Shown one piece after another: positions 1 to 64,000 of a DNA stretch of 64,000 bases; the first letter of the stretch is position 1; every line of letters starts with the position of its first letter. The notes below the pieces were generated by a model that searched no databases, was not told the origin of the DNA, and saw nothing but the letters and a program-made list of their open reading frames with translations. The position numbers and the translations under genes are program-made. This stretch comes from Stachybotrys elegans (Eukaryota; Ascomycota; Sordariomycetes; Hypocreales; Stachybotryaceae), in NCBI GenBank assembly GCA_020746835.1, contig JAGPNK010000004.1:372001-436000 (forward strand), written 5' to 3'.

Positions 1-38
1 GTATTTTCAGCTTCGCGCCCTCGGTGGACTCATCAGGA

Positions 39-1554
39 ATGGATTCATTCTTTTCTGACTTCCTCCAAGCAGAGATGCCTACAAATGGCAGAATTCGCAC
101 CGCAAAATTAGATAGCGGGATACCAGGCGAAATGTCAGCTGTACCTCCGGCAGAGTCACTTCAACCTGTCGACGGCCCTAGCAACGGGAAGCATGCGAGT
201 CTGTCCATCTCTACGGGTAGTCCCGAGCTGATAAGTGCGAATGACGAGAATCCGAGCGTAAGTACCTCTTCTCGGAGCTCAAGTTGTGAGGTCTCGACCT
301 CAGAAGCATCGCAGGGAACCTCAAGTGGTGGAGAAATCCTTGAATTGGTTCTCGGGAAGAAGAAAGCGGAGAGAATTGCCTCAAACATGACAACCTTGTT
401 CGAGACGCTCATTGAACATCACTGTGGTGTCCGAACAAGGAATGGGGGTACGGTGCCAAACAGAAAAGGGCCACAGGAAAACGTTTCGGCGCCATCACAA
501 TCAGCTTTACAACCTCGCGGCAGCCAAGACGGCGGAGACAGTCAACAAGGCGGCCCAGAAAAGAAGCCCAGAGATCGAGATGATGATGGTGATGATGATA
601 ACGACGATACCTCTCGTGGCAAGAAGAGATTAAAAGCCAATGCAGTCTATAAGCAAAAGCTTGCGTGTCCTTTCATGAAGAGACATCCCATGGAGTTTTC
701 GACTTGGCGAACATGCCCAGGCCCAGGTTTTGATGGGTTAAACAGGATGAAGTAGGTTCTTCAGGTTGTCTGTCGAGAAGTCCTTAGTCTAACAAACATA
801 GGGAGCACCTCAAGCGAAAACATCTAAAAGAACACGAATGTCAGCGATGTGGTAGCAGCTTCGAGAATGCACGTGCACTACAGAGCCACCTGCGAGAGAT
901 TGAGCCCTGCTCTGTAGACACAGCGACTCAGAAGATGGGTTTAATTACTCAAGTACAATGGGACGAGATTGGACGTACGCGCAAAAGCAGCGGCGTGTCG
1001 GAACAGGATATGTGGAGGCAGATCTATGGCATACTGTTTCCAGAAGTCGACCCGTGGGCAATTCCTAGTCCTTGTGGGTTCAGGGTACCATTCTACATTC
1101 ATGACACTCTGCTAATACTGCCTTAGACTTTGAGCACACAGAATTTCAGAGCGCTTTAGCTGAGGCCATCAACCCCACTGAGCTAGAGGCGTACGTCAAA
1201 GAACAGCTTCCTAAAAGAGTCCTGATCAAATTGCAGCAGCAGTTCCAGATGTTCTCTGATCAAGCTAAGCAAATGCTGGCCGATGTGATTCAAGAAGAAG
1301 CCGTGGAGACACTCAAGAGCTTCATGCTGCAGAAGGGGGCAAACCCAGAGTCGGCAGTCCCCCCTGAGACTGAGACAAGTCTAGAGCCGGGGAGCTGGGG
1401 ATTAGACATACTTGGTCAGATGAATTCGTTTGATGAGCTGGACCCATTGGATTTAGCAACGCAACTGCCATATTCTGGCGATTGGCTGCTTAGTGGGAAT
1501 AAGGAGGCGGCCGACTCGACCTATGGATCAAATGAAGCAGGCAGCATAGAATGA
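39..1554 (+). CDS. C2H2-type zinc-finger protein, 5' end uncertain
   Basis: Three exons join in frame: 39-751, 802-1073 and 1127-1554, with introns of 50 and 53 bp (470 residues from the ATG at 39). The centre carries a fungal double-finger region. It begins with a Cys-Pro-Phe block (CPFMKRHP), runs through a Trp/Cys-Pro-Gly stretch and an EHLKRKH helix, and ends with a finger-like CQRCGSSF segment followed by His and Cys. The N-terminal half is Ser/Thr-rich and acidic (an Asp run near residues 185-195), as in nuclear proteins; the C-terminus is Gln/Glu-rich and helical. The reading frame stays open to the left edge, and a splice-acceptor-like pyrimidine-AG sits at positions 3-10, so an upstream exon is possible. 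Such proteins are usually annotated only as C2H2 domain-containing; DNA or RNA binding is inferred. No evident link to the metabolite genes. Confidence 0.72.
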
Positions 1555-1649
1555 CTTGATGACAATAAGAAATATATTGACCGAGGTGAAGAAAGCAGTA
1601 TTGATATGGAGCGAATGACAATATTGTGTCAGGGAGATAGGTTCCATTG

Positions 1650-3314
1650 CTACGAGAATTGTTCTACTTTACCCCACCAAAATTGAGACTCGGCATCTGG
1701 CCAATTGTCTGGCTCTAGTGAAGCAGCTTTGCCGACATCACCACCAACGAGCTCCTTGTTGTCCCTTCCGAAAACCATGACCTTTTTCGACGAAGATTGA
1801 TGCCTGGTCCATTCAGGCCTTTCATGGTATTTGCCCTTGATTGCATTCGGGTCTCCCGTGCAGATAAAACTCGTGACATATGCGTGTATGAAGCCGGATA
1901 GCTCGTCTTGGCTGCTGGATACGGCACACTTCTTGGGATCCCGCGTCTCATACAGCATATTATCTCCATGTCTCGCGCCGCCAATAATGTCCGATTCCAA
2001 GGCCCAATGATAGAGAAAAACTGGCACATGGTCCCCGGCGAAATGGGCAGTTTGTCGGGCCGGGGCGATGTAGGCATAGTGCGCATAGGCCGCCTCGATG
2101 CGTCTGTACATGCTGCCGACATTGGCGCGATCTTCCTTGTAAATTGAATCGGGAAACTTAAAAGGGTCCGGGTACAACGTCTCAATCGTGTCCAGGCCTT
2201 CCTCACCCAGCCCGGGCAGGAGGGTCTTCCAAAACTCATGGAACTCCTCCGGCGTGTTCATGGCCTTGTTCACATATAGTGAGCCCTCGTTGGTGGTGAA
2301 GCCTGTCATTATCGGCACCTTGTGCCACTGGCCATTTTTCCACGAGTCAATCGGGCGACGGCGGATAATCTCGCCGTCAATGACAGGCTGAAATGCCCAT
2401 CTCAGGCTGGGGTTGTACTTTGCAAATACCGTGATCTGTGCTTTGGCTACGACGCTCAAAGGAAGCGAGCGTAGGTATTCAAGAGTTTCTGTACTGGACA
2501 AGTCCTGTGGGCATTTCACCTCCTGCAGATAGTCTTTGAATTGTGCTTCGTGCACAGGGTCGTCGGGTAGTCGAAGTGCTCGAGCTGTGGGTGCGCCAGA
2601 TTCGATGATAACGCGATGGAACAAGGGCGCCTTGCCATCTTCATAGTTTAGCAGGTGATATCCAATCTATTCAGTGTTAGTTGAATGCCGGACTTTCGCC
2701 TCTGATGAGCTTACTGAATGCGCCCCCGCTGATAGACCAAAGAGGGTGACGTTCTGCGGGTCTCCTCCGAAGAGTTGTATATTTTCCTGGACCCATTCCA
2801 TGAGGCATATTTGGTCTTTCAACCCCAGGTTGAGTGTGCCTTCATCCCGGCTCAATCCGCAAGGTAGGAAGCCCAAAGATCCAATTCGATAACCGAATGA
2901 CACGCCAATGAAGGGTTCTTCGGACCAGCCAACCATTGTCCCTGTATCATGCATTGCAGCATTTCCGCGGTTGAATGCGCCGCCATGTATGTAGATTGCA
3001 ACGGGTGCAAGTTCATCCCGTGTTTCCTGTCCTCCCTGTCGGAAGATGTTCACGGTGAGGCAGTCTTCGCTCTCTTCCAGCTCTGGACCAAGAACAAGAA
3101 ACTGCTGAGCAGGTGCGCGAGGCCCAAACCGAGATGCGTCGATGATGTTTGAAGATTTCCCGACTTTCGCAGGCGGCCTAAATCGAAGATCCCCAGTTGG
3201 AGGTAAAGCATATGGAATGCCTTTGAAGGACTCGATGTATCCTGGGTAGGCGCCAGTTTCCCGAATGCCAACAACCGTGCCCTGTGGCAGGGTGACTTGT
3301 GGTCTTGGTGACAT
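1650..3314 (-). CDS. Type-B carboxylesterase/lipase
   Basis: Two exons, 3314-2715 and 2666-1650 (48-bp intron, GTAAGC...TAG), give 538 residues, the usual size for fungal carboxylesterases of the acetylcholinesterase fold. Motifs seen: the oxyanion loop IYIHGGAF near residue 110, the nucleophile elbow FGLSAGAHS with Ser near 195, the conserved ESEDCLTVNI near 81-90, and a late HGDN that fits the catalytic His region. No signal peptide is obvious from this start. An in-frame ATG 63 bp upstream (3377) would add a short hydrophobic leader and cannot be excluded. It hydrolyses carboxylic esters; the substrate is unknown. It is divergent from the MFS transporter at 3950, and such pairs often sit at cluster edges, so it could trim an acyl group or be an unrelated neighbour. 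Confidence 0.88.
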
Positions 3315-3949
3315 TGTCAGAGAAAAGCTGCAGCCGAGATGCTCAAGAGAACTGCCGTGGATGAAGAATGACACCACCAGATGAGGGGTCGATGGGTAAG
3401 TAGGTAGGTAGGTAGCATCAGCACTGGAGATCTCGGTGTGAGCTGTTGTCGTCCGAGATAAACTAGCGCCAGTCCCTTAGTGGTTGAGCGATCATCGGCA
3501 AATTCGCCGCGTGCAAATTCCTGTTACGAGGCAGTAGGTGGATCTTTTTGATAAGCATGGGTTAATCGTATGGTTATATCTAGCTCTTGTATCAATTGTT
3601 ATCTGAATTGTCTGAACCAACCTTCCTTAAAGTCGCTGCTATCTGTCATATCGGACACGGAATCAACCATCCCCGCCTTCTATCGTCCTCAAACTGGGAT
3701 GGTGTGGAACCTTTTTATCAACTAACGGAATTGCCGTCGGCAAACTTATCGGGTGGCTGGCCGGCGATGATAAGGTCGTCCACCAGGAGCCCCTGAGGGC
3801 CATTATAATATATCTGCAAGGTTGTAAGTCGATCTTTCTGGCTCCATCTACCGAGATGTGCATCCATTGAGGGATATCTCAGGCCAACACCTCTTGCCAG
3901 ATTTTCTGTTTTGAATATCATTCTTTGGAGCAATCTGTCCGTTGCCACC
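3315..3949. promoter_or_regulatory. Divergent intergenic region, esterase/transporter
   Basis: This spacer separates the start of the esterase (minus) and of the transporter (plus). It holds a short tetranucleotide run of the GTAG type at about 3396-3415, and a strong Kozak-like context (GCCACCATGG) at the transporter ATG. A stretch near 3472-3530 faintly resembles tRNA boxes but does not fold as one. No further element is recognised. Confidence 0.5.
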
Positions 3950-5597
3950 ATGGACGCAAGGTCAGCTGACGACAAGGAGATGAAGGTGGAGGAGGCCACG
4001 GATGTCTCCGTCGGAGAAATGCTCGACCTCGACGAAGGAGAGCAGTTTCTCCGGACTCACAATGTCTCTTCCAGCGACCTCCAAGAGCTTATTCAAGATG
4101 AGGCTGCGGTGAAGAAGCTAGTTCGAAAAGTCGATTTGAAGATCCTCCCCTTGCTGGCCGGAACATTCATGATGCAGTACATCGACAAACAAGCACTGTC
4201 GTACGCTGCTGTCTTCGACTTGTTCACTGACACCGGCATATCGCAATACCAATACAGCTGGTTTGCCAGTTTATTTTACTTTGCATACCTGGTTGCCGAG
4301 TACCCGTGGAGCACTCTTGCCCAGCGCACACGAATGGCAAAGGTTGTGGCCGGCTGCGTCATTGCCTGGGGTGGCATCCTCATGGTAACAGCAGCCTGTG
4401 AAAACTTCTCCGGCCTTGCTGCTTGTCGCTTCTTCCTTGGATTCTTCGAGGCGCCAATTACACCCTGTTTCATGATGATCGTGGGGATGTGGGTAAGTTT
4501 ACGGTTGCACAAATCTTAGCAGAGTAAGATACTGACATCTTCAAGTACACGCGAGACGAGCAGCCATTCCGAGCCGGCGTCTTCTACAGCTGCAATGGCG
4601 TGGGATCCATGCTAGGCGGCATATTGACGTACGCAATCGGACAGATTGACTCGTTTCCGGTCTGGAAAGCTATTTTCCTCCTTTGCGGCGGCATCACTGT
4701 GCTATGGGGAGCCGTACTGCTCGTCTTTCTCCCAGATAACATCATCCAAGCCAAGAACTTCAGCGTGCAAGAGAAGGCGACTCTTATTGGTCGAGCAAAG
4801 CTTGGTCGTACGGGCATTTTGAGTCATCAAATCAAGCCTTACCAGATCAAGGAAGCTCTTCTAGATCCTCAGATCTGGTTGCTTACGTTGTTCATGCTGC
4901 TCAACGAGACGATCAATGGCGGCATAGCCAACTTCGGCAAACTCATCATCAAGGGGCTCGTCAAGGACCCTCTCCTGACCACCGCACTTGGTATCCCCCA
5001 GGGGGCGTTCCAAGTAGTCTTTATCCTCTCGGGCACCTTTTTTGCCTCTTATTTCCGCAACGCGCGAACGTATGTCATGATGGCCTACCTGCTTCCCACG
5101 ATTGTTGGAGTTAGCATATTGTGGAAACTCGACCGCGAACAATACCGCGTGGGTGTCCTCATTGGATACTATCTCTGTGGTGCCTTCGTTTCTGCTCTCG
5201 TCGTGGCACTGCAGATGCCTGGAGCCAACCTGGGCGGCTATACAAAGCGAATGACAGGAACTGCTATGGTTTTTGCGGCCTACTGTGTAGGCAACATTAT
5301 TGGCCCGCACGCCTTTCTTCAAGAAGAGGCACCCATTTACCAGACTGGTGTCATGGTTGTTTTGATTTGCTCAGTCTCACAAATGGTTGTGGCTTTCTGT
5401 TTGCGCATGTTACTCATTCGACGAAACAAGAAACGGGATGAGCAAGCCGCACTTGATCCATCGTCAAACACTGCTATTGCAGCTGAAGTTTCGACCGACC
5501 AGACTGACTTTGAGGTATGTACAAGACGTAATACACTATGCAAAATTTCGAAACTAATCATTGTCCTTAGAACCCGCACTTCCGATATGTTCTTTGA
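3950..5597 (+). CDS. MFS transporter, allantoate permease (Dal5) type
   Basis: Three exons, 3950-4492, 4546-5514 and 5571-5597, give 512 residues. The last exon encodes only NPHFRYVL; this tail is the hallmark ending of fungal Dal5/anion:cation symporter-type MFS proteins and confirms the final 56-bp intron. The first 60 or so residues are acidic and cytoplasmic. Then comes a transmembrane bundle beginning with LPLLAGTFMMQYIDKQALSY and containing the conserved CRFFLGFFEAPITPCF segment; about 12 hydrophobic segments are visible. The start was chosen for its GCCACCATGG context; an upstream in-frame ATG at 3911 is weaker. Family members move small carboxylates, vitamins or ureides across the plasma membrane. 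A role in export of a cluster product, or import of a precursor, is inference from position only. Confidence 0.9.
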
Positions 5598-6112
5598 ACG
5601 ACTCAATAAGCTGTCGTGTGGCTAGCTTGTACATCCAACATCTTCGCCGAGTCAGAGAAAGCATGGGAGTTCTGTTGGAAATTGAAGATCGATAGCGCGC
5701 TGTTATGATAAGATGAACATATTTAGAATTGATGCTGAGTTTTCTGCTTGGCTCTTGATGGTATATTAGATCATGGTGAACGTAGGACTGAGGATCTAAT
5801 ATGCGTGCTCTAGCAAAGCTAGAACTCTGGCTGAGGAGGCTTTCTTTCCCCAGGGGTAGTTTGACAGGTGACAGCGGTAAATAGCCTGTTTCTGAACATA
5901 GAAAGCACCAAATGGTTGGTAAATGTGATCGTTACTTTGGCCAGCTGTTAGGATATGCCTTCAAAGGGTTTGAAGCAGGAACAGCTGTTTGTGCCATAAT
6001 AAACGGCCGCAAACGATGATAACTTGGATCTTCGAACTAAGCATACATATTTTTCCGCCTACCCACCCCTCCCTTCCACACATATCAGCCGCCTTCCCTC
6101 ACCATTCAGCCT
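5598..6112. other. Convergent intergenic spacer
   Basis: Between the 3' ends of the transporter and the aminotransferase. No open frame with coding character and no repeat was recognised; it probably holds both 3' UTRs and polyadenylation signals. Confidence 0.5.
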
Positions 6113-7627
6113 TCACTGAGCAGATCCATCTCTGCCTAATACAAGGAGCGATTCATACTTCTTCAAGAAGTATTCCACGCATTCGACGAATGAATCAAGT
6201 TCTGACCTCTTTGTACCCACAATGATACTGATCATTCCGCGCTCGGTGATCCAGAATCCATTCTCCAAGCACCAGAACCAGAACAACCTACCCAGACCTG
6301 GAATTGAGTGTGTATCGAGATCAGCTTCTCGCACGGGAGCTTTGCCATTCGCCAAGAAATGGATTGTCAGCACGGCACCAATTCCGGTTATGACCATGCT
6401 TGTGCCTTGGGCAATAGCCTCAAGACGCCCTCGGAAGTAGTCTCCAAGAGCGTTGTGCCCCTCCGCTACGCTCGGGGTGTATATTTGAGTCAAGCCCACG
6501 AAACCGCAGGTCATGGTGAGAGAGTTGTTGTTGAATGTCCCCGAATGAGGCAGACTACCCTTGATGCGAGGATCATGTGCTGCTAGGAGGTGCTTTTTCC
6601 CGCCAAAAACGCCAATAGCCATGCCACCGCCAAGATATTTGCCCATTGTCGTCAAATCTGGGTCCAAGGAATACTTGCCTTGCAGTCCACTTGGCGAGAG
6701 GCGAGATGTCATTACTTCGTCGAGAATGAATAGGGCGTTATTCTGGGTGTTGTCAGTATACGATCGGCAGCAGAGCATCGAGACGACGTACCTTCTTGGC
6801 TGTCCACTGCACAGTTTCCAAGAACTCCCTCGTGGCAGGAATGCATCCGCCAGCCCCTTGCATCGCCTCCACAATAACCGCAGCCACGTTGTCAGTCTCG
6901 CCCATCAACTTAGTCAGACCTTCTGAGTCGTTGTAGTCGGCGATTATCCAGTCGTCTGGGTCAACGTTGTTTTTGCCAACCCCATGAACAAAGGATAAAA
7001 CTCCGCCGTGGTAGGCTCCCTTGAAAGTCACAATCTTTCTTTTGCCTGTAATATGCTTCGCGAGGCCTAGGGCATAGATATTCGCTTCGGTCCCCGAGTT
7101 GCAAAACCTCAACTGCTCCACGCTGGGGAAGCGCTGGCAAATAGCTTCAGCGAATCTGGCTTCTTGCATAGTTGTCGCGCCGAGGTTGACTCCAACGTCC
7201 TGGTACGTCGAAATGACGGCCTTTTGGAGAATCGGATTGTTGTGACCGTACAAACCCGCCGTGAGCTCTCCAACAAGATCCAGATATCTTAAGGGTTAGA
7301 AGGATGTCTGGCACTCCAGTGTAATCTGACTTACTCGTTTCCGTCATCATCCCAGAGACGATTGTGAACACCTCGCTTCATGACAACGGGGAATGGGTCA
7401 TTAAATAGTACTGAGCGCGTGTTTCCACCTGGCAAATGCTTGACGGCATTTTCGTGATGCGCCTTTGATGCCGGATAACGAGAAGTGTAAGAGGAGGTAG
7501 CCTGCTTCAGTGCAGCATCGAGTGATTGACTTCCGATGCCTGGGCTGAATTCCACAAGAGATTCGCGTGGCAGCGGACTGTCAACAATCTCTACTGCACA
7601 AGTCACCGCCATACCGATGCTGACCAA
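6113..7627 (-). CDS. Class III PLP-dependent aminotransferase (GSAM-like)
   Basis: Exons 7627-7335, 7287-6792 and 6742-6113 (introns of 47 and 49 bp) give 472 residues. Fold-type I landmarks are in order: HLPGGNTRSV near the start, CNSGTEANIYAL for the cofactor phosphate, YHGG, then ILDEV (the Asp that binds the PLP nitrogen) and TTMGKYLGGG, whose Lys should form the Schiff base. The order matches glutamate-1-semialdehyde 2,1-aminomutase-like enzymes. Fungi have no C5 haem pathway, so a substrate-divergent transaminase or aminomutase is more likely. No targeting signal is clear. It is divergent from the damaged regulator at 8044 and lies about 5.7 kb from the PKS-NRPS 3' end. It could supply an unusual amino acid or amine to that enzyme, but nothing in the sequence proves a link. 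Confidence 0.88.
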
Positions 7628-8043
7628 AGGTTGACCGAAAGTTGAGGGGTGAGAGAGGATGGATTAGGGTAGGAGGGTAAGTTGAGATATCGGAGGTTTT
7701 ACTTGACTCTGCTTTTGATGGTACAGTACGTGACTCCAAGAAGGGTTCCCTGAAAGTAACGACTGTATCAAGCCAATAGATCAGAGCAAGTTGAGATTTA
7801 AGCCAAGACTCCTCTCCACCGCAATGTCCACCAGCACTAGGTCGGTCCACAATTGACGGCAAATCCGTCACCTCGGCAGACCATTATCAACGGCCGGGCC
7901 GTCGTTATCTCATTAGTCAAGATAGGACGCCTTATCTTTTGCCCTGGAATGACGGCACTTCCATTCGGATATCATCAGATTTGCGGGACCTGCATAACGA
8001 ACCACCACTCGACCGAAGACGAAGACACTACTGCCCGATCAAA
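7628..8043. promoter_or_regulatory. Divergent spacer, aminotransferase/regulator
   Basis: About 0.4 kb between two divergent starts. No repeat or defined motif was recognised; it should hold both core promoters. Confidence 0.4.
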
Positions 8044-10277
8044 ATGGCGGAAGACTCAGCATCTCCGATGCCGGGAGCAAGAATGCGAAGGGCGGGGAGA
8101 AGCAGAACCGCACTAGCATGCATTTTCTGCCGGTATTCCCGACCAACGGTCATGCTATTTCAACGGCTAACAATGATGAATAAGACAGCGGAAAGCCCGA
8201 TGCTCTGGTGATTGGCCATCCTGTGCGGCTTGCGCCCGACGCGGAAGAAGCTGCATATACGCTGGAGAATCGCCAGCCACCGCTTCGCAAAGAGTATCCT
8301 GCGAGCTGCCCCGTAATCAACAACCAGAGCAGGAGAACCGGCAGCAGTTATGCCTTGATAAGTTAGTAGTGATGAGGTCGGCGTTGCTCGGGGCCTAATC
8401 CTGCGTATCAGATTTCCTCCTGCACCCCTGCGCAAGGCCGCAATATCATACTTTCGAAAACACTATGCAACCACGTTCCTTTGCTTTCTTCCGCCGCAGC
8501 AGCTCATTGAAGATGAAGCTGGAGATCGACTACCTCCGCAGCTGATGCTGTCTATTCTTGCTCTTGTCTCTCGGTCGGTTTCATTCGCTGTCCCCTCATG
8601 CGTCACCTACTGATCCGACGAAAGATCCATACCAGAATTTCGAGTATTGGAGGCTCCCTCACCTACCGCCTTGAGCGACCATTATGCCGAACTGGCGAGG
8701 CAAGCGCTCAGCCACTCATACGACGAGCCTTCATTGATCACGGTGCAATGCTGCCTCGTTCTTTGCATATACGAGATTGGCGAGGGCTCCGAGTTCCGGG
8801 GATGGTTACGCCTGGGCCATGCAGCACGGCAAGCCCAGTTACTCCACCTCCATAAACAAGACTCCAACTTGGGTCTCATGGACTGGGGCACTCCGGCTCC
8901 ATGCAGCTCGATAACGTCCGCTGAATGCCAGCGACGCACTTTCTGGTCTCTGTTCTGTCTTGAGAGGCTGCTCGCCAACGGGCGCAACAGGGTGGCGACA
9001 TTCGCTCCAGAGGACATCACCACTCAGCTGCCTCAGTCTGATGAGAACTTTATATATTGTCGCCATGTGCGCACGACGAAACTCACTACCCCGCCATCTA
9101 GCTCGGATAGCATGCTGGGATATACTGTACGTGTTGTCGAGATCCTTACCAAGGTAATGACATGGCATGGACGCGGTGGCCGCCATGTGGATGCGAGATG
9201 CCCATGGCTCCCTGACATGCCTTTTACCCAGCTCAATAGGCTCTTGGACGAATGGAGGGCTTCTATTCCAGATCACTTTCAATACAGTGCCCCCAACACG
9301 CTAGCCGTCATTGCCATGGGACAGGGTAATCTCTGGTCGCTCATGTGGCTCGTGTATTTCCAGGCCAGGGCTTACCTGCATCGGGAATATGTACCCTTTA
9401 CACCCAAACGGAACTACGATCCCGTCCAAGGTTTGTGTTCAAACTGATCCTCTTGGTATATATGAATAACCGGTCCAGGTCCTTGCGATGGTCCGCAGTT
9501 GTTACCGGAAGTTGTTACCGGAGAACGCAAGTCCCCCTCCAGGTTTTTGGCGGTCGTCAGTTGCCACCATGATAGAAAGCGCCAACGCTATTTCTGATCT
9601 CTCTGCCCTGATGAGGAACAGAAATTTGGCTGCATCCGCTTACCCTATCCCCGGCCTCGGTCTGGTCACGGCAGCGACAATCCACGCCGCATACTCTATC
9701 TTTTCGTGGGACAGCGTTGAGGACATAATTACCCGTGATGCCAGTCTTTGCTACTTGAAGCAAGATATGGAATCAATTAATCATCTCGGTCAATCCTGGA
9801 GCCTGGCCATACATTGGGTTCGTATGAACTAACGTGAGAAGATCCACGGGCTAATGGGTATAGATACGTCAAGTCTCGCTCTTCTACCGACTTAGTAGTC
9901 TGACGAAATTGTCGTGGATTAACAGCGCAGATCCCGATGTGCCAGCAATGACTCTAAGGGATATCAAGGACGGAGTGATGAACTATGTTCGGGAAATCAG
10001 TTCTCGTGATCGCCAGGCGAGAGATGTCAGTTTGAACGCCACGTTCAATTTCCAGAGCTGGCTATCTGTTTTAGAGGCGCCAGCCGATGGAGGCGGGGGT
10101 CCTCAACGGAGTGAACCTACTCAAATTGACCAGTATCCTACAGTTGGGCTCGGTGATTATGCATCGCTGGAAGAGGTTGACTGGCTCGCCATGTCTTCCG
10201 ACCCGGATGGTTGGGGGCTGCTGTTGATTCATAACAAAAGCATAGACTGGATATTGGATAATTTGGGCGAGTGTTGA
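8044..10277 (+). pseudogene. Zn2Cys6 transcription factor, apparently disrupted
   Basis: The first exon (8044-8132) ends in CIFCR; after a 52-bp intron the second exon restores a perfect Zn2Cys6 cluster (spacing C-x2-C-x6-C, then C-x2-C-x6-C within GDWPSCAACARRGRSC). A 50-bp intron (8362-8411) leads to the fungal-specific TF domain (LPPQLMLSILAL, DHYAELARQALS, CQRRTFWSLFCLERLL) and a last exon at 9864-10277. Two lesions interrupt the frame. A TGA stands in frame at 8611-8613. A 13-bp tandem duplication at 9497-9522 shifts the frame by one; removing one copy makes the frame continuous after the 48-bp intron at 9431-9478. Each lesion could instead be spliced out, by a 51-bp intron at 8574-8624 with a poor GTCGGT donor and a 112-bp intron at 9431-9542, so a functional gene is not excluded. 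It would have been a nuclear regulator of nearby genes. Confidence 0.66.
9497..9522. repeat. 13-bp perfect tandem duplication
   Basis: The unit AGTTGTTACCGGA occurs at 9497-9509 and again at 9510-9522 with no spacer. Thirteen is not a multiple of three, and the coding frames of the regulator on the two sides differ by exactly this offset. Confidence 0.9.
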
Positions 10278-10550
10278 TGGGGATTGCGTTATACACGAAG
10301 AGACATGTAAGGTCAAGGCTAAGCAAGTGGTAATATATACATCGAAGAGCTATTTAATTGATGCTCTCATTGGAGGCCTTTTACGGCCAGTGATTTCGAT
10401 CCCATGGCGCACAAGATGATGAACTCCCGCATAAATCTGTATCCCGAATAATGTGACCCTAAATCCCGACATAGAAACATTTGCTCACTTGCCGAGAGAA
10501 CCAACTCATGATGCTCTGCCCGGCGTATCCCAGGAGGTTCCAAAGGGCGT

Positions 10551-12046
10551 TTACTTCATCATCGATAATGACGTAAAGAAGCCAATAGCCACGCAGCAGT
10601 AGATGGCGGTGACAAAGCCCGCACCCACTCTATCCGCAGTGGTGATGGGGGGTGGTTGGTATGGAGACTCGTCTCGCCTACCGCCCGAGGGGTCGTCAAT
10701 CGAGGTACCTCCATTTTCCAGCGAAGCGGGAGGGTCAACGTTGCCGATGAGGGTGGTGATGATGGCAGCAAGCACATTCATCTGCTGGGCAACGCCATAC
10801 CCACCGCGGGTGTCGGACGAGTTTGTCCATGAAAAGCCGCAGGCGGTTCCTGGGATTCCCCGGTCCGCCGTGCCAATGCAGGTGGCCGCGGCGGCTTCCG
10901 CTTGCCTGATCAGCACGGGGTGGATTCTATCGTAGGTACCCGGGACAAGTTGTGTTGTCCAGGCCATCCAGCGGAGCAGATAGCCCTTGAAGCTCAGCTG
11001 ATCGCGGTTGCAGAGGGGCTCGCAGATGGGCTCGAAGGCGATGCCGTCTCGGAAGAACTCCTCTTCGATGTTGTCGAGAATACCCTCCACCCGCTCTCTC
11101 CAAATGCTCTCCCCGGTACTGTTGTACATGACAGCGGCGCCATGAAGGAAAATGCCCGCATTATAGCTCCACTGGTTCCTGTCCATGCCAGGGCATGTCA
11201 TTGTGTCGAAGTCGATGTGTGTTCCATCACGGATCTCATAGTTTTCGTTGATGAGATCCCTACCCTCGACCCAATCCCACACTCGCTCGGCCCATTCCAG
11301 GTACGTATCGTTGGCGGTATAGCGTCCGAGGCGGGCGGCGACGTTGAAGAAGCAGCCGTTGGAGATGGTGTTCTTGTAGTCCCAACCCTCGCCTGTAGAG
11401 TAGACCTGCCATCGCAGGCCACCATCGCATAGATCGCCCTCGTCCTCCCATCGCATCACGTATTCGTTGAAGACGGCCTGGACGGCGGGGACATACTGGG
11501 TATGGTCCTCGGGAGGGTCGGGAAACAGAGTCTCGGCAGCCAGCATGGCTGACATTGCCCAGAAGCCCTGGTCGTCGTTGCCCATTTGCGACGTGACGTT
11601 TTGGTGATTATAGTCGTTAGTCTCTCCCATCTGGTGCATCAAGGCCTGGCGGACAGGGTCGTCGTATGATCGATCGCCTGTTAGCTGCCGGTAGTCAACC
11701 ATGGTGCCGAACATGGCACCGGCCAGCCACCCTGCGGTGCAGTTAGTCACAGGATGCTCTGGTGCGAGACGGACGCGAGGCAGACATGGACATACAATAA
11801 TATGGATCCGGCAGAAAGCCCGGGGTATCGCCGGTTCTGTTGCCCGTGTAGTAGCTCATCATGTCGAAGGCGACGGTGGCGGCAGCGTCCTTGACGGAAT
11901 CTTGAAAGACGTCAGCAAATTAATTCTCCGAGAGCAAAATAGCTCAAGATGGTCAAACCTTCATCCTCGACATCGAGAGGAATAGCGCTGGCCATGTTAT
12001 TTAACAGGCCTAGGGCCACCAACGTGGCACTTGATGGCCACTTCAT
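10551..12046 (-). CDS. GH76 alpha-1,6-mannanase-like, GPI-type (Dcw1/Dfg5 family)
   Basis: Exons 12046-11959, 11900-11796 and 11731-10551 (introns of 59 or so and 64 bp) give 457 residues. Residues 1-21 form a signal peptide ([15 protein letters not shown]...ASA). The family core follows: DPYYWW, AGAMFG, and the acidic pair in GNDDQGFW near residues 117-118, which is catalytic in GH76. Then come [13 protein letters not shown] and [12 protein letters not shown]. Several NxS/T sequons are present. The C-terminus is a Ser/Thr/Pro-rich stretch followed by a hydrophobic tail without charged end, consistent with a GPI anchor. In yeasts these proteins cross-link GPI-mannoproteins to the wall. It is a housekeeping wall enzyme that probably marks the flank rather than the metabolite pathway. 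Confidence 0.9.
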
Positions 12047-13302
12047 GTTGTCGCGATTTTCGGAGGGTAAAAGCGGGAATACGTCACCCAAGGTCGTTGG
12101 GGTTGTTTGGGTCGTTTGGATCGCTTGATGAGACCCCTCACCCAAGAGAACAGAGGTCAGGGAATATAGGTTTGAACAGCGATGTCGAAGAAATGGTGAT
12201 GCAGAAACGAGAGTGTGCTGGGTCGGTCGTTGGTGAAGCGAGTGCAGAAATTCCGCCGCAGTGGACGTGAGAGAAAAGAAGGGAAGAGTCCATGGTACAA
12301 GAAGAGGATGGAGGTGGGCTGGATGATGAAAAGAGTCGAACAAGTCTTGGCATTCGGCATTCCTTACGTACCAGCCAAGAGAACTGGGGTGGGAGGCCAA
12401 GGGGACCAAGGGGAGGCCAAGTAAGCGAGAGCGAGTTGATGCCAGGCAGATCAGCCAGTTGGAGAATTGGATGGAAGACGGGGAGTGGGGCGTGACAATG
12501 GGCCAAGAAGTGGAAATTAAACGCAAGAGACTGGGGTTGGAGCTCGGGTTGGCTCGTGTTTTCGTAGCGAGGCTGTGCGGGTTGGCATGCTTGGCTCGTG
12601 TTCCCGCTCGTCTCGGCGAGTGAGGCTGTGCATGAATGTGCCCGTCCGTATTCGACAGGATCGTCCCAGTCACAACGTGATGGCATTCATGACACGGCAC
12701 GGGACAAACGGCTGGTAGTAATGATAGGTACTTATTAGAGTACCATTTGTTCACTTCGCGACACTGAACTGAGGCAGGGAAGGATATTGTCTACATACAG
12801 CGTCAGAGGGAAGACGTGTTATTTTTGGCTTCGGCTCCAGGATTCGCATTTCCAGCGGGGGCCAACTGGACTAGCCGTTAGTTGACGGGGCCAATCTGCG
12901 AATCTGACAGCTGGTGGTGAGATCAGACACAAGGATGGTTACGGCTATAGGGTAGCAAGCTCTTCCCATACAACAGATGGGTAGACCTATACTCCTCATT
13001 GCTTCTAGAACCTAATCTCCTTCACCCTCTCTATGTGTGTTTTTTTTTTTTTTGTTTCCTTCTTTTCAATAGTTCAAGGAGTGTTTTTCCTTACCAAGCC
13101 TTCATCCTTTGTAGACTTTATGGACTTTGTTCCCCACCAGCAATATTAGGATCGAGCGTAATTAATGATCCGGTAGTAGTACCCGATAGGAAATGGTACC
13201 CGCGAGTGATTTTACTCAATATGAAACAACATCAAAGGAAAGGATTCAAATCAAATGCAATAGAAACCATGGATCGATCAAAATAAACTACAACCACTCT
13301 AC
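12047..13302. other. Intergenic region upstream of GH76, downstream of PKS-NRPS
   Basis: About 1.26 kb. The part next to GH76 is pyrimidine-rich on the minus strand and carries long chance frames without domain signal; it is likely a long 5' leader/promoter. A 14-nt T run lies at 13040-13053. The distal part should hold the 3' UTR of the PKS-NRPS. No transposon ends seen. Confidence 0.45.
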
Positions 13303-16300
13303 CTATCTCCTAGACGTGAAACTCTTGTCCTCCCCGAGAACAATTAGCCGATGTGCCGGCATAAAGAAGCTGAACCCAGATCGCTTTGCATCTCCAATCC
13401 ATAACAGCGTGTCCATGGTGGGAAGATCCTCCAACTCCGGGTTCGTCTTGAGTTCATGGATAAACCGCTGCCAATTCATTCGCTGGACCCCCGTATGCAG
13501 AACCTTGGCTAGGTTTCCATCTGGGTTTCCACTGAAGATAGACTCAGAAATGTCTTGAACAAGTGTGGACACAGGCATAATGTCCGCCCATCCTGCGAGG
13601 CCCTCCATTGTAGGCCGAACGCCAAGCCGCTTAGTGATGCCTACAAGCTCCTTCACCATCTGGTCGGGCTCTGGCTTCGCTAGGGTCGCCTCAGGGCCGT
13701 GGTCAGGGGTTGGCATTGGAACATGGAGCGTGACCGGGAGCTTGAACCGATTGGCTACCTCCGTGATGAACTTCTCGGATGCCCACTTCGAAGCAACGTA
13801 CCCATCCGTACCATCGTCGGGTGGCATGTTGCGGAACATGTCAGTCTTCTCTGTGTTGTAGATTTCGTGGCCCTCTCGGGTGCCACTGTAGATACGAGTC
13901 GAACCCGAGGACGCAAAGTGCATCGGTATGCGACGTGGCAGTGCAATCTTGGCGAGCTCCTTAACTGCCTCGAAATTAACAGGGCGAAGGACCTCATAGT
14001 CGTCCCAGAAGGCACGGTTGGCTCCAATGTGCAGTATCAGGTCCGCATTGTTGGAAAGGTACTCCCTCTCGCCCTGAGACAAGGCTAGGCCAGGCTCGCC
14101 CAGGTCAGCTCGGAAGACAACCACTTTTTCCGATGCCGCCTGCAGCTGTTCGGCGTCCCTCTCTGGGCGTACGAGACAGAAAAGTTTGTTGACCTTGTCT
14201 GATGCCACAAGATGGGGCACCAGGAAGCGACCGACGTAGCCAGTGGCGCCAGTCATCAGTATATTCAGCCCCGATCCTGCGTTCGGACGTGGACCCGACA
14301 GGGCATCCTCCAGAGGGAACTCTTGAATCCAGCTCTCCGGAATAGCAGTCTCAGCAGTCCAGTCGATGCGGGCTGATAGCGCCGCCATGACAACGCTCGC
14401 CATATCCCTCAACTTGGATGCCACCATGAGTTCATTCAGCCTCGGGGCAGCTTGGAACTCCTCTTTGATCATGCGCTGCAGTTGAACAAGTAAGAGAGAA
14501 CTGCCACCCACATGGAAAAAATCAGTGTCCAGATCAATGGTTCGGTCTGCCAGCGTCGGGATGATATCTCTCCACATCTGTTCGAGCGCTCTCTCCGTGG
14601 GACTCCAATCGCGGTGGGCTTGCGTGTGCTCATCCAACGAATGGCCTGCGAGATCAAGCGGCATCTCAGCGACCGCCTTTCTATCAATCTTGGCATGCGC
14701 AGTAAGCGGAAGAAAATCGACGGCAATGATGATGGATGGGCGACTGTAGCTGGGCAGCGGGAGCGTGGCCTGCAGCGCTGCGAGGAACTCCGAGCGGCCG
14801 TGTGCCGGGTGCTGCTGCGAAAAGGCGACATGGGCAGCCAGGAACTTTTCGCCATCCTGCCGCAAGGTCACCACGGCATGGGAAAGCGCGCCGTTGGAAG
14901 CCTCGACGATGGCATGCTCAACCTCGCCGATTTCGATGCGAAACCCACGGAGCTTTATCTGAGTGTCGCCATCGACACGGCCTTCGACAAATATCGAGCC
15001 ATTCGAATCGAGACGGCCACGATCACCCGTCCGGTACATGGTTGTCCATCCGTTCCGCTCAAAATTTGAGCCACGCTCCACAAAGGGGTTCTTGAGGAAC
15101 TTGGTCTTGGTGACGGCGTCGAGGTTGAGGTAGCCAGCCGTCACACCCGCGCCACCGATGAAGATCTCTCCAGGAACACCAACTGGAACCACCTGCTTCT
15201 GCTCATCCATGATGTAAATGGCATAGTTCGGGGCGGCTTTGCCAGCGGGCAAGGGAGAAGGCAAAACGTCGCTGTTGTAAGATATCTCTCCACCAGTCAC
15301 AGCACTGATGGTGCCCTCGCAAGGTCCGTAGTTGTTGACAACGCGCAGGTTTGGAATACCAAGAACCCTGAAATCGTGGATCAGCTGCTCGCTCACTGGC
15401 TCGCCGCCCAGAAGAGTGGCTCTCCAATGTTTGCACAGCGCCAAGTCTGCTCGGTTGTACTTGAACCACATTTCAAACTCCGACGGCGTGCCAGAGGCAT
15501 GTGTGATGCCCTCCTCGCGCATAATTCGCGTCAGCTCAGCAGGATCTCCTCGCTTCTCCTGTGGCACAATGTACAGACATCCGCCCGTGCAGAGAGCAAG
15601 AATCGTCTGGCAGATGGAAAAGTCAAAACTTAGGGGCGCTTGCTGTAGTACCACGGCTAGTTCGCCATCAAAGGATGCCGAGTATCCCTCGTTATGTGCG
15701 ACCAAGTTGGAATGCTTTGCCAGAATGCCCTTGGGCTCACCGGTCGAACCGCTGGTGAATAGGATTGCTGCCAGCCCCGTTGACTTTGCCAGGTTATCCG
15801 TCATGTTTGTCTGGACCGTGGGAATATCATTGACATTGATGCTGGCAATATTCGCCCCAAGCTGAGATTCCGATTCGGTAGTGGCATTGTCGACGAGCAA
15901 GATCTTTGGCTTGGCTGCTTGGACCATGGACTGAAGTCGATGGATCGAGTTGCGTAGATCCATCGGCAGATAGGTTGCGCCAATGCGGAATGCCGCAAGC
16001 ATGGAGCACGCCCATTCGGTGCTTGGCTGCTGGAAGACACCAACAACATCGCCCTCGGAAACACCAGCACCAATCATAGCCAAGGCTATATTGTTGACCC
16101 GCGAGCTCATCTCTGCGTATGTCAAGGCTCGTCCATATCCATCCTTGAGAGCTGGCTTTGACTCATGCTGCGCCACCATGGTATCGATTTGGTGAGATAT
16201 CGTCTGAGGCCACTTCAATTCTCGATCCGGGCCCTTACCAACCTGAAGCGCTCGGGAGACATCCTCGGCTGGCCAGGTTGATGGGGCTCCCAACAAAACA

Positions 16301-19300
16301 TCCTTGCTGGCGTCCGAAGTGAAGGCCTTGAGGAGGTGGATGTAAGTTCGAAGCAGCATATCAGTGTGTTCTTGAGAGTACAAGGACTGCTGGAGCTGCA
16401 ACGTAATGAGAGTGTTCCCGTCGTTGTTCTCGAGAATGTCGAGCGAGATGTCATAGCCGGTGCGTGGGTGATGCCACGCGTGGGCTTCAGCCTTGCAACC
16501 CGAAAAGGTCGCACGCTCCTGGGTTCCCTGGCGGTAATCGAGGAACACCTGGAATATGGGAGCGGCAACGCCCGTCCGATCAATTGCCAACTCCGTCAGA
16601 AGGACATCAAGCGGGACCGCAGAGTGCTCCAGACTGGAGTAGACCTTGTTGCGAGCGGATTTGATTGACGTGCTGAACTTGGACTTTGCCGAAGGTCTGT
16701 CGAAGCGCACAGTCAACAGATTCAGGAACATGCCCACCGTTCCGGCAAAGTCAAGGTCGGAGCGATTGGCATCGGCCATTCCTATGAAGATTTCGGTCGT
16801 GTTGGGGAGCAGGCGAAACAAAAGGGCCTGGAGAACCGCCATGTAGACATGGAAGTTGGTGCTCTGATTCGCCCTGGCAAGCTGCTTGATGGTGGCGGTA
16901 GCAGCAGCTCCCAGGCGGATGTCGGACCGGTAACATCTTTTTCAGTGTCAGTGTGCCTGCATAATTCATCAATAGAAATGGAAGATGGGCTTACCCGTAG
17001 GATTCCTGAGGCTTGCGAGTAGCAACCTTGGAGAACGGTAGGAGCTCCATGGGCTGGAGGCTGGGTGGGATCATCTTGCGATAAAAGTCAATGTCGTTCT
17101 TGAATTTCCCTTCCTGGTGGAGGCGGTATTGCATCGCGGAATATGTACGGTACTGCGACGATTCAAGAAGAGGCTCCAGAGTATGTCCCATGTACGCCTT
17201 TTCTAGATCATCCCAGATGAGCTGGATGCTAACGCCGTCGTGGGTGATGTGATGGCTACCAAACAGAAGCCAGTGGATGTCATCCGAGAGCGAGAGGAGC
17301 ATGAATCTGAATGATTCACCACTGCCTAGATCCCACTCATAGGTGCGTAGTTCGTCGAGTGCGCCCTGAACCTGGTCCTCATGGTCGATGAGGCGGTGTT
17401 CCAGTCGAACGAGTGAGTGAGCCATGATGCCTTGCGTGGGTATGTCGTTGTTCTCGCCGGACCAAAAGTACCTTGTGCGCATGGCTTCTTGCTTATAAGC
17501 AACTGTCGAGAGGGCCTGGCCAAGTCTGTCAACATCCAAACGACCCGCCAGCTTGATGGATAGAGCCACGTTAAATGTACTCTTATCGGCCAAAGCATGT
17601 GAGAGAAACCAGAAGCGGGTGTGGGCGAAAGACATACGTTCCGTGACCTCGTCCCTGGTGTACTCCATGTCCTTGGACTCGGGTGTCGCGTTACCGCTTG
17701 GGCTGGTTGCCATGGACGATTCCCTCTCCGAGCTGACTGCTCCGCTGAAGATGGATGTGTTTTCAGAGTTATTTCCTTGCGACATCTCACTGGTGGACAG
17801 TAGAGCAAGCTTTGTTGCCAGCTCGTCTTGTGGGATGCCGTCGCTCGCCGCAGTGTTAAAGGTCGGGATCGCCTCGGATGATGCTGTCACTCCATCACCA
17901 GATCCTGCCTCGTCAGTGCTCAAAGTGCTCACGTCGAGAACAGAGGGTGGAATCTTGCCCATGCAGTCAGAAATGTGGTCTGCGATGGTTGAGCTGCCCA
18001 AGATCTTGATGACAGGCATGTCGACCTCTAACTCGCGGACGAACCAGGCTCGGATCTCAAGGGCGACAAGCGAGTCAACACCGTGTTGAACCAGTGTTTG
18101 CGAGGGGTGTATTTCATCCGTTTCTGGCATGTGGAGGACCTTCTTGACCCTTGCGGTAAACAGATCTGCGTACGCGTTAGTGGGATTTCTTCTTTCCGTC
18201 ACGATTGGGAGTTACAAACCTGTCAACGCCCTCTGGGCCTGTGCAATACTCTTGACACCCTTGAGTTGAGCTCGGACTGATACAGCTGCACCAAATGCTG
18301 CCTGGTCCAGATTCTTGGACTCTTCAATCGTCATGTGCCCAAACTTGAGGTCCTTTCGGTACGGCACAACGGTGGCTTCGAGCTCGCGCGTGCTAAACGG
18401 GGTCATGCCCGTCACAATTTCTGCCTCCTCGGAAGAAGATGGCAGACCAGAGCTGATGGCCTCAGCGAACATGGTATGAAGATCCGACTCTGAGACGCTG
18501 GTCGCACCGAGGCTTTTGAAGTAGTCAGTGTCAAAGGTCTCGGATCTGCCGACATGACCAATTCCCATCAGGGAGCTGAGGTCAATCACAGAGCCTGGCA
18601 CGCCTCGACTGCGACGCTGATAGGCGAGACTGGTCATGTACATGTTGGCGGCCGCGTAGTTGCTCTGGCCACTGTTTCCTAGACACGCGGTAAGGGAGGA
18701 GAACATGATGAAAAATTCCAGGGGCGCGTCGTAAAAGAACTCATCAAGAAGCCTGCTGCCGTCCACCTTGGGGCGAAGCACACTGATCATTTGATCCAGA
18801 GTCATGTCTTCGAACGGAGAGTCAGCAAGGATCAGAGCACCATGCGCTACACCTCCAATCTCGGGCATGCTCCGCTTAATGGTATCAAGACACCTCTTGA
18901 GCGAGTCTCGGCTGGTTATGTCGAGGGGCATTGCGCGGACATCAGCTCCGTGGTTGGCGAGATCGTATGTGAAGTCGGGATCAACCTGGGGCTTGCGGCT
19001 TGTCAACACGACATGTCTTGCTCCGTGCTTCACCATCCAGGAACACAATGACTGTCCGACTTCACCAGACAGTCCCACGAGGAGATATGTCCTGTCTGGT
19101 CGGAACACATTGCCGTGGTCTATTGGTCGCACACGCACTGGGACACTCGTGGCTGTCCAGTCGAGAATAGTCAACTTTGTATGGTCGCTGCTCTCCTTTG
19201 TGATCTGGGCTAGCTCGACCTTGTTGAACGCTTCAATGGATATGCTACTAGTCGAGGCATGCTTCCAAGCAGCCTGGAGCTCACTTGCCGCATCCTCAAC

Positions 19301-22300
19301 CGAAGCACTGGGTCTGACATACAAGTGCTTGCTCAAGAAGTCGCCCCCCTTGAGACTGGCCGCATAAGGGGGAAGAAGACTGCTAATGTTCCTGGCAACA
19401 ACTGAGCTCGGAGTGTTGGCTGCAGAGAAGTCGACAAACACAGACACGGTGTCCTGAATCAGGTTCCTTAGCTCACGGAGAGGAGCATCGGGGTGTACAA
19501 AGGTTGCGTCAGTGGTCTGTCTTTCCTGTTGACTGGTGACGAAGGAGACCTCAACCCCGGCCTTTTGGGCTTGCGAAGTGATGGCTGACTTCAATACCTG
19601 GTCACATTCATGGACCAGCAGAGAACCACCCTTGCCAATGCGTGCCATGATTTGGCGCCCGATCAAATGAGCTGCCACCGAGATCAAGGCAACCGTCCCC
19701 ATCTCTCCCGAGTCGGGGATGCTAATTGCACAGGCCTCATGAATCACTGCTGGAGACTCTGCGGCGTCGACAAGCGCCAGAACTGCTTCCTCTCCATCTG
19801 TCTTTCCAACAGCAAGCATCAGGCTACCCACGCCGGAGATATTAACATATTGAGCCAGTGACTGTTGAATGCGGATAGAGCTATTGACTTCTGCAAGCTT
19901 CGCGCACCTCGCTGTCTTCTCAAGAGCTGTTACCTCCTCAAGAACTGTCGAATCTCCAGATGCCACGAGACGAAGACTAGTAGACTTTGGATCCACGTCT
20001 TTTGTAATTGACCGCTTGTAAGAGTTGACCCGCGAGTTTTGCACGTCATTCGGATACAGGCGTGGCACATACAACTTGCCCTTTTGGAGGAAGACCTCGG
20101 GTTCTGCCGACCACATCAAGTCTTCTGCCTCGCCGTTTCGCTGGTAGTGGTCCAGGATCTGGTGCTGCAAAAGAGCGCGGCTGATGAAATCGCCACTGTC
20201 CTTGTTGAGAGTATCAATGTCAAGGAATTGGAGATTGACGTTGGGATGCTCGAATTTCACCACTCGACCGATACCGTAAATCATGTACGAGTACGGCTCC
20301 TCCGCACGAGCTCCCTTGGTGACCCAGATGATGTTCCTGCCATTGCTCCAAAGGGACTTGAGGCCTTGCATCTTCTCCTCGGTAACATTTTTCATGAATG
20401 GCTCGTCAAGCTCAGTCAAGCTGAGGACTGTGCAGCCAGGTGTGGCGGTAGAAGAAAGAGCCTGAATCGAGGCAAGGTGATCCATACGACTGAACTTGGA
20501 CTTCAGCGTTGAAACAATCTGTTTGGTGATTGCATGGGCAACAAGAGATTTGCCCCCGACAATGATGAGGTGAGACAGGCTCTCCGAAACTGCTGAAGGG
20601 AGTGCTGAGGTTGGGTTTCTCAAAGTGACGACCCGATCGTCGAGCGCCTGGGTAGCCCAAACAGCAACAGCGTGCAAAGAGTCATAGATGGGCGTCGACG
20701 TCTCCAGCGGCGCAAACCCGCATCTCTGAACCAGGGAGTCCCACGCATCGAGCGTAAGCATAGGACCATGAGGACGGCCGCTGTGTGCTGCAATCCACCA
20801 GCCAGGCAAACCACCCATGATGATGCCATTACGCAGCATATCGTTTGTGACGGTCTCGAGGTTGACGAGATATCCTCCAGGCTTCAGCAGCCAACGCACG
20901 TTGGAGATGACTTTGTCGAGGTCTTCAGCCACATGGAGCACGTTGGAGGCCACAATGAGATCGTAAGTGCTTTGTTCAAATCGCTGGTTCTTTGGATGCT
21001 TGGACATGTCGAATACCTTGAAATCCATTCGATGGGCATAGTCCTGGAACTTGCTCTTGGCAGCCTCAAAGAACCCACTCGATACGTCGGTGTACGTATA
21101 TGAGGAGAACGACGTCCCGAGCATGGGCAAGATAGCTTGCGTGGATCCTCCAGTGCCTGCACCAACCTCGAGCACCTTCATATGAGGGTATCGGTGGCTG
21201 ATCTGCTTTGCCATCTTGGCAATCCACCAGTTTGCAACTCGCAGACCAATACCTTCCTCATAGAAACGGTTAAGAAGACCATCCTTGGTCATATGCTCGA
21301 GAATGCTGGCCTGTGCACGGATGGTGGACGGCAGGTTTTGACCAGTCGACTCAATAATGAGTGCATCTACTCGATTGCGATGCTTATCAGTGAGAGCTAG
21401 GATGGATTTCTCGTCGTCTTGGAGACACTCAGTGTCCACAAATGAGTGTGTTCCGCTGCGGACCTTGTCAACGGTGTATCTTGCCCACGCAATCAAGCTT
21501 TTGTGGTGGTCAAGCGCATTGTCGCAGTCTTCTTGGGGCATCTCAGCCACCTTGCGGAGGTAGTAGAAGGCTATCCTTTCCATGTCCCTGGCGACCTTGA
21601 GCTCTTCGGTGCTTAGTTTATCGCCCTGAGCAGCCAGCTCTCCGTCGGGTACCACGCCCAAGTACTTGAAGTTGGAGAAGAGGGTCACATCGTCTCGTGC
21701 AGTGGCTGGTGTGAGCGGCTTCAGGCTGACGCCTTGAATCTGGATGAAAGTGTGCTCAGAATCTTCAGAGAGAAGAGCGAGATCAGCCATGATGAAACCC
21801 TTGGCCTCGTCACGGACAACAGTTTCCCATGGAATCTTGGCAGGTCCTTTTTCGCCAGACTGGCAGAAATAAGGGTTGACAATGAGGGACTTGATGGTGA
21901 CGGGGACGTGCAGAGAGCGAAGACTCTCATCGCCAGGATAGCTGAATGCCGCGAAGAGAGTTTGCAATGCCGTGTCAAGGACTCCTGGGTGCACGACGAG
22001 CTTGTCCTCCCATTCTGAGTTTGACTGATCCTCGAGAAGACCCGTGGCATAGCCATGCCTTCGCTGGATGGACGTGATACCCTGGAATGGTTGCGAGTAC
22101 TGATAGCCAATCTTCGCCAATGTTGAATAGAAGCGGTCCACGCCAACGTCAATGAGGTTGAACTTGTTGGTGCTCGTGGAACTGCAAGGCAATCCAGTTG
22201 TGGATGGCTTACCCAACGTTATCTCCACGGCACCATTGGCATTGGCGGTTAGGGAGCGTTCACCCTCAGCACACGAGTAGCACCCAAACGTTGCCACGAT

Positions 22301-25300
22301 ACGAGTCTTGCTAGACTCCTGAATATTGATGTTGAAGATGGTCTCAACACCGGCATTGTCATCCGGGAAGGTAATGGCCCGTTCCAGGACCAGATCATGG
22401 ATGTGATATTGAGCAACATCCGACTCAGCAGCCAGGCTGTGCATAGCTTCGAGAACCATAGCCACGTACCCAGTGGCAGGGAAGACGATCTGGTCCTGCA
22501 GTCTATGCCCAGACATCCAGGATATCTCCTTGGGCCGAAGCAGGTTTCTCCACTGAATCTCTCGAGTTGTTGAGGCCAGTGCATTGCGCATACCCAGAAC
22601 AGGATTGGGAGATTCCTTCGACTGTCTCTGCGCGGCAGAAACACGGGACTCAAACCAGTATGAGTTTTGGTGGTTGAACGGATATTTGGGGAGATCGCCT
22701 ATGACGTTGCGTGGGCTGTCGTCGCCGTGGAACAACCTGTCAAAGTCACCAAAATCCACGGAGCCAGCTCCCAGATTGGCCCACACAAAACCAAGTCCCG
22801 TTGAGAGTTGTAGTACGTCGTTCTTTCCACGAGCAAGGAGGCCTGTATAAGGAGGGCTGATGCCACACTCACTCATAACATCCATGGCAGGCCCTTTGAG
22901 TGCAGGATGAGGACCGATCTCGATGACCAAATTGTAGGAGCCCATAGCAGAAGCAGCGGCTATGACAGCAGAGGAGAAGAGAACTGGATTGACCATGTTG
23001 TCAACCCAGTATTCAATGTCAAGCAGGTCTGGCGTCATGAGAGTCCCGGCTGAGACGCTGGACCACCATTCAGGACCATCTTCGGAAGTACGTGCTGCAA
23101 TGCCACACGCTCGAAGCGACTCGCGATAAGCAGCAGCGCACGGCTGCATGTGACGAGAATGGTAAGCGGTATCGACCTTGAGCAGGCGGGCAAATTTGCC
23201 TTTAGCTTTCAGCAACTCTACCGCCGCTTCAATAGCGTCTTTGTCGCCAGACAGTGTCACACTGGAAGACGAGTTTTGGGCAGCGACAGAAATTCGTCCA
23301 GCAAACTCATCACGACTGCAGAGCTGGGCGGCCTCCTCAGCCGAGAGACCTGTGGCAGCCATGGCACCGCTGCCTCCGCTGGGTGAAGCGGCAAGTTTGG
23401 CATGAAGACCGCGGTAGTAGGCAACACGGATGGCATCGCCGGCAGAAAGCAGACCAGCTGCATATGCTGCTCCAATTTCACCCGAAGAGTGGCCTACCAC
23501 GGCCTGAAGCTGGACGTCGGCCGCCTTGAGCATCTCCACCAATACAATCTGCACGGCTGTGCATAGAGGCTGAGATAGCGCTGCCTCCCCGATACGAGAG
23601 GATGAAGCATCAGCAAGCAGTTCTTGGCGAAGAGACCACTTGGGACGATCCTCCTCCGGCAGAGATGCTAGGGAGTCTTCCAGATGTGTGATGATCTTTT
23701 GGGCGAGGATTGACGATTCCAACAGCGCAGCACCCATTCGTGGCCACTGCGCGCCTTGGCCAGTGAAGATTCCCAGAATAGTAGGCTCACCAACGTTACC
23801 AAACCTCATATCGTTGCTGGACGATTCCTCATCCTCCAGTTCCATCTTGATACTCTTGCAGATATCAGCAGCCGTGAGACCTGCGAATGCCTTTCGGTAA
23901 GGCAGAGTCGACCGGCGGTGCTGCAATGTCCACGCTAGGTCTCTGAGAGGAACATCCGGGTTTTGGAGGAGGAAATTCAGGTGATCGGTCATTGTTGCCT
24001 TTAAAGATCCAGTCGAGTTGGCGGACAGGACTATCGGCGTGACAAGGGACGACGGGGTTGATTGTGCCCCATCCGACTGTTCCTTGACCGTCAATCCAGG
24101 CACATAAGCCTCCAGAATTGCATGCGCATTCGTTCCACCAAACCCAAAGCTGTTGATGCTGGCGCGGCGAACGGCACCGCTCAGCGGTTCGGGCCAAGGT
24201 GTGGCAACCACTGGGACATTGAGATGAGAATAGAAGGGGATAATATCCGGGTTGAGGTTCTGGAAGAGGAGGTTCGGGGGTATCGTGGCATTGCGGAGGG
24301 CGAGCGATGTTCCAATCAGACTCGCCAATCCAGCAGTACCCTCAGTATGGCCGATGATGGTCTTGATAGACCCAACATGGAGCTTATCCTTTTGATCTCC
24401 CATGCCTCGGAAGAAGGCGTTGTGAATAGCCTCGGCTTCTTGGGGGTCACCAGCCTTGGTACCCGTGCCGTGGGCATGGAAGAACTGAGGACGGTCCGAT
24501 GCCTTGGTCAGGTCCAGCCCGGCTCTGGCATATGTGTCCCGGATGAGGTTGGTCTGGGCCACATTACTAGGCACGGTTATGCCAGACGTATGGCCATCTT
24601 GGTTGACCCCAGTCTCGCGGATGATGCACTCGATGCGATCGCCATCGGCGAGAGCCTGGCTAAGCGTCTTGAGGACGACAGATGCCACGCCCTCGCCACG
24701 AGCATATCCATCTGCGGAGGCATCCCACATTCGCGAACGTCCTGTCGGTGACAGCATTCTGAGGTTGCTTTCGGCAACATACTGGCCTGTCAAGAAGTTA
24801 GTTGTCTAATGACTGACGGAATATGAATGGCAAGAACAGAGAGGCGGACCTGGAGACAGGATAAGATTCGTGCCAGCAGCAATTGCTACAGTAGACTCGT
24901 GACTTCGCAGAACTCTCACTGCTTCGTGAACAGCCACCAAGCTCGACGAACACGCCGTGTCTATTGTCATAGACGGACCGTGCCAGTCAAAGAAGTATGA
25001 TAGTCGGTTGGACACAATGCTTCGTGCAGTACCAGTGCCAGCATACATTGGGAGCGCGTCGGTGTCCTTCTGCACCATAGACGACCAGTCATCACACATC
25101 ATGCCAACATAGACAGCAGTCTTGCTTCCCTGGAGATCTTCCATCGGCAAACCTGCAGCACAGAGGGAGTCGTAGACTGTCTCCATGAGCAGCCTCTGCT
25201 GAGGATCGATGCTCTCGGCCTCTTTGGGAGGGATGTTGAAGAAACTGGCATCGAATCTTGCCAGATCTTCATCCAGCAGATACGAGTGCTGAACATTGGT

Positions 25301-25501
25301 GGTGCCGTGATGTGTGGGATCGGTGTGGTAGAAGGCATCAATGTTGAATCGTTCCGGGGGGATTCTTTTCAGAACGTCCCGCGGAGCCTTCAGGAGATCC
25401 CATAGCTTGGACGGGGTGTTGCAGCCACCTGGAAAGCGGCATGCAGTTCCCACAACAGCTATGGGCTCCGAGGCAGTTGCCTGGCGAGATTCAGATGTCA
25501 T
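13303..25501 (-). CDS. Hybrid PKS-NRPS (KS-AT-DH-MT-ER0-KR-ACP-C-A-T-R)
   Basis: Four exons, 25501-24850, 24786-18220, 18165-16995 and 16936-13303 (introns of 54-63 bp), join in frame to 4007 residues, normal for fungal iterative PKS-NRPS. Landmarks: KS DTACSSS (Cys about 184) with HAHGTGT and [16 protein letters not shown] (Ser about 649); [13 protein letters not shown] (about 977); C-methyltransferase [10 protein letters not shown] (about 1426). An ER-sized region follows with no nucleotide-binding glycine motif. Then [10 protein letters not shown] (about 2119) with its Tyr in GQSNYAA, and ACP GVDSLVA (about 2438). NRPS half: C domain HHITHDG (about 2708); A domain [10 protein letters not shown] (about 3189), with FDFS keeping the Asp for the alpha-amino group and AKIDRKA keeping the A10 Lys; T domain GGSSLLL (about 3609); R domain TGATGYVG with YVASK (about 3694-3843). 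It should build a methylated polyketide amide of one amino acid and release it reductively. The amino acid cannot be read safely. Confidence 0.96.
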
Positions 25502-26654
25502 GATGGGGGTGTAAAGTCTTCAGGCGTATGAGTTGAGTCAAGCCAGTGACGAAAGGATAAGGGTAGAGGAGGTAAGTATGAAGTGCTTTGGTTAGGGACG
25601 GATATTGAACTCCGAGCAGGGAGTTTCTTATATCTGTGTCATCTCATGAGAATTCAGCACCGCCGTGCTGTCCTTCACATGTTGTACCAATGGAAACGCA
25701 CTCGCACAACAGTACAGGGGTATGACTCTGCATCAGCCTGTGCTTCTACACAGGCGTGGCACTAAATCATGTGGGCTGGCTCTAATCACGTAGTATAGCA
25801 GGGAGCCTTAGGGAGATCTGCAGCACCTACCAGGGATATCGTGTTGTTGCGATGGCCCTCGTAAACTAACCCGTCTCAAGCCACGGTTGGACCCTGACCG
25901 GCTTGAGGCTGGGCGAATCCTGGAAGGAAGCAAATCCCCTCGATGGTAGGGCATGCGCCTCGGTTAGACGAAGCCTTCACCAATAATCATGATCAGGCTA
26001 CCCCATCCAAACGTTGTTGCTCCATGTCGGGTCGTTCCTCTTGGGCGAGAAGTCGATCTAGCCCTGCTCTCTCCATTGGGTAACGTAGGATTTTCTACAG
26101 GATTGTACGGCATCTTTTTGGCTTGGCTCCGGATGCCGCTCAGGCGAGTACCGATATAACGTTATTCTCCAGGCTCCGAGGTTTCATAACGGGCATGTGG
26201 CAAGGCAAGTACATTGACCTCATGGATACGTTCACCCCTCTGTCATCTGGTACAGTACCTACATAATCCTTAGGGGGGGACTATAGATATTTACTAATTT
26301 ATGGTTGGGGTTGGCTGCTTACACCCTGGTCAAGCCCTGACTTGCATCGCAGCAACCTTGGTTGGACTGACTGTATTTCTCGGATTGAAGTGGCAAGTGT
26401 GGCAAGCATCATCCAGCTTGTAAATATCCGAATGAATGCGAGGATTCATGATTTTGTGCCCGATAGGGTAGAAGCCAGTGTTTTGAGGACTCTCAGGATA
26501 GGCAGTATCAGATTAATGTCTACGTCTAAATAATGGAAACAAAGACTATACGGTCACTGCTAAATAGTGTAAATGAACTTCTTCTATCACGAGGGCAAAC
26601 TTAAACCGGTGCTGCATAATATTAACTCTATTAGAGATCTACACCTGCACCTAT
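25502..26654. promoter_or_regulatory. PKS-NRPS promoter and P450 3' region
   Basis: About 1.15 kb between the PKS-NRPS start and the P450 stop. It holds the PKS-NRPS promoter and, near 26442-26500, a diverged copy of the cluster-dispersed repeat described separately. No coding sequence is supported. Confidence 0.5.
26442..26500 (+). repeat. Dispersed spacer repeat, copy C (diverged)
   Basis: Begins GGATTCATGATTTTGTGCCC and continues with GATAGGGTAGAAGCCAGTG. It aligns with gaps to the better-matched copies at 30851 and 37138; by eye roughly two thirds of positions agree. Confidence 0.45.
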
Positions 26655-28313
26655 CTATTTGTCCTTTGCCCTATGAACTGCCACCTGGACGCCATTGCCA
26701 GAGCTTACGGTCAACTCGAGAGACTCACACCAGGGCTCACTGTCCCGGGACTCTATATTTTCAAATTCTTGCGCCATTCGTACCAGTAAATACCATGCCT
26801 CGGTGAGGGCGTACTGCTGTCCCAGGCATATCCGAGGGCCAGCGTTGAAGGGCAGATATTCCTAGTTCTTTCAGCAAACCATGTAACAATGAGATAAAAA
26901 AATGGCATCTTACCCATGCGAACTTGTTGTGGTTTTCCCATCTTTCGGGGACGAACTCTTCGGCATCCTCTCCCCAAAGATCCCGTCGTCTATGAAGGGC
27001 GAAGACCGTGTAGATCACCATTGCTCCTTTGGGAACAAATATGGGCGCTGAGCCATTTGCACCACCCCCACGAGGGAGCACCGTATCTGTAACCGCCATT
27101 TTGGCATTGTTGGGCACTGGAGGGTATAATCGAAGTGCTGGGGAAACGTTAGCCATATGGGTGATCTCATGTAACGTCTGACAACCTTCTTACCTTCATT
27201 GACGCAATTCTTAACGTATTGCAGACTTCTTAACTCCTCGTAGGTAGGAAGCCTACCGTCAAGAACCCTCCCGACTTCCTCTCTGACCTTTTGCCAGCGG
27301 GAAGGGCTTCTTGACAAGCAAAAGATAACGCTCCCAACCAGGCTGGCAGTCGTATCTCGGCCGGCCAGGAGTAAGCTCATGAGTTCGTCGCGCATCTTCT
27401 CACGATCGTCTGTCGCCATGGCGAGCTCGGTGAGGAATGTCTTGCGCCCGGATTCATCAGCATCGACCTCCTGACTACGCTTTTTGCGATACACCAGAGC
27501 TTGGTCGACGTACTTGTCCACGTAATCGCGGCAGATTCGGTGCGTGCGCAGAGCCTCGGGGTCTGATCTGCGAAATTTGTGCATAGGACCCAGCCTCATT
27601 CCTGCGGAGACATCTTGGAGGGAGTTCTTAAATGCCTTCGCAAACTCAATGCCACCCCCATGCTCTAAGAGTGTGTCGGTAGATTCACCAAAGAGGAATT
27701 CTGTGGAAGAGTCCATGGTGAATCGGTAAAACAGCTGCTGTAGCTCAACCGTTTCTCCATCGGGAGGGATGAGTAGAAGGAGATTCTGAACATGACGCTC
27801 AATCATGCCCAAGTTAGCGACCTGATCGCGAGTAAAGCTTGGACGCAGCAATGCTCTTGAGTGCTGCCACTCCTCGCCGTCGGTCACAAACACCCCTCTG
27901 CCCAGGAGAGGCCCCATCACCTCGGTGCGGTTGCCTAGGCTGTAATCTTTGAAGCGAATAGAAAGCATCACCTTCAAATTCTCGGGCTCAATGGTCCAGA
28001 TGCTTGCGCCACCCAGCATGCGGACCTCATGAGTCCATCCAACATTCTGAAACTGCCTTGTCAAGGCCTGGAGGTAGTTTCGCTCTTGGAAATGCCTGGC
28101 ATTATCGAAGATGAAGCTGACCCCCAGCCAACGAGAGGGATAAACGGCATGGATGGGTTGACAGCCATGCAAGCTTGACATGCGACGAGCTGAGAAGTGA
28201 CGAAGAAGAGAATTGACAATGAGGTAGGCAGTAAGGGTCAGAGAGGAGGCAGTCAGGAGCCGAAGCGAGGTAGACTGGGGCCAGTAGCCCAGCAGCATCT
28301 CCAACAACTCCAT
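26655..28313 (-). CDS. Cytochrome P450, CYP52-like
   Basis: Exons 28313-27194, 27137-26914 and 26861-26655 (introns of 56 and 52 bp) give 516 residues; an alternative ATG at 28358 adds 15. An N-terminal membrane anchor ([15 protein letters not shown]) is followed by the I-helix LLAGRDTTA, the K-helix ALRLYPP region, FVPERW, and the haem loop [12 protein letters not shown]. The AGRDTTA and GQQYALTEA combination is typical of the CYP52 clan of alkane and fatty-acid terminal hydroxylases, which act at the ER membrane with a P450 reductase. It lies directly upstream of the PKS-NRPS on the same strand and divergent from a zinc dehydrogenase. A sensible reading is that it hydroxylates an alkyl or terminal methyl position of the polyketide and the dehydrogenase then oxidises the alcohol (inference). 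Confidence 0.92.
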
Positions 28314-29012
28314 TACCAGTATACCGCGTACGAAGCTGATTTCGCAGTGGTTTTCCACCCTGGAAATTTTCCAACAGCAATAAAAGACTTGAAGAAAAGC
28401 GAAGGAAGGGGGAACGCCCGAGACCCTGAGTTGGCCATGTCAGACATGAAGCCCGTGTGATTGCCCCCTGGCGATCATTCGATCATGCTTCTTTTCTTAG
28501 TCTGGGCATTAGCTAATGCATTCTATGCCGTTAACCACGATGCATTGCACCCATGACAAGACTGTATGAGTTTCCAGGGAGGCGTGGTCGCGAGCTTTTG
28601 TTAACGTTTTCTGACGGCACACCCCTACGCTCCACATTCAATCCTACGGAAGCCTGAGGGATTAGCGTCGGATCTCGGTGTCCAGGGTTAGCTCCTTGTA
28701 GTAAAAGACGTAAAATAAACTCAGATCTGCATCTCGTGCGCGAAGCAACGCCTCTTCAGGGGTTGTCCTTGTGGGAGCATGTGCATCATTTGGTTACGCG
28801 TTACTGCACCATTCCCATCAAGGCAAGTCGGATGATATAGCGTTGAGATTATACGGACGATGCAGGAGGACCGAAGAATAAAAGGGCGCTCGCTCAGTCG
28901 TTGGAACTTTTGGCTTGCCATTCCGTCGTATACATTCGTACACGCTCGCATTCGCAAATTCCCATTCGCATACATTCGGATATTTTCTACCCCACCATCG
29001 GCCCACTGCAAA
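28314..29012. promoter_or_regulatory. Divergent promoter, P450/alcohol dehydrogenase
   Basis: About 0.7 kb shared by two divergent starts. It contains one ATACGGA heptamer at about 28853-28859, the same heptamer that forms a dyad upstream of the AflR-type regulator. No other element is recognised. Confidence 0.45.
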
Positions 29013-30366
29013 ATGTCTCTGCCAACGTCTTACAAGGCTTGCCTGTTGGATCAGCCCACAAGTCCCTGGCAACTCCAGGACGTGGACCTGGTGCTGCCAC
29101 AGCCGGGTGAAGTCCTGATCAAGGTCCAGGCTTGTGGATTTTGTGTCACCGACATTGGTGTTTGGGCGGGCGCGCTTGGGCCTCTGTAAGTATCTGCAAG
29201 CAGTCTACTCGAATGAGCCGATGGATTGGTTCGGTTCTACCCTTTGAGCTTCTCGGACTGCTTTCATCCGTCTCACTACAATGTGTCTGCTCCTTCTTTA
29301 TCCAAATGGGTACTTACAAGGCCACAGGACCAAATGGCCCATTGTTCCGGGCCACGAAATTGTAGGAGAGGTGGTTCATCTCGGCCCAGGGGTCACCCAG
29401 TTCGGGCTTGGAGATAGGGTTGGCGGTCTTTACCATGGTGGCCACGACGGAACTTGCAAGACTTGCCAGCAAGGTTTCTTTCAAGGCTGCGAGCAAAAGG
29501 CCTCGAATGGAGTGTCTAGACACGGCGGATGTGAGTCAATAGGAACCGTTCTTGCAGATCACTTAGAGTTTGTTAAGGCTGACTCACCGCCACCCGCCGT
29601 CTTTTCGGGGAGCTAGCCTAGGCTTCCTCGGAAAGTGCGAGGGTCGTACTAGTTGCCGAGTATTGCATTCTCAGAAGCGAGGCAGTGGTCAAGGTTCCAC
29701 GGGATGTTGAGCCCGTGGCAGTAGCGCCATTCCTCTGTGCCGGGGTGACCGTCTTCGCCGCGATCCGCCAACAGATGATCCCGCCTGGTGAGACGATCGC
29801 CATCCAGGGTGTGGGAGGACTGGGCCACCTTGCCATCCAATACGCACGGAAGATGGGCTACCGGGTCGTCTCCATATCTAGCGGCAGTCACAAGCGGGAA
29901 CTCGCGCTGCAGCTCGGGAGCCACGAGTACATAGATGCCAGCAAGGAGGATCCAGTCAATGCCCTTCTCCGCCTTGGGGGTGCCAAGCTTGTTGTCTGCA
30001 CAGCGTCAGATGCCAAGAGCATAAGCCCATACGTTGGCGCGTTGACCTGGCAGGGGAAGCTGCTGGTCTTGGCGCGTAAGCCTGCTCCTCACATCCCCCA
30101 CGATGTTGCTTTTGCTGACGCTAGAGATATTACTAACAGCGGTTCCTGATGTCCCAATAAACACGGCGCAGCTGGTTCTCAAGTCAGCATCAGTAGTCGG
30201 GTGGAACGCTGGGCACGGCCAAGACTTCCTCGACGCCATGCAATTTGCTCAACTGCATAGCATCAAATGCGTCACGGAGCAATTCCCTCTTGATAGGATT
30301 GCTGAGGCTGCAGCCCACGTTATGTCTGGGCAAGCCAACCTCAGGGTTGTGATGACCATGGAGTAA
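29013..30366 (+). CDS. Zinc-dependent alcohol dehydrogenase (MDR superfamily)
   Basis: Four exons, 29013-29185, 29328-29530, 29653-30075 and 30140-30366, give 341 residues. The two early introns (142 and 122 bp) are long for this window, but each join restores a conserved block. Seen: the catalytic zinc region CGFCVTDIG and PGHEIVGE, a structural-zinc-like run GTCKTCQQGFFQGC, and the Rossmann signature GVGGLGHLAIQYA. It oxidises an alcohol or reduces an aldehyde with NAD(P). The zinc ligands separate it from the zinc-free LovC-type trans-enoyl reductases, so it should not be taken as the missing ER partner of the PKS-NRPS. It pairs divergently with the CYP52-like P450, or may reduce the aldehyde released by the R domain; both are inference. 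Confidence 0.88.
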
Positions 30367-31079
30367 TCCTAGCAGTCATATCACCCTGCATTTCTGCTCC
30401 GGAGACATTTAGGCACGGAGACAAAGTATGTAGTTTAAACTAGTATTTGCATCAAATCGCCGATCGTGTTGGACAAGCTATTGATTCACGTTATACCCCT
30501 TTTGTCCATTGCATTCTGATCCTGGCCTTTTTTATTACTGCTCCCTACGTATGCACAAGACCAACATGCCCAAACTAGCCGGGAGCCCAGCTTAGCTACA
30601 TTGGCAGAGGTATAGGGTAGGGGAATCCCAACAAGTCATGCCAAAAGGACCAAGAAAGAGCTGAGTGATATGATCAAGGGATGGTAGTTTGGATGTTACA
30701 TCGGACGTCTGTAATCACAGGGACAAGAGTCTAGCTGTGAAGGACCACATTCATGACACATCGATAGCAAGATTACATCTCTAGTCGGTATGAGCCATAA
30801 ACGTGAGAAAGGTAGTAGGTATGAAAGCTCCGAAAGGAAAGTTTGATGTGGGATTCCAGTTCGTGTGCCCCAGTAGGATACCGACCAGCAAGTTCCAACA
30901 GGCTCCCTCTGGCGACGAAGGGAGAAACGCGAGATGTCTGCCCTCACATTTGAGAATTCTTAGTGTTGACTTTCACTACACAAGTATATGCAACTTGTCG
31001 TTGTCACGGTGAGGATCGTTGATGAGGAAACTAAATTATATAAAAAACAAACTGCTCTACTTCGGCTCTCCTAGCCAAC
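30367..31079. other. Convergent spacer with dispersed repeat
   Basis: Between the 3' ends of the dehydrogenase and the FAD monooxygenase. Its main feature is copy A of the dispersed repeat at 30851-30916. No coding sequence is supported. Confidence 0.5.
30851..30916 (+). repeat. Dispersed spacer repeat, copy A
   Basis: A 66-bp stretch matching copy B (37138-37202) at about four of five positions by eye. Shared blocks in order: GTGTGCCC, TAGGATA, GACCAGC, TTCCA, AGGC. It lies in non-coding sequence. Confidence 0.65.
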
Positions 31080-32458
31080 TCAATTGACAGGCATTTTGTT
31101 CTGCCACGGGTAATTCCCCCTCATCGGCTCCTCGCCAGCCACATAGTCTAGGATCAATGATCTTTGCACGAGCGGCGTGCTGAAAGTGTTGAGCAGCCAA
31201 ACTTGAAGAGGATTAATTGCCATGATGAATCGGGCCATGAAGTAGAACAGCAAGCCGTGCCACGCTTGCATGCGTGTCAGATTTCCCGAAGTCATTGCAT
31301 CCGCCTGCATGAGCTCCTGACGGTTCGCCTGATAAGCGTGGAAGACACGCGTAAGCGTACGGGTGTCAGGCCTTGGTGTCTCGCGTATCATGTCCCGTAG
31401 ACCGTTGCAGATGGCCACGACGTCTTGTACGCCATTGTTGAAGCCCAGTCCTGCGTTGGGTGTGAACTTGTGGCAAGCATCACCCACCAGAGCGATGCGA
31501 CCCCAGCTCCATTTCTTCGCTACGCCCTCTTGAAGATTGCCCATCCCAGCGGCGACCCGCTGTGCAAATGCGTCCTTGACCTTGAACTTTTCGTTGACGG
31601 GATACTCGGCCAGTTTCTCGGCCAGAGCTATCATGTCCTTTTCCGTATACGTGACTCGCTCTGTCGTGGGCTGTGGAAGCTTCTCGTATAGGAAGACCCA
31701 GCCACGGTCACGACCTTGGATGTAGGTAATTGAGTGATTCGTGTCCTGCGTCTCGCAGAGTTGCCCCTCAGCAACCCCTTCAGTCCGCGGCAGACTGAAC
31801 CACACGGACCTGTACTCGCATAGGTAGACCTCCTCACTATCCCAATCGGCATGGGGGTCCTCCGCCAATGCAAGTTTGCGCATGATTTTGCGCACTCTGC
31901 TGTTGGCTCCATCTGCGCCCAAGACCATATCTCCTTTGATGGTAGTTCCATCTGAGCATATGACTTCAACGCCGTGCTCTGTATGGTGGATATTGACCAC
32001 ATTTTTGTTGATGTGACAGTGGCAGATATCATGGGGGAGGCTATTGTACAACGTCTTCATCACATGTGTTCGATGAATAGCAACTGGCCCGCTTCCATGA
32101 CTGTTAAGAAGTTAATGCCATCTTCAATCAGCGTTTTGAGGGAATGTCGACTAAATAAGTGAACGTACTTTTCCGAGACTGTCTTGAAGATCCAGCTGCC
32201 TTTGAACTGGCGACCATCGGAGGTGAAGCCTTTGTTCTGAAGAATTTCCGTGCCATGTTCGAGCAGCTTATCAAGGACCCCTAGCTGGTGGAACACTCTA
32301 AGGTTTTGGGGCCCAATGGCGAGACCAGCTCCCTCATCGACTATGAAGCCGTTCCTGCGTTCAACCAGCTCAAATTTAATGCCAGCCTTGTACAAAGCAT
32401 GCGCAGCTGTCAAGCCAACTGGGCCACCGCCGACAATGATGACTTTGAAGGCATCCAT
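31080..32458 (-). CDS. FAD-dependent monooxygenase (PaxM-like)
   Basis: Exons 32458-32169 and 32100-31080 (68-bp intron) give 436 residues; an ATG 30 bp upstream is also in frame. The N-terminal dinucleotide motif is VGGGPVGLTAAHAL, followed by ERR for the ribose. A central motif GADGANSRVRK and the flavin GD motif VGDACHKFTPNAGLGFNNG are both intact. The C-terminus is hydrophobic (FYFMARFIMAINPLQVWLL), suggesting membrane association. This arrangement fits group A monooxygenases of fungal terpenoid and meroterpenoid pathways, several of which epoxidise prenyl double bonds before cyclisation. It is divergent from the methyltransferase. Whether the substrate here is the terpene, the polyketide or an aromatic unit cannot be read from sequence. 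Confidence 0.9.
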
Positions 32459-32947
32459 GTTTGTGAGTGACAATCGCAACTCTACCACAATCCGAGGGAC
32501 TGGTTAGGTAGCGTCGAAAATAAGGAGAAGCTTTAGTCTGGATAAGCAAGCCCAGAACTAAAAGCTCATGGATGAAAGCTACACGGAGGGTAGCACAAGT
32601 GAGATACAAGATGCTGACCTGCTCGCCAACCACTCGTGGGGCGCTACCAAACACGTAAACAAACTGTGCCACCGTCCGGCTCTCGCATCGTCTTCTGCAC
32701 CTGCATGAATCAGGCAATTTCTAACGCGAGGCTTTACCCAGGTGGCTACGCTAGACGAGATGTGTGTCGCATGTACCAGTACTTGGGCATATGGAAGCCA
32801 GGGTTCTTTAACATGAGCCCAACACGTTATTTGCATGCAGCTCACGCGGCGTCTGTCCGTTTTGGGCCTTCGTAGGATCGCCGACCAGCAGAATCAGACC
32901 TATGGAACAGCGGGCAGATTGAGTAATAACCCCTGTGCACGGATACC

Positions 32948-32966
32948 CCACGTTGTGATAACGTGG
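32948..32966. promoter_or_regulatory. Perfect inverted repeat, 7-bp arms
   Basis: CCACGTT, five-base spacer, AACGTGG. It stands about midway between the two divergent starts. Function inferred from symmetry and position only. Confidence 0.5.
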
Positions 32967-33051
32967 ATGGGGGGTGCGTTTTAAAAAGACCTCAGGTTAC
33001 ATGGTCATGGGAGGATCTTGGCCCGGAGGATCTCCCGCAGAAATCAGCTCG

Positions 33052-33063
33052 CGGTATTCACCG
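33052..33063. promoter_or_regulatory. CGG-N6-CCG candidate Zn2Cys6 site
   Basis: CGGTATTCACCG, flanked by CTCG and AGAG so that the dyad extends outward with one mismatch. It lies about 390 bp upstream of the methyltransferase ATG. Confidence 0.4.
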
Positions 33064-33448
33064 AGAGAACTTGCGGATAAAGTTCCTGTGATCAGCCAGG
33101 GGATCTTCGTGGGGCTGGCAATCCCTGTTTCACCTGTACCCCACGAAGGAGCCTGGATCCTGAACGCCAGTATGAGCTTCCTGACCGCTGCTTCCTGGTA
33201 GCATGCACTATTCCTGTTGTCGAAGGGGACATGATCCATGGCTTACTGGTTGAGGCATAAGCGTCAAGGTCAGCTGATGAAGTGAAGATCTCGAAGACAC
33301 AAGACTCATGTCGTGGTATTTAAACGAGGCTAAATCTGTCTACCGTCGCTCATCAACCCCAGAGCACATTCACACATTCTTGCATCCTGGTTCCGACCTC
33401 TGCACTATTTCATAACTTTGTCTTCATTTTACCACGCAATACGCAAAG

Positions 33449-34427
33449 ATGGGCTCCGTAGACGATTACAAATATGTCTTTCGGAAAGAGGTTGAGGACA
33501 AGCGTCTCCAGGGACAACATCAAGGCTTCAAGCTCGGCATGGGTCGTCGTCTAGTCCTTGCTCCCATCGACCTAGGTCGACCCAACTTGAGGATTTTTGA
33601 TGGTGGTACCTCTGATGGTATGTGAGAAATAAGTCATCTAAATCCCGCTCCGACCGTTTTCTTCTCTGTTTGCGTCTACAGTCGTCTAATATCGTCTGCA
33701 GGTTACTGGCTGGGCGACCTTGTCTCTGAACTGGGTCAGCCGGAGACTTGTGAGCTGATTGGCGGTGATATTACCCCCGAGCGGTTCCCAGAGAACCCCC
33801 CTCATGGCATCAAGCTCTATGCCCAGGATTCCGCTGGCCCCTACCCTGAGGATTGGCTCGGCTCATTTGACCTTGTGCACCAGCGTCTGACCCTTGTTGG
33901 CGTTGGCCCCAAAGCCAAGGAGTGCGTGCTTGAGATGCTGAAGCTCGTAAAGCCTGGCGGTTGGATCCAGCTCGTCGAAATTGAGAACACGAATGAGCCC
34001 AATGGTCCCTGCACCAACCTCCTCGGATACATGGTCATTGAACTGGGCAAGGCTCTCGGTTCGGACCTAACTTACCGTGATGGCGGTATGGAGAAATGGA
34101 TCGCGGAAGCCGGCTTTCGGCGAGTTGGCCACATGATCGCGCCTGTATGCCTGGGCGCCGAGTGCCACGAGCCCAAGCTCAAGGAACAGACTGTGGAGGC
34201 CTTCTGTTTCACCGCTGCCCAGCTCATCCCTGCTCTCAAGAGTGAGTTGCGCCTCCTCCTACGACCTGCAGAACCGTCAACTAATATGTCTAGGCTTCCC
34301 CGGAGGAATCAAGTGCATGACGGCGGAGGAGTCCGACACTTTTGTTGAGCGTCTTGCCGAGGAGTTGCGTACTCGTGGCGGATACTTCCCCATCCGAGTG
34401 GTTTGGGCCCAGCGGCCCCCCGAGTAA
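33449..34427 (+). CDS. Class I SAM-dependent methyltransferase
   Basis: Exons 33449-33617, 33702-34241 and 34294-34427 (introns of 84 and 52 bp) give 280 residues. Motif I spans the first intron (IFDGGTSDG then YWLGDL). It is followed by an acidic motif II position ([10 protein letters not shown]), [12 protein letters not shown], and the post-motif [12 protein letters not shown]. The sequence belongs to the broad TdiE/LaeA-like methyltransferases of fungal secondary metabolism, which methylate oxygen, nitrogen or carbon of small molecules in the cytosol. It lies head-to-head with the FAD monooxygenase and about 480 bp before the BBE oxidase on the same strand. Likely a tailoring enzyme; the acceptor is unknown. 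Confidence 0.88.
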
Positions 34428-34906
34428 CGAGAGTCCGACGTTGCGGCGTGTCGAGAGAAGCAGATACTACGAAATTGAGGCCACGAGCCTCTGACGGTAC
34501 TTAGAGCGATGTAAGGAAAAAGACGATTCATGGTATTATGCAGCCAAGGCTAGAATTATGTTGTGCTGCCATACCTCTTGTGACGTACGTTCACTTTGCA
34601 TGACACACACAGAAAGTCTTGTCAGCACTTAATACGACCGTCTGGCTCCGATGCCAGTAGGGCTGGTTCGCTCCCCACATTATCTCGGATCGGCCGTGGG
34701 AACCGAGTCCGACCCTCCAAGGATCAGGTGGATCACCAGGAACTTTCTTAAGGGTGCTTGCTAGGGAGGAGGGGTGTGATTCTTGAGGGGTGTAATACGG
34801 AATATACGGATCCCAACCCTGGGCGTTCACTCCAGCATAAATCCATATGCCATCCCTCTTTCCAGACAGAACCGCCATCGAGACATTTTCTGTTCGCATT
34901 TTCAAG
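34428..34906. promoter_or_regulatory. BBE oxidase promoter with paired ATACGGA
   Basis: About 0.48 kb between the methyltransferase stop and the oxidase ATG. Two direct copies of ATACGGA lie at 34795-34801 and 34804-34810, roughly 100 bp upstream of the ATG. Confidence 0.45.
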
Positions 34907-36794
34907 ATGAGGCTTCAAGCGTTTAGTGTGTCATTCGCGTTGCTTTTACCCTACCTTGCAGCGGCATCATTCAACCAGACGCATCCCAGGTGCCGTTGTC
35001 TACCGAGCGATTCATGCTGGCCTACTAATGAACTTTGGGATGCTCTAAATACAACCGTAGATGGGCGTCTTATCAAGGTTGTGCCGATTGGGGCGAAATG
35101 CCACGATCCGCACTACGATCCAGAGGCATGTGAAGCGCTGCAGGCGCAGTGGATGAACCCATTGCTTCAGTACGTCCTCAGAGCAGCCAGAGCTAAAGTT
35201 CCCAGAATATGTCCTGACATCACGCTCCAGTATCGAGTCTCCTTCGTCCCCGATGCAGCTTTTCTTCGCCAACCAGAGCTGCGATCCATTTACACCTCGG
35301 GAGCGGCCATGCGAGTTGGGCAATCTTGTTGCCTACGCCGTCGACGCATCCACGGCCGATCACATCGCTGCCACCATTCAGTTTGCGAAGCAGAATAATG
35401 TTCGATTTGTTGTCCGAAACACAGGTCACGAGTGAGTGAACTCCGATCAAATCCCCCTCTTGTCAGCCTCGGCCTCGTAGGATCCAACGTCTCCTAGAGT
35501 TAGTCACGGTATCGAGATTATATCTGACGCCTGTGCATGCAGCTTCTTCGGCCGATCGACAGGTGCAGGCGCGCTTGCTGTATGGACGCATCACATGAAG
35601 TCATTGGAGATGCTCGAGTTCTCCTCCGACACATATACTGGGAAGGCTCTACGTGTCGGCGCGGGCGTCCAAGGCTCTGACATTGTTGAGTTTGGAAATC
35701 GCAATAATGTTTTGGCAGTTACTGGCGAATGCCCTACCGTTGGCGTCGCCGGTGGCTTCACTCAAGGTGGAGGACATTCGCCTCTGAGCACCCAGTTCGG
35801 CCTGGCGGCTGATCAGGTTCTTGAGTATGAAGTTGTTACTGCAGATGGCCGAGTCCTGGCTGCATCTCCCGTGGAGAACGAAGATCTCTACTGGGCTCTC
35901 AGCGGTGGTGGCGGTGGCACATATGCTGTGGTCGTGTCAATGACAATCAAGGCGCATGAACCTGCCCAAATTGGAGGAGGGAGAATCCAGATCGGAGCGG
36001 CCTCACTTTCTCCGGAGATATTCAGCCAAGTAATTCAGGAGTTTCATCATGCGCTACCCCAAATGGTCGACAACGGCTCAACAGTGAGCTATCTGCTCAT
36101 GGGTCCTGCTATCATTATCGGGCCGATCACAGCATACAATCATACAGGCGAATACGTCCAGAGCGTGATCACGGAATCATTTGTTTCAGCTCTTGACACG
36201 CTCAACGTTACATACACGACAGAATTTACCACGCTTTCGTATAGAGACCATTATGATCGTTACTACGGTCCGCTTCCTGTGGGAAGTGTGTTCAGCACGG
36301 CAGTCCAGTCTGGAGGGCGACTAGTACCTCGTGGATCCATTGAGTCAAACGGCGATTATTTTTCAGCAATGATCACGAACCTCATTTCTCAGCAAGCTAT
36401 CGTTGTTGGCAGCTCTGGGGCGTACCTGGCTTTCAATGATACACCAAACGCAGTATTGCCGGCCTGGCGAAATACCCTTGTGCAGATGCAAGTCTCGATT
36501 CCCTGGAGCACGGATCCTGAGCTACTAGATGAGATGACGGCCGCACAAGGATTTATCAACGATGTGTTGATGGCTCAAGTGAAGGAAGCAACTCCAGGCG
36601 GCGCCTCTTACCTCAACGAGGCAAGCCATAGGGAAGTCGACTGGAAGACTGCATTTTTTGGTGAAAACTACTCGGAGCTGGAAAGGGTCAAAAGGGCGTG
36701 GGATCCTGATTCCATATTCTATGCCTTCAAGGGAGTTGGAAGCGAGACATGGGACGTAGATGAAACGGGGAGGATGTGCCGTGTCGAGTCATAA
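34907..36794 (+). CDS. Secreted BBE-like FAD-linked oxidoreductase
   Basis: Exons 34907-35169, 35231-35431 and 35543-36794 (introns of 61 and 111 bp) give 571 residues. The N-terminus is a signal peptide (FSVSFALLLPYLAAA), with many N-glycosylation sequons after it. The FAD (PCMH) domain contains NTGHD, whose His (about 154) should bind flavin through C8alpha. It also contains GECPTVGVAGG, whose Cys (about 218) should form the second, 6-S-cysteinyl bond. The BBE tail is complete (SERVKRAWDPDSIFY-like with NEASH). These enzymes oxidise alcohols, amines or C-H bonds with oxygen in the secretory pathway and appear in many fungal clusters as ring-forming or dehydrogenating steps. The start at 34907 gives the cleanest signal peptide; an upstream ATG at 34847 is less likely. 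Confidence 0.92.
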
Positions 36795-37273
36795 CCTACG
36801 CAGGAGAAATCCCGCTTGGAACTTATAATTTATAGGATAGACATGATATATAGCAGTCGACAAGTAGATGTCGAATTTACCTGTCAGTTGATGTGGTAGA
36901 ATCCACCGAAATAGAACCTCTGAATATTTGCAGCCTTAACCGACATCTGCTCGCGGGATGCCCTCACCAAGAAACCACCACGGCGTGACATGTAGAAACA
37001 CGAAGCGCACATAAAAAGGGGGAGAGCAAGGAATCATCTATTGGACTATATCTTTCTCTAGGCAGTCCAGCCATCGGTTGAAACCCAGAAAACGACTTGA
37101 GCACATCGTTTAACACAACCTCGAGTTCATGGATGCGGGATTTCACGTTTGTGTGCCCGAATAGGATAAAGACCAGCGGCTTCCAGGAGGCCCTTTTCTG
37201 ACAATACAGACAGTATCAAATCAATAGATTATAGATAGATACATGGATGCCATTTGAAGTTGAAGTTCTTCCA
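36795..37273. other. Convergent spacer with dispersed repeat
   Basis: Between the 3' ends of the BBE oxidase and the next P450. It carries copy B of the dispersed repeat at 37138-37202; nothing else recognised. Confidence 0.5.
37138..37202 (+). repeat. Dispersed spacer repeat, copy B
   Basis: A 65-bp match to copy A (30851-30916), same orientation, also in a convergent 3' spacer. Shared blocks: GTGTGCCC, TAGGATA, GACCAGC, TTCCA, AGGC. Confidence 0.65.
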
Positions 37274-39060
37274 CTATAACAAGTCCCCTTTAACCCTACT
37301 CAGTCGGACCTTGTATGAATCAAGCATCCGATTGTGATAGTTGGGATGAACCATGGTAACAGCAGAGGCTGTATCCAAATGAAAATCAAATTTCTTGACC
37401 ATTTCCAGCACGGCTACCTTGAGCGACATCATAGCCAAGGGCTTGCCAAGGCACCCGCGAGGTCCATATCCAAAGGCGGCCCAGGCTTGAGGGTCGGCGG
37501 CAGGGGTTCCATCCAGAGTATCCCAACGCTCCAAGTGGAACTCGTCCGCATCATCGCCCCAGATAGCGGGGTGCATGGACAAGACGGCCGGAACAGGGAC
37601 AATGACGGTGCCTTTTGGGATAACGAGGTTAAGTGCCTTGCTTGGAATGTCTGCCGTTGTCTGCCGGGGTATGCCTGCGACGGGGCAGTGAACACGCAAA
37701 AGCTCTTTTATGAAGCAATCAAGCAACCGGTGGTTGGACACATCATCGAACGAGGGTTCCTCTGGAAGCGTTTTCAGTCCCTGTCGAAGCCGAAGAGTAA
37801 TGTCAGGGTGAGTAGCGAGAGCTCGCATAGCCCAGGCCAAAGCCGTCGCCGTTGTTTCATGGCCGGTGGCGAGATAATGCATTCCTTGCTCAACGAGGTA
37901 CGCTTCTATCTCGTTGTGGCTACGCCCGCTCTGGAGCTGTTTGCGAGCGATGAAGGTGAGAAGATCGTCTCTGTCAGAGGCCATGCTGTTCCATTCCTTA
38001 TCGTCCAAAACCTCGCCGCTCAGGTTGGCGATGCGCTCCCGGACGATAGTAGTGATCAAGGCACGTAGCCGCCCAGTGGCCTCACTCAATACCTTGTTGG
38101 CTTTGAGAGGCAGCCACCGGACTGGTATCAAGGTATCGATGGCTTGAAGGACAAGCCCTGAGCTGGTAGGGTCAAATATGTCCTCATAACATTCCAGGAT
38201 GGTGTTGGAGGGATCGAAGTGCTGCAAGTCTAGGCCAAAACCAAATACACCGATAACCCTCAGTGCAAAGATAGAGGCGGCTTTCTTGACTTTGGTTGCC
38301 AGCAATATGTCTTAGCAGAGTAATGCAGATATTTGACCGCGAGGGTGTAGTCAACATACCCTCAACAAGATATTCGTCCCCACTTCCTGTCGATTCATCA
38401 GCGCCTAATTCCTCCGCCCGCTCCAATGCAAGGGTTTTAGTGAGCGGGTAGAACTTTCGAACATTGCTGGTCTGTAGGAAACCTGGGAGTCCCAGTCAGT
38501 CTCGCTGAATGTAACCATCTAACCACATTCTCACCTCCAACTTCGTTCCGCTGCTTGGTGTGCGCTTCGCCACTCGCAAGAGCCAGTCCGTCTCCTATAA
38601 TGGCTAGCAAAGCCTTACGAAAAGCATACGTGGGCTTCATAACGCTAGAGCTCTGAGTCAGGACCTCGCGATAGAAGTCAAGACTGTTTACAAGTAGGCA
38701 TTCAGTATGGCCCATGCCGAGAAATCGGATGGCTTTGGCTTGTGGCCATTGTCTTGACCAAGTCTTGTACGGCTCTTCGGGCGATCCTGCAAGAAGCTGG
38801 TTGATGCTTTGGCCAACCAGAATGTGGTGATTCTAGAATTCAGAACAAGCTATCATTAGATATCAGGAAAGGGGGAGGCTGAACAAGGCCTAACATACGT
38901 TCGGTCCAGGGAGGCTGCGGAGAGGGGAGTTGGCATTTCGTCCAATGGTTGTCCGATATATCACTTGGACGAGAATAAGAACCGCAGCTACTCCAAAAGC
39001 CAAGGCTGCAGCAAACCTGCCAGCGAAGTGGGATAAAAGCTGTGAATCCTGATGCGCCAT
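37274..39060 (-). CDS. Cytochrome P450
   Basis: Four exons, 39060-38899, 38832-38535, 38482-38360 and 38310-37274 (introns of 49-66 bp), give 539 residues. The N-terminal anchor (FAAALAFGVAAVLILVQVIY) is followed by a PLRSLPGP hinge. Then come the I-helix ATGHETTATALAW, ELLRVHCP of the K-helix, FHLERW, and the haem loop FGYGPRGCLGK. All core residues (Glu/Arg of ExxR, haem Cys) are present. The third intron is placed at CTAAG; other nearby acceptors break the frame. It is an ER-bound monooxygenase, and its 5' end faces the terpene synthase gene across 800 bp. That arrangement suggests shared control and oxidation of the terpene skeleton, which is inference. Confidence 0.92.
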
Positions 39061-39860
39061 GATCTAGCGTTGGGTTCGCCCGGCTGAGACGCAATAAAGA
39101 GAAAGGGTGTTGAACGAGCACTAGTACAATGCGTCCATCAAGAGCATGGGAAGCTGTATTAGAGGGACTAGCATTTATATCGCATTCAAACCCCCCAGCC
39201 ATCATATGATCGAGATCCTGTGCCCGAAGGAGAAAGAAATCAGCGGCTCTAATTGTAATATTCAGGGATGGCTGACGCTGACAAGCGGCTTATCGAGCAA
39301 ATACATGCGCCAAGAATAGATAGCGACTCCTATTTCTCATCTCATCCTGGAATGAGAAGCTCAAAGAGCAGAATTGTGCATGGCAGACATACTGGAGAGG
39401 CAAGATGCCTTCGTTTGCCTGCTCGGCGTGCAGCCAGCAATCCTGGGGTCAGCCAAATTGGGCAATAAATTGGTCATGAGCCCTTAAAATTTAACTGGGG
39501 TGGACGATGATCAGGAGTCAAGTGACTCTGAATGAGCAGGTCGGATACATAGGAGGAGTCAGCGAGCATAAACGAGTAAACGAGCGATAAGGCTGCACAC
39601 TGCAGGAGTCAGACAACGAATACGAAAGCGGAATACCCTAGTAATGGTGCTGAAGGGTCTTATAATGGTGTACTATGAAAAGGTCAGCCGCTACATGGCA
39701 ATGAGGGAATTGCGGATTCTGTGCCTGATAGCATATAAACTCGATGGCCTCGAAGATGCCACTTCTCACCTATACCAGCAGTGCCTCGCGCGTATATTCG
39801 CCCATCTTAGTGCAAGAGCCTTCAGCACAGGAGAATACTGTATTTAATCAGTTTCATACC
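39061..39860. promoter_or_regulatory. Divergent promoter, P450/terpene synthase
   Basis: 800 bp between divergent starts. Short fragments near 39215 and 39714 share GTGCC-centred words with the dispersed repeat but are too short to call. Chance frames in it show no domain. Confidence 0.4.
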
Positions 39861-41036
39861 ATGGCTTCCGAGACTGTTCTCCTTCCGGACCTCTTGGCTC
39901 GTTGGCCTTGGCCTCGACAAATCAACCCAAAAGGCCGAAGTGCTGCAATACTGTCATCAAATTGGCTGCAAAGCTTCAAGCCCTTCAAATCATCAGAGGC
40001 ACAGTTGGCATTTGATCAATGTGATTTTGGCCTGCTTGCTTCCTTAGCTTATCCCACGCTGAGCTTTGGTCTGTCAATCGATGCGGAACTTCACAACGTG
40101 CGCTGGGAACGATTATGCTAATAGCCTTTGCAGAAGGGGTGCTTACCGGTTGCGATCTTATGAACTTATTCTTCGTTCTTGATGAGCATTCCGACAAATT
40201 CTCAGGCCCCATGGCCAGAGAATCCCTGGACGCCGTCAAGGCCGTTTTTCAAGGCAAGCTTCGCACCTCACGGGAACTGGAGTGGGTTGGCGCCACGATT
40301 GCTCGGGAGTATGTGATTCCAAGTTCAAAGAGTACGTATCTTGAAGTCGCAGGAGCTGACATGTCCGATCATAGCTTTTGGTCCCGAGCTCAGAAACACG
40401 GTAACCAATACTTTGAAGACTACTTCACAGAAACCTTCATCGAATATCTTGATGCAGTTGTCGATGAGGCTGCGGACCGGACCCTTAAACACGTCCGTAA
40501 TGTCGTGGATTTCCTCAGCCTTAGACGCAGAACAATTGGTGCCCGCCCCTCCTTTGCGCTATTGTTATTGCTGCCTGGAATGAATCAGTCGGTGATTGAA
40601 AATCCCATCATCAGGAGACTAGAACATCTTTGTATAGACATGCTCTGTCTTGGAAATGTAAGTTCAAGACCAGTCTCCATTTATCGATCAAGATCTAAGA
40701 TATGGGACCTTCTAGGATGTTGTATCCTACGCCAGGGAGATTGAAAGTGGCAACGCCGATCATAACATCATTACCGTTGCTTGCCATGAGTATGGCTTCA
40801 ATACTTCTCAATCTTTCCACTTTGCCGCTGAGATGAGTGCGCAGCGAGAGAAAGAGTTCATCGCTCTAACGTCACTCCTCGCAGTTAATTCACCAGAATG
40901 GCACTACGCGGAGTGTTTGGGAAACTGGGTGAGAGCTAACGATCAATGGAGCTATGAGAGTGCAAGATATTTTGGAGATAGGGGCCTCGAAGTTATGAAA
41001 ACCCGCAGAGCCATAGTCAGGAGGCTTACGCAGTAA
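39861..41036 (+). CDS. Class I terpene synthase (probable sesquiterpene cyclase)
   Basis: Exons 39861-40068, 40134-40657 and 40716-41036 (introns of 65 and 58 bp) give 350 residues, the normal size of microbial sesquiterpene synthases. The aspartate-rich motif reads DLMNLFFVLDEHSD, with Asp/Glu at about 86-90. The NSE triad is NDVVSYAREIE (Asn 244, Ser 248, Glu 252) and is completed only by removing the second intron. The C-terminal WSYESARYF supplies the conserved Arg-Tyr pair. All metal-binding residues are intact, so ionisation of a prenyl diphosphate, most likely farnesyl diphosphate, is expected in the cytosol; the product cannot be predicted. A GTACGT donor at 40332 was not used because removing the 43-bp segment breaks the frame. 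The gene is divergent from a P450 and tail-to-tail with the HR-PKS. Confidence 0.93.
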
Positions 41037-41242
41037 GTAAATTATGGTACAGGTCACTTTGTCAAGAGATGGAGCTGGACGTTCGCTCCATTATATGTGC
41101 GTTGTTGTACAGATGTTGTTGTTGGTTATTGGAGGAAATCAGAGTCAGTGGTCATTTTGGGCTTAAAACATAAAATTGAAACTGTCATTAGAAACTGATC
41201 AAACAAATCATCGTAATCTAAACATCTATAATCATACCAACA

Positions 41243-44200
41243 CTATGTTGGCTTCAAAGCAGCCGGGATCAGCTTACTCTTCGTCGATGCTGCCTTAGCC
41301 AGCAGGTTAATCGACTTGGCCTGGGTTATCTCGAAGATGGAAATGTCAGTCTGCACTGCCATGGCCAGCCAGTTTCGCAATTCCACTGCCACCAGAGAGT
41401 CCACGCCGTAGTGTGCCATTGAAGCAGCTGGGTTCACGTCGTCATCTCCGAGACCAAACATGCGGGCCAGCTTGTACGTCATGGCCTCGCACACTCGGCC
41501 GAGTGCTTCCTCCCACGACTCGCTCTTGTTGAGATTGTGCAGCAACTGACCAATCTTATCGCCAGCAGCCACATTGTCTCCACCCTCGTTTGATCGGTTC
41601 GATGCAGCAATGGCGGCAGTCCTTAGAGCAGCGAAGCGCATGTCGGTAGCTAGAGGGGAGTCATTGCGGGCCACAGCCTCAGGATCGGTTGAGATGCCGG
41701 TAATGAACTGGCTGCGAGCCGAAAGTCTGTCTGTCTCGCTGATGATGGCGCTCTCCACCAAGCGAAGAACAAGATCCTCGGGGAGCAAGACGAGTCCCTG
41801 TCGGGCAAGACGTTCCTCCACGCCCTCATTCTCAGCGACATAGCCTACTGAACCGACCATGCCGAGGTCGATGGAGACACCGCTAAGTCCTCGACTCCTG
41901 CGAAGCTGGGCCAAAGCGTCCTGGAAAGTGCCACCAGCAGCATAGTTGGACTGACTTGGGTTGCCGACTATGCCGACGACGGAAGAAAGCATGACAAAGA
42001 AGTCCACGTCACGGAAAGTTCGGTGAAGGTTCCAGGTTGCCTCAACCTTGGCGCTGACGGCGCTCATGTACTGCTCAGGAGACATGAGCTCAAAGATGGA
42101 ATCCTGCAATTCTGTTAGTTATCTTGTTCATTTGACAGTCTGAGCATTTACTGACCTGGAGAACCATTGCTGCTTGAATGACACCGCGGATGGGAGGCAC
42201 CTCTTGTTGTTCCAGCTCCTGCACCGTCGACTTTAAGCTCTCGGCGTTGGTAACATCAAGGTTGCGAACAACAACATTCGCTTGGCTTGACAGTTCCTCC
42301 AAGAATTCGGAGTGCTTCGAGGACTGAGCGGACCGTGAGACCAGCACAAGGTTCTTGGCTCCTCTTTCGACAAGCCTCTGGCAGACTGACCTGCCAACAC
42401 CTCCCAAACCACCTACCACAAGGTAAGAAGCATCGGCAGACAGAGTCATGCGTGGAGCGCCCTTGGTCAGTCGAACCTGGACTTCCGCGTCAAGTTCGGG
42501 AACCACCACAATCTTGCCCAGATGCTTGCCGGCCTGCATGGTTCGGAAGGCCTGCTGCAGCTGATCAATCGGGAAGTTGGTGATGGGAGTGACAGCATTG
42601 ATCTGGCCGCTGTAGAAGAGATCCATGACGGCCTTGACGACCCTTTGAAGGGTGACTGGTCGATCCCGGTTCAGGTTCAACAGATCCACTGCAAAGAACG
42701 AGACGCTTTGCACGAAGGGTGCCATCTGAAGACGCGAGTTCTGCTCAAAATCACGCTTTCCGATTTCCACAAAACGACCAAAGGGGGCAAGGCAGGTCCA
42801 TGTCTCATGGAGCAACTCTCCAGCCAACGAGTTGAGAACAATGTCGACACCCCGGCCATTGGTTCTGCGTCGGATGTTGTCGCCAAAGGACGTGTCTCTG
42901 CTGGAGAAGATGTTTTCGGCCGGGACGCCGTACTGACTCATGACAAGCTCCTTTCTCTTGGCGGATCCAACCGTGGCAAAGACAGTGGCGCCAGCTCGTT
43001 GGGCGAGCATCACCGCAGCCTGTCCCACAGCTCCAGCCGCGGAATGAATCAGGATTGTGTCGCCTTCTTGGATCTGGGCCAGTGTGTGAAGAGAATAGTA
43101 GGCCGTAGCGAAAACGAGGAGGACGGAAGCAGCAACCTCAAACGTCATCTCGTTGGGGATGACGGCAATGCCGCGCCAGTCTGCGCGCACGCGAGTGGCC
43201 CAGTGACCTCTGAGGAGGGCAATGACACGGTCTCCTGGCTTCAGGTTTGATGCAACAGCCGCGTTGGATCCCAGGCGAGTGACAATTCCACTGCATTCGA
43301 ATCCCATGACAGACGTGTCCAGCTGTCCCATGGCCACCATGACATCTCGGAAGTTGAGGCCAAACGCACGAGGTTGGATCTCAACTTCATCGGGGCCCAA
43401 TGGATCGCTGACGGAGCTGTCTGGATAGAAAATTAGGCTGTCGAGCATGCCAACAGACGCAACACCAAGGCGAACAGGATGATCCGCATCGTGGAACTTC
43501 AGGCTCTCGTCAGATGTTGTTTCCAGATCGATTCGGCTCGTGTACTCCTTTGCCTTTGCGCTATCATCCACCGTCACTCTGGGGACGAGAATCTGGGCGC
43601 CTCGAGACACGTACTCCGTATCCACGGAAGCATTCGGGACAGATGGGTCGAAGGCTGCCGTCGCGACTCGGGTTATGGCGTCGATATCAGTAGCACTCAG
43701 TCCACCCTCATGTTCTTCAAGGTCGAGAGTCACGTATCTCTTGGTCCTGTCCTCAGTCCTCAGGGTTCGCAAGAATCCAGTGGAAAGCGCGGAAGCAGGG
43801 TTGGTGCACTCCAAAGCACCGCCACGAGAAATCCACAGAAGACCTTGGCTTGCCGTCACCTTCTTGATGGCCTGAAACTCCGAGGCGGTGGGCGAGACCA
43901 GGATCGACTTGGATGCGGTATCCACCAAAACGCAAATCTTGTCCTCAACATTGCTGTCGACGATGTCTGCCAACGATACGAACTCAACGGATCCGAAAGT
44001 AGCCTGATTCTTGAGAGAAGCGACCAGAGCAAGGGATTCATTGGCGGCTGTCTCTTGCGTGCTCACAACCACAACCTGGCCAGCTTGCTCAGACCCGGCT
44101 GATTCGGCTGGCAGGGCAGTAGAAACCAGAAGGTTCATGACATGCTCCTGCGGATCTTCGGAGTCCGGAATGTTCATGTCAAGGCCACTGAAGTTGGTGC

Positions 44201-47200
44201 GTCCCAGGACCGTCTGCCAGAACGGAACGGACAGGGAGGGAGAGTTGTATCGCTCAGGCTCCTCGCTCAACCACCAGCCCGGAAGCGATCCAAAGATCAA
44301 GGAGATATCCCAGGTATCATGCGTCGTCTCCACCATCAGAAGGCGGCCGCCGGGCTTGAGCATTCTGTGCACATTGCGCATCGTGTTGTCCATGTTCTTG
44401 GTCGCGTGCAGTACCTGGCATGCAACAACGACATCGTAGGTGCCCTCCTCGAAGCCTTGAGCTGACGGGTCCGATTCAATGTCAAGCGAGTTGTACTTGA
44501 CAAGGTCGCCCCATGCGCGGAATCTCTCCTTTGCGTGGTCGAGGAAGTTGCCGGAAACATCCGTAAAGTCGTACTGAGAGAATCGTGGAGCCGAGCCGTT
44601 ATTGCCGCCCAGAATGTCCAGAACATATTGAGTGCAACCGCCGGTTCCAGCACCAATCTCAAGGATCTTGGCCCCTGGAGTCTTGTGTGCAACGAGATCC
44701 ATCATCTGCTGCATCTGTTGGTATGTACGTCCGATGCGCAGAGCACCTTGGTAGTATCGCGAGAGGAGATCATCCTGGATCATCACCTCCAGCGGCTGAA
44801 TCTCTCGACGAAGGATTCCAGCAAGGTTACGGCCAATACGACAAACCAGCTCACCATCAATGGTATCGGCGGCCACGCGAGTGTATAGCTCGTCTCTCTG
44901 GGCAGGCGTGCTGTCGCTCCAAGCCTGATCCAGACGAGGGTTGGCATTGGCTACCTCTTCCTTCATCCACGCAATGTACTTGTGGTGATGCTGTGCCAAC
45001 TTCGATTCGTCGAGTTGAGGTTCGATTTGAAGTGCTTCTCTGATGAAGAAGTAGCAGGCTTGCTTGAGCTCCCGCACGTTGTTGACCTCTTCTTCGTCAG
45101 GGACGAGCTTCAACTTCTCCGCGAATGCGTCGAGGCTTGTCAGCGAGGCATCTTCCGCCCAGCGAGTCTGCATCAAGGTGTTGACGCCCAATGGACCCTC
45201 TGATTCCTGCTCATCGGTGACGGCGCTGCTCATGGCAAGCGCTTTGCAGAACAGGCCATTTACACGAATGAGATTGTTGGAGCCGGAGGCCCGGGTCTCG
45301 ACAGACGCGTAGAAACCATCATTGGCCTTCTTGACCGTCTTGGAAATGGCCAACATCTCCTTGCCTGCGGTAAGTGATGCCATCTCTGCTGCGATTTGGA
45401 TGTGCTTGATGAATCTAGGAACCATGGCCGTGTTTTGAAGATGGCCTGATCCCTGCAGAGATGTGTAGGCGGCTACAATCACCGAGTCCAGAGTCGTGGG
45501 ATGCACGATATGGGGCTGCTCAACACCAGACGGCATGGTGGCGGCCGAGTCGGCAATCTTAATCACAGAGACTGACTCTTCCTTGCCCTTCTTGAGCTCG
45601 ATGCTGTTGAGGTTTCTGAAGATGTCTCCGTGGTAGATGCCTACGTTGCGGAAGGTCGAAAAGATGGAGTCAGGCTCAATAGCGACCAGGTCCTCACTGG
45701 AGTCTGGCTCCTCGGTCGATTCCACGGTGCTGTCCTGGGATGTGGCAGCAATAAGTCCGCTGCAATGCTCTGTCCAGGTCTGGCCAGACTCATCCACGGA
45801 AGAGATGGAGAACTTGGACCACTCCTTGAGACCCAGGGTCTTGGATTCGGCTTCTTGAAGAGTGATGACAACCTCCACACCATCAGCTGTCTCGGGAATG
45901 ACCAAGGCCGCCTTGATATCAACGTCCCTGAGCTCCAAATGGGTAAAGGGAGTGCCATCTCTCACGGCGACTTGCTTCATCGCCTCTATGGCCATGCTGA
46001 TGTAACCTGCTCCAGGATAGACAATGTCTGATTGTACCTTGTGGTCTCGAACCCAGGGAATATCAGCGACGCGAATGAAGTGGCGCCAGGTTGGGCTTCG
46101 CGGCGTAGCGCCCAGGAGCATCGATCCGAGCAGGTCGTGCTTGGGGTTCTCCCTGTTGCGGTGCATCTTGTTGATGCGCGACTCGTACCAGTGGCGAGTC
46201 TCGTGGTTCCACACATACGTAGGAAGATCGGTAAGCACCTTGGGCGTCAGGGCGCTCATGCTCAGGTGGCTGGGGCTGGGGAAGTTGACAGCCTCAAGGT
46301 CGACTGGGCATCCCTTTGCTGCGAGCGTAGCCGCCAGGGTCTGCATGGTCTGGACCGCACTCTTGCCGCGCGTCAGGCACGAGGCATAACCAACGTTGAG
46401 ATGGCTAAGCTCGGGAAGCTGGAGAGACTGGCGAATAGGTCCGGCCAAAGCTCCGTGGGCACCGACTTCCACCAGAATATCCACCTGGTCCTGGCCTTCT
46501 CCCACGAGCAGCTCGCGGAGTGCATCCACAAAGAGCACAGGCTGCACCATGTTGTCCACCCAGTGCTGGGGGCCGAGCGTGGAGGCATCAAGCACACGCT
46601 TTCCAGATACGGGCGACGTGTAGATGATGGAGTTATCAGCGAACGGCCTCGTCTCGCACAGGACACTCTTGAGAGCGCGGAGATAGTCGGCGGCGACTGG
46701 CAACATGTGGTGAGAGTGATATGCGACAGGAACCTTGAGCGGGCGGACGAAGAGGCTCTTGTCTCTCACAATCTGCTCAACCTTGGCTACGGATTCCTGG
46801 TCGCCCGAGATGGTGACACTGGAGGGCGAGTTGACACAAGCGACCACAACGGTAGATGACAAGCCGGCATCTTCAATGAGAGCCTCGGCCTCTTTGCGGC
46901 TGCACCCAGCGGCAATCATGGTGCCCTTGTAGTGGCTCTTACTCTGCAGAGCAGCCAGGAAGTTTCCTCGGGCGAACACAATGGCCATGGCCTCGGCGAG
47001 GGTAACGACGCCAGCAGCGTATGCTGCGGCAATCTCACCGCTGGAGTGGCTTGTTACTCCGACGGGGGTGATTCCCCAGCTTTTGAGAAGTCGCACCAGA
47101 CCGATCTGAACAGCGATGCACATGGGTGGACTCAGGACGACGTCGTTGACACGACTCTCCTCTTGCGGCTTCAGCAGCTCATCTATTCCAAAGTTAGCTC

Positions 47201-49396
47201 TGGCAAAAAGGTTTGCGCGGTTGTCTTACCAACGAGGGACCATTCGCAGTCCATGCTCTCCAGGATCCTGTCGGCTTCGTAGATGGTGTCGCCAAAGACT
47301 GGGTAGGTTGCGATGAGCTCGCGGCCCATGGCATACCATTGTGCGCCCTGACCCGTGAAGACAAATCCGACACGGGGTGAGTCTGAAGAGCGGATGGGCT
47401 GGGGCAGATCGTTCTTGAGGATATCCATGACTTCCTGTGGGCTGCTTGCCGTGAAGCCGACGCTCCACGGGAATCGGGAGCGGCGTTCATTGAGCGTGAA
47501 GGCGAGGTTGTCAAGCAGGGTCTCATCGGCCTGGTCGACGCCGCTCAAGTAGTTGTACAGGTTGTCAGCGGTGGCTTTCAGGTTAGCCTCTTGCTTGGCC
47601 GAGAGCATAAATACTCGCGACAGTAGTCGGGCGGGTTCTACTCCCACATTGAGCGACGTGGCGTCGCTGTCAATAACCTTTCTGGGAAGCACGCTGTCTT
47701 CGCTCCCAGCGGAGCTGACACCGGAGCTGGTCGGTTGCTCAAGCAAGTCCCAGTTGACCAAGGCATCTAGGTTGAGAGGAACCGTCAAGGACTTCTCTGG
47801 GTTCCATGCCTCAACAATGACATGCGCGTTGGCGCCACCGTATCCGAAGTTGCTGACGGACGCACGTCGCACTTCTCCGGCGGGCCACTTCTCGAGCTGG
47901 CGTGGAATCTGCGTGGCACGTTAGTATGCATTCAAGAAGTAGAGAATGCGAGATACTCACAGCGAGATTCCAGTCGTCCAAGGGTATCTTGGCATTGGCT
48001 TTCTCAAAGTTGATGCTGGGTGGGATGTATCCCTTGTCCACTGCCATGGCCACCTTGATAATGGCAGCAAGTCCGCTGGTAGTTTCCAAATGGCCAATGT
48101 TGGTCTTGACGGAACCAACGTAAAGGGGACTTGTGTGGTGCTTCGCGAGGGCGCGCGAAATCGCAGCCGCTTCCACAACATCACCAGCCTGCGTGCCGGT
48201 TCCGTGAGCCTCGACGTAGGACGTCTCAGCAGGGTCTAGGCCAGCCTTGGCATAGCAGGCTTGAATGAGACGCTCCTGGGCGTCCTGGCTTGGGGAAGTG
48301 ATAGTTTGCGTCTTGCCGTCCTGGTTCAGTGCCGTTTGACGGATGAGCGCACGGATGGGATCACCATCGCGGATAGCTGCGCTGAGGGGCTTAAGAAGGA
48401 GTGCTGCGACACCTTCGCCACGACCGTAACCACAAGCGCGGTGATCAAAAGCGTAGCTTCGGCCGTCGGAACTCAGAAATCTGCATCATTCGGCATGGTT
48501 AGACATCTGGGTACTTTATATCCGTTGATGGGAAACTTACCCTAAGCTCGACCACAAGACAAAGAGATCAGGGTTGAGAATGAGGTTTGCGGCCGCAACA
48601 AGCGCCATCTCAGAATCGCCAGTCTTCAAACTTTGGCACGCCTGGTGAAGAGCTACCAGTCCGGTCGAGCATCCCGTGTCAACGGTCATGCTGGGCCCCC
48701 GCAGGTCGTAGAAATGGGAGATACGGTTTGACATCATGGTAGATCCATTGCCAGTCATTGTGAAGACTGGCAGCGTCTCGGGATCCCTCATCAATCCGTC
48801 CATGTAATCTCTGTAAAATGCGCCCGTGAAGACGGCCGTCTCGGTTCCTGCAATCTTGTCCAGCCCAAGACCGGCTGTCGTTGATCAGATTAGCCATGAC
48901 CATCTCGAATGGGTTTTGCAAGGTCGTCATACCGTTCTCAAACGCCTCATAAGCAATCTCAAGAAGCAAGCGACACTGTGGATCCATAGTCTATCACACG
49001 GGCTGTTAGTTTGAATGCGGCTCAATCCCTGTGTATACATGCCCAGGGCGCTGTAATGACTTACCGAGGCAGCCTCAGGTGTGAGATTGAAGAATGGGGC
49101 GTCAAAGAGACCAACATCCTCCTTCAGAAAGTGACCCCCGGTAACATTCATCTATTCACATAAGCGTGTTAGGACTCAGCAAATAATGACTAGACTACAC
49201 AACTCACGGTAGATTGGTTTCGATGGTTGGCATGGTGAAAGGCATCTGCGTCAAACCTCTCACGGGGTATCTCGCTCCAGGCGCTGCGGCCCCTTGCACA
49301 AAGATCCCACAAATCTTCAGGGTTACTGACTCCGCCAGGGAGGCGGCAGCTCATGCCAATGATGGCGATGGGCTCGTTGGACTGATCGTATGCCAT
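41243..49396 (-). CDS. Highly reducing PKS (KS-AT-DH-MT-ER-KR-ACP)
   Basis: Eight exons: 49396-49208, 49151-49065, 48990-48933, 48874-48541, 48480-47961, 47908-47230, 47182-42156 and 42103-41243. They join in frame to 2584 residues. Six of the seven introns fall in the KS-AT part. Landmarks: [10 protein letters not shown] (Cys about 180) with VEAHGTGT and NIGHLE; AT SHSSGE (about 669); [18 protein letters not shown] (about 1003); C-methyltransferase [10 protein letters not shown] (about 1466). The ER has an intact nucleotide loop HSAAGAVGQ (about 2003). KR is VVGGLGGVG (about 2216) with the SNYAAGG tyrosine. The terminal ACP is GVDSLVA (about 2533). No release domain follows, so another enzyme must offload the chain. 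The full reductive set predicts a saturated or partly reduced, methyl-branched fatty-acid-like chain. The divergent BAHD-type acyltransferase is the obvious candidate for offloading. Confidence 0.96.
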
Positions 49397-49927
49397 GATG
49401 GGGTATGTTGAATGGTGAATGAATGATGATGATGGTGAAGGAGAAGTTGAGTGGCAGCCGATATTCCTTTATCTTGTCATGTCCTTGAGCTCCTCAGCTA
49501 TATGCACCATGATTGTCTGGATATAGTCGACAATCCTACCCGCACATCAAGCTGCCCAAGCCGATGTTCCCTCTTCCGTTCGGCTTACTTCTCGGACACT
49601 CGGCTTACCTGCGACTCGCGTCAGAACAATGCCCGAGTTCTAGTCGCAGTTTCCATTTTTGACAGACGGACAAATCGGAAGACTGGACGATGGACGGAGA
49701 CTTAAAATGGTGGTCAATCGGACACTTGCCGAAAGTGCTCGCACCCTAACCAAGTTGGGCTGGACCCTGCGGCTGTTGCGAAGCCCTGTAATTCCGTAAG
49801 TATGACTTGTAGACAGGGCAGATCAGCTGTGATTTGGAGGCTTTGAGGAATAGACGACAATTGATTGACATCTTCAACCAACAACAACAGCAGCAATACC
49901 CACAATCTCTCAAACATCATCATCATC
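49397..49927. promoter_or_regulatory. Shared promoter of HR-PKS and acyltransferase
   Basis: 531 bp between two divergent ATGs. The octamer TCGGACAC occurs at 49592-49599 and 49718-49725; the second lies inside a TCGG-N7-CCGA dyad (49718-49732). A CAT/CAAC-rich 5' leader precedes the acyltransferase ATG. Such a short shared promoter should co-express both genes. Confidence 0.55.
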
Positions 49928-51394
49928 ATGCAGAGAAACTTCACTTTTAGTCCGGTGGACGAGATCATGCCACACATGTGGATGACAGTCCTGCTCTGTT
50001 TCCCCTGTCTGGACGAGCGCAAACAGGATGTGGTCGAGTGTCTCCAAAAGGCACTCACCATGATGGTGAAAGAGCGTCCGTTTCTTGCCGGTACCTTGGA
50101 GAAGACAACAGCCGAAGGTGCTGGAAGAAAGGGGAGCCTGTCACTCAAGCTTCCTGAATCAGTCGACGCGTTATCAGGCGCGCTGGTCAAGGTCAATGAC
50201 TTGACGGACCCGGAAAGCGGCTGGAGCGATTCCTATGAAGAGTTGCGCAAGGCCAACTTCCCGCCCAGCAAGCTGGATGGTAGCAAGCTCTCGCCAGTCG
50301 CGTATGGTGTCAGCTCGGAGACGAACAGAGTTCTAGAGACCCAGGCAAACTTTATCAAGGGCGGCTGCATCTTAGCCATCAGCACGTGCCATGCCTTTGT
50401 CGACGGCTGGGGATACACCCTCATCCTGCAAGAATGGGCCAGGTGCTGCCGCGCCGTGCAGAGCGGGACTCCCGACGTGCCGGGCGAAGCAGCCGCCACG
50501 GAGGACGACTCCCGGCCCCCTGGTCTGTTTGTCGAAGCCACTAGCGAGGACTACGAGAATCTCAAGAGCCGCCAAGAGCTCTGGGGACTACTGGGGCTGG
50601 ACTGGAGGCGACATGTCAAGACCGATGGAGACGCAGAGGGTGTGCAGGTCTCTCAGCCCTACCACGACCACGCGGTAGCATGCTCATCCCTGTGGACCAT
50701 CTCACCCGAGGCCATCGCCAAGCTCAAGGTTCTGGCAAATCAGAAACCGGAGAACGGGTGGGCTTCGAGCCAAGATGCGGTCCTGGCGATGCTGTGGAGA
50801 GCCATCACCAGGGCTCGTGCGCCGGGCTGGACCGCGGAGCAACTTCAAGGCAGCTCCATGGTCTCGGTTGCCATTGACGGGCGCCGTCACCTCACACCCC
50901 CTGTGCCTCCCAGCCACGTGGGCAATGTTGTATTCTGCTGCCTCACGTGGCAGCCTGTCTCTCGGCTGCTGGTGGCGCCAGAGGACGAGGAGAATGCCCT
51001 GGCTCAAGTTGCATGTGACGTTCGCAAGTCGATTCTGGCCAAAGGGCGCAATAAGCCCATGCTCACGGACGCTTTGCGGCTTGCTGCGAGCATCCCCGAC
51101 CTCACCGTTGACTTTGGCAATGCCTTCACTTCTTGGCTGGGCACTGATCTGGCGACATCGGCAGTCTGGGACCTGCCGGTTTATCATCTTGACTTTGGAG
51201 GAATATTCGGCTTAGGAGACGGAAAGCCAGAGTACTTTAGGTTTCCTCGAGGCCAGTTCGATGGTCTTTGTCTCATGCACCCAAAGCAGGTTAACGGGGC
51301 TGTGGACGTTGCCATTACGCTATTCCCTGAAGAGATGGACAGGCTGAGGAACGACACTGTTTTTACTTCCTACGTGAAGTTTCTCGCAGAATAG
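49928..51394 (+). CDS. BAHD-type acyltransferase
   Basis: A single intron-free frame of 488 residues. The catalytic HxxxD motif is CHAFVDGWG (His about 155, Asp about 159). The second family signature appears late as LDFGGIFGLGDG, equivalent to DFGWG. The two-lobed CAT-like fold is supported by length and motif spacing. Members move acyl groups from CoA or carrier-protein thioesters onto alcohols or amines in the cytosol. Trichothecene 3-O-acetyltransferase-like proteins are the fungal relatives. Its head-to-head position with a PKS that lacks a thioesterase suggests it takes the polyketide chain from the ACP, or its CoA ester, and esterifies a hydroxyl of the terpene or another core. That is inference; a simple acetyltransferase is the alternative. 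Confidence 0.9.
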   Translation: MQRNFTFSPVDEIMPHMWMTVLLCFPCLDERKQDVVECLQKALTMMVKERPFLAGTLEKTTAEGAGRKGSLSLKLPESVDALSGALVKVNDLTDPESGWSDSYEELRKANFPPSKLDGSKLSPVAYGVSSETNRVLETQANFIKGGCILAISTCHAFVDGWGYTLILQEWARCCRAVQSGTPDVPGEAAATEDDSRPPGLFVEATSEDYENLKSRQELWGLLGLDWRRHVKTDGDAEGVQVSQPYHDHAVACSSLWTISPEAIAKLKVLANQKPENGWASSQDAVLAMLWRAITRARAPGWTAEQLQGSSMVSVAIDGRRHLTPPVPPSHVGNVVFCCLTWQPVSRLLVAPEDEENALAQVACDVRKSILAKGRNKPMLTDALRLAASIPDLTVDFGNAFTSWLGTDLATSAVWDLPVYHLDFGGIFGLGDGKPEYFRFPRGQFDGLCLMHPKQVNGAVDVAITLFPEEMDRLRNDTVFTSYVKFLAE

Positions 51395-51824
51395 ATAGCT
51401 AGTATTATTTAACGTACGGAATAAATGGAGAATTCATTGTGATAGACAAGTTTATCGCGTGGTGATGGGACAGAACATAGTACTTTACATTCAATTTCTG
51501 GGCGCTCCCCTACTCGCATCGCAGTTCTGATACCGTCCCTGTAAAGACTTAGCCAAGCGTGTGCTGCTTTCTGGCTCTACGATCTCCTGCAGAAGTGGCA
51601 ATGATCCGCTCCGAACCGCACACCTACCTATTCGGGCTTTCTCCTTTCGACAGCTGTATTGCGAATTATCAATCCATCTATTCGGAATCCACCCGCTTGG
51701 TCATCCCCTGCCCTTCCAAAACTGGTAGATATCAGACAACACTTTAACCACTGATCCATCTCCCATCCACACTTGGCGATTCAAGAAAGCACAGTGTTTT
51801 TTGCGCAAGGGCCAACAGTATACA
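51395..51824. other. Intergenic spacer, acyltransferase to P450
   Basis: 430 bp holding the acyltransferase 3' UTR and the promoter of the next P450. An 11-base word (CCTATTCGGGC) near 51630 is the reverse complement of part of dispersed-repeat copy B, too short to call a copy. Confidence 0.4.
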
Positions 51825-53595
51825 ATGTTGGAGACAGTACACGTGGGTGAACACCAGCTTACAGCCATCGCCGGAGTCGCGGGCGCTCTTCTGGCGTGGC
51901 GTTTGGTCCAATATGTTTCCCAGAACCGCAAGCCTCGTCGACTTGACGGCATCTACGTAGCCGGTACAAACAATGGACAGCGCACCGATAAAGAAACCAG
52001 AGAGTATTTCATCCAGCATTGCGACGAGTTGATGCTGGAAGGGTATTCCAAGGTTGGACGTCCCGTCGACTTAATCAAGCACATTGGACTAATCGCGACC
52101 GTCGCAGACAAAGGGAGGGTTCTTCTATCTGCCTACGCCTTCGGGCGATAGGCTTATGCTGCCTACCAAGTACATGGAAGAGCTGAAAAATTCGGCCGAT
52201 GAACTGGTAGATTTCAACGGGAGCTTCCTGGAGGCAAGTATTGTTGATTCATTCTGTCGTCGTGATCAGGAACTAATGGCGGTATTAGATGTTCTCGGGA
52301 AAACAAACCACGATTGGAATCAAGTGGCATCTCCACCCCGCAGTCGTCAAGAGGGACTTGAACGCAAGTCTTGGTTAGTCCATTCGATCCTCCCACGGAT
52401 GTAAGCTGCTAAATTCTTCTCTTGCTTTCAGCGCAAATCATGCCGGCGGTGGAAGACGAGGTGTTCCATGCGTTCAAGGAACTCTTGCCTCAAGGGAATG
52501 GTAAGTCAAAACCCGAGGGTAATGACCATGCACTTACCAGAGCCATGACGAAGACTGGGCACCCATCTGCCCCGCAGACACCTTTACTCAGATTATTTCT
52601 CGGGCATCTAACCGTATGCTGGGCGGCAAGGCGTTAAGCCGAAACGCTGAATGGACTGCAACTTCAATTGACTTTACAACGGATACTTGGCTTGCATCTC
52701 AGCGCCTGAAGGAGTTCCCTGCTGTCACAAGGTCCTTGGTAAAGCACTTTATTCCCGAGATGTCTCGAGTTTACCGTCATCAGGAGGTGGCCCGGAAGGT
52801 AATCTGTCCTCTGGTTCGGCAGCGATTGCAAAATCCGGAAAAGCCACACTTGGACCTGCTCCAGATGCTGTGGGATGCGGCATCCGGGGAGGACAAGACG
52901 CCCGAGTTTATGGCGTATACGGGACTAGTCGTAAGTTTTGCGGCCATTCGGACCAGTTCGTCGGTTCCTGTGCACCTGGTGTACGACTTGTGTGCCAGGC
53001 CCGAATATCTCGAGCCTCTGAGGGAAGAAATCGGCACCATGCTGGAGCAGGAGAATGGCCACTATACCAAGGCAGGCCTGGCACGATTGGTGAAGCTTGA
53101 CAGCTTCATGAAGGAATCCCAGAGATTCAATCCGCTGAGCTTCTGTAAGCGTTGTCTGACTGACATCGTGAACCAGCTAACTCTCGGCCGTTAGTGACTT
53201 TTGGACGATTGATAAACCGGGACCTGACGCTGCACGACGGCTTTGTGATTCCTGGTGGCACCATGATCGGTATACCAGCATACGCCATCAGTCAGGACCC
53301 GGAACTGTTTCCGTCGCCGTCAACGTTTGACGGGTTCCGCCACGTGGGTGGTAGTGCGCAGTTTGTCACGACAAATGCAGCCAACCTTAGCTGGGGCTAT
53401 GGAAAGCACGCGTGCTCGGGGCGGTTCTTTGCCGCATCTGAGATTAAGCTCATGGTGGCACATTTTATCATGACCTACGACTTTAAGCTGTCTACTCCGG
53501 GTATTACAAGGCCAGCCAACATAGCTTATGAGCTGCAGAACATGGCCGACCCATCTGTGCAGATCATGGTTCGCCCGAGACAGTCCATGATATAA
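51825..53595 (+). CDS. Cytochrome P450, ent-kaurene-oxidase/PaxP-like
   Basis: Six exons, 51825-52052, 52108-52233, 52289-52373, 52432-52500, 52554-53144 and 53195-53595, give 499 residues. The second intron (52234-52288) has a GC donor (GAG|GCAAGT) with a normal AG end; all others are GT-AG. Landmarks: an N-terminal anchor; FFYLPTPSGDRLMLP; GKQTTIGIKWHLHP; an I-helix of the FAAIRTSS type; the ExxR helix KESQRFNP; and the haem loop WGYGKHACSGRFFA. The I-helix and the H-A-C-x-G-R-F-F pattern are shared with gibberellin and indole-diterpene P450s, which oxidise terpene methyl or methylene positions at the ER. With a terpene synthase 11 kb away, a terpene substrate is a reasonable inference. Confidence 0.92.
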
Positions 53596-55271
53596 GCAGG
53601 TCTGCCGCGTTTGGTGTGTGCAGGTAGGATGAGTTAAATTCATCATTGGGGGACCGTTGGTCAAGACAGTTAATGGCGGAATAAATTGCATATAGCTTAA
53701 GATAGTGAATGGGACAATTTAACGTCACGACAAGACGATGATTACAGTTTTTATGTAGAAGTTCCAATGCACCGTCTCTACTGTATTGCTACTATACTCC
53801 TTCTTCCACCTCGGACTGCATGCCTCTTCTCATCCTCAGAGTGAAGTACTCATGAGAAGGATGATGTAATGAAAAGTGAAAAACCAAGGGAAATCGGCCA
53901 GAGCTAATAGAAAGGCCTGTGCTACGTCCTTATCAGGAAAGATATCGTAGACTCGTAAAGGACAAGAAAAGGGATAATTGGATATTGTTTCGGTGGAGAG
54001 CTCTCAATGTGGCTGCGACCCATTACAGGAGTAAAGACTATGGTTCGTACGGAGACTATTTTGATACGGATATATCGGCCTATCTTGCAGCTTGATTCAG
54101 GGTATGCATCAGTATTAGTCACTATGACCCATCCTTTCCGGCACAGAATCAGTACTTTCGGGTATGCTACCCGCTCAACAAAAGGGGTCGAATTGCGTGA
54201 TAGTTGTTGGGGTTTCCACAATTGAAGACATGCGTCGTTGAATAGCTGCCCATGCAACGTTGCTGTTCATTACCTCACATAAAGGAGATGAAGTTAAGAT
54301 GCTGGCTATTGATCCCATTCCCAGGCTGGCCGGAGGATTCAGGCGGAATCCAGGGAAACCCATGCGAAGTGTGGATGGGAAGATGATGCGAGAGTAAGTC
54401 TCCATTGGGTATGGCCAGAACAAAGTACAATAGAAATAAATAAATAATAAAACAAAATAATAAAAATAAAAAAACAATTAAATCTTATAAAACATAAAAT
54501 AAAAAATAAAGACCCATTAGTCTCTATCCGGTAAATAGTGTGGCCTTGGACCCTTGAACCCGGATCAGACCCCAGACTTGTGTATGATTGGTTGCCGCAT
54601 AATCCGATTGGGCGGCCGAGTGTCCATGTGCTGCATCCTCCTCATATGCAATCCTTCCAAGCACGCTGTTGCCGGCAAGATATTCAAACGGTAGTTGCCG
54701 GACGCTGGATTCGGATAGATGTCGCGCCGCCCAAGCAGCCCAGCACAGGGGCCTCCGTGCCGTGCCGCCTCACAACATCCTTCCACCTCAGCCGATGGCT
54801 GATGTAAAAAAAGGGCCAGACCCCTCCAGGGAGGGATGGCAAAAGTGGCTTACCTGGCTGAGTTGCATCCAGAGTGGAGCAGGACAGAATGGCTGACGAG
54901 AGCCACTTTGGCACCGACAAATGGTAAGCCATTTGACGACGTCGGCTCAATCGCGTCCGCTCCGCCTCCGCCTCGAAACTCGCCCACGCGACTATGGGAA
55001 ATGAAGCATGGCAATCGTTTGCCATGGTCGGGTGAGGCAAAAGCCCGACAGGCGGAGAGTGCAGCGCTATCTCTGCGGGAAGCCAACTCCGCAAAATGCC
55101 ACTGACAAAAGTGTGCCCAAGCCGGGTGTGCTGTGTGTAACTCGCCCTCTTCCAAACCCCAAACACATTGTACGCTATTCCCAAGACAAGCTTCATCTTG
55201 CCTTCACCCTCATCCCAAGCCTTGAGATCCTGCCACATAGTTTGTTTGCCTTTCACCTACCTACCTTCACA
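53596..55271. other. Long intergenic region with A/T-rich tract
   Basis: About 1.7 kb without a supported gene. A low-complexity A-rich tract (AAATAAA-like units) spans 54421-54510. A frame of 190 codons on the minus strand at 54684-55256 has no domain, and its start lies in the SDR leader; it was rejected. TACGGAG and ATACGGAT words lie near 54045-54075. Confidence 0.5.
54421..54510. repeat. Low-complexity A/T-rich tract
   Basis: Almost only A and T in short AAATAA/AAAATAA units. It looks like slippage-derived sequence; it could also be the A-rich tail of a decayed retroposon, but no target duplication was seen. Confidence 0.7.
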
Positions 55272-56242
55272 ATGGCTGTAAAGACCAAGACTGCGCTGGT
55301 GACGGGCAGCAGCGAGGGAGGCCTCGGCTTCGCCATCGCCAAGGAGTTCCAGGCGCGAGGCGTGCACGTCTTCGCGACGGCCCGCTCGCCTTCCAAGGTC
55401 CAGGCTCTTGCGAGCCTGCCCAATGTGACGGTGCTCCCCTTGGACGTCACCTCCGAGACGTCCATCCAGGAGGCTGTCAAGGCTGTGGCGGCCCAGACTG
55501 GCGGCACGCTTGACTACCTCGTCAACAACGCTGGCAACCAGTATGTCATGCCGACCATTGACTTGGACATTGAGGTTGCCAAGCAAATGTACGAGGTCAA
55601 CGTCTGGGGCGTGGTTGCTGTCATCAAAGCCTTTGCGCCCCTGGTCATCGAGGCCAAGGGCACCATTGCCAACCTCGCCTCCATCTCTGGTCTCGTCAGG
55701 CCTCCATACATGGGTACGACATCCCCTCAGTTGCTCCATATGTGCATGACGGCTAATCCTTGATTTTCCCTGCTTTCTAGGTGTGTATGCTGGCTCCAAG
55801 TCTGCCTGCGAGGCCATTAGCGAGGCTCTCCGCTATGAGCTGGCTCCCTTTGGTGTCAAGGTCCTGACCGTCATCGTCGGCGCCATCAAGACCAACATCT
55901 TCACCAACGGGCCCGGCTATGAGCTGCCTCGCGGTTCAAGGTACGAGGCGGCGCGCAAGGAAATCTCGGACCGCATCGCTGGCCGTGATGTCGAGTCCCG
56001 CCTTGGCAAACCCGAAGACTTTGCCAAGAAGCTGGTGGGAGACATCATTGGAGGCAGCACCGGCACCGTAGCCCGTGGTAATATGTCGAGCTTTATCCGC
56101 TTTGCCACTTCCTTCTTTCCTTCTTTCCTCATTGTAAGTTAAGAGAAAGCTCCAAGACCATGTCTGAAAGAACCCACTAACACGACTGCTGTAGGACTCC
56201 ATGGTAACGGGCAACACTGGACTCAACCTGGTTGGAAAGTAG
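55272..56242 (+). CDS. Short-chain dehydrogenase/reductase, Ayr1-like
   Basis: Exons 55272-55713, 55781-56133 and 56195-56242 (introns of 67 and 61 bp) give 280 residues. Classical SDR motifs: cofactor loop VTGSSEGGLGFA, DVTSE, NNAG, the catalytic Ser region ANLASISGL, and YAGSKSA with Tyr and Lys; the second intron falls near the C-terminus. A late hydrophobic stretch (FIRFATSFFPSFLI) suggests membrane contact. The pattern resembles 1-acyldihydroxyacetone-phosphate reductases (Ayr1) that reduce keto lipids with NADPH. In metabolite clusters, members reduce ketones on terpene or polyketide cores. It lies between two cluster P450s and the regulator, so a tailoring role is plausible; a lipid-metabolism role is the alternative. 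Confidence 0.88.
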
Positions 56243-56643
56243 GGGGCGTCTTTACATTTTGTAGTCTAGTCCATGCGTTGTGTGGTTGGCATGATGCACG
56301 GTCAGGATGATGAGTTACAATCCAAGTCTGGACCATTTCATTGAATACTGCAGCTTGTAGCTACTTTACCTATTTTAACTTAATCGCTCATACATTTATA
56401 AATGGTTCTGCCATGTGGTTACCCGCCCTTGTCCTCCTACACCCCCTTTCCCCTCCCGTCTGACATGTGTTAGAAGTCCCGTACAAGAATGTATGAGTAC
56501 AATAATCGCCATCCAAATAGACCCCTCCCCCCTTCCCCTTTCGATGCACACAGTGGTACCTGTTCAACTTCTGCACAGAGTAGATATTTTCATTGGATCA
56601 TGTAAAGCTATACACATAAATCGTAACTAATTAGGTTGTTTTC
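56243..56643. other. Convergent spacer
   Basis: About 0.4 kb between the SDR and regulator 3' ends; C-rich runs around 56440-56545. No gene or repeat recognised. Confidence 0.45.
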
Positions 56644-58119
56644 TCATGGCATTAGCTGCATCCCAGCAATCTGCTCCGACAAATTCTGCACGGCAGCCAG
56701 CACTGCCTCGAGCCGCATGGTCTGGCTACCAGTGGAAGATCGCTCCTTGACACGGCCAACCGCTTGCGCAAGCGACTGCAGCTGCATGGATAGTAAGAGA
56801 CGTAGGACACTGTGCCACTCGTGCCGATCCATGGCGAACCGTCCACAAAACACGCCCTGGCCAAGATCTGCCGGCAGACCCATGTTGATCGGCGAGAGCG
56901 TCTGCGGCTGTGGCTGATTCGGCGAGTCTGGCCGCGATGCATGGCCCATGCTACCCGAAGACCCCAGTTGTTGCTCCCCCACTAATTTCTCGTCGAGGAT
57001 CATGGTCGACTCCGAGAAGCCAAATAGCCGGATCGCCGCCTGGAGCCGCTGTACGAGCTTCTCGTACACAACAATCAAGAGGGATAGGTGCTCTGCCGGA
57101 GTGGTGCATCTGATGCACTGGTGGATGGTGCTCGACTGCGAGATGCTCTGTTTTATCGAGGCGAGCATCAGGTCGAGGTCCTTGTACATCAGCGCATCCT
57201 CGACGGGCTCCAGAAGCATGACAATGCGCCGCAAGCAGTCACACTGAGCTCCGGTAGCTGTGGAGACGGTTGGCAGGTGGCTCTCAGACGATGCGTCTTC
57301 ATGCATCTGCAGTTCTGGGGCAATGGTCATTGCCCACTCGCCAAGCGGCATGTCGCTACTGGAGGGCGTGTTGAAGCCAAACGTTGCGCTGTGGTACAGA
57401 AAGTCCATCAGGCCCGAAGGGTCAGATGTACTGATTGGGTCCATTTTGTCCATGACCATGTCCATGTCGGGAGGGACATCGTGGCTGTCATCGGGGAAGA
57501 GGATGGGGGCATTGCTATTCATGCACTCTGAGTCTAGGCTTATAGGCGATGGCTGTGAAATGATTTGCGAGTTGTTGCGAGTCCTAGGACGCGACTTGCT
57601 CGTGCTTGCCTTTGACCTACTCTTCCGCTCTGTGTCGGCGCCGACTGTGATGGCGGCCGATGCAGAGTCGGCATCCGCTGAGGCGGACGATCTCGAGTGG
57701 CGTTTCCTCTCCACATCTGTGCCCGAGTCCGAGCTCCTCGTCTCGGATGATGCTGCTGATGATGATGATGCTGCGGCTGCTTGCTTGCGTTGGCGGCCCG
57801 ACTCGGACTGGGAACCAGCCGACCTGCTGCTCGAGGCGACAGACGAGTAGGTGCACGTCTTGCCGCGGCTCACGCATCGGTCACAGCCTGAGCGCCGAGC
57901 GGAGCATCCCAGCTAATACGGAAAGAAGAGAGTCAACAAACAAAATTCCGCAATACGATACGAGAAAGCAGCATTGGAAGTGGAATCCCCCCACACCTTT
58001 GATGCGCGGCACTGGTCGCAGGCCGAGTGCTTGAGGCCGGCGTCTGTCAGAAAGCCCTCAGTCTGGTTGATGAACTCGGAACTATTATTATGCCGGTTTA
58101 GTCGAAGAGTGCCGTACAT
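56644..58119 (-). CDS. AflR-type Zn2Cys6 transcription factor
   Basis: Exons 58119-57997 and 57912-56644 (84-bp intron inside the zinc cluster) give 463 residues. Joining them gives CDQCRASKLGC followed by GCDRCVSRGKTC, a complete Zn2Cys6 cluster. A Ser/Arg-rich linker with basic patches (likely nuclear localisation) follows. The C-terminal half has the AflR-family region: CDCLRRIVMLLEP, conserved Cys residues around IHQCIRC, and a late GRFAMDRHEWHSVLRLL block. AflR-type proteins bind paired sites and activate metabolite clusters, so this is the best candidate pathway activator here. Its own promoter carries a perfect 9-bp dyad of CCGTAT/ATACGG half-sites, which would fit autoregulation. It is divergent from a P450. 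Confidence 0.92.
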
Positions 58120-58356
58120 GATGAGAAGATGTTTGGGGAACGGATTCTTGGTGCGTCTGATGCTACAGAGAGTTGCATTGCAGGGGGTTATATTTGACCT
58201 CTTTGATATATATTCATCCGCGACCTTGGCGGACTCGACTGCTCGTCCTCACTTGTGGGGGCGCTGGACAACCACGCCTTTGGTCCGTGTATGCAAGGGT
58301 GAAAAGCACTCAAATCCCATGCACGTAAGATAAGCGCCTAATTGGTTCCTTTGGCT

Positions 58357-58378
58357 CGTCGTGTATGCGTCGTGTATG
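58357..58378. repeat. Two tandem 11-bp units
   Basis: CGTCGTGTATG at 58357-58367 and 58368-58378, identical. Upstream of the AflR-type gene. Confidence 0.8.
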
Positions 58379-58757
58379 CGTCAGATTGCAAGACCCTGAC
58401 GCCGCCTCACGCCAGCATGTTGCCGATGCAGATCGGGCTGCCTATCTCCCTCCAATACTACGTGTGTACGCTTCTTGTGGAGGGGGGCGGAGGCAGGGTC
58501 GTTTGGCCAGGGAATGGCACGTTAGTCCTTTCGTGGTAATATTGATACATGGCATCCATGCATCCTCGCCTCCTCCTCCACAACCTGCCATTTTCAGCCG
58601 CCCCCACCGTTTGCCCGCTCGGACCGGTAAACAGGCAGCAACCTAGTCCACACGAGAGTTTGGGGGGAGTTGTGGGCGAGGTGAGACGCTGCGAATGCGG
58701 CAAACGGGGAGCCCTTGCGTGGCATCTCTGGGGTAAAATCCTGACGTGGAACTGCAT

Positions 58758-58786
58758 ACTCCGTATTCGTAACCAGGATACGGAGT
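58758..58786. promoter_or_regulatory. Perfect 9-bp inverted repeat (candidate operator)
   Basis: ACTCCGTAT at 58758-58766 and its reverse complement ATACGGAGT at 58778-58786, with an 11-base spacer. Paired CCG/CGG half-sites suit a Zn2Cys6 dimer. It is about 640 bp upstream of the regulator ATG and about 780 bp upstream of the P450 ATG. Confidence 0.55.
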
Positions 58787-58787
58787 C

Positions 58788-58820
58788 GAGCGAGGATAGA
58801 GCGAGGATAGAGCGAGAATA
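58788..58820. repeat. Three tandem 11-bp units
   Basis: GAGCGAGGATA twice and GAGCGAGAATA once, directly adjacent to the inverted repeat. Confidence 0.85.
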
Positions 58821-59564
58821 GAGCCAGGAATTGCTGCCATGCCCACGCATGCACAACGGAATACCACCCACGCATCTGAGATCGCACCCACTTGCCGAGG
58901 TGAAAGAACCCAGGGCCGAACCGTGGGATTCGCTTGGTACTCCTTGTTGAGATCGCATGTTCTAGACTCCGATTCACGTAACAGATTGCTGTGGCGTGCA
59001 TGTGAGCCTGCCGACTTGACCGACACGTCAGCCTGCGTCCCCTCGATAACAGACCCCTTCCTTGGCCGTTGACGATACCACACTCCTTCGATGCAGACCC
59101 TGCCAAGGTTATGTCCCTTTGTGAAACGTGGGAAGGAGATTCGGCCGCATATGCCATGCACGGGGGGGCAACAAGCAAGTGTTTGCGGTGGGAGGATCTG
59201 TTATCATCCTTCGGCGTTATCGGAAGCTTCTTCGCAAGCTGACTGGAGTAGAATACGCGCATGTGTAAGCCAGGGCCACTTTGGGCACGCAATTGCTGCA
59301 CCGTAGCTGATGACCGGTTCGGATTCCTTCCTTTTATAGCATCTCAACAGAGCCTGCAGCTCTCAATCGGGCGGCTCTTGATGCGCCCTACAGCAAATCT
59401 ATCAATATGGTTATCCCCGGAGGCGCTATCTGTACATCACGTACCGCATGTTTCCAGTTGACGAGTTCCTCTCGACCCTGCGGGCCACCTAATAACACGT
59501 CCATCTACCCGCCGCCCTGCTCTGCGACTTGACACCCCAAGCCCATTACCCACACTCTCCCACC

Positions 59565-61328
59565 ATGTTCTCCTACGACGGCAACGCCGTCCTCTGGATC
59601 GTTGTTCCCGCTGCGCTCCTCTCCATCTACTTGGCGTTCGCCACCCGCTCCTCTCCGGAAGATCCCCCAGAAGTCCCAGCCCAGTTGCCCATCCCCTATC
59701 TGGGCCACACCATTGGCCTGCTCCGGAACCACATCGGATACTACCCCATCCTCAGGTACGTTCATTTCGTCTCGAGAGCCGATGCAGGCGCCACCCGCCC
59801 CAAGTCGATCCCGCCCATGGCTCTGACAAGTCCCACCCGCCTTGTAGCAAGAGGCACCGCAAGCCCGTCTTTGCCGTCTCGCACCTTGCAGGCAAGATCT
59901 ACGTGGTAGACAAACCAGAGGTGGCGTTGGCGATTCTTAGGAATACCAAGGAGGTTTCATTTGCTGAACTTGCTGCTTCGGTTGTGCTGCGCATCTCGCT
60001 GTCCAGCAATGAGGCAAGGAAAACGGTCCTCAAGGACGTCTCCGGCCCAGGCCGCAAGGGCTCTGACAACTACACGCCTGACATCTTTAAGAATGTGCAT
60101 GCCACACTGGCACCCAGCACGGGACTGGAGAGTATGGTTTCTATTGCTTGCTTATACATTGCACGAGAGGCCCCCCTCCTTGGTCCCCTTGATGGACAGC
60201 CATTCAAAGAGTTGGACCTGTGGACTACAGTCCGTCATTTCATTGTACAAGCCACGGCAGAGGCAGTCTACGGGCCCATGAATCCCTTCCGCGACCAGGA
60301 AACCGAGGATGGCTATTGGTAAGTCACCGCCACTGCAAGTTTCAGGGGCGATGCCTAACACGTGTTTTCTCAAGGCACTTTGAGGAATCATTTACCCACC
60401 TTCTCACCAACGTGCTACCCAGCATCACGGCTAGAAAGGGTCACTACGGAAGGGAGCGCGTGCGCAAAGCCTTTGAAAAGTATTTCGCGCAAGGAGGTCA
60501 TTTGAAAGGATCAACCCTCATCAAGTCGCGCCATGATGTCGCTGTGCGTCACGGCCTGTCCCTGATAGACATGGCACGGCTGGAAACGACCATGGCTATT
60601 GGGGTCTTGAGCAACACGCCTCCGTCGGCGTTTTGGATGGTGAGTGTCCGTCCCTGCCCGATGCCGATGCCTGATGCTGATCCACATCCACCCAGATCTT
60701 CTACATCTTTTCAAACCCACAACTATTGCATGACCTCCGCAAGGAAATGGATCCCCTCGTTTCCACCACCACTAGCGGCGACAAGGATCCTCACAGGGTC
60801 ATTGATGTCTCCCGCGTCCGCAAATCAAGCCTTGTAAGCTCCATCTGGAACGAGACTCTCCGCCATGCTGGCTGCGGCACTTCAGCTCGGATCGTCGAGA
60901 CAGACTGCCGCGTAGAGGTGGGAGAGGAGCGATACCTGTTCCGCAAAGGCAACGTCATACAACTCCCCAGCCACACCGTCCAGACCAATGATAGGTTCTG
61001 GGGTGAAAACATCAAGGAGTTTGACGGAGCCCGCTTTTGCGGTGAGCAGGAGACGGGCATTAGGAAGGCTGGTGTCTTCCGGCCGTTTGGCGGTGGTGCC
61101 ACCTTGTGCCCAGGAAGGCATCTGTCGGCTGCCGAGAACACCGTCATGGCGGTTGTCGTAGCGCTGAGTTATGAGATGGAGCCTGTCTCTGGTACCTGGG
61201 AGGAGCCGGAGAAGTGGACACCCAGCATGGCATCTGCCGTGTACTGGCCAACCAAGGGTGTCAACGTCAAAGTCCGCAGACGCCAGGGCTTTGAGAAGGG
61301 CACTTGGGAGTTTACTGGCATGGCTTAA
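59565..61328 (+). CDS. Cytochrome P450, CYP7/8-like
   Basis: Exons 59565-59755, 59848-60318, 60375-60639 and 60696-61328 (introns of 92, 56 and 56 bp) give 519 residues. An N-terminal anchor (VLWIVVPAALLSIYLAF) and the proline hinge IPYLGHTIGLL are followed by VFAVSHLAGKIYVV. The I-helix is atypical: NTPPSAFWM replaces the usual AGxxT, as in the CYP7/CYP8 group. Then come WNETLR for ExxR and the haem loop FRPFGGGATLCPGRHLS. This group includes fungal homologues of sterol 7-alpha-hydroxylase and prostacyclin synthase and often carries out isomerisation or hydroxylation in terpenoid pathways. It is divergent from the AflR-type gene, so co-regulation is likely. The substrate is unknown. Confidence 0.92.
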
Positions 61329-62280
61329 GAATGAGATAGACTTCTGGGGCATGGCCACATCTTGTAAATGTCTGCTCAACGCATCACCTTTAAAATCCAT
61401 AGATCAGTTACATTGATCACTGTGAATATTACCCGAAGAAACGTTTCTGGCAGATTATGAACATTGCTATCAAATCGGAGTTTGGACTGTGGTGGGTAGA
61501 CAAGATGGTAGCCAAATGGGTGACGGCGCCTGGAATGGCTTGCGTGACGCAATAATTAATTTTTTTTCCATCCGTCTCACACCTGTAGCATCATATTTAT
61601 CAGCACTCAGTAGAGTGTTTCGGGTTATTGAGCGCATGACTTATTCTTGTAGTTGTTCACTTCCCGTTGGAAGCATGCATCGTGTAATTCCGAATCGTCC
61701 TTGGTTGTATAGCCTACCCTAGACGCTCGACCATTTCCTATGCTTCATTCATTGAATCGTTGGAATTCCTAGACAACTGGATAATTAATAGGGAGTATAT
61801 TTACTGGTTTTCCTGCAATTATTCGTATTTCCTTTCAGTCACTACAACCCTTTCCAAGAAGAAAGCCACTCGACCTAAGCATTTTAATAAAAGATCCAAG
61901 GCCCCAATACAGATGGACCGTCTTTGAGAAGGTTCTCATCAATAATAAAGCAGATATCAAATATAAGAATACACTCGACAAGAAATTTGGTGAATTGAGA
62001 AAAACAGAGTCCATGGCTGTATGGATTAACTAACCCCCCAGCTATCGTCTGCCACCTCTTATGGACGGGGAGGGGCTCGCCAACATCTGTACTACGACTG
62101 TTGAAGTTTGTCTGTGCCATTATGTGCTGGTAGATCGAGATCATAGCTTGCACGAGACTCGTATGGAAAATGAAGCATAGGGCTCGTCAGAACTGCACCA
62201 CTGATGGCTTGATAGAGTTTTAAATTTATTGTAAAACAACCTAATCATACGTCTTGCGCGTAACGTAGCATTCAAAACAT
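61329..62280. other. Convergent intergenic spacer
   Basis: About 0.95 kb, A/T-rich, between the P450 and SDR 3' ends. No coding, repeat or RNA feature recognised. Confidence 0.5.
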
Positions 62281-63272
62281 TCATGCTTGAACAGCATCTG
62301 CTACTGGTGAAATACCAGGTCGGATGTCCGTCAAGATTTGCTGGAATGCCGTCTTCTCCTTGTTGAAAGCACCAAACCAATCTCCTCGCAACCTCGACAG
62401 TGGCTCTTCAATCTCGGTCCAGTGGTCTCCCAATGTCAAGATGCATCGCCCGTTCCAACGTCCCGGTGACTTCACCGCTTCCGGCGTGTCGCGACCATAA
62501 CCCTCGACCTGGTTCTCCTGCTGCGCCACGGCCGAGTGCACAACGGCCAGTCCAACATGGTGAGCACTGCTGACTGGTGCACCCGCGTCCATGATGGGCT
62601 TCGCGAGGTTCGCGGGGAGCAGGCTGGTTATGGTAGCTGCAGGGGCGACGATGTTGATGGTAGCACCGTAAAAAGGCTCCATGCGTGGGCGCAGCGCCCG
62701 CATCAGACCCACGAGCCCCAGCTTGCTTGCGCTGTAGACAGGCAGACTAATCTCGGGTGAGTAGGCCGTGGCGCTGCTAACAATTACCAAGCTGCCTCCA
62801 GGTCCCTGGCGCTTGAAGCTGCTGAGCGACAGTTTGGTAAAGTTGAGAACCGCGCGGAAGTTCACGTCCACCACTCGCCATGTCGGCTCCTCGAGGAGAC
62901 CGTCGGTACTGGAGAAGGTGTCGGCGAAGTAGTCAGTCTCTTCAGATACACCAGCATTGGCGATGGCAATATCGACGTGGCCGATCTGGGAGAAGGCTGC
63001 CGAAAGCGAAGGCCAGTCGGCAACATTGCAATGCATGTAGTTGATCCCAGACGAAACCTCTTCGATGGGGCTGTTGAGATCCAGCACATGGACGCGTGCA
63101 CCGAGCGAAGCCAAGATCTTGGCCGAGGCCAGCCCAATTCCAGATGAACCCCCTGTACCCTTTTGATAAGCGAGCTATGTTTAGCAACATGGTGGATATA
63201 CTGACCAGTGATGATGGCAACCTTTCCATCCAACCTGGGGAAATCTTCTGGGACGATGTTAAGGCTAGTCAT
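62281..63272 (-). CDS. Short-chain dehydrogenase/reductase
   Basis: Exons 63272-63206 and 63152-62281 (53-bp intron) give 312 residues. The intron splits the cofactor loop; joining gives IITGGSSGIGLASA. Then LDLNSP, an Asn-Ala-Gly (ANAGVSEE), the catalytic Ser in VSSATAYS, and YSASKLG with Tyr and Lys. The acidic residue after beta-2 suggests NAD rather than NADP. The sequence resembles 15-hydroxyprostaglandin-dehydrogenase-like SDRs, which oxidise secondary alcohols. The start at 63272 is chosen because the next upstream ATG would add 40 residues without family character. It sits between two cluster P450s, so alcohol-to-ketone tailoring is the likely role. Confidence 0.9.
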
Positions 63273-63455
63273 TTTGGGCACAACTGCTTGATTTCTTCTG
63301 ACGGTGGCTAAGATGCTGCTTAGAGAGGTATGTTCTGAATTCCAGTGTGTGCTCAGCTTGCTCCTTAAAACTACTTGAGAGGCATGACGCATAAGCTACG
63401 GAGACTTGCCCAACTTGGGATCCTGTTACGATCGGGCTGATACACACGCCGGCTC

Positions 63456-64000
63456 CTACATTTCCGCCAGCCGATCCCGGGTGATGCGCACGAAAAGATC
63501 GGGCTTCTTCCACAACAAGTGCATCTGCGAGTCGCGAAGCCAGTCCACTTCGGTGTTGACGAGCTCCATGTCGTAGCGATAGTGCAGCTTCGCCAGAGTT
63601 GTGCGCATCTCGAGCCAAGCCAGTCTGTATTGGCCAAAATGGTCAGCAATAATTACTCGCATACTTTTTTTTCTTGAAGCGGTACTCACGCTCTGCCTAG
63701 GCAGTTTCTTGGACCAAAAGAGAATGGCTGCGAAGCCTCGAGACGGTCTTCTCCAATACCGCCCGTGTTCTCTTCAAGCCACCGCGAGGGGTCGAATTTG
63801 AGGGGGTCGGCGAAATTGGCTGAATTCAGGCTGGCAGCCAGAGGATTAACCGAAACAATTGTCTAAATATCATTTACCAGTTAGCCGCAGATTCTCCCAA
63901 TATTGTAGAATGGTCGAGACTTACACCGCCGGGTATCTGGTGTCCGTCAACCGAGCCTCCTTGCACGGGCACAACTCGTGGCAATCCAAGCGGCAGCGGG
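63456..64000 (-). CDS. Cytochrome P450, C-terminal part (cut by window edge)
   Basis: Three visible exons: 64000-63925, 63862-63690 and 63624-63456 (introns of 62 and 65 bp). They encode the end of a P450: GHQIPGGTIVSVNPLAASL, the FDPSRW motif, the haem loop FSFGPRNCLGR, and LAWLEMRTTLAKL of the L-helix, ending VRITRDRLAEM. The haem Cys is intact. The N-terminal three quarters, with anchor and I-helix, lie beyond the right edge. The pattern resembles the fungal CYP65-like families common in metabolite clusters, so the cluster probably continues to the right. Confidence 0.9.

Follow-up and report, generated by a model that had tools for sequence, protein, structure and literature searches.

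We infer that the biosynthetic genes between 13 and 77 kb of a Stachybotrys elegans locus probably form two clusters side by side, one built around a PKS-NRPS and the other of eremophilane-ester type, and thus two separate pathways rather than one three-part assembly line. Pathway A would occupy 13.3–38.7 kb and pathway B 41.2–77.1 kb, the latter reaching 13 kb beyond the window, i.e. the whole 64,000-nt stretch of DNA that was analysed (C34:372001-436000; genome of 43.4 Mb in 61 contigs). The split is drawn because the PKS-NRPS and dehydrogenase of pathway A recur in Fusarium and the scaffold pairing of pathway B is published. Between the two lies a terpene synthase (TPS1) that is an extra beyond either pathway's account. 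Read this way, two clusters with no apparent relation to each other would lie end to end at this locus, and S. elegans, a hypocrealean mycoparasite, would carry genes of the eremophilane-ester type.

Genes were predicted with a small model trained on S. elegans sequence and named by Pfam, the scan covering predicted genes and open frames only; several P450 models are partial. The TPS1, PKS-NRPS and HR-PKS proteins are all deposited for S. elegans. Features are given in window coordinates, with the basis of each call in brackets:

10551..11995, minus strand: GH76 glycoside hydrolase (PF03663, E 6.6e-121)
13303..25501, minus strand: PKS-NRPS, KS-AT-DH-MT-KR-(ACP)-C-A-T-R (exons 25501-24850, 24786-18220, 18165-16995 and 16936-13303)
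26655..28313, minus strand: cytochrome P450 (PF00067)
29016..30366, plus strand: Zn alcohol dehydrogenase (PF08240, PF00107; tblastn)
31080..32458, minus strand: FAD monooxygenase (PF01494; PDB flavin monooxygenases)
33449..34427, plus strand: putative SAM methyltransferase (by eye; weak PDB match 5wp5, E 0.019)
34841..36794, plus strand: berberine-bridge-type flavoenzyme, start approximate (PF01565, PF08031)
37274..38715, minus strand: cytochrome P450 (PF00067)
39861..41036, plus strand: TPS1, class I terpene synthase (PF19086; exons 39861-40068, 40134-40308, 40375-40657 and 40716-41036)
41243..49396, minus strand: HR-PKS in eight exons, KS-AT-DH-MT-ER-KR-ACP (Pfam)
49707..51394, plus strand: acyltransferase, trichothecene 3-O-acetyltransferase-like (PF02458, PF22664; PDB 2zba, E 2.1e-18)
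51729..53595, plus strand: cytochrome P450, gene model uncertain (PF00067)
55272..56242, plus strand: short-chain dehydrogenase, SDR (PF00106)
56644..58119, minus strand: putative Zn2Cys6 regulator, model uncertain (Cys pattern by eye)
59565..61328, plus strand: cytochrome P450 (PF00067)
62281..63360, minus strand: short-chain dehydrogenase, start approximate (PF00106)
63460..64000, minus strand: cytochrome P450, continuing past the window to 65363, boundary with the SDR approximate (PF00067, E 9.9e-64)
75950-77133 (C34:447950-449133): second terpene synthase, aristolochene synthase (PDB search)
79952-81688, after the aristolochene synthase: copper monooxygenase with a DOMON domain (Pfam)

Within 13.3–64 kb, Pfam recognises a ~4000-residue PKS-NRPS, the soluble class I TPS1 and an HR-PKS. 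Eleven tailoring genes with a Pfam match lie between 26 and 64 kb, namely five P450s (at 26.7, 37.3, 51.7 and 59.6 kb, plus the end of a fifth, partial in the window, from 63.5 kb), the Zn alcohol dehydrogenase, the FAD monooxygenase, the berberine-bridge-type flavoenzyme, the acyltransferase and two SDRs. The putative methyltransferase (33449..34427) and the putative regulator (56644..58119), the latter recognised by eye from its zinc-cluster pattern, are without a Pfam match. Among the predicted genes and open frames scanned, no housekeeping family occurred in 13.3–64 kb. The first-pass annotation, which had described three scaffold enzymes and at least ten tailoring genes with no housekeeping gene between them, is borne out in this respect, as is its description of the cyclase as a soluble class I enzyme (PF19086 match, motifs intact in TPS1). 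Its confinement of the locus to 13303..64000 was too narrow: the run of biosynthetic genes, unbroken across 13–77 kb among the genes scanned, passes the window end at 64000 and takes in the aristolochene synthase at 75950-77133.

On the left, the GH76 gene (10551-11995), the first one leftward with no obvious part to play in a cluster of this kind, is the likely border of the PKS-NRPS cluster. Farther left, 1650-9829 carries genes for a carboxylesterase, an MFS transporter, a class III aminotransferase and a Zn2Cys6 regulator; these may make up a separate small cluster or belong to the PKS-NRPS cluster. The wider region C34:129957-493486 is rich in PKSs, with ketoacyl synthase matches at ~130, 181, 276, 397, 420 and 493 kb, those at 397 and 420 kb being the window's own. 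Titles and abstract openings of the literature on S. elegans gene clusters did not announce the locus.

Exons 1 and 2 of the PKS-NRPS encode the KS, AT, DH, MT and KR domains, and exon 4 the second half of C followed by A, T and the reductase (Pfam). Exon 3 (16995-18165) is covered by the precomputed Pfam list of the deposited protein, in which the carrier and condensation domains appear as expected. Our model (4007 aa) differs from the deposited one (3984 aa) solely by a 23-residue gap. No ER was matched by Pfam in exons 1, 2 and 4. A Tyr-x3-Lys motif in the R domain is the criterion for reductive as opposed to Dieckmann release. This motif is present in the S. elegans enzyme and in 15 of 16 aligned relatives, the remaining one (P0109) being a gene model without the stretch, and its retention makes release of an aldehyde likely.

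The PKS-NRPS had 668 matches; bacterial NRPSs are numerous among the 120 listed, from which 16 fungal sequences were aligned. Three are full-length Fusarium proteins, from Fusarium sp. NRRL 66182, F. lateritium and Fusarium sp. VM40, with 71.3, 71.9 and 72.2% identity over 3792, 3968 and 3959 positions, respectively; the next-best of the 16 is 59% identical. The adenylation-pocket stretches DFSICQ and ATLLGGE are common to the S. elegans enzyme and these three, and differ in the other 13. Two of the three Fusarium gene models are headed by a dehydrogenase 71–76% identical to the product of 29016-30354 (tblastn), while the third (P0111) is not joined to one. The joined models (P0109 and P0110) probably reflect an annotation merger of neighbouring genes, and hence a conserved neighbour, and are evidence of adjacency provided that gene calling did not go astray in some other way; in S. 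elegans, a P450 gene sits between the two.

This recurrence, together with the lack of any Fusarium name among 107 TPS1 relatives (two without a name) or among the 120 listed of 1403 HR-PKS matches (~38 rows without an organism name), suggests that the PKS-NRPS half probably also exists without the terpene and HR-PKS genes of S. elegans. That the Fusarium PKS-NRPS genes would lack neighbouring terpene genes is read from protein lists (120 of 668 and 120 of 1403 matches listed). We therefore do not follow the first-pass annotation in treating its three named enzymes as one functional locus, given the Fusarium recurrence of the PKS-NRPS and dehydrogenase in two models and a second candidate terpene partner for the HR-PKS. 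One of its two alternatives, that all three carbon sources converge on one product, is set aside as the leading reading on the same Fusarium evidence. That all three, or four, scaffold enzymes build a single hybrid molecule seems very improbable to us: physical proximity is what speaks for it, against which stand the occurrence of the PKS-NRPS–dehydrogenase pair in Fusarium, where no TPS1 relative is named, the simpler role that the sole acyltransferase has with the HR-PKS, and the predicted release of the PKS-NRPS chain as an aldehyde.

In pathway A, whose chemical steps, like those of pathway B, we infer from gene content, the iterative PKS-NRPS would assemble a C-methylated, unsaturated chain and join it to one amino acid. 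The chain is drawn as unsaturated because the synthase shows no ER and no enoyl-reductase partner was recognised among its neighbours. The reductase domain, with its Tyr-x3-Lys, would then release the aldehyde, on which, or on a later product, the Zn alcohol dehydrogenase probably acts, and P450s and flavoenzymes would tailor the product. The dehydrogenase was considered as a trans enoyl reductase and rejected, as by eye it carries GHE and Cys-rich zinc-type motifs, which speak against such a role. Past the window, a predicted flavin monooxygenase at 97669-99132 resembles, by eye, the one at 31080-32458.

Pathway B extends beyond the window. The second terpene synthase matches the aristolochene synthases in PDB with E values from 3.2e-133 (best match 1dgp, residues 3-299 of 300 aligned) to 1.1e-127, the next family following at 4.2e-14, and is by sequence a clear aristolochene synthase. 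It lies 12 kb past the window edge and ~26 kb from the HR-PKS, as the last gene of a run in which P450s, an SDR, a transporter and a flavoenzyme precede it (63–75 kb: P450s, MFS transporter and FAD flavoenzyme by Pfam). An aristolochene-type cyclase, HR-PKS, acyltransferase, P450 and SDR are thus found in one gene run, which also includes TPS1. This gene outside the window changes the reading of the right half, and illustrates that a scaffold pairing judged at a window edge can match a PKS with the wrong terpene synthase. To the right of the copper monooxygenase, genes resemble ankyrin and NACHT proteins, by eye.

The HR-PKS model (2584 aa) is identical to the deposited protein. Among the 120 matches listed of 1403, the nearest relatives are ~50% identical, and squalestatin tetraketide synthases are 42–43% identical; the presence of the latter suggests a short branched chain as the product. 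Divergently from the HR-PKS gene lies that of the acyltransferase (49707..51394), with an HxxxD motif by eye. According to pathway B, farnesyl diphosphate would be cyclised by the aristolochene synthase and the resulting bicyclic eremophilane oxidised by P450s, SDRs and the flavoenzyme. The HR-PKS would supply an acyl chain that is short, methyl-branched and reduced, and esterification of this chain onto a hydroxyl would fall to the TRI101-like acyltransferase, comparable to what has been proposed for the polyketide esters of eremoxylarins.

TPS1 complicates this picture. Its final model (328 aa) equals the deposited protein and retains DEHSD and NDVVSYARE; PDB and protein searches used a 350-aa form as the query. 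With that query, the top PDB match was a Delta6-protoilludene synthase (E 1.1e-56), and 107 relatives were retrieved, of which 46 entered the tree. There, nine further ascomycete rows form a group with TPS1 (support 82/95), nested in a broader assemblage that also contains basidiomycete enzymes; the branch of TPS1 is long, at 2.2 changes per column, and this leaves its place unsure. A single clade of all 11 ascomycete rows was rejected (p 0.0003), a Hirsutella row being placed among basidiomycetes. A transfer of TPS1, as hinted by its nearness to basidiomycete enzymes, is not claimed here, in view of the ascomycete grouping and the long branch. We regard TPS1 as a divergent member of the protoilludene-synthase-type clade, its placement by sequence being unsure, and for that reason do not assign the product of those synthases to it. 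Its third-position GC (0.50) is the lowest of the genes measured, and this together with the long branch suggests that TPS1 may have arrived late or may be weakly constrained. In the genome, PF19086 gave 13 exon-level matches, two of which are TPS1 (C34:412154) and the aristolochene synthase (C34:448687), with no others on C34.

TPS1 and the HR-PKS are encoded by adjacent convergent genes with 206 bp between them, which, beside the ~26 kb to the aristolochene synthase, speaks against the preferred reading. This closeness and the intact motifs of TPS1 would fit a functional partnership in which the two make an acylated sesquiterpene of another skeleton, leaving the aristolochene synthase to a third, deoxyphomenone-like cluster at 62–77 kb. 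The classes of gene given for the deoxyphomenone (DPH) cluster in the available part of PMC11980549, namely a cyclase, an SDR, three P450s and an MFS transporter, are indeed present in that interval. We nevertheless consider this arrangement rather unlikely, since the pairing of an HR-PKS with an aristolochene-type cyclase is already published (PMC10686045; PMC8403587, the latter in the text available) and TPS1 combines its branch length of 2.2 with a third-position GC of 0.50.

A division into two pathways would be compatible with common regulation. Two or three pathways with separate products could be governed by one shared regulator, e.g. the putative Zn2Cys6 protein at 56.6–58.1 kb, and yield a joint cocktail. 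Such a functional supercluster is a tentative proposal, well below even chances; it draws on the unbroken biosynthetic run at 13–77 kb among the genes scanned, on the single divergent promoter region (38716-39860) between the halves, and on Metarhizium robertsii, where three clusters stand under one embedded regulator (PMC9600275, available portion). Weakly against it, a promoter dyad scan compared with shuffles revealed no motif common to both halves. The strongest dyad, CAA-N8-TTG, a palindrome that the scan counts twice, had seven sites in the HR-PKS/TPS1 promoter set (0.95 expected by shuffles, P 6e-5 in one test among many; ~2.3 at the rate found over the entire 144 kb) vs. two in the PKS-NRPS set and one in the far right. 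These seven lie in 38716-39860, 49397-49893, 54300-55271 and 58120-59564, a set that includes the region shared with the left half, and the dyad is possibly a right-half regulator motif rather than a shared one. Of the 13 promoter regions, two contain the AflR-type TCG-N5-CGA, and these two belong to the right half. Shared control of both halves is possible.

Base composition differs between the halves, with a mean third-position GC of 0.60 in pathway A (7 gene models) and 0.66 in pathway B (11; Mann–Whitney p 0.004). This evidence is weak because the groups were defined with the gene list already in view; they leave out TPS1 and include one B model merging an SDR and a P450. The mean of 12 flanking gene models (0.64) falls between the two, so that the difference says little about origin.

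A bolder version, which we rate as quite unlikely, would have the locus act as a supercluster for mycoparasitism under common regulation, with one acyltransferase loading one HR-PKS chain onto two sesquiterpene skeletons, the eremophilane and that of TPS1, alongside a product derived from the PKS-NRPS aldehyde. The related deoxyphomenone acts in mycoparasitism carried out by another fungus, according to the available part of PMC11980549. For S. elegans itself, PMC4413796 lists trichothecenes and atranones as metabolites, with no word beginning eremophil in the portion of its text at hand, and eremoxylarins are merely mentioned in the accessible part of PMC13293291.

Two abutting pathways remain the preferred reading when the locus is set beside known systems. 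The PKS-NRPS half resembles the Fusarium group (F. lateritium, NRRL 66182 and VM40) in its 71–72% full-length identity, both adenylation-pocket motifs and the dehydrogenase joined in two of three models, and differs in that no Fusarium name occurs among TPS1 relatives or the HR-PKS relatives listed. TPS1, with intact motifs, is tentatively placed among the Delta6-protoilludene synthases (PDB 8h72 from Dendrothele; Armillaria Pro1, which we take to be one of them), yet is ~40% identical, on a long branch and in an ascomycete subclade.

The fumagillin–pseurotin supercluster, invoked by the first-pass annotation as precedent for interleaved pathways, is a fair parallel for the layout, in that a PKS-NRPS cluster adjoins a terpene cluster, which in A. 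fumigatus involves an ester of HR-PKS origin. The interleaving itself seems not to carry over, the S. elegans genes apparently standing in two blocks, and the cyclase of that supercluster is a membrane UbiA-type enzyme vs. a soluble class I enzyme here. A three-cluster supercluster with one regulator is also described for Metarhizium, with blended pseurotin/ovalicin (PMC9600275, in the part available). The amm polyketide route to eremophilanes of Trichoderma virens and S. chartarum, with a prenyltransferase and no terpene synthase in the text available, is of a different kind (PMC9430172) and was discarded as a model.

Closest to pathway B are two aristolochene-type systems. In the putative eremoxylarin cluster of Xylaria hypoxylon, redox enzymes accompany a terpene cyclase and a PKS, the PKS being "most likely responsible" for the polyketides esterified at O-1, and one P450 and one SDR are common to four aristolochene-derived pathways (PMC10686045). 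In the available text of PMC8403587, an Annulohypoxylon truncatum cluster holds an hrPKS, an aristolochene-synthase-like cyclase, two acyltransferases, three P450s and oxidoreductases, with the warning that adjoining clusters may look like one. Both share with S. elegans an aristolochene-type cyclase and a PKS with P450s and an SDR, acyltransferases being named for A. truncatum, a likeness at the level of gene classes (acyl transferase and FAD enzyme are unspecified in the cluster text of PMC10686045). As far as the available A. truncatum text goes, S. elegans differs from them by adding the protoilludene-type TPS1 beside the HR-PKS and the abutting PKS-NRPS cluster. The DPH cluster of Hansfordia pulvinata, also a mycoparasite, likewise combines a sesquiterpene cyclase, an SDR, three P450s and an MFS transporter; its cyclase, SDR and one P450 gene are induced during mycoparasitism, and its gene list, as far as the text at hand gives it, is without an HR-PKS, whereas the S. 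elegans run has one (PMC11980549).
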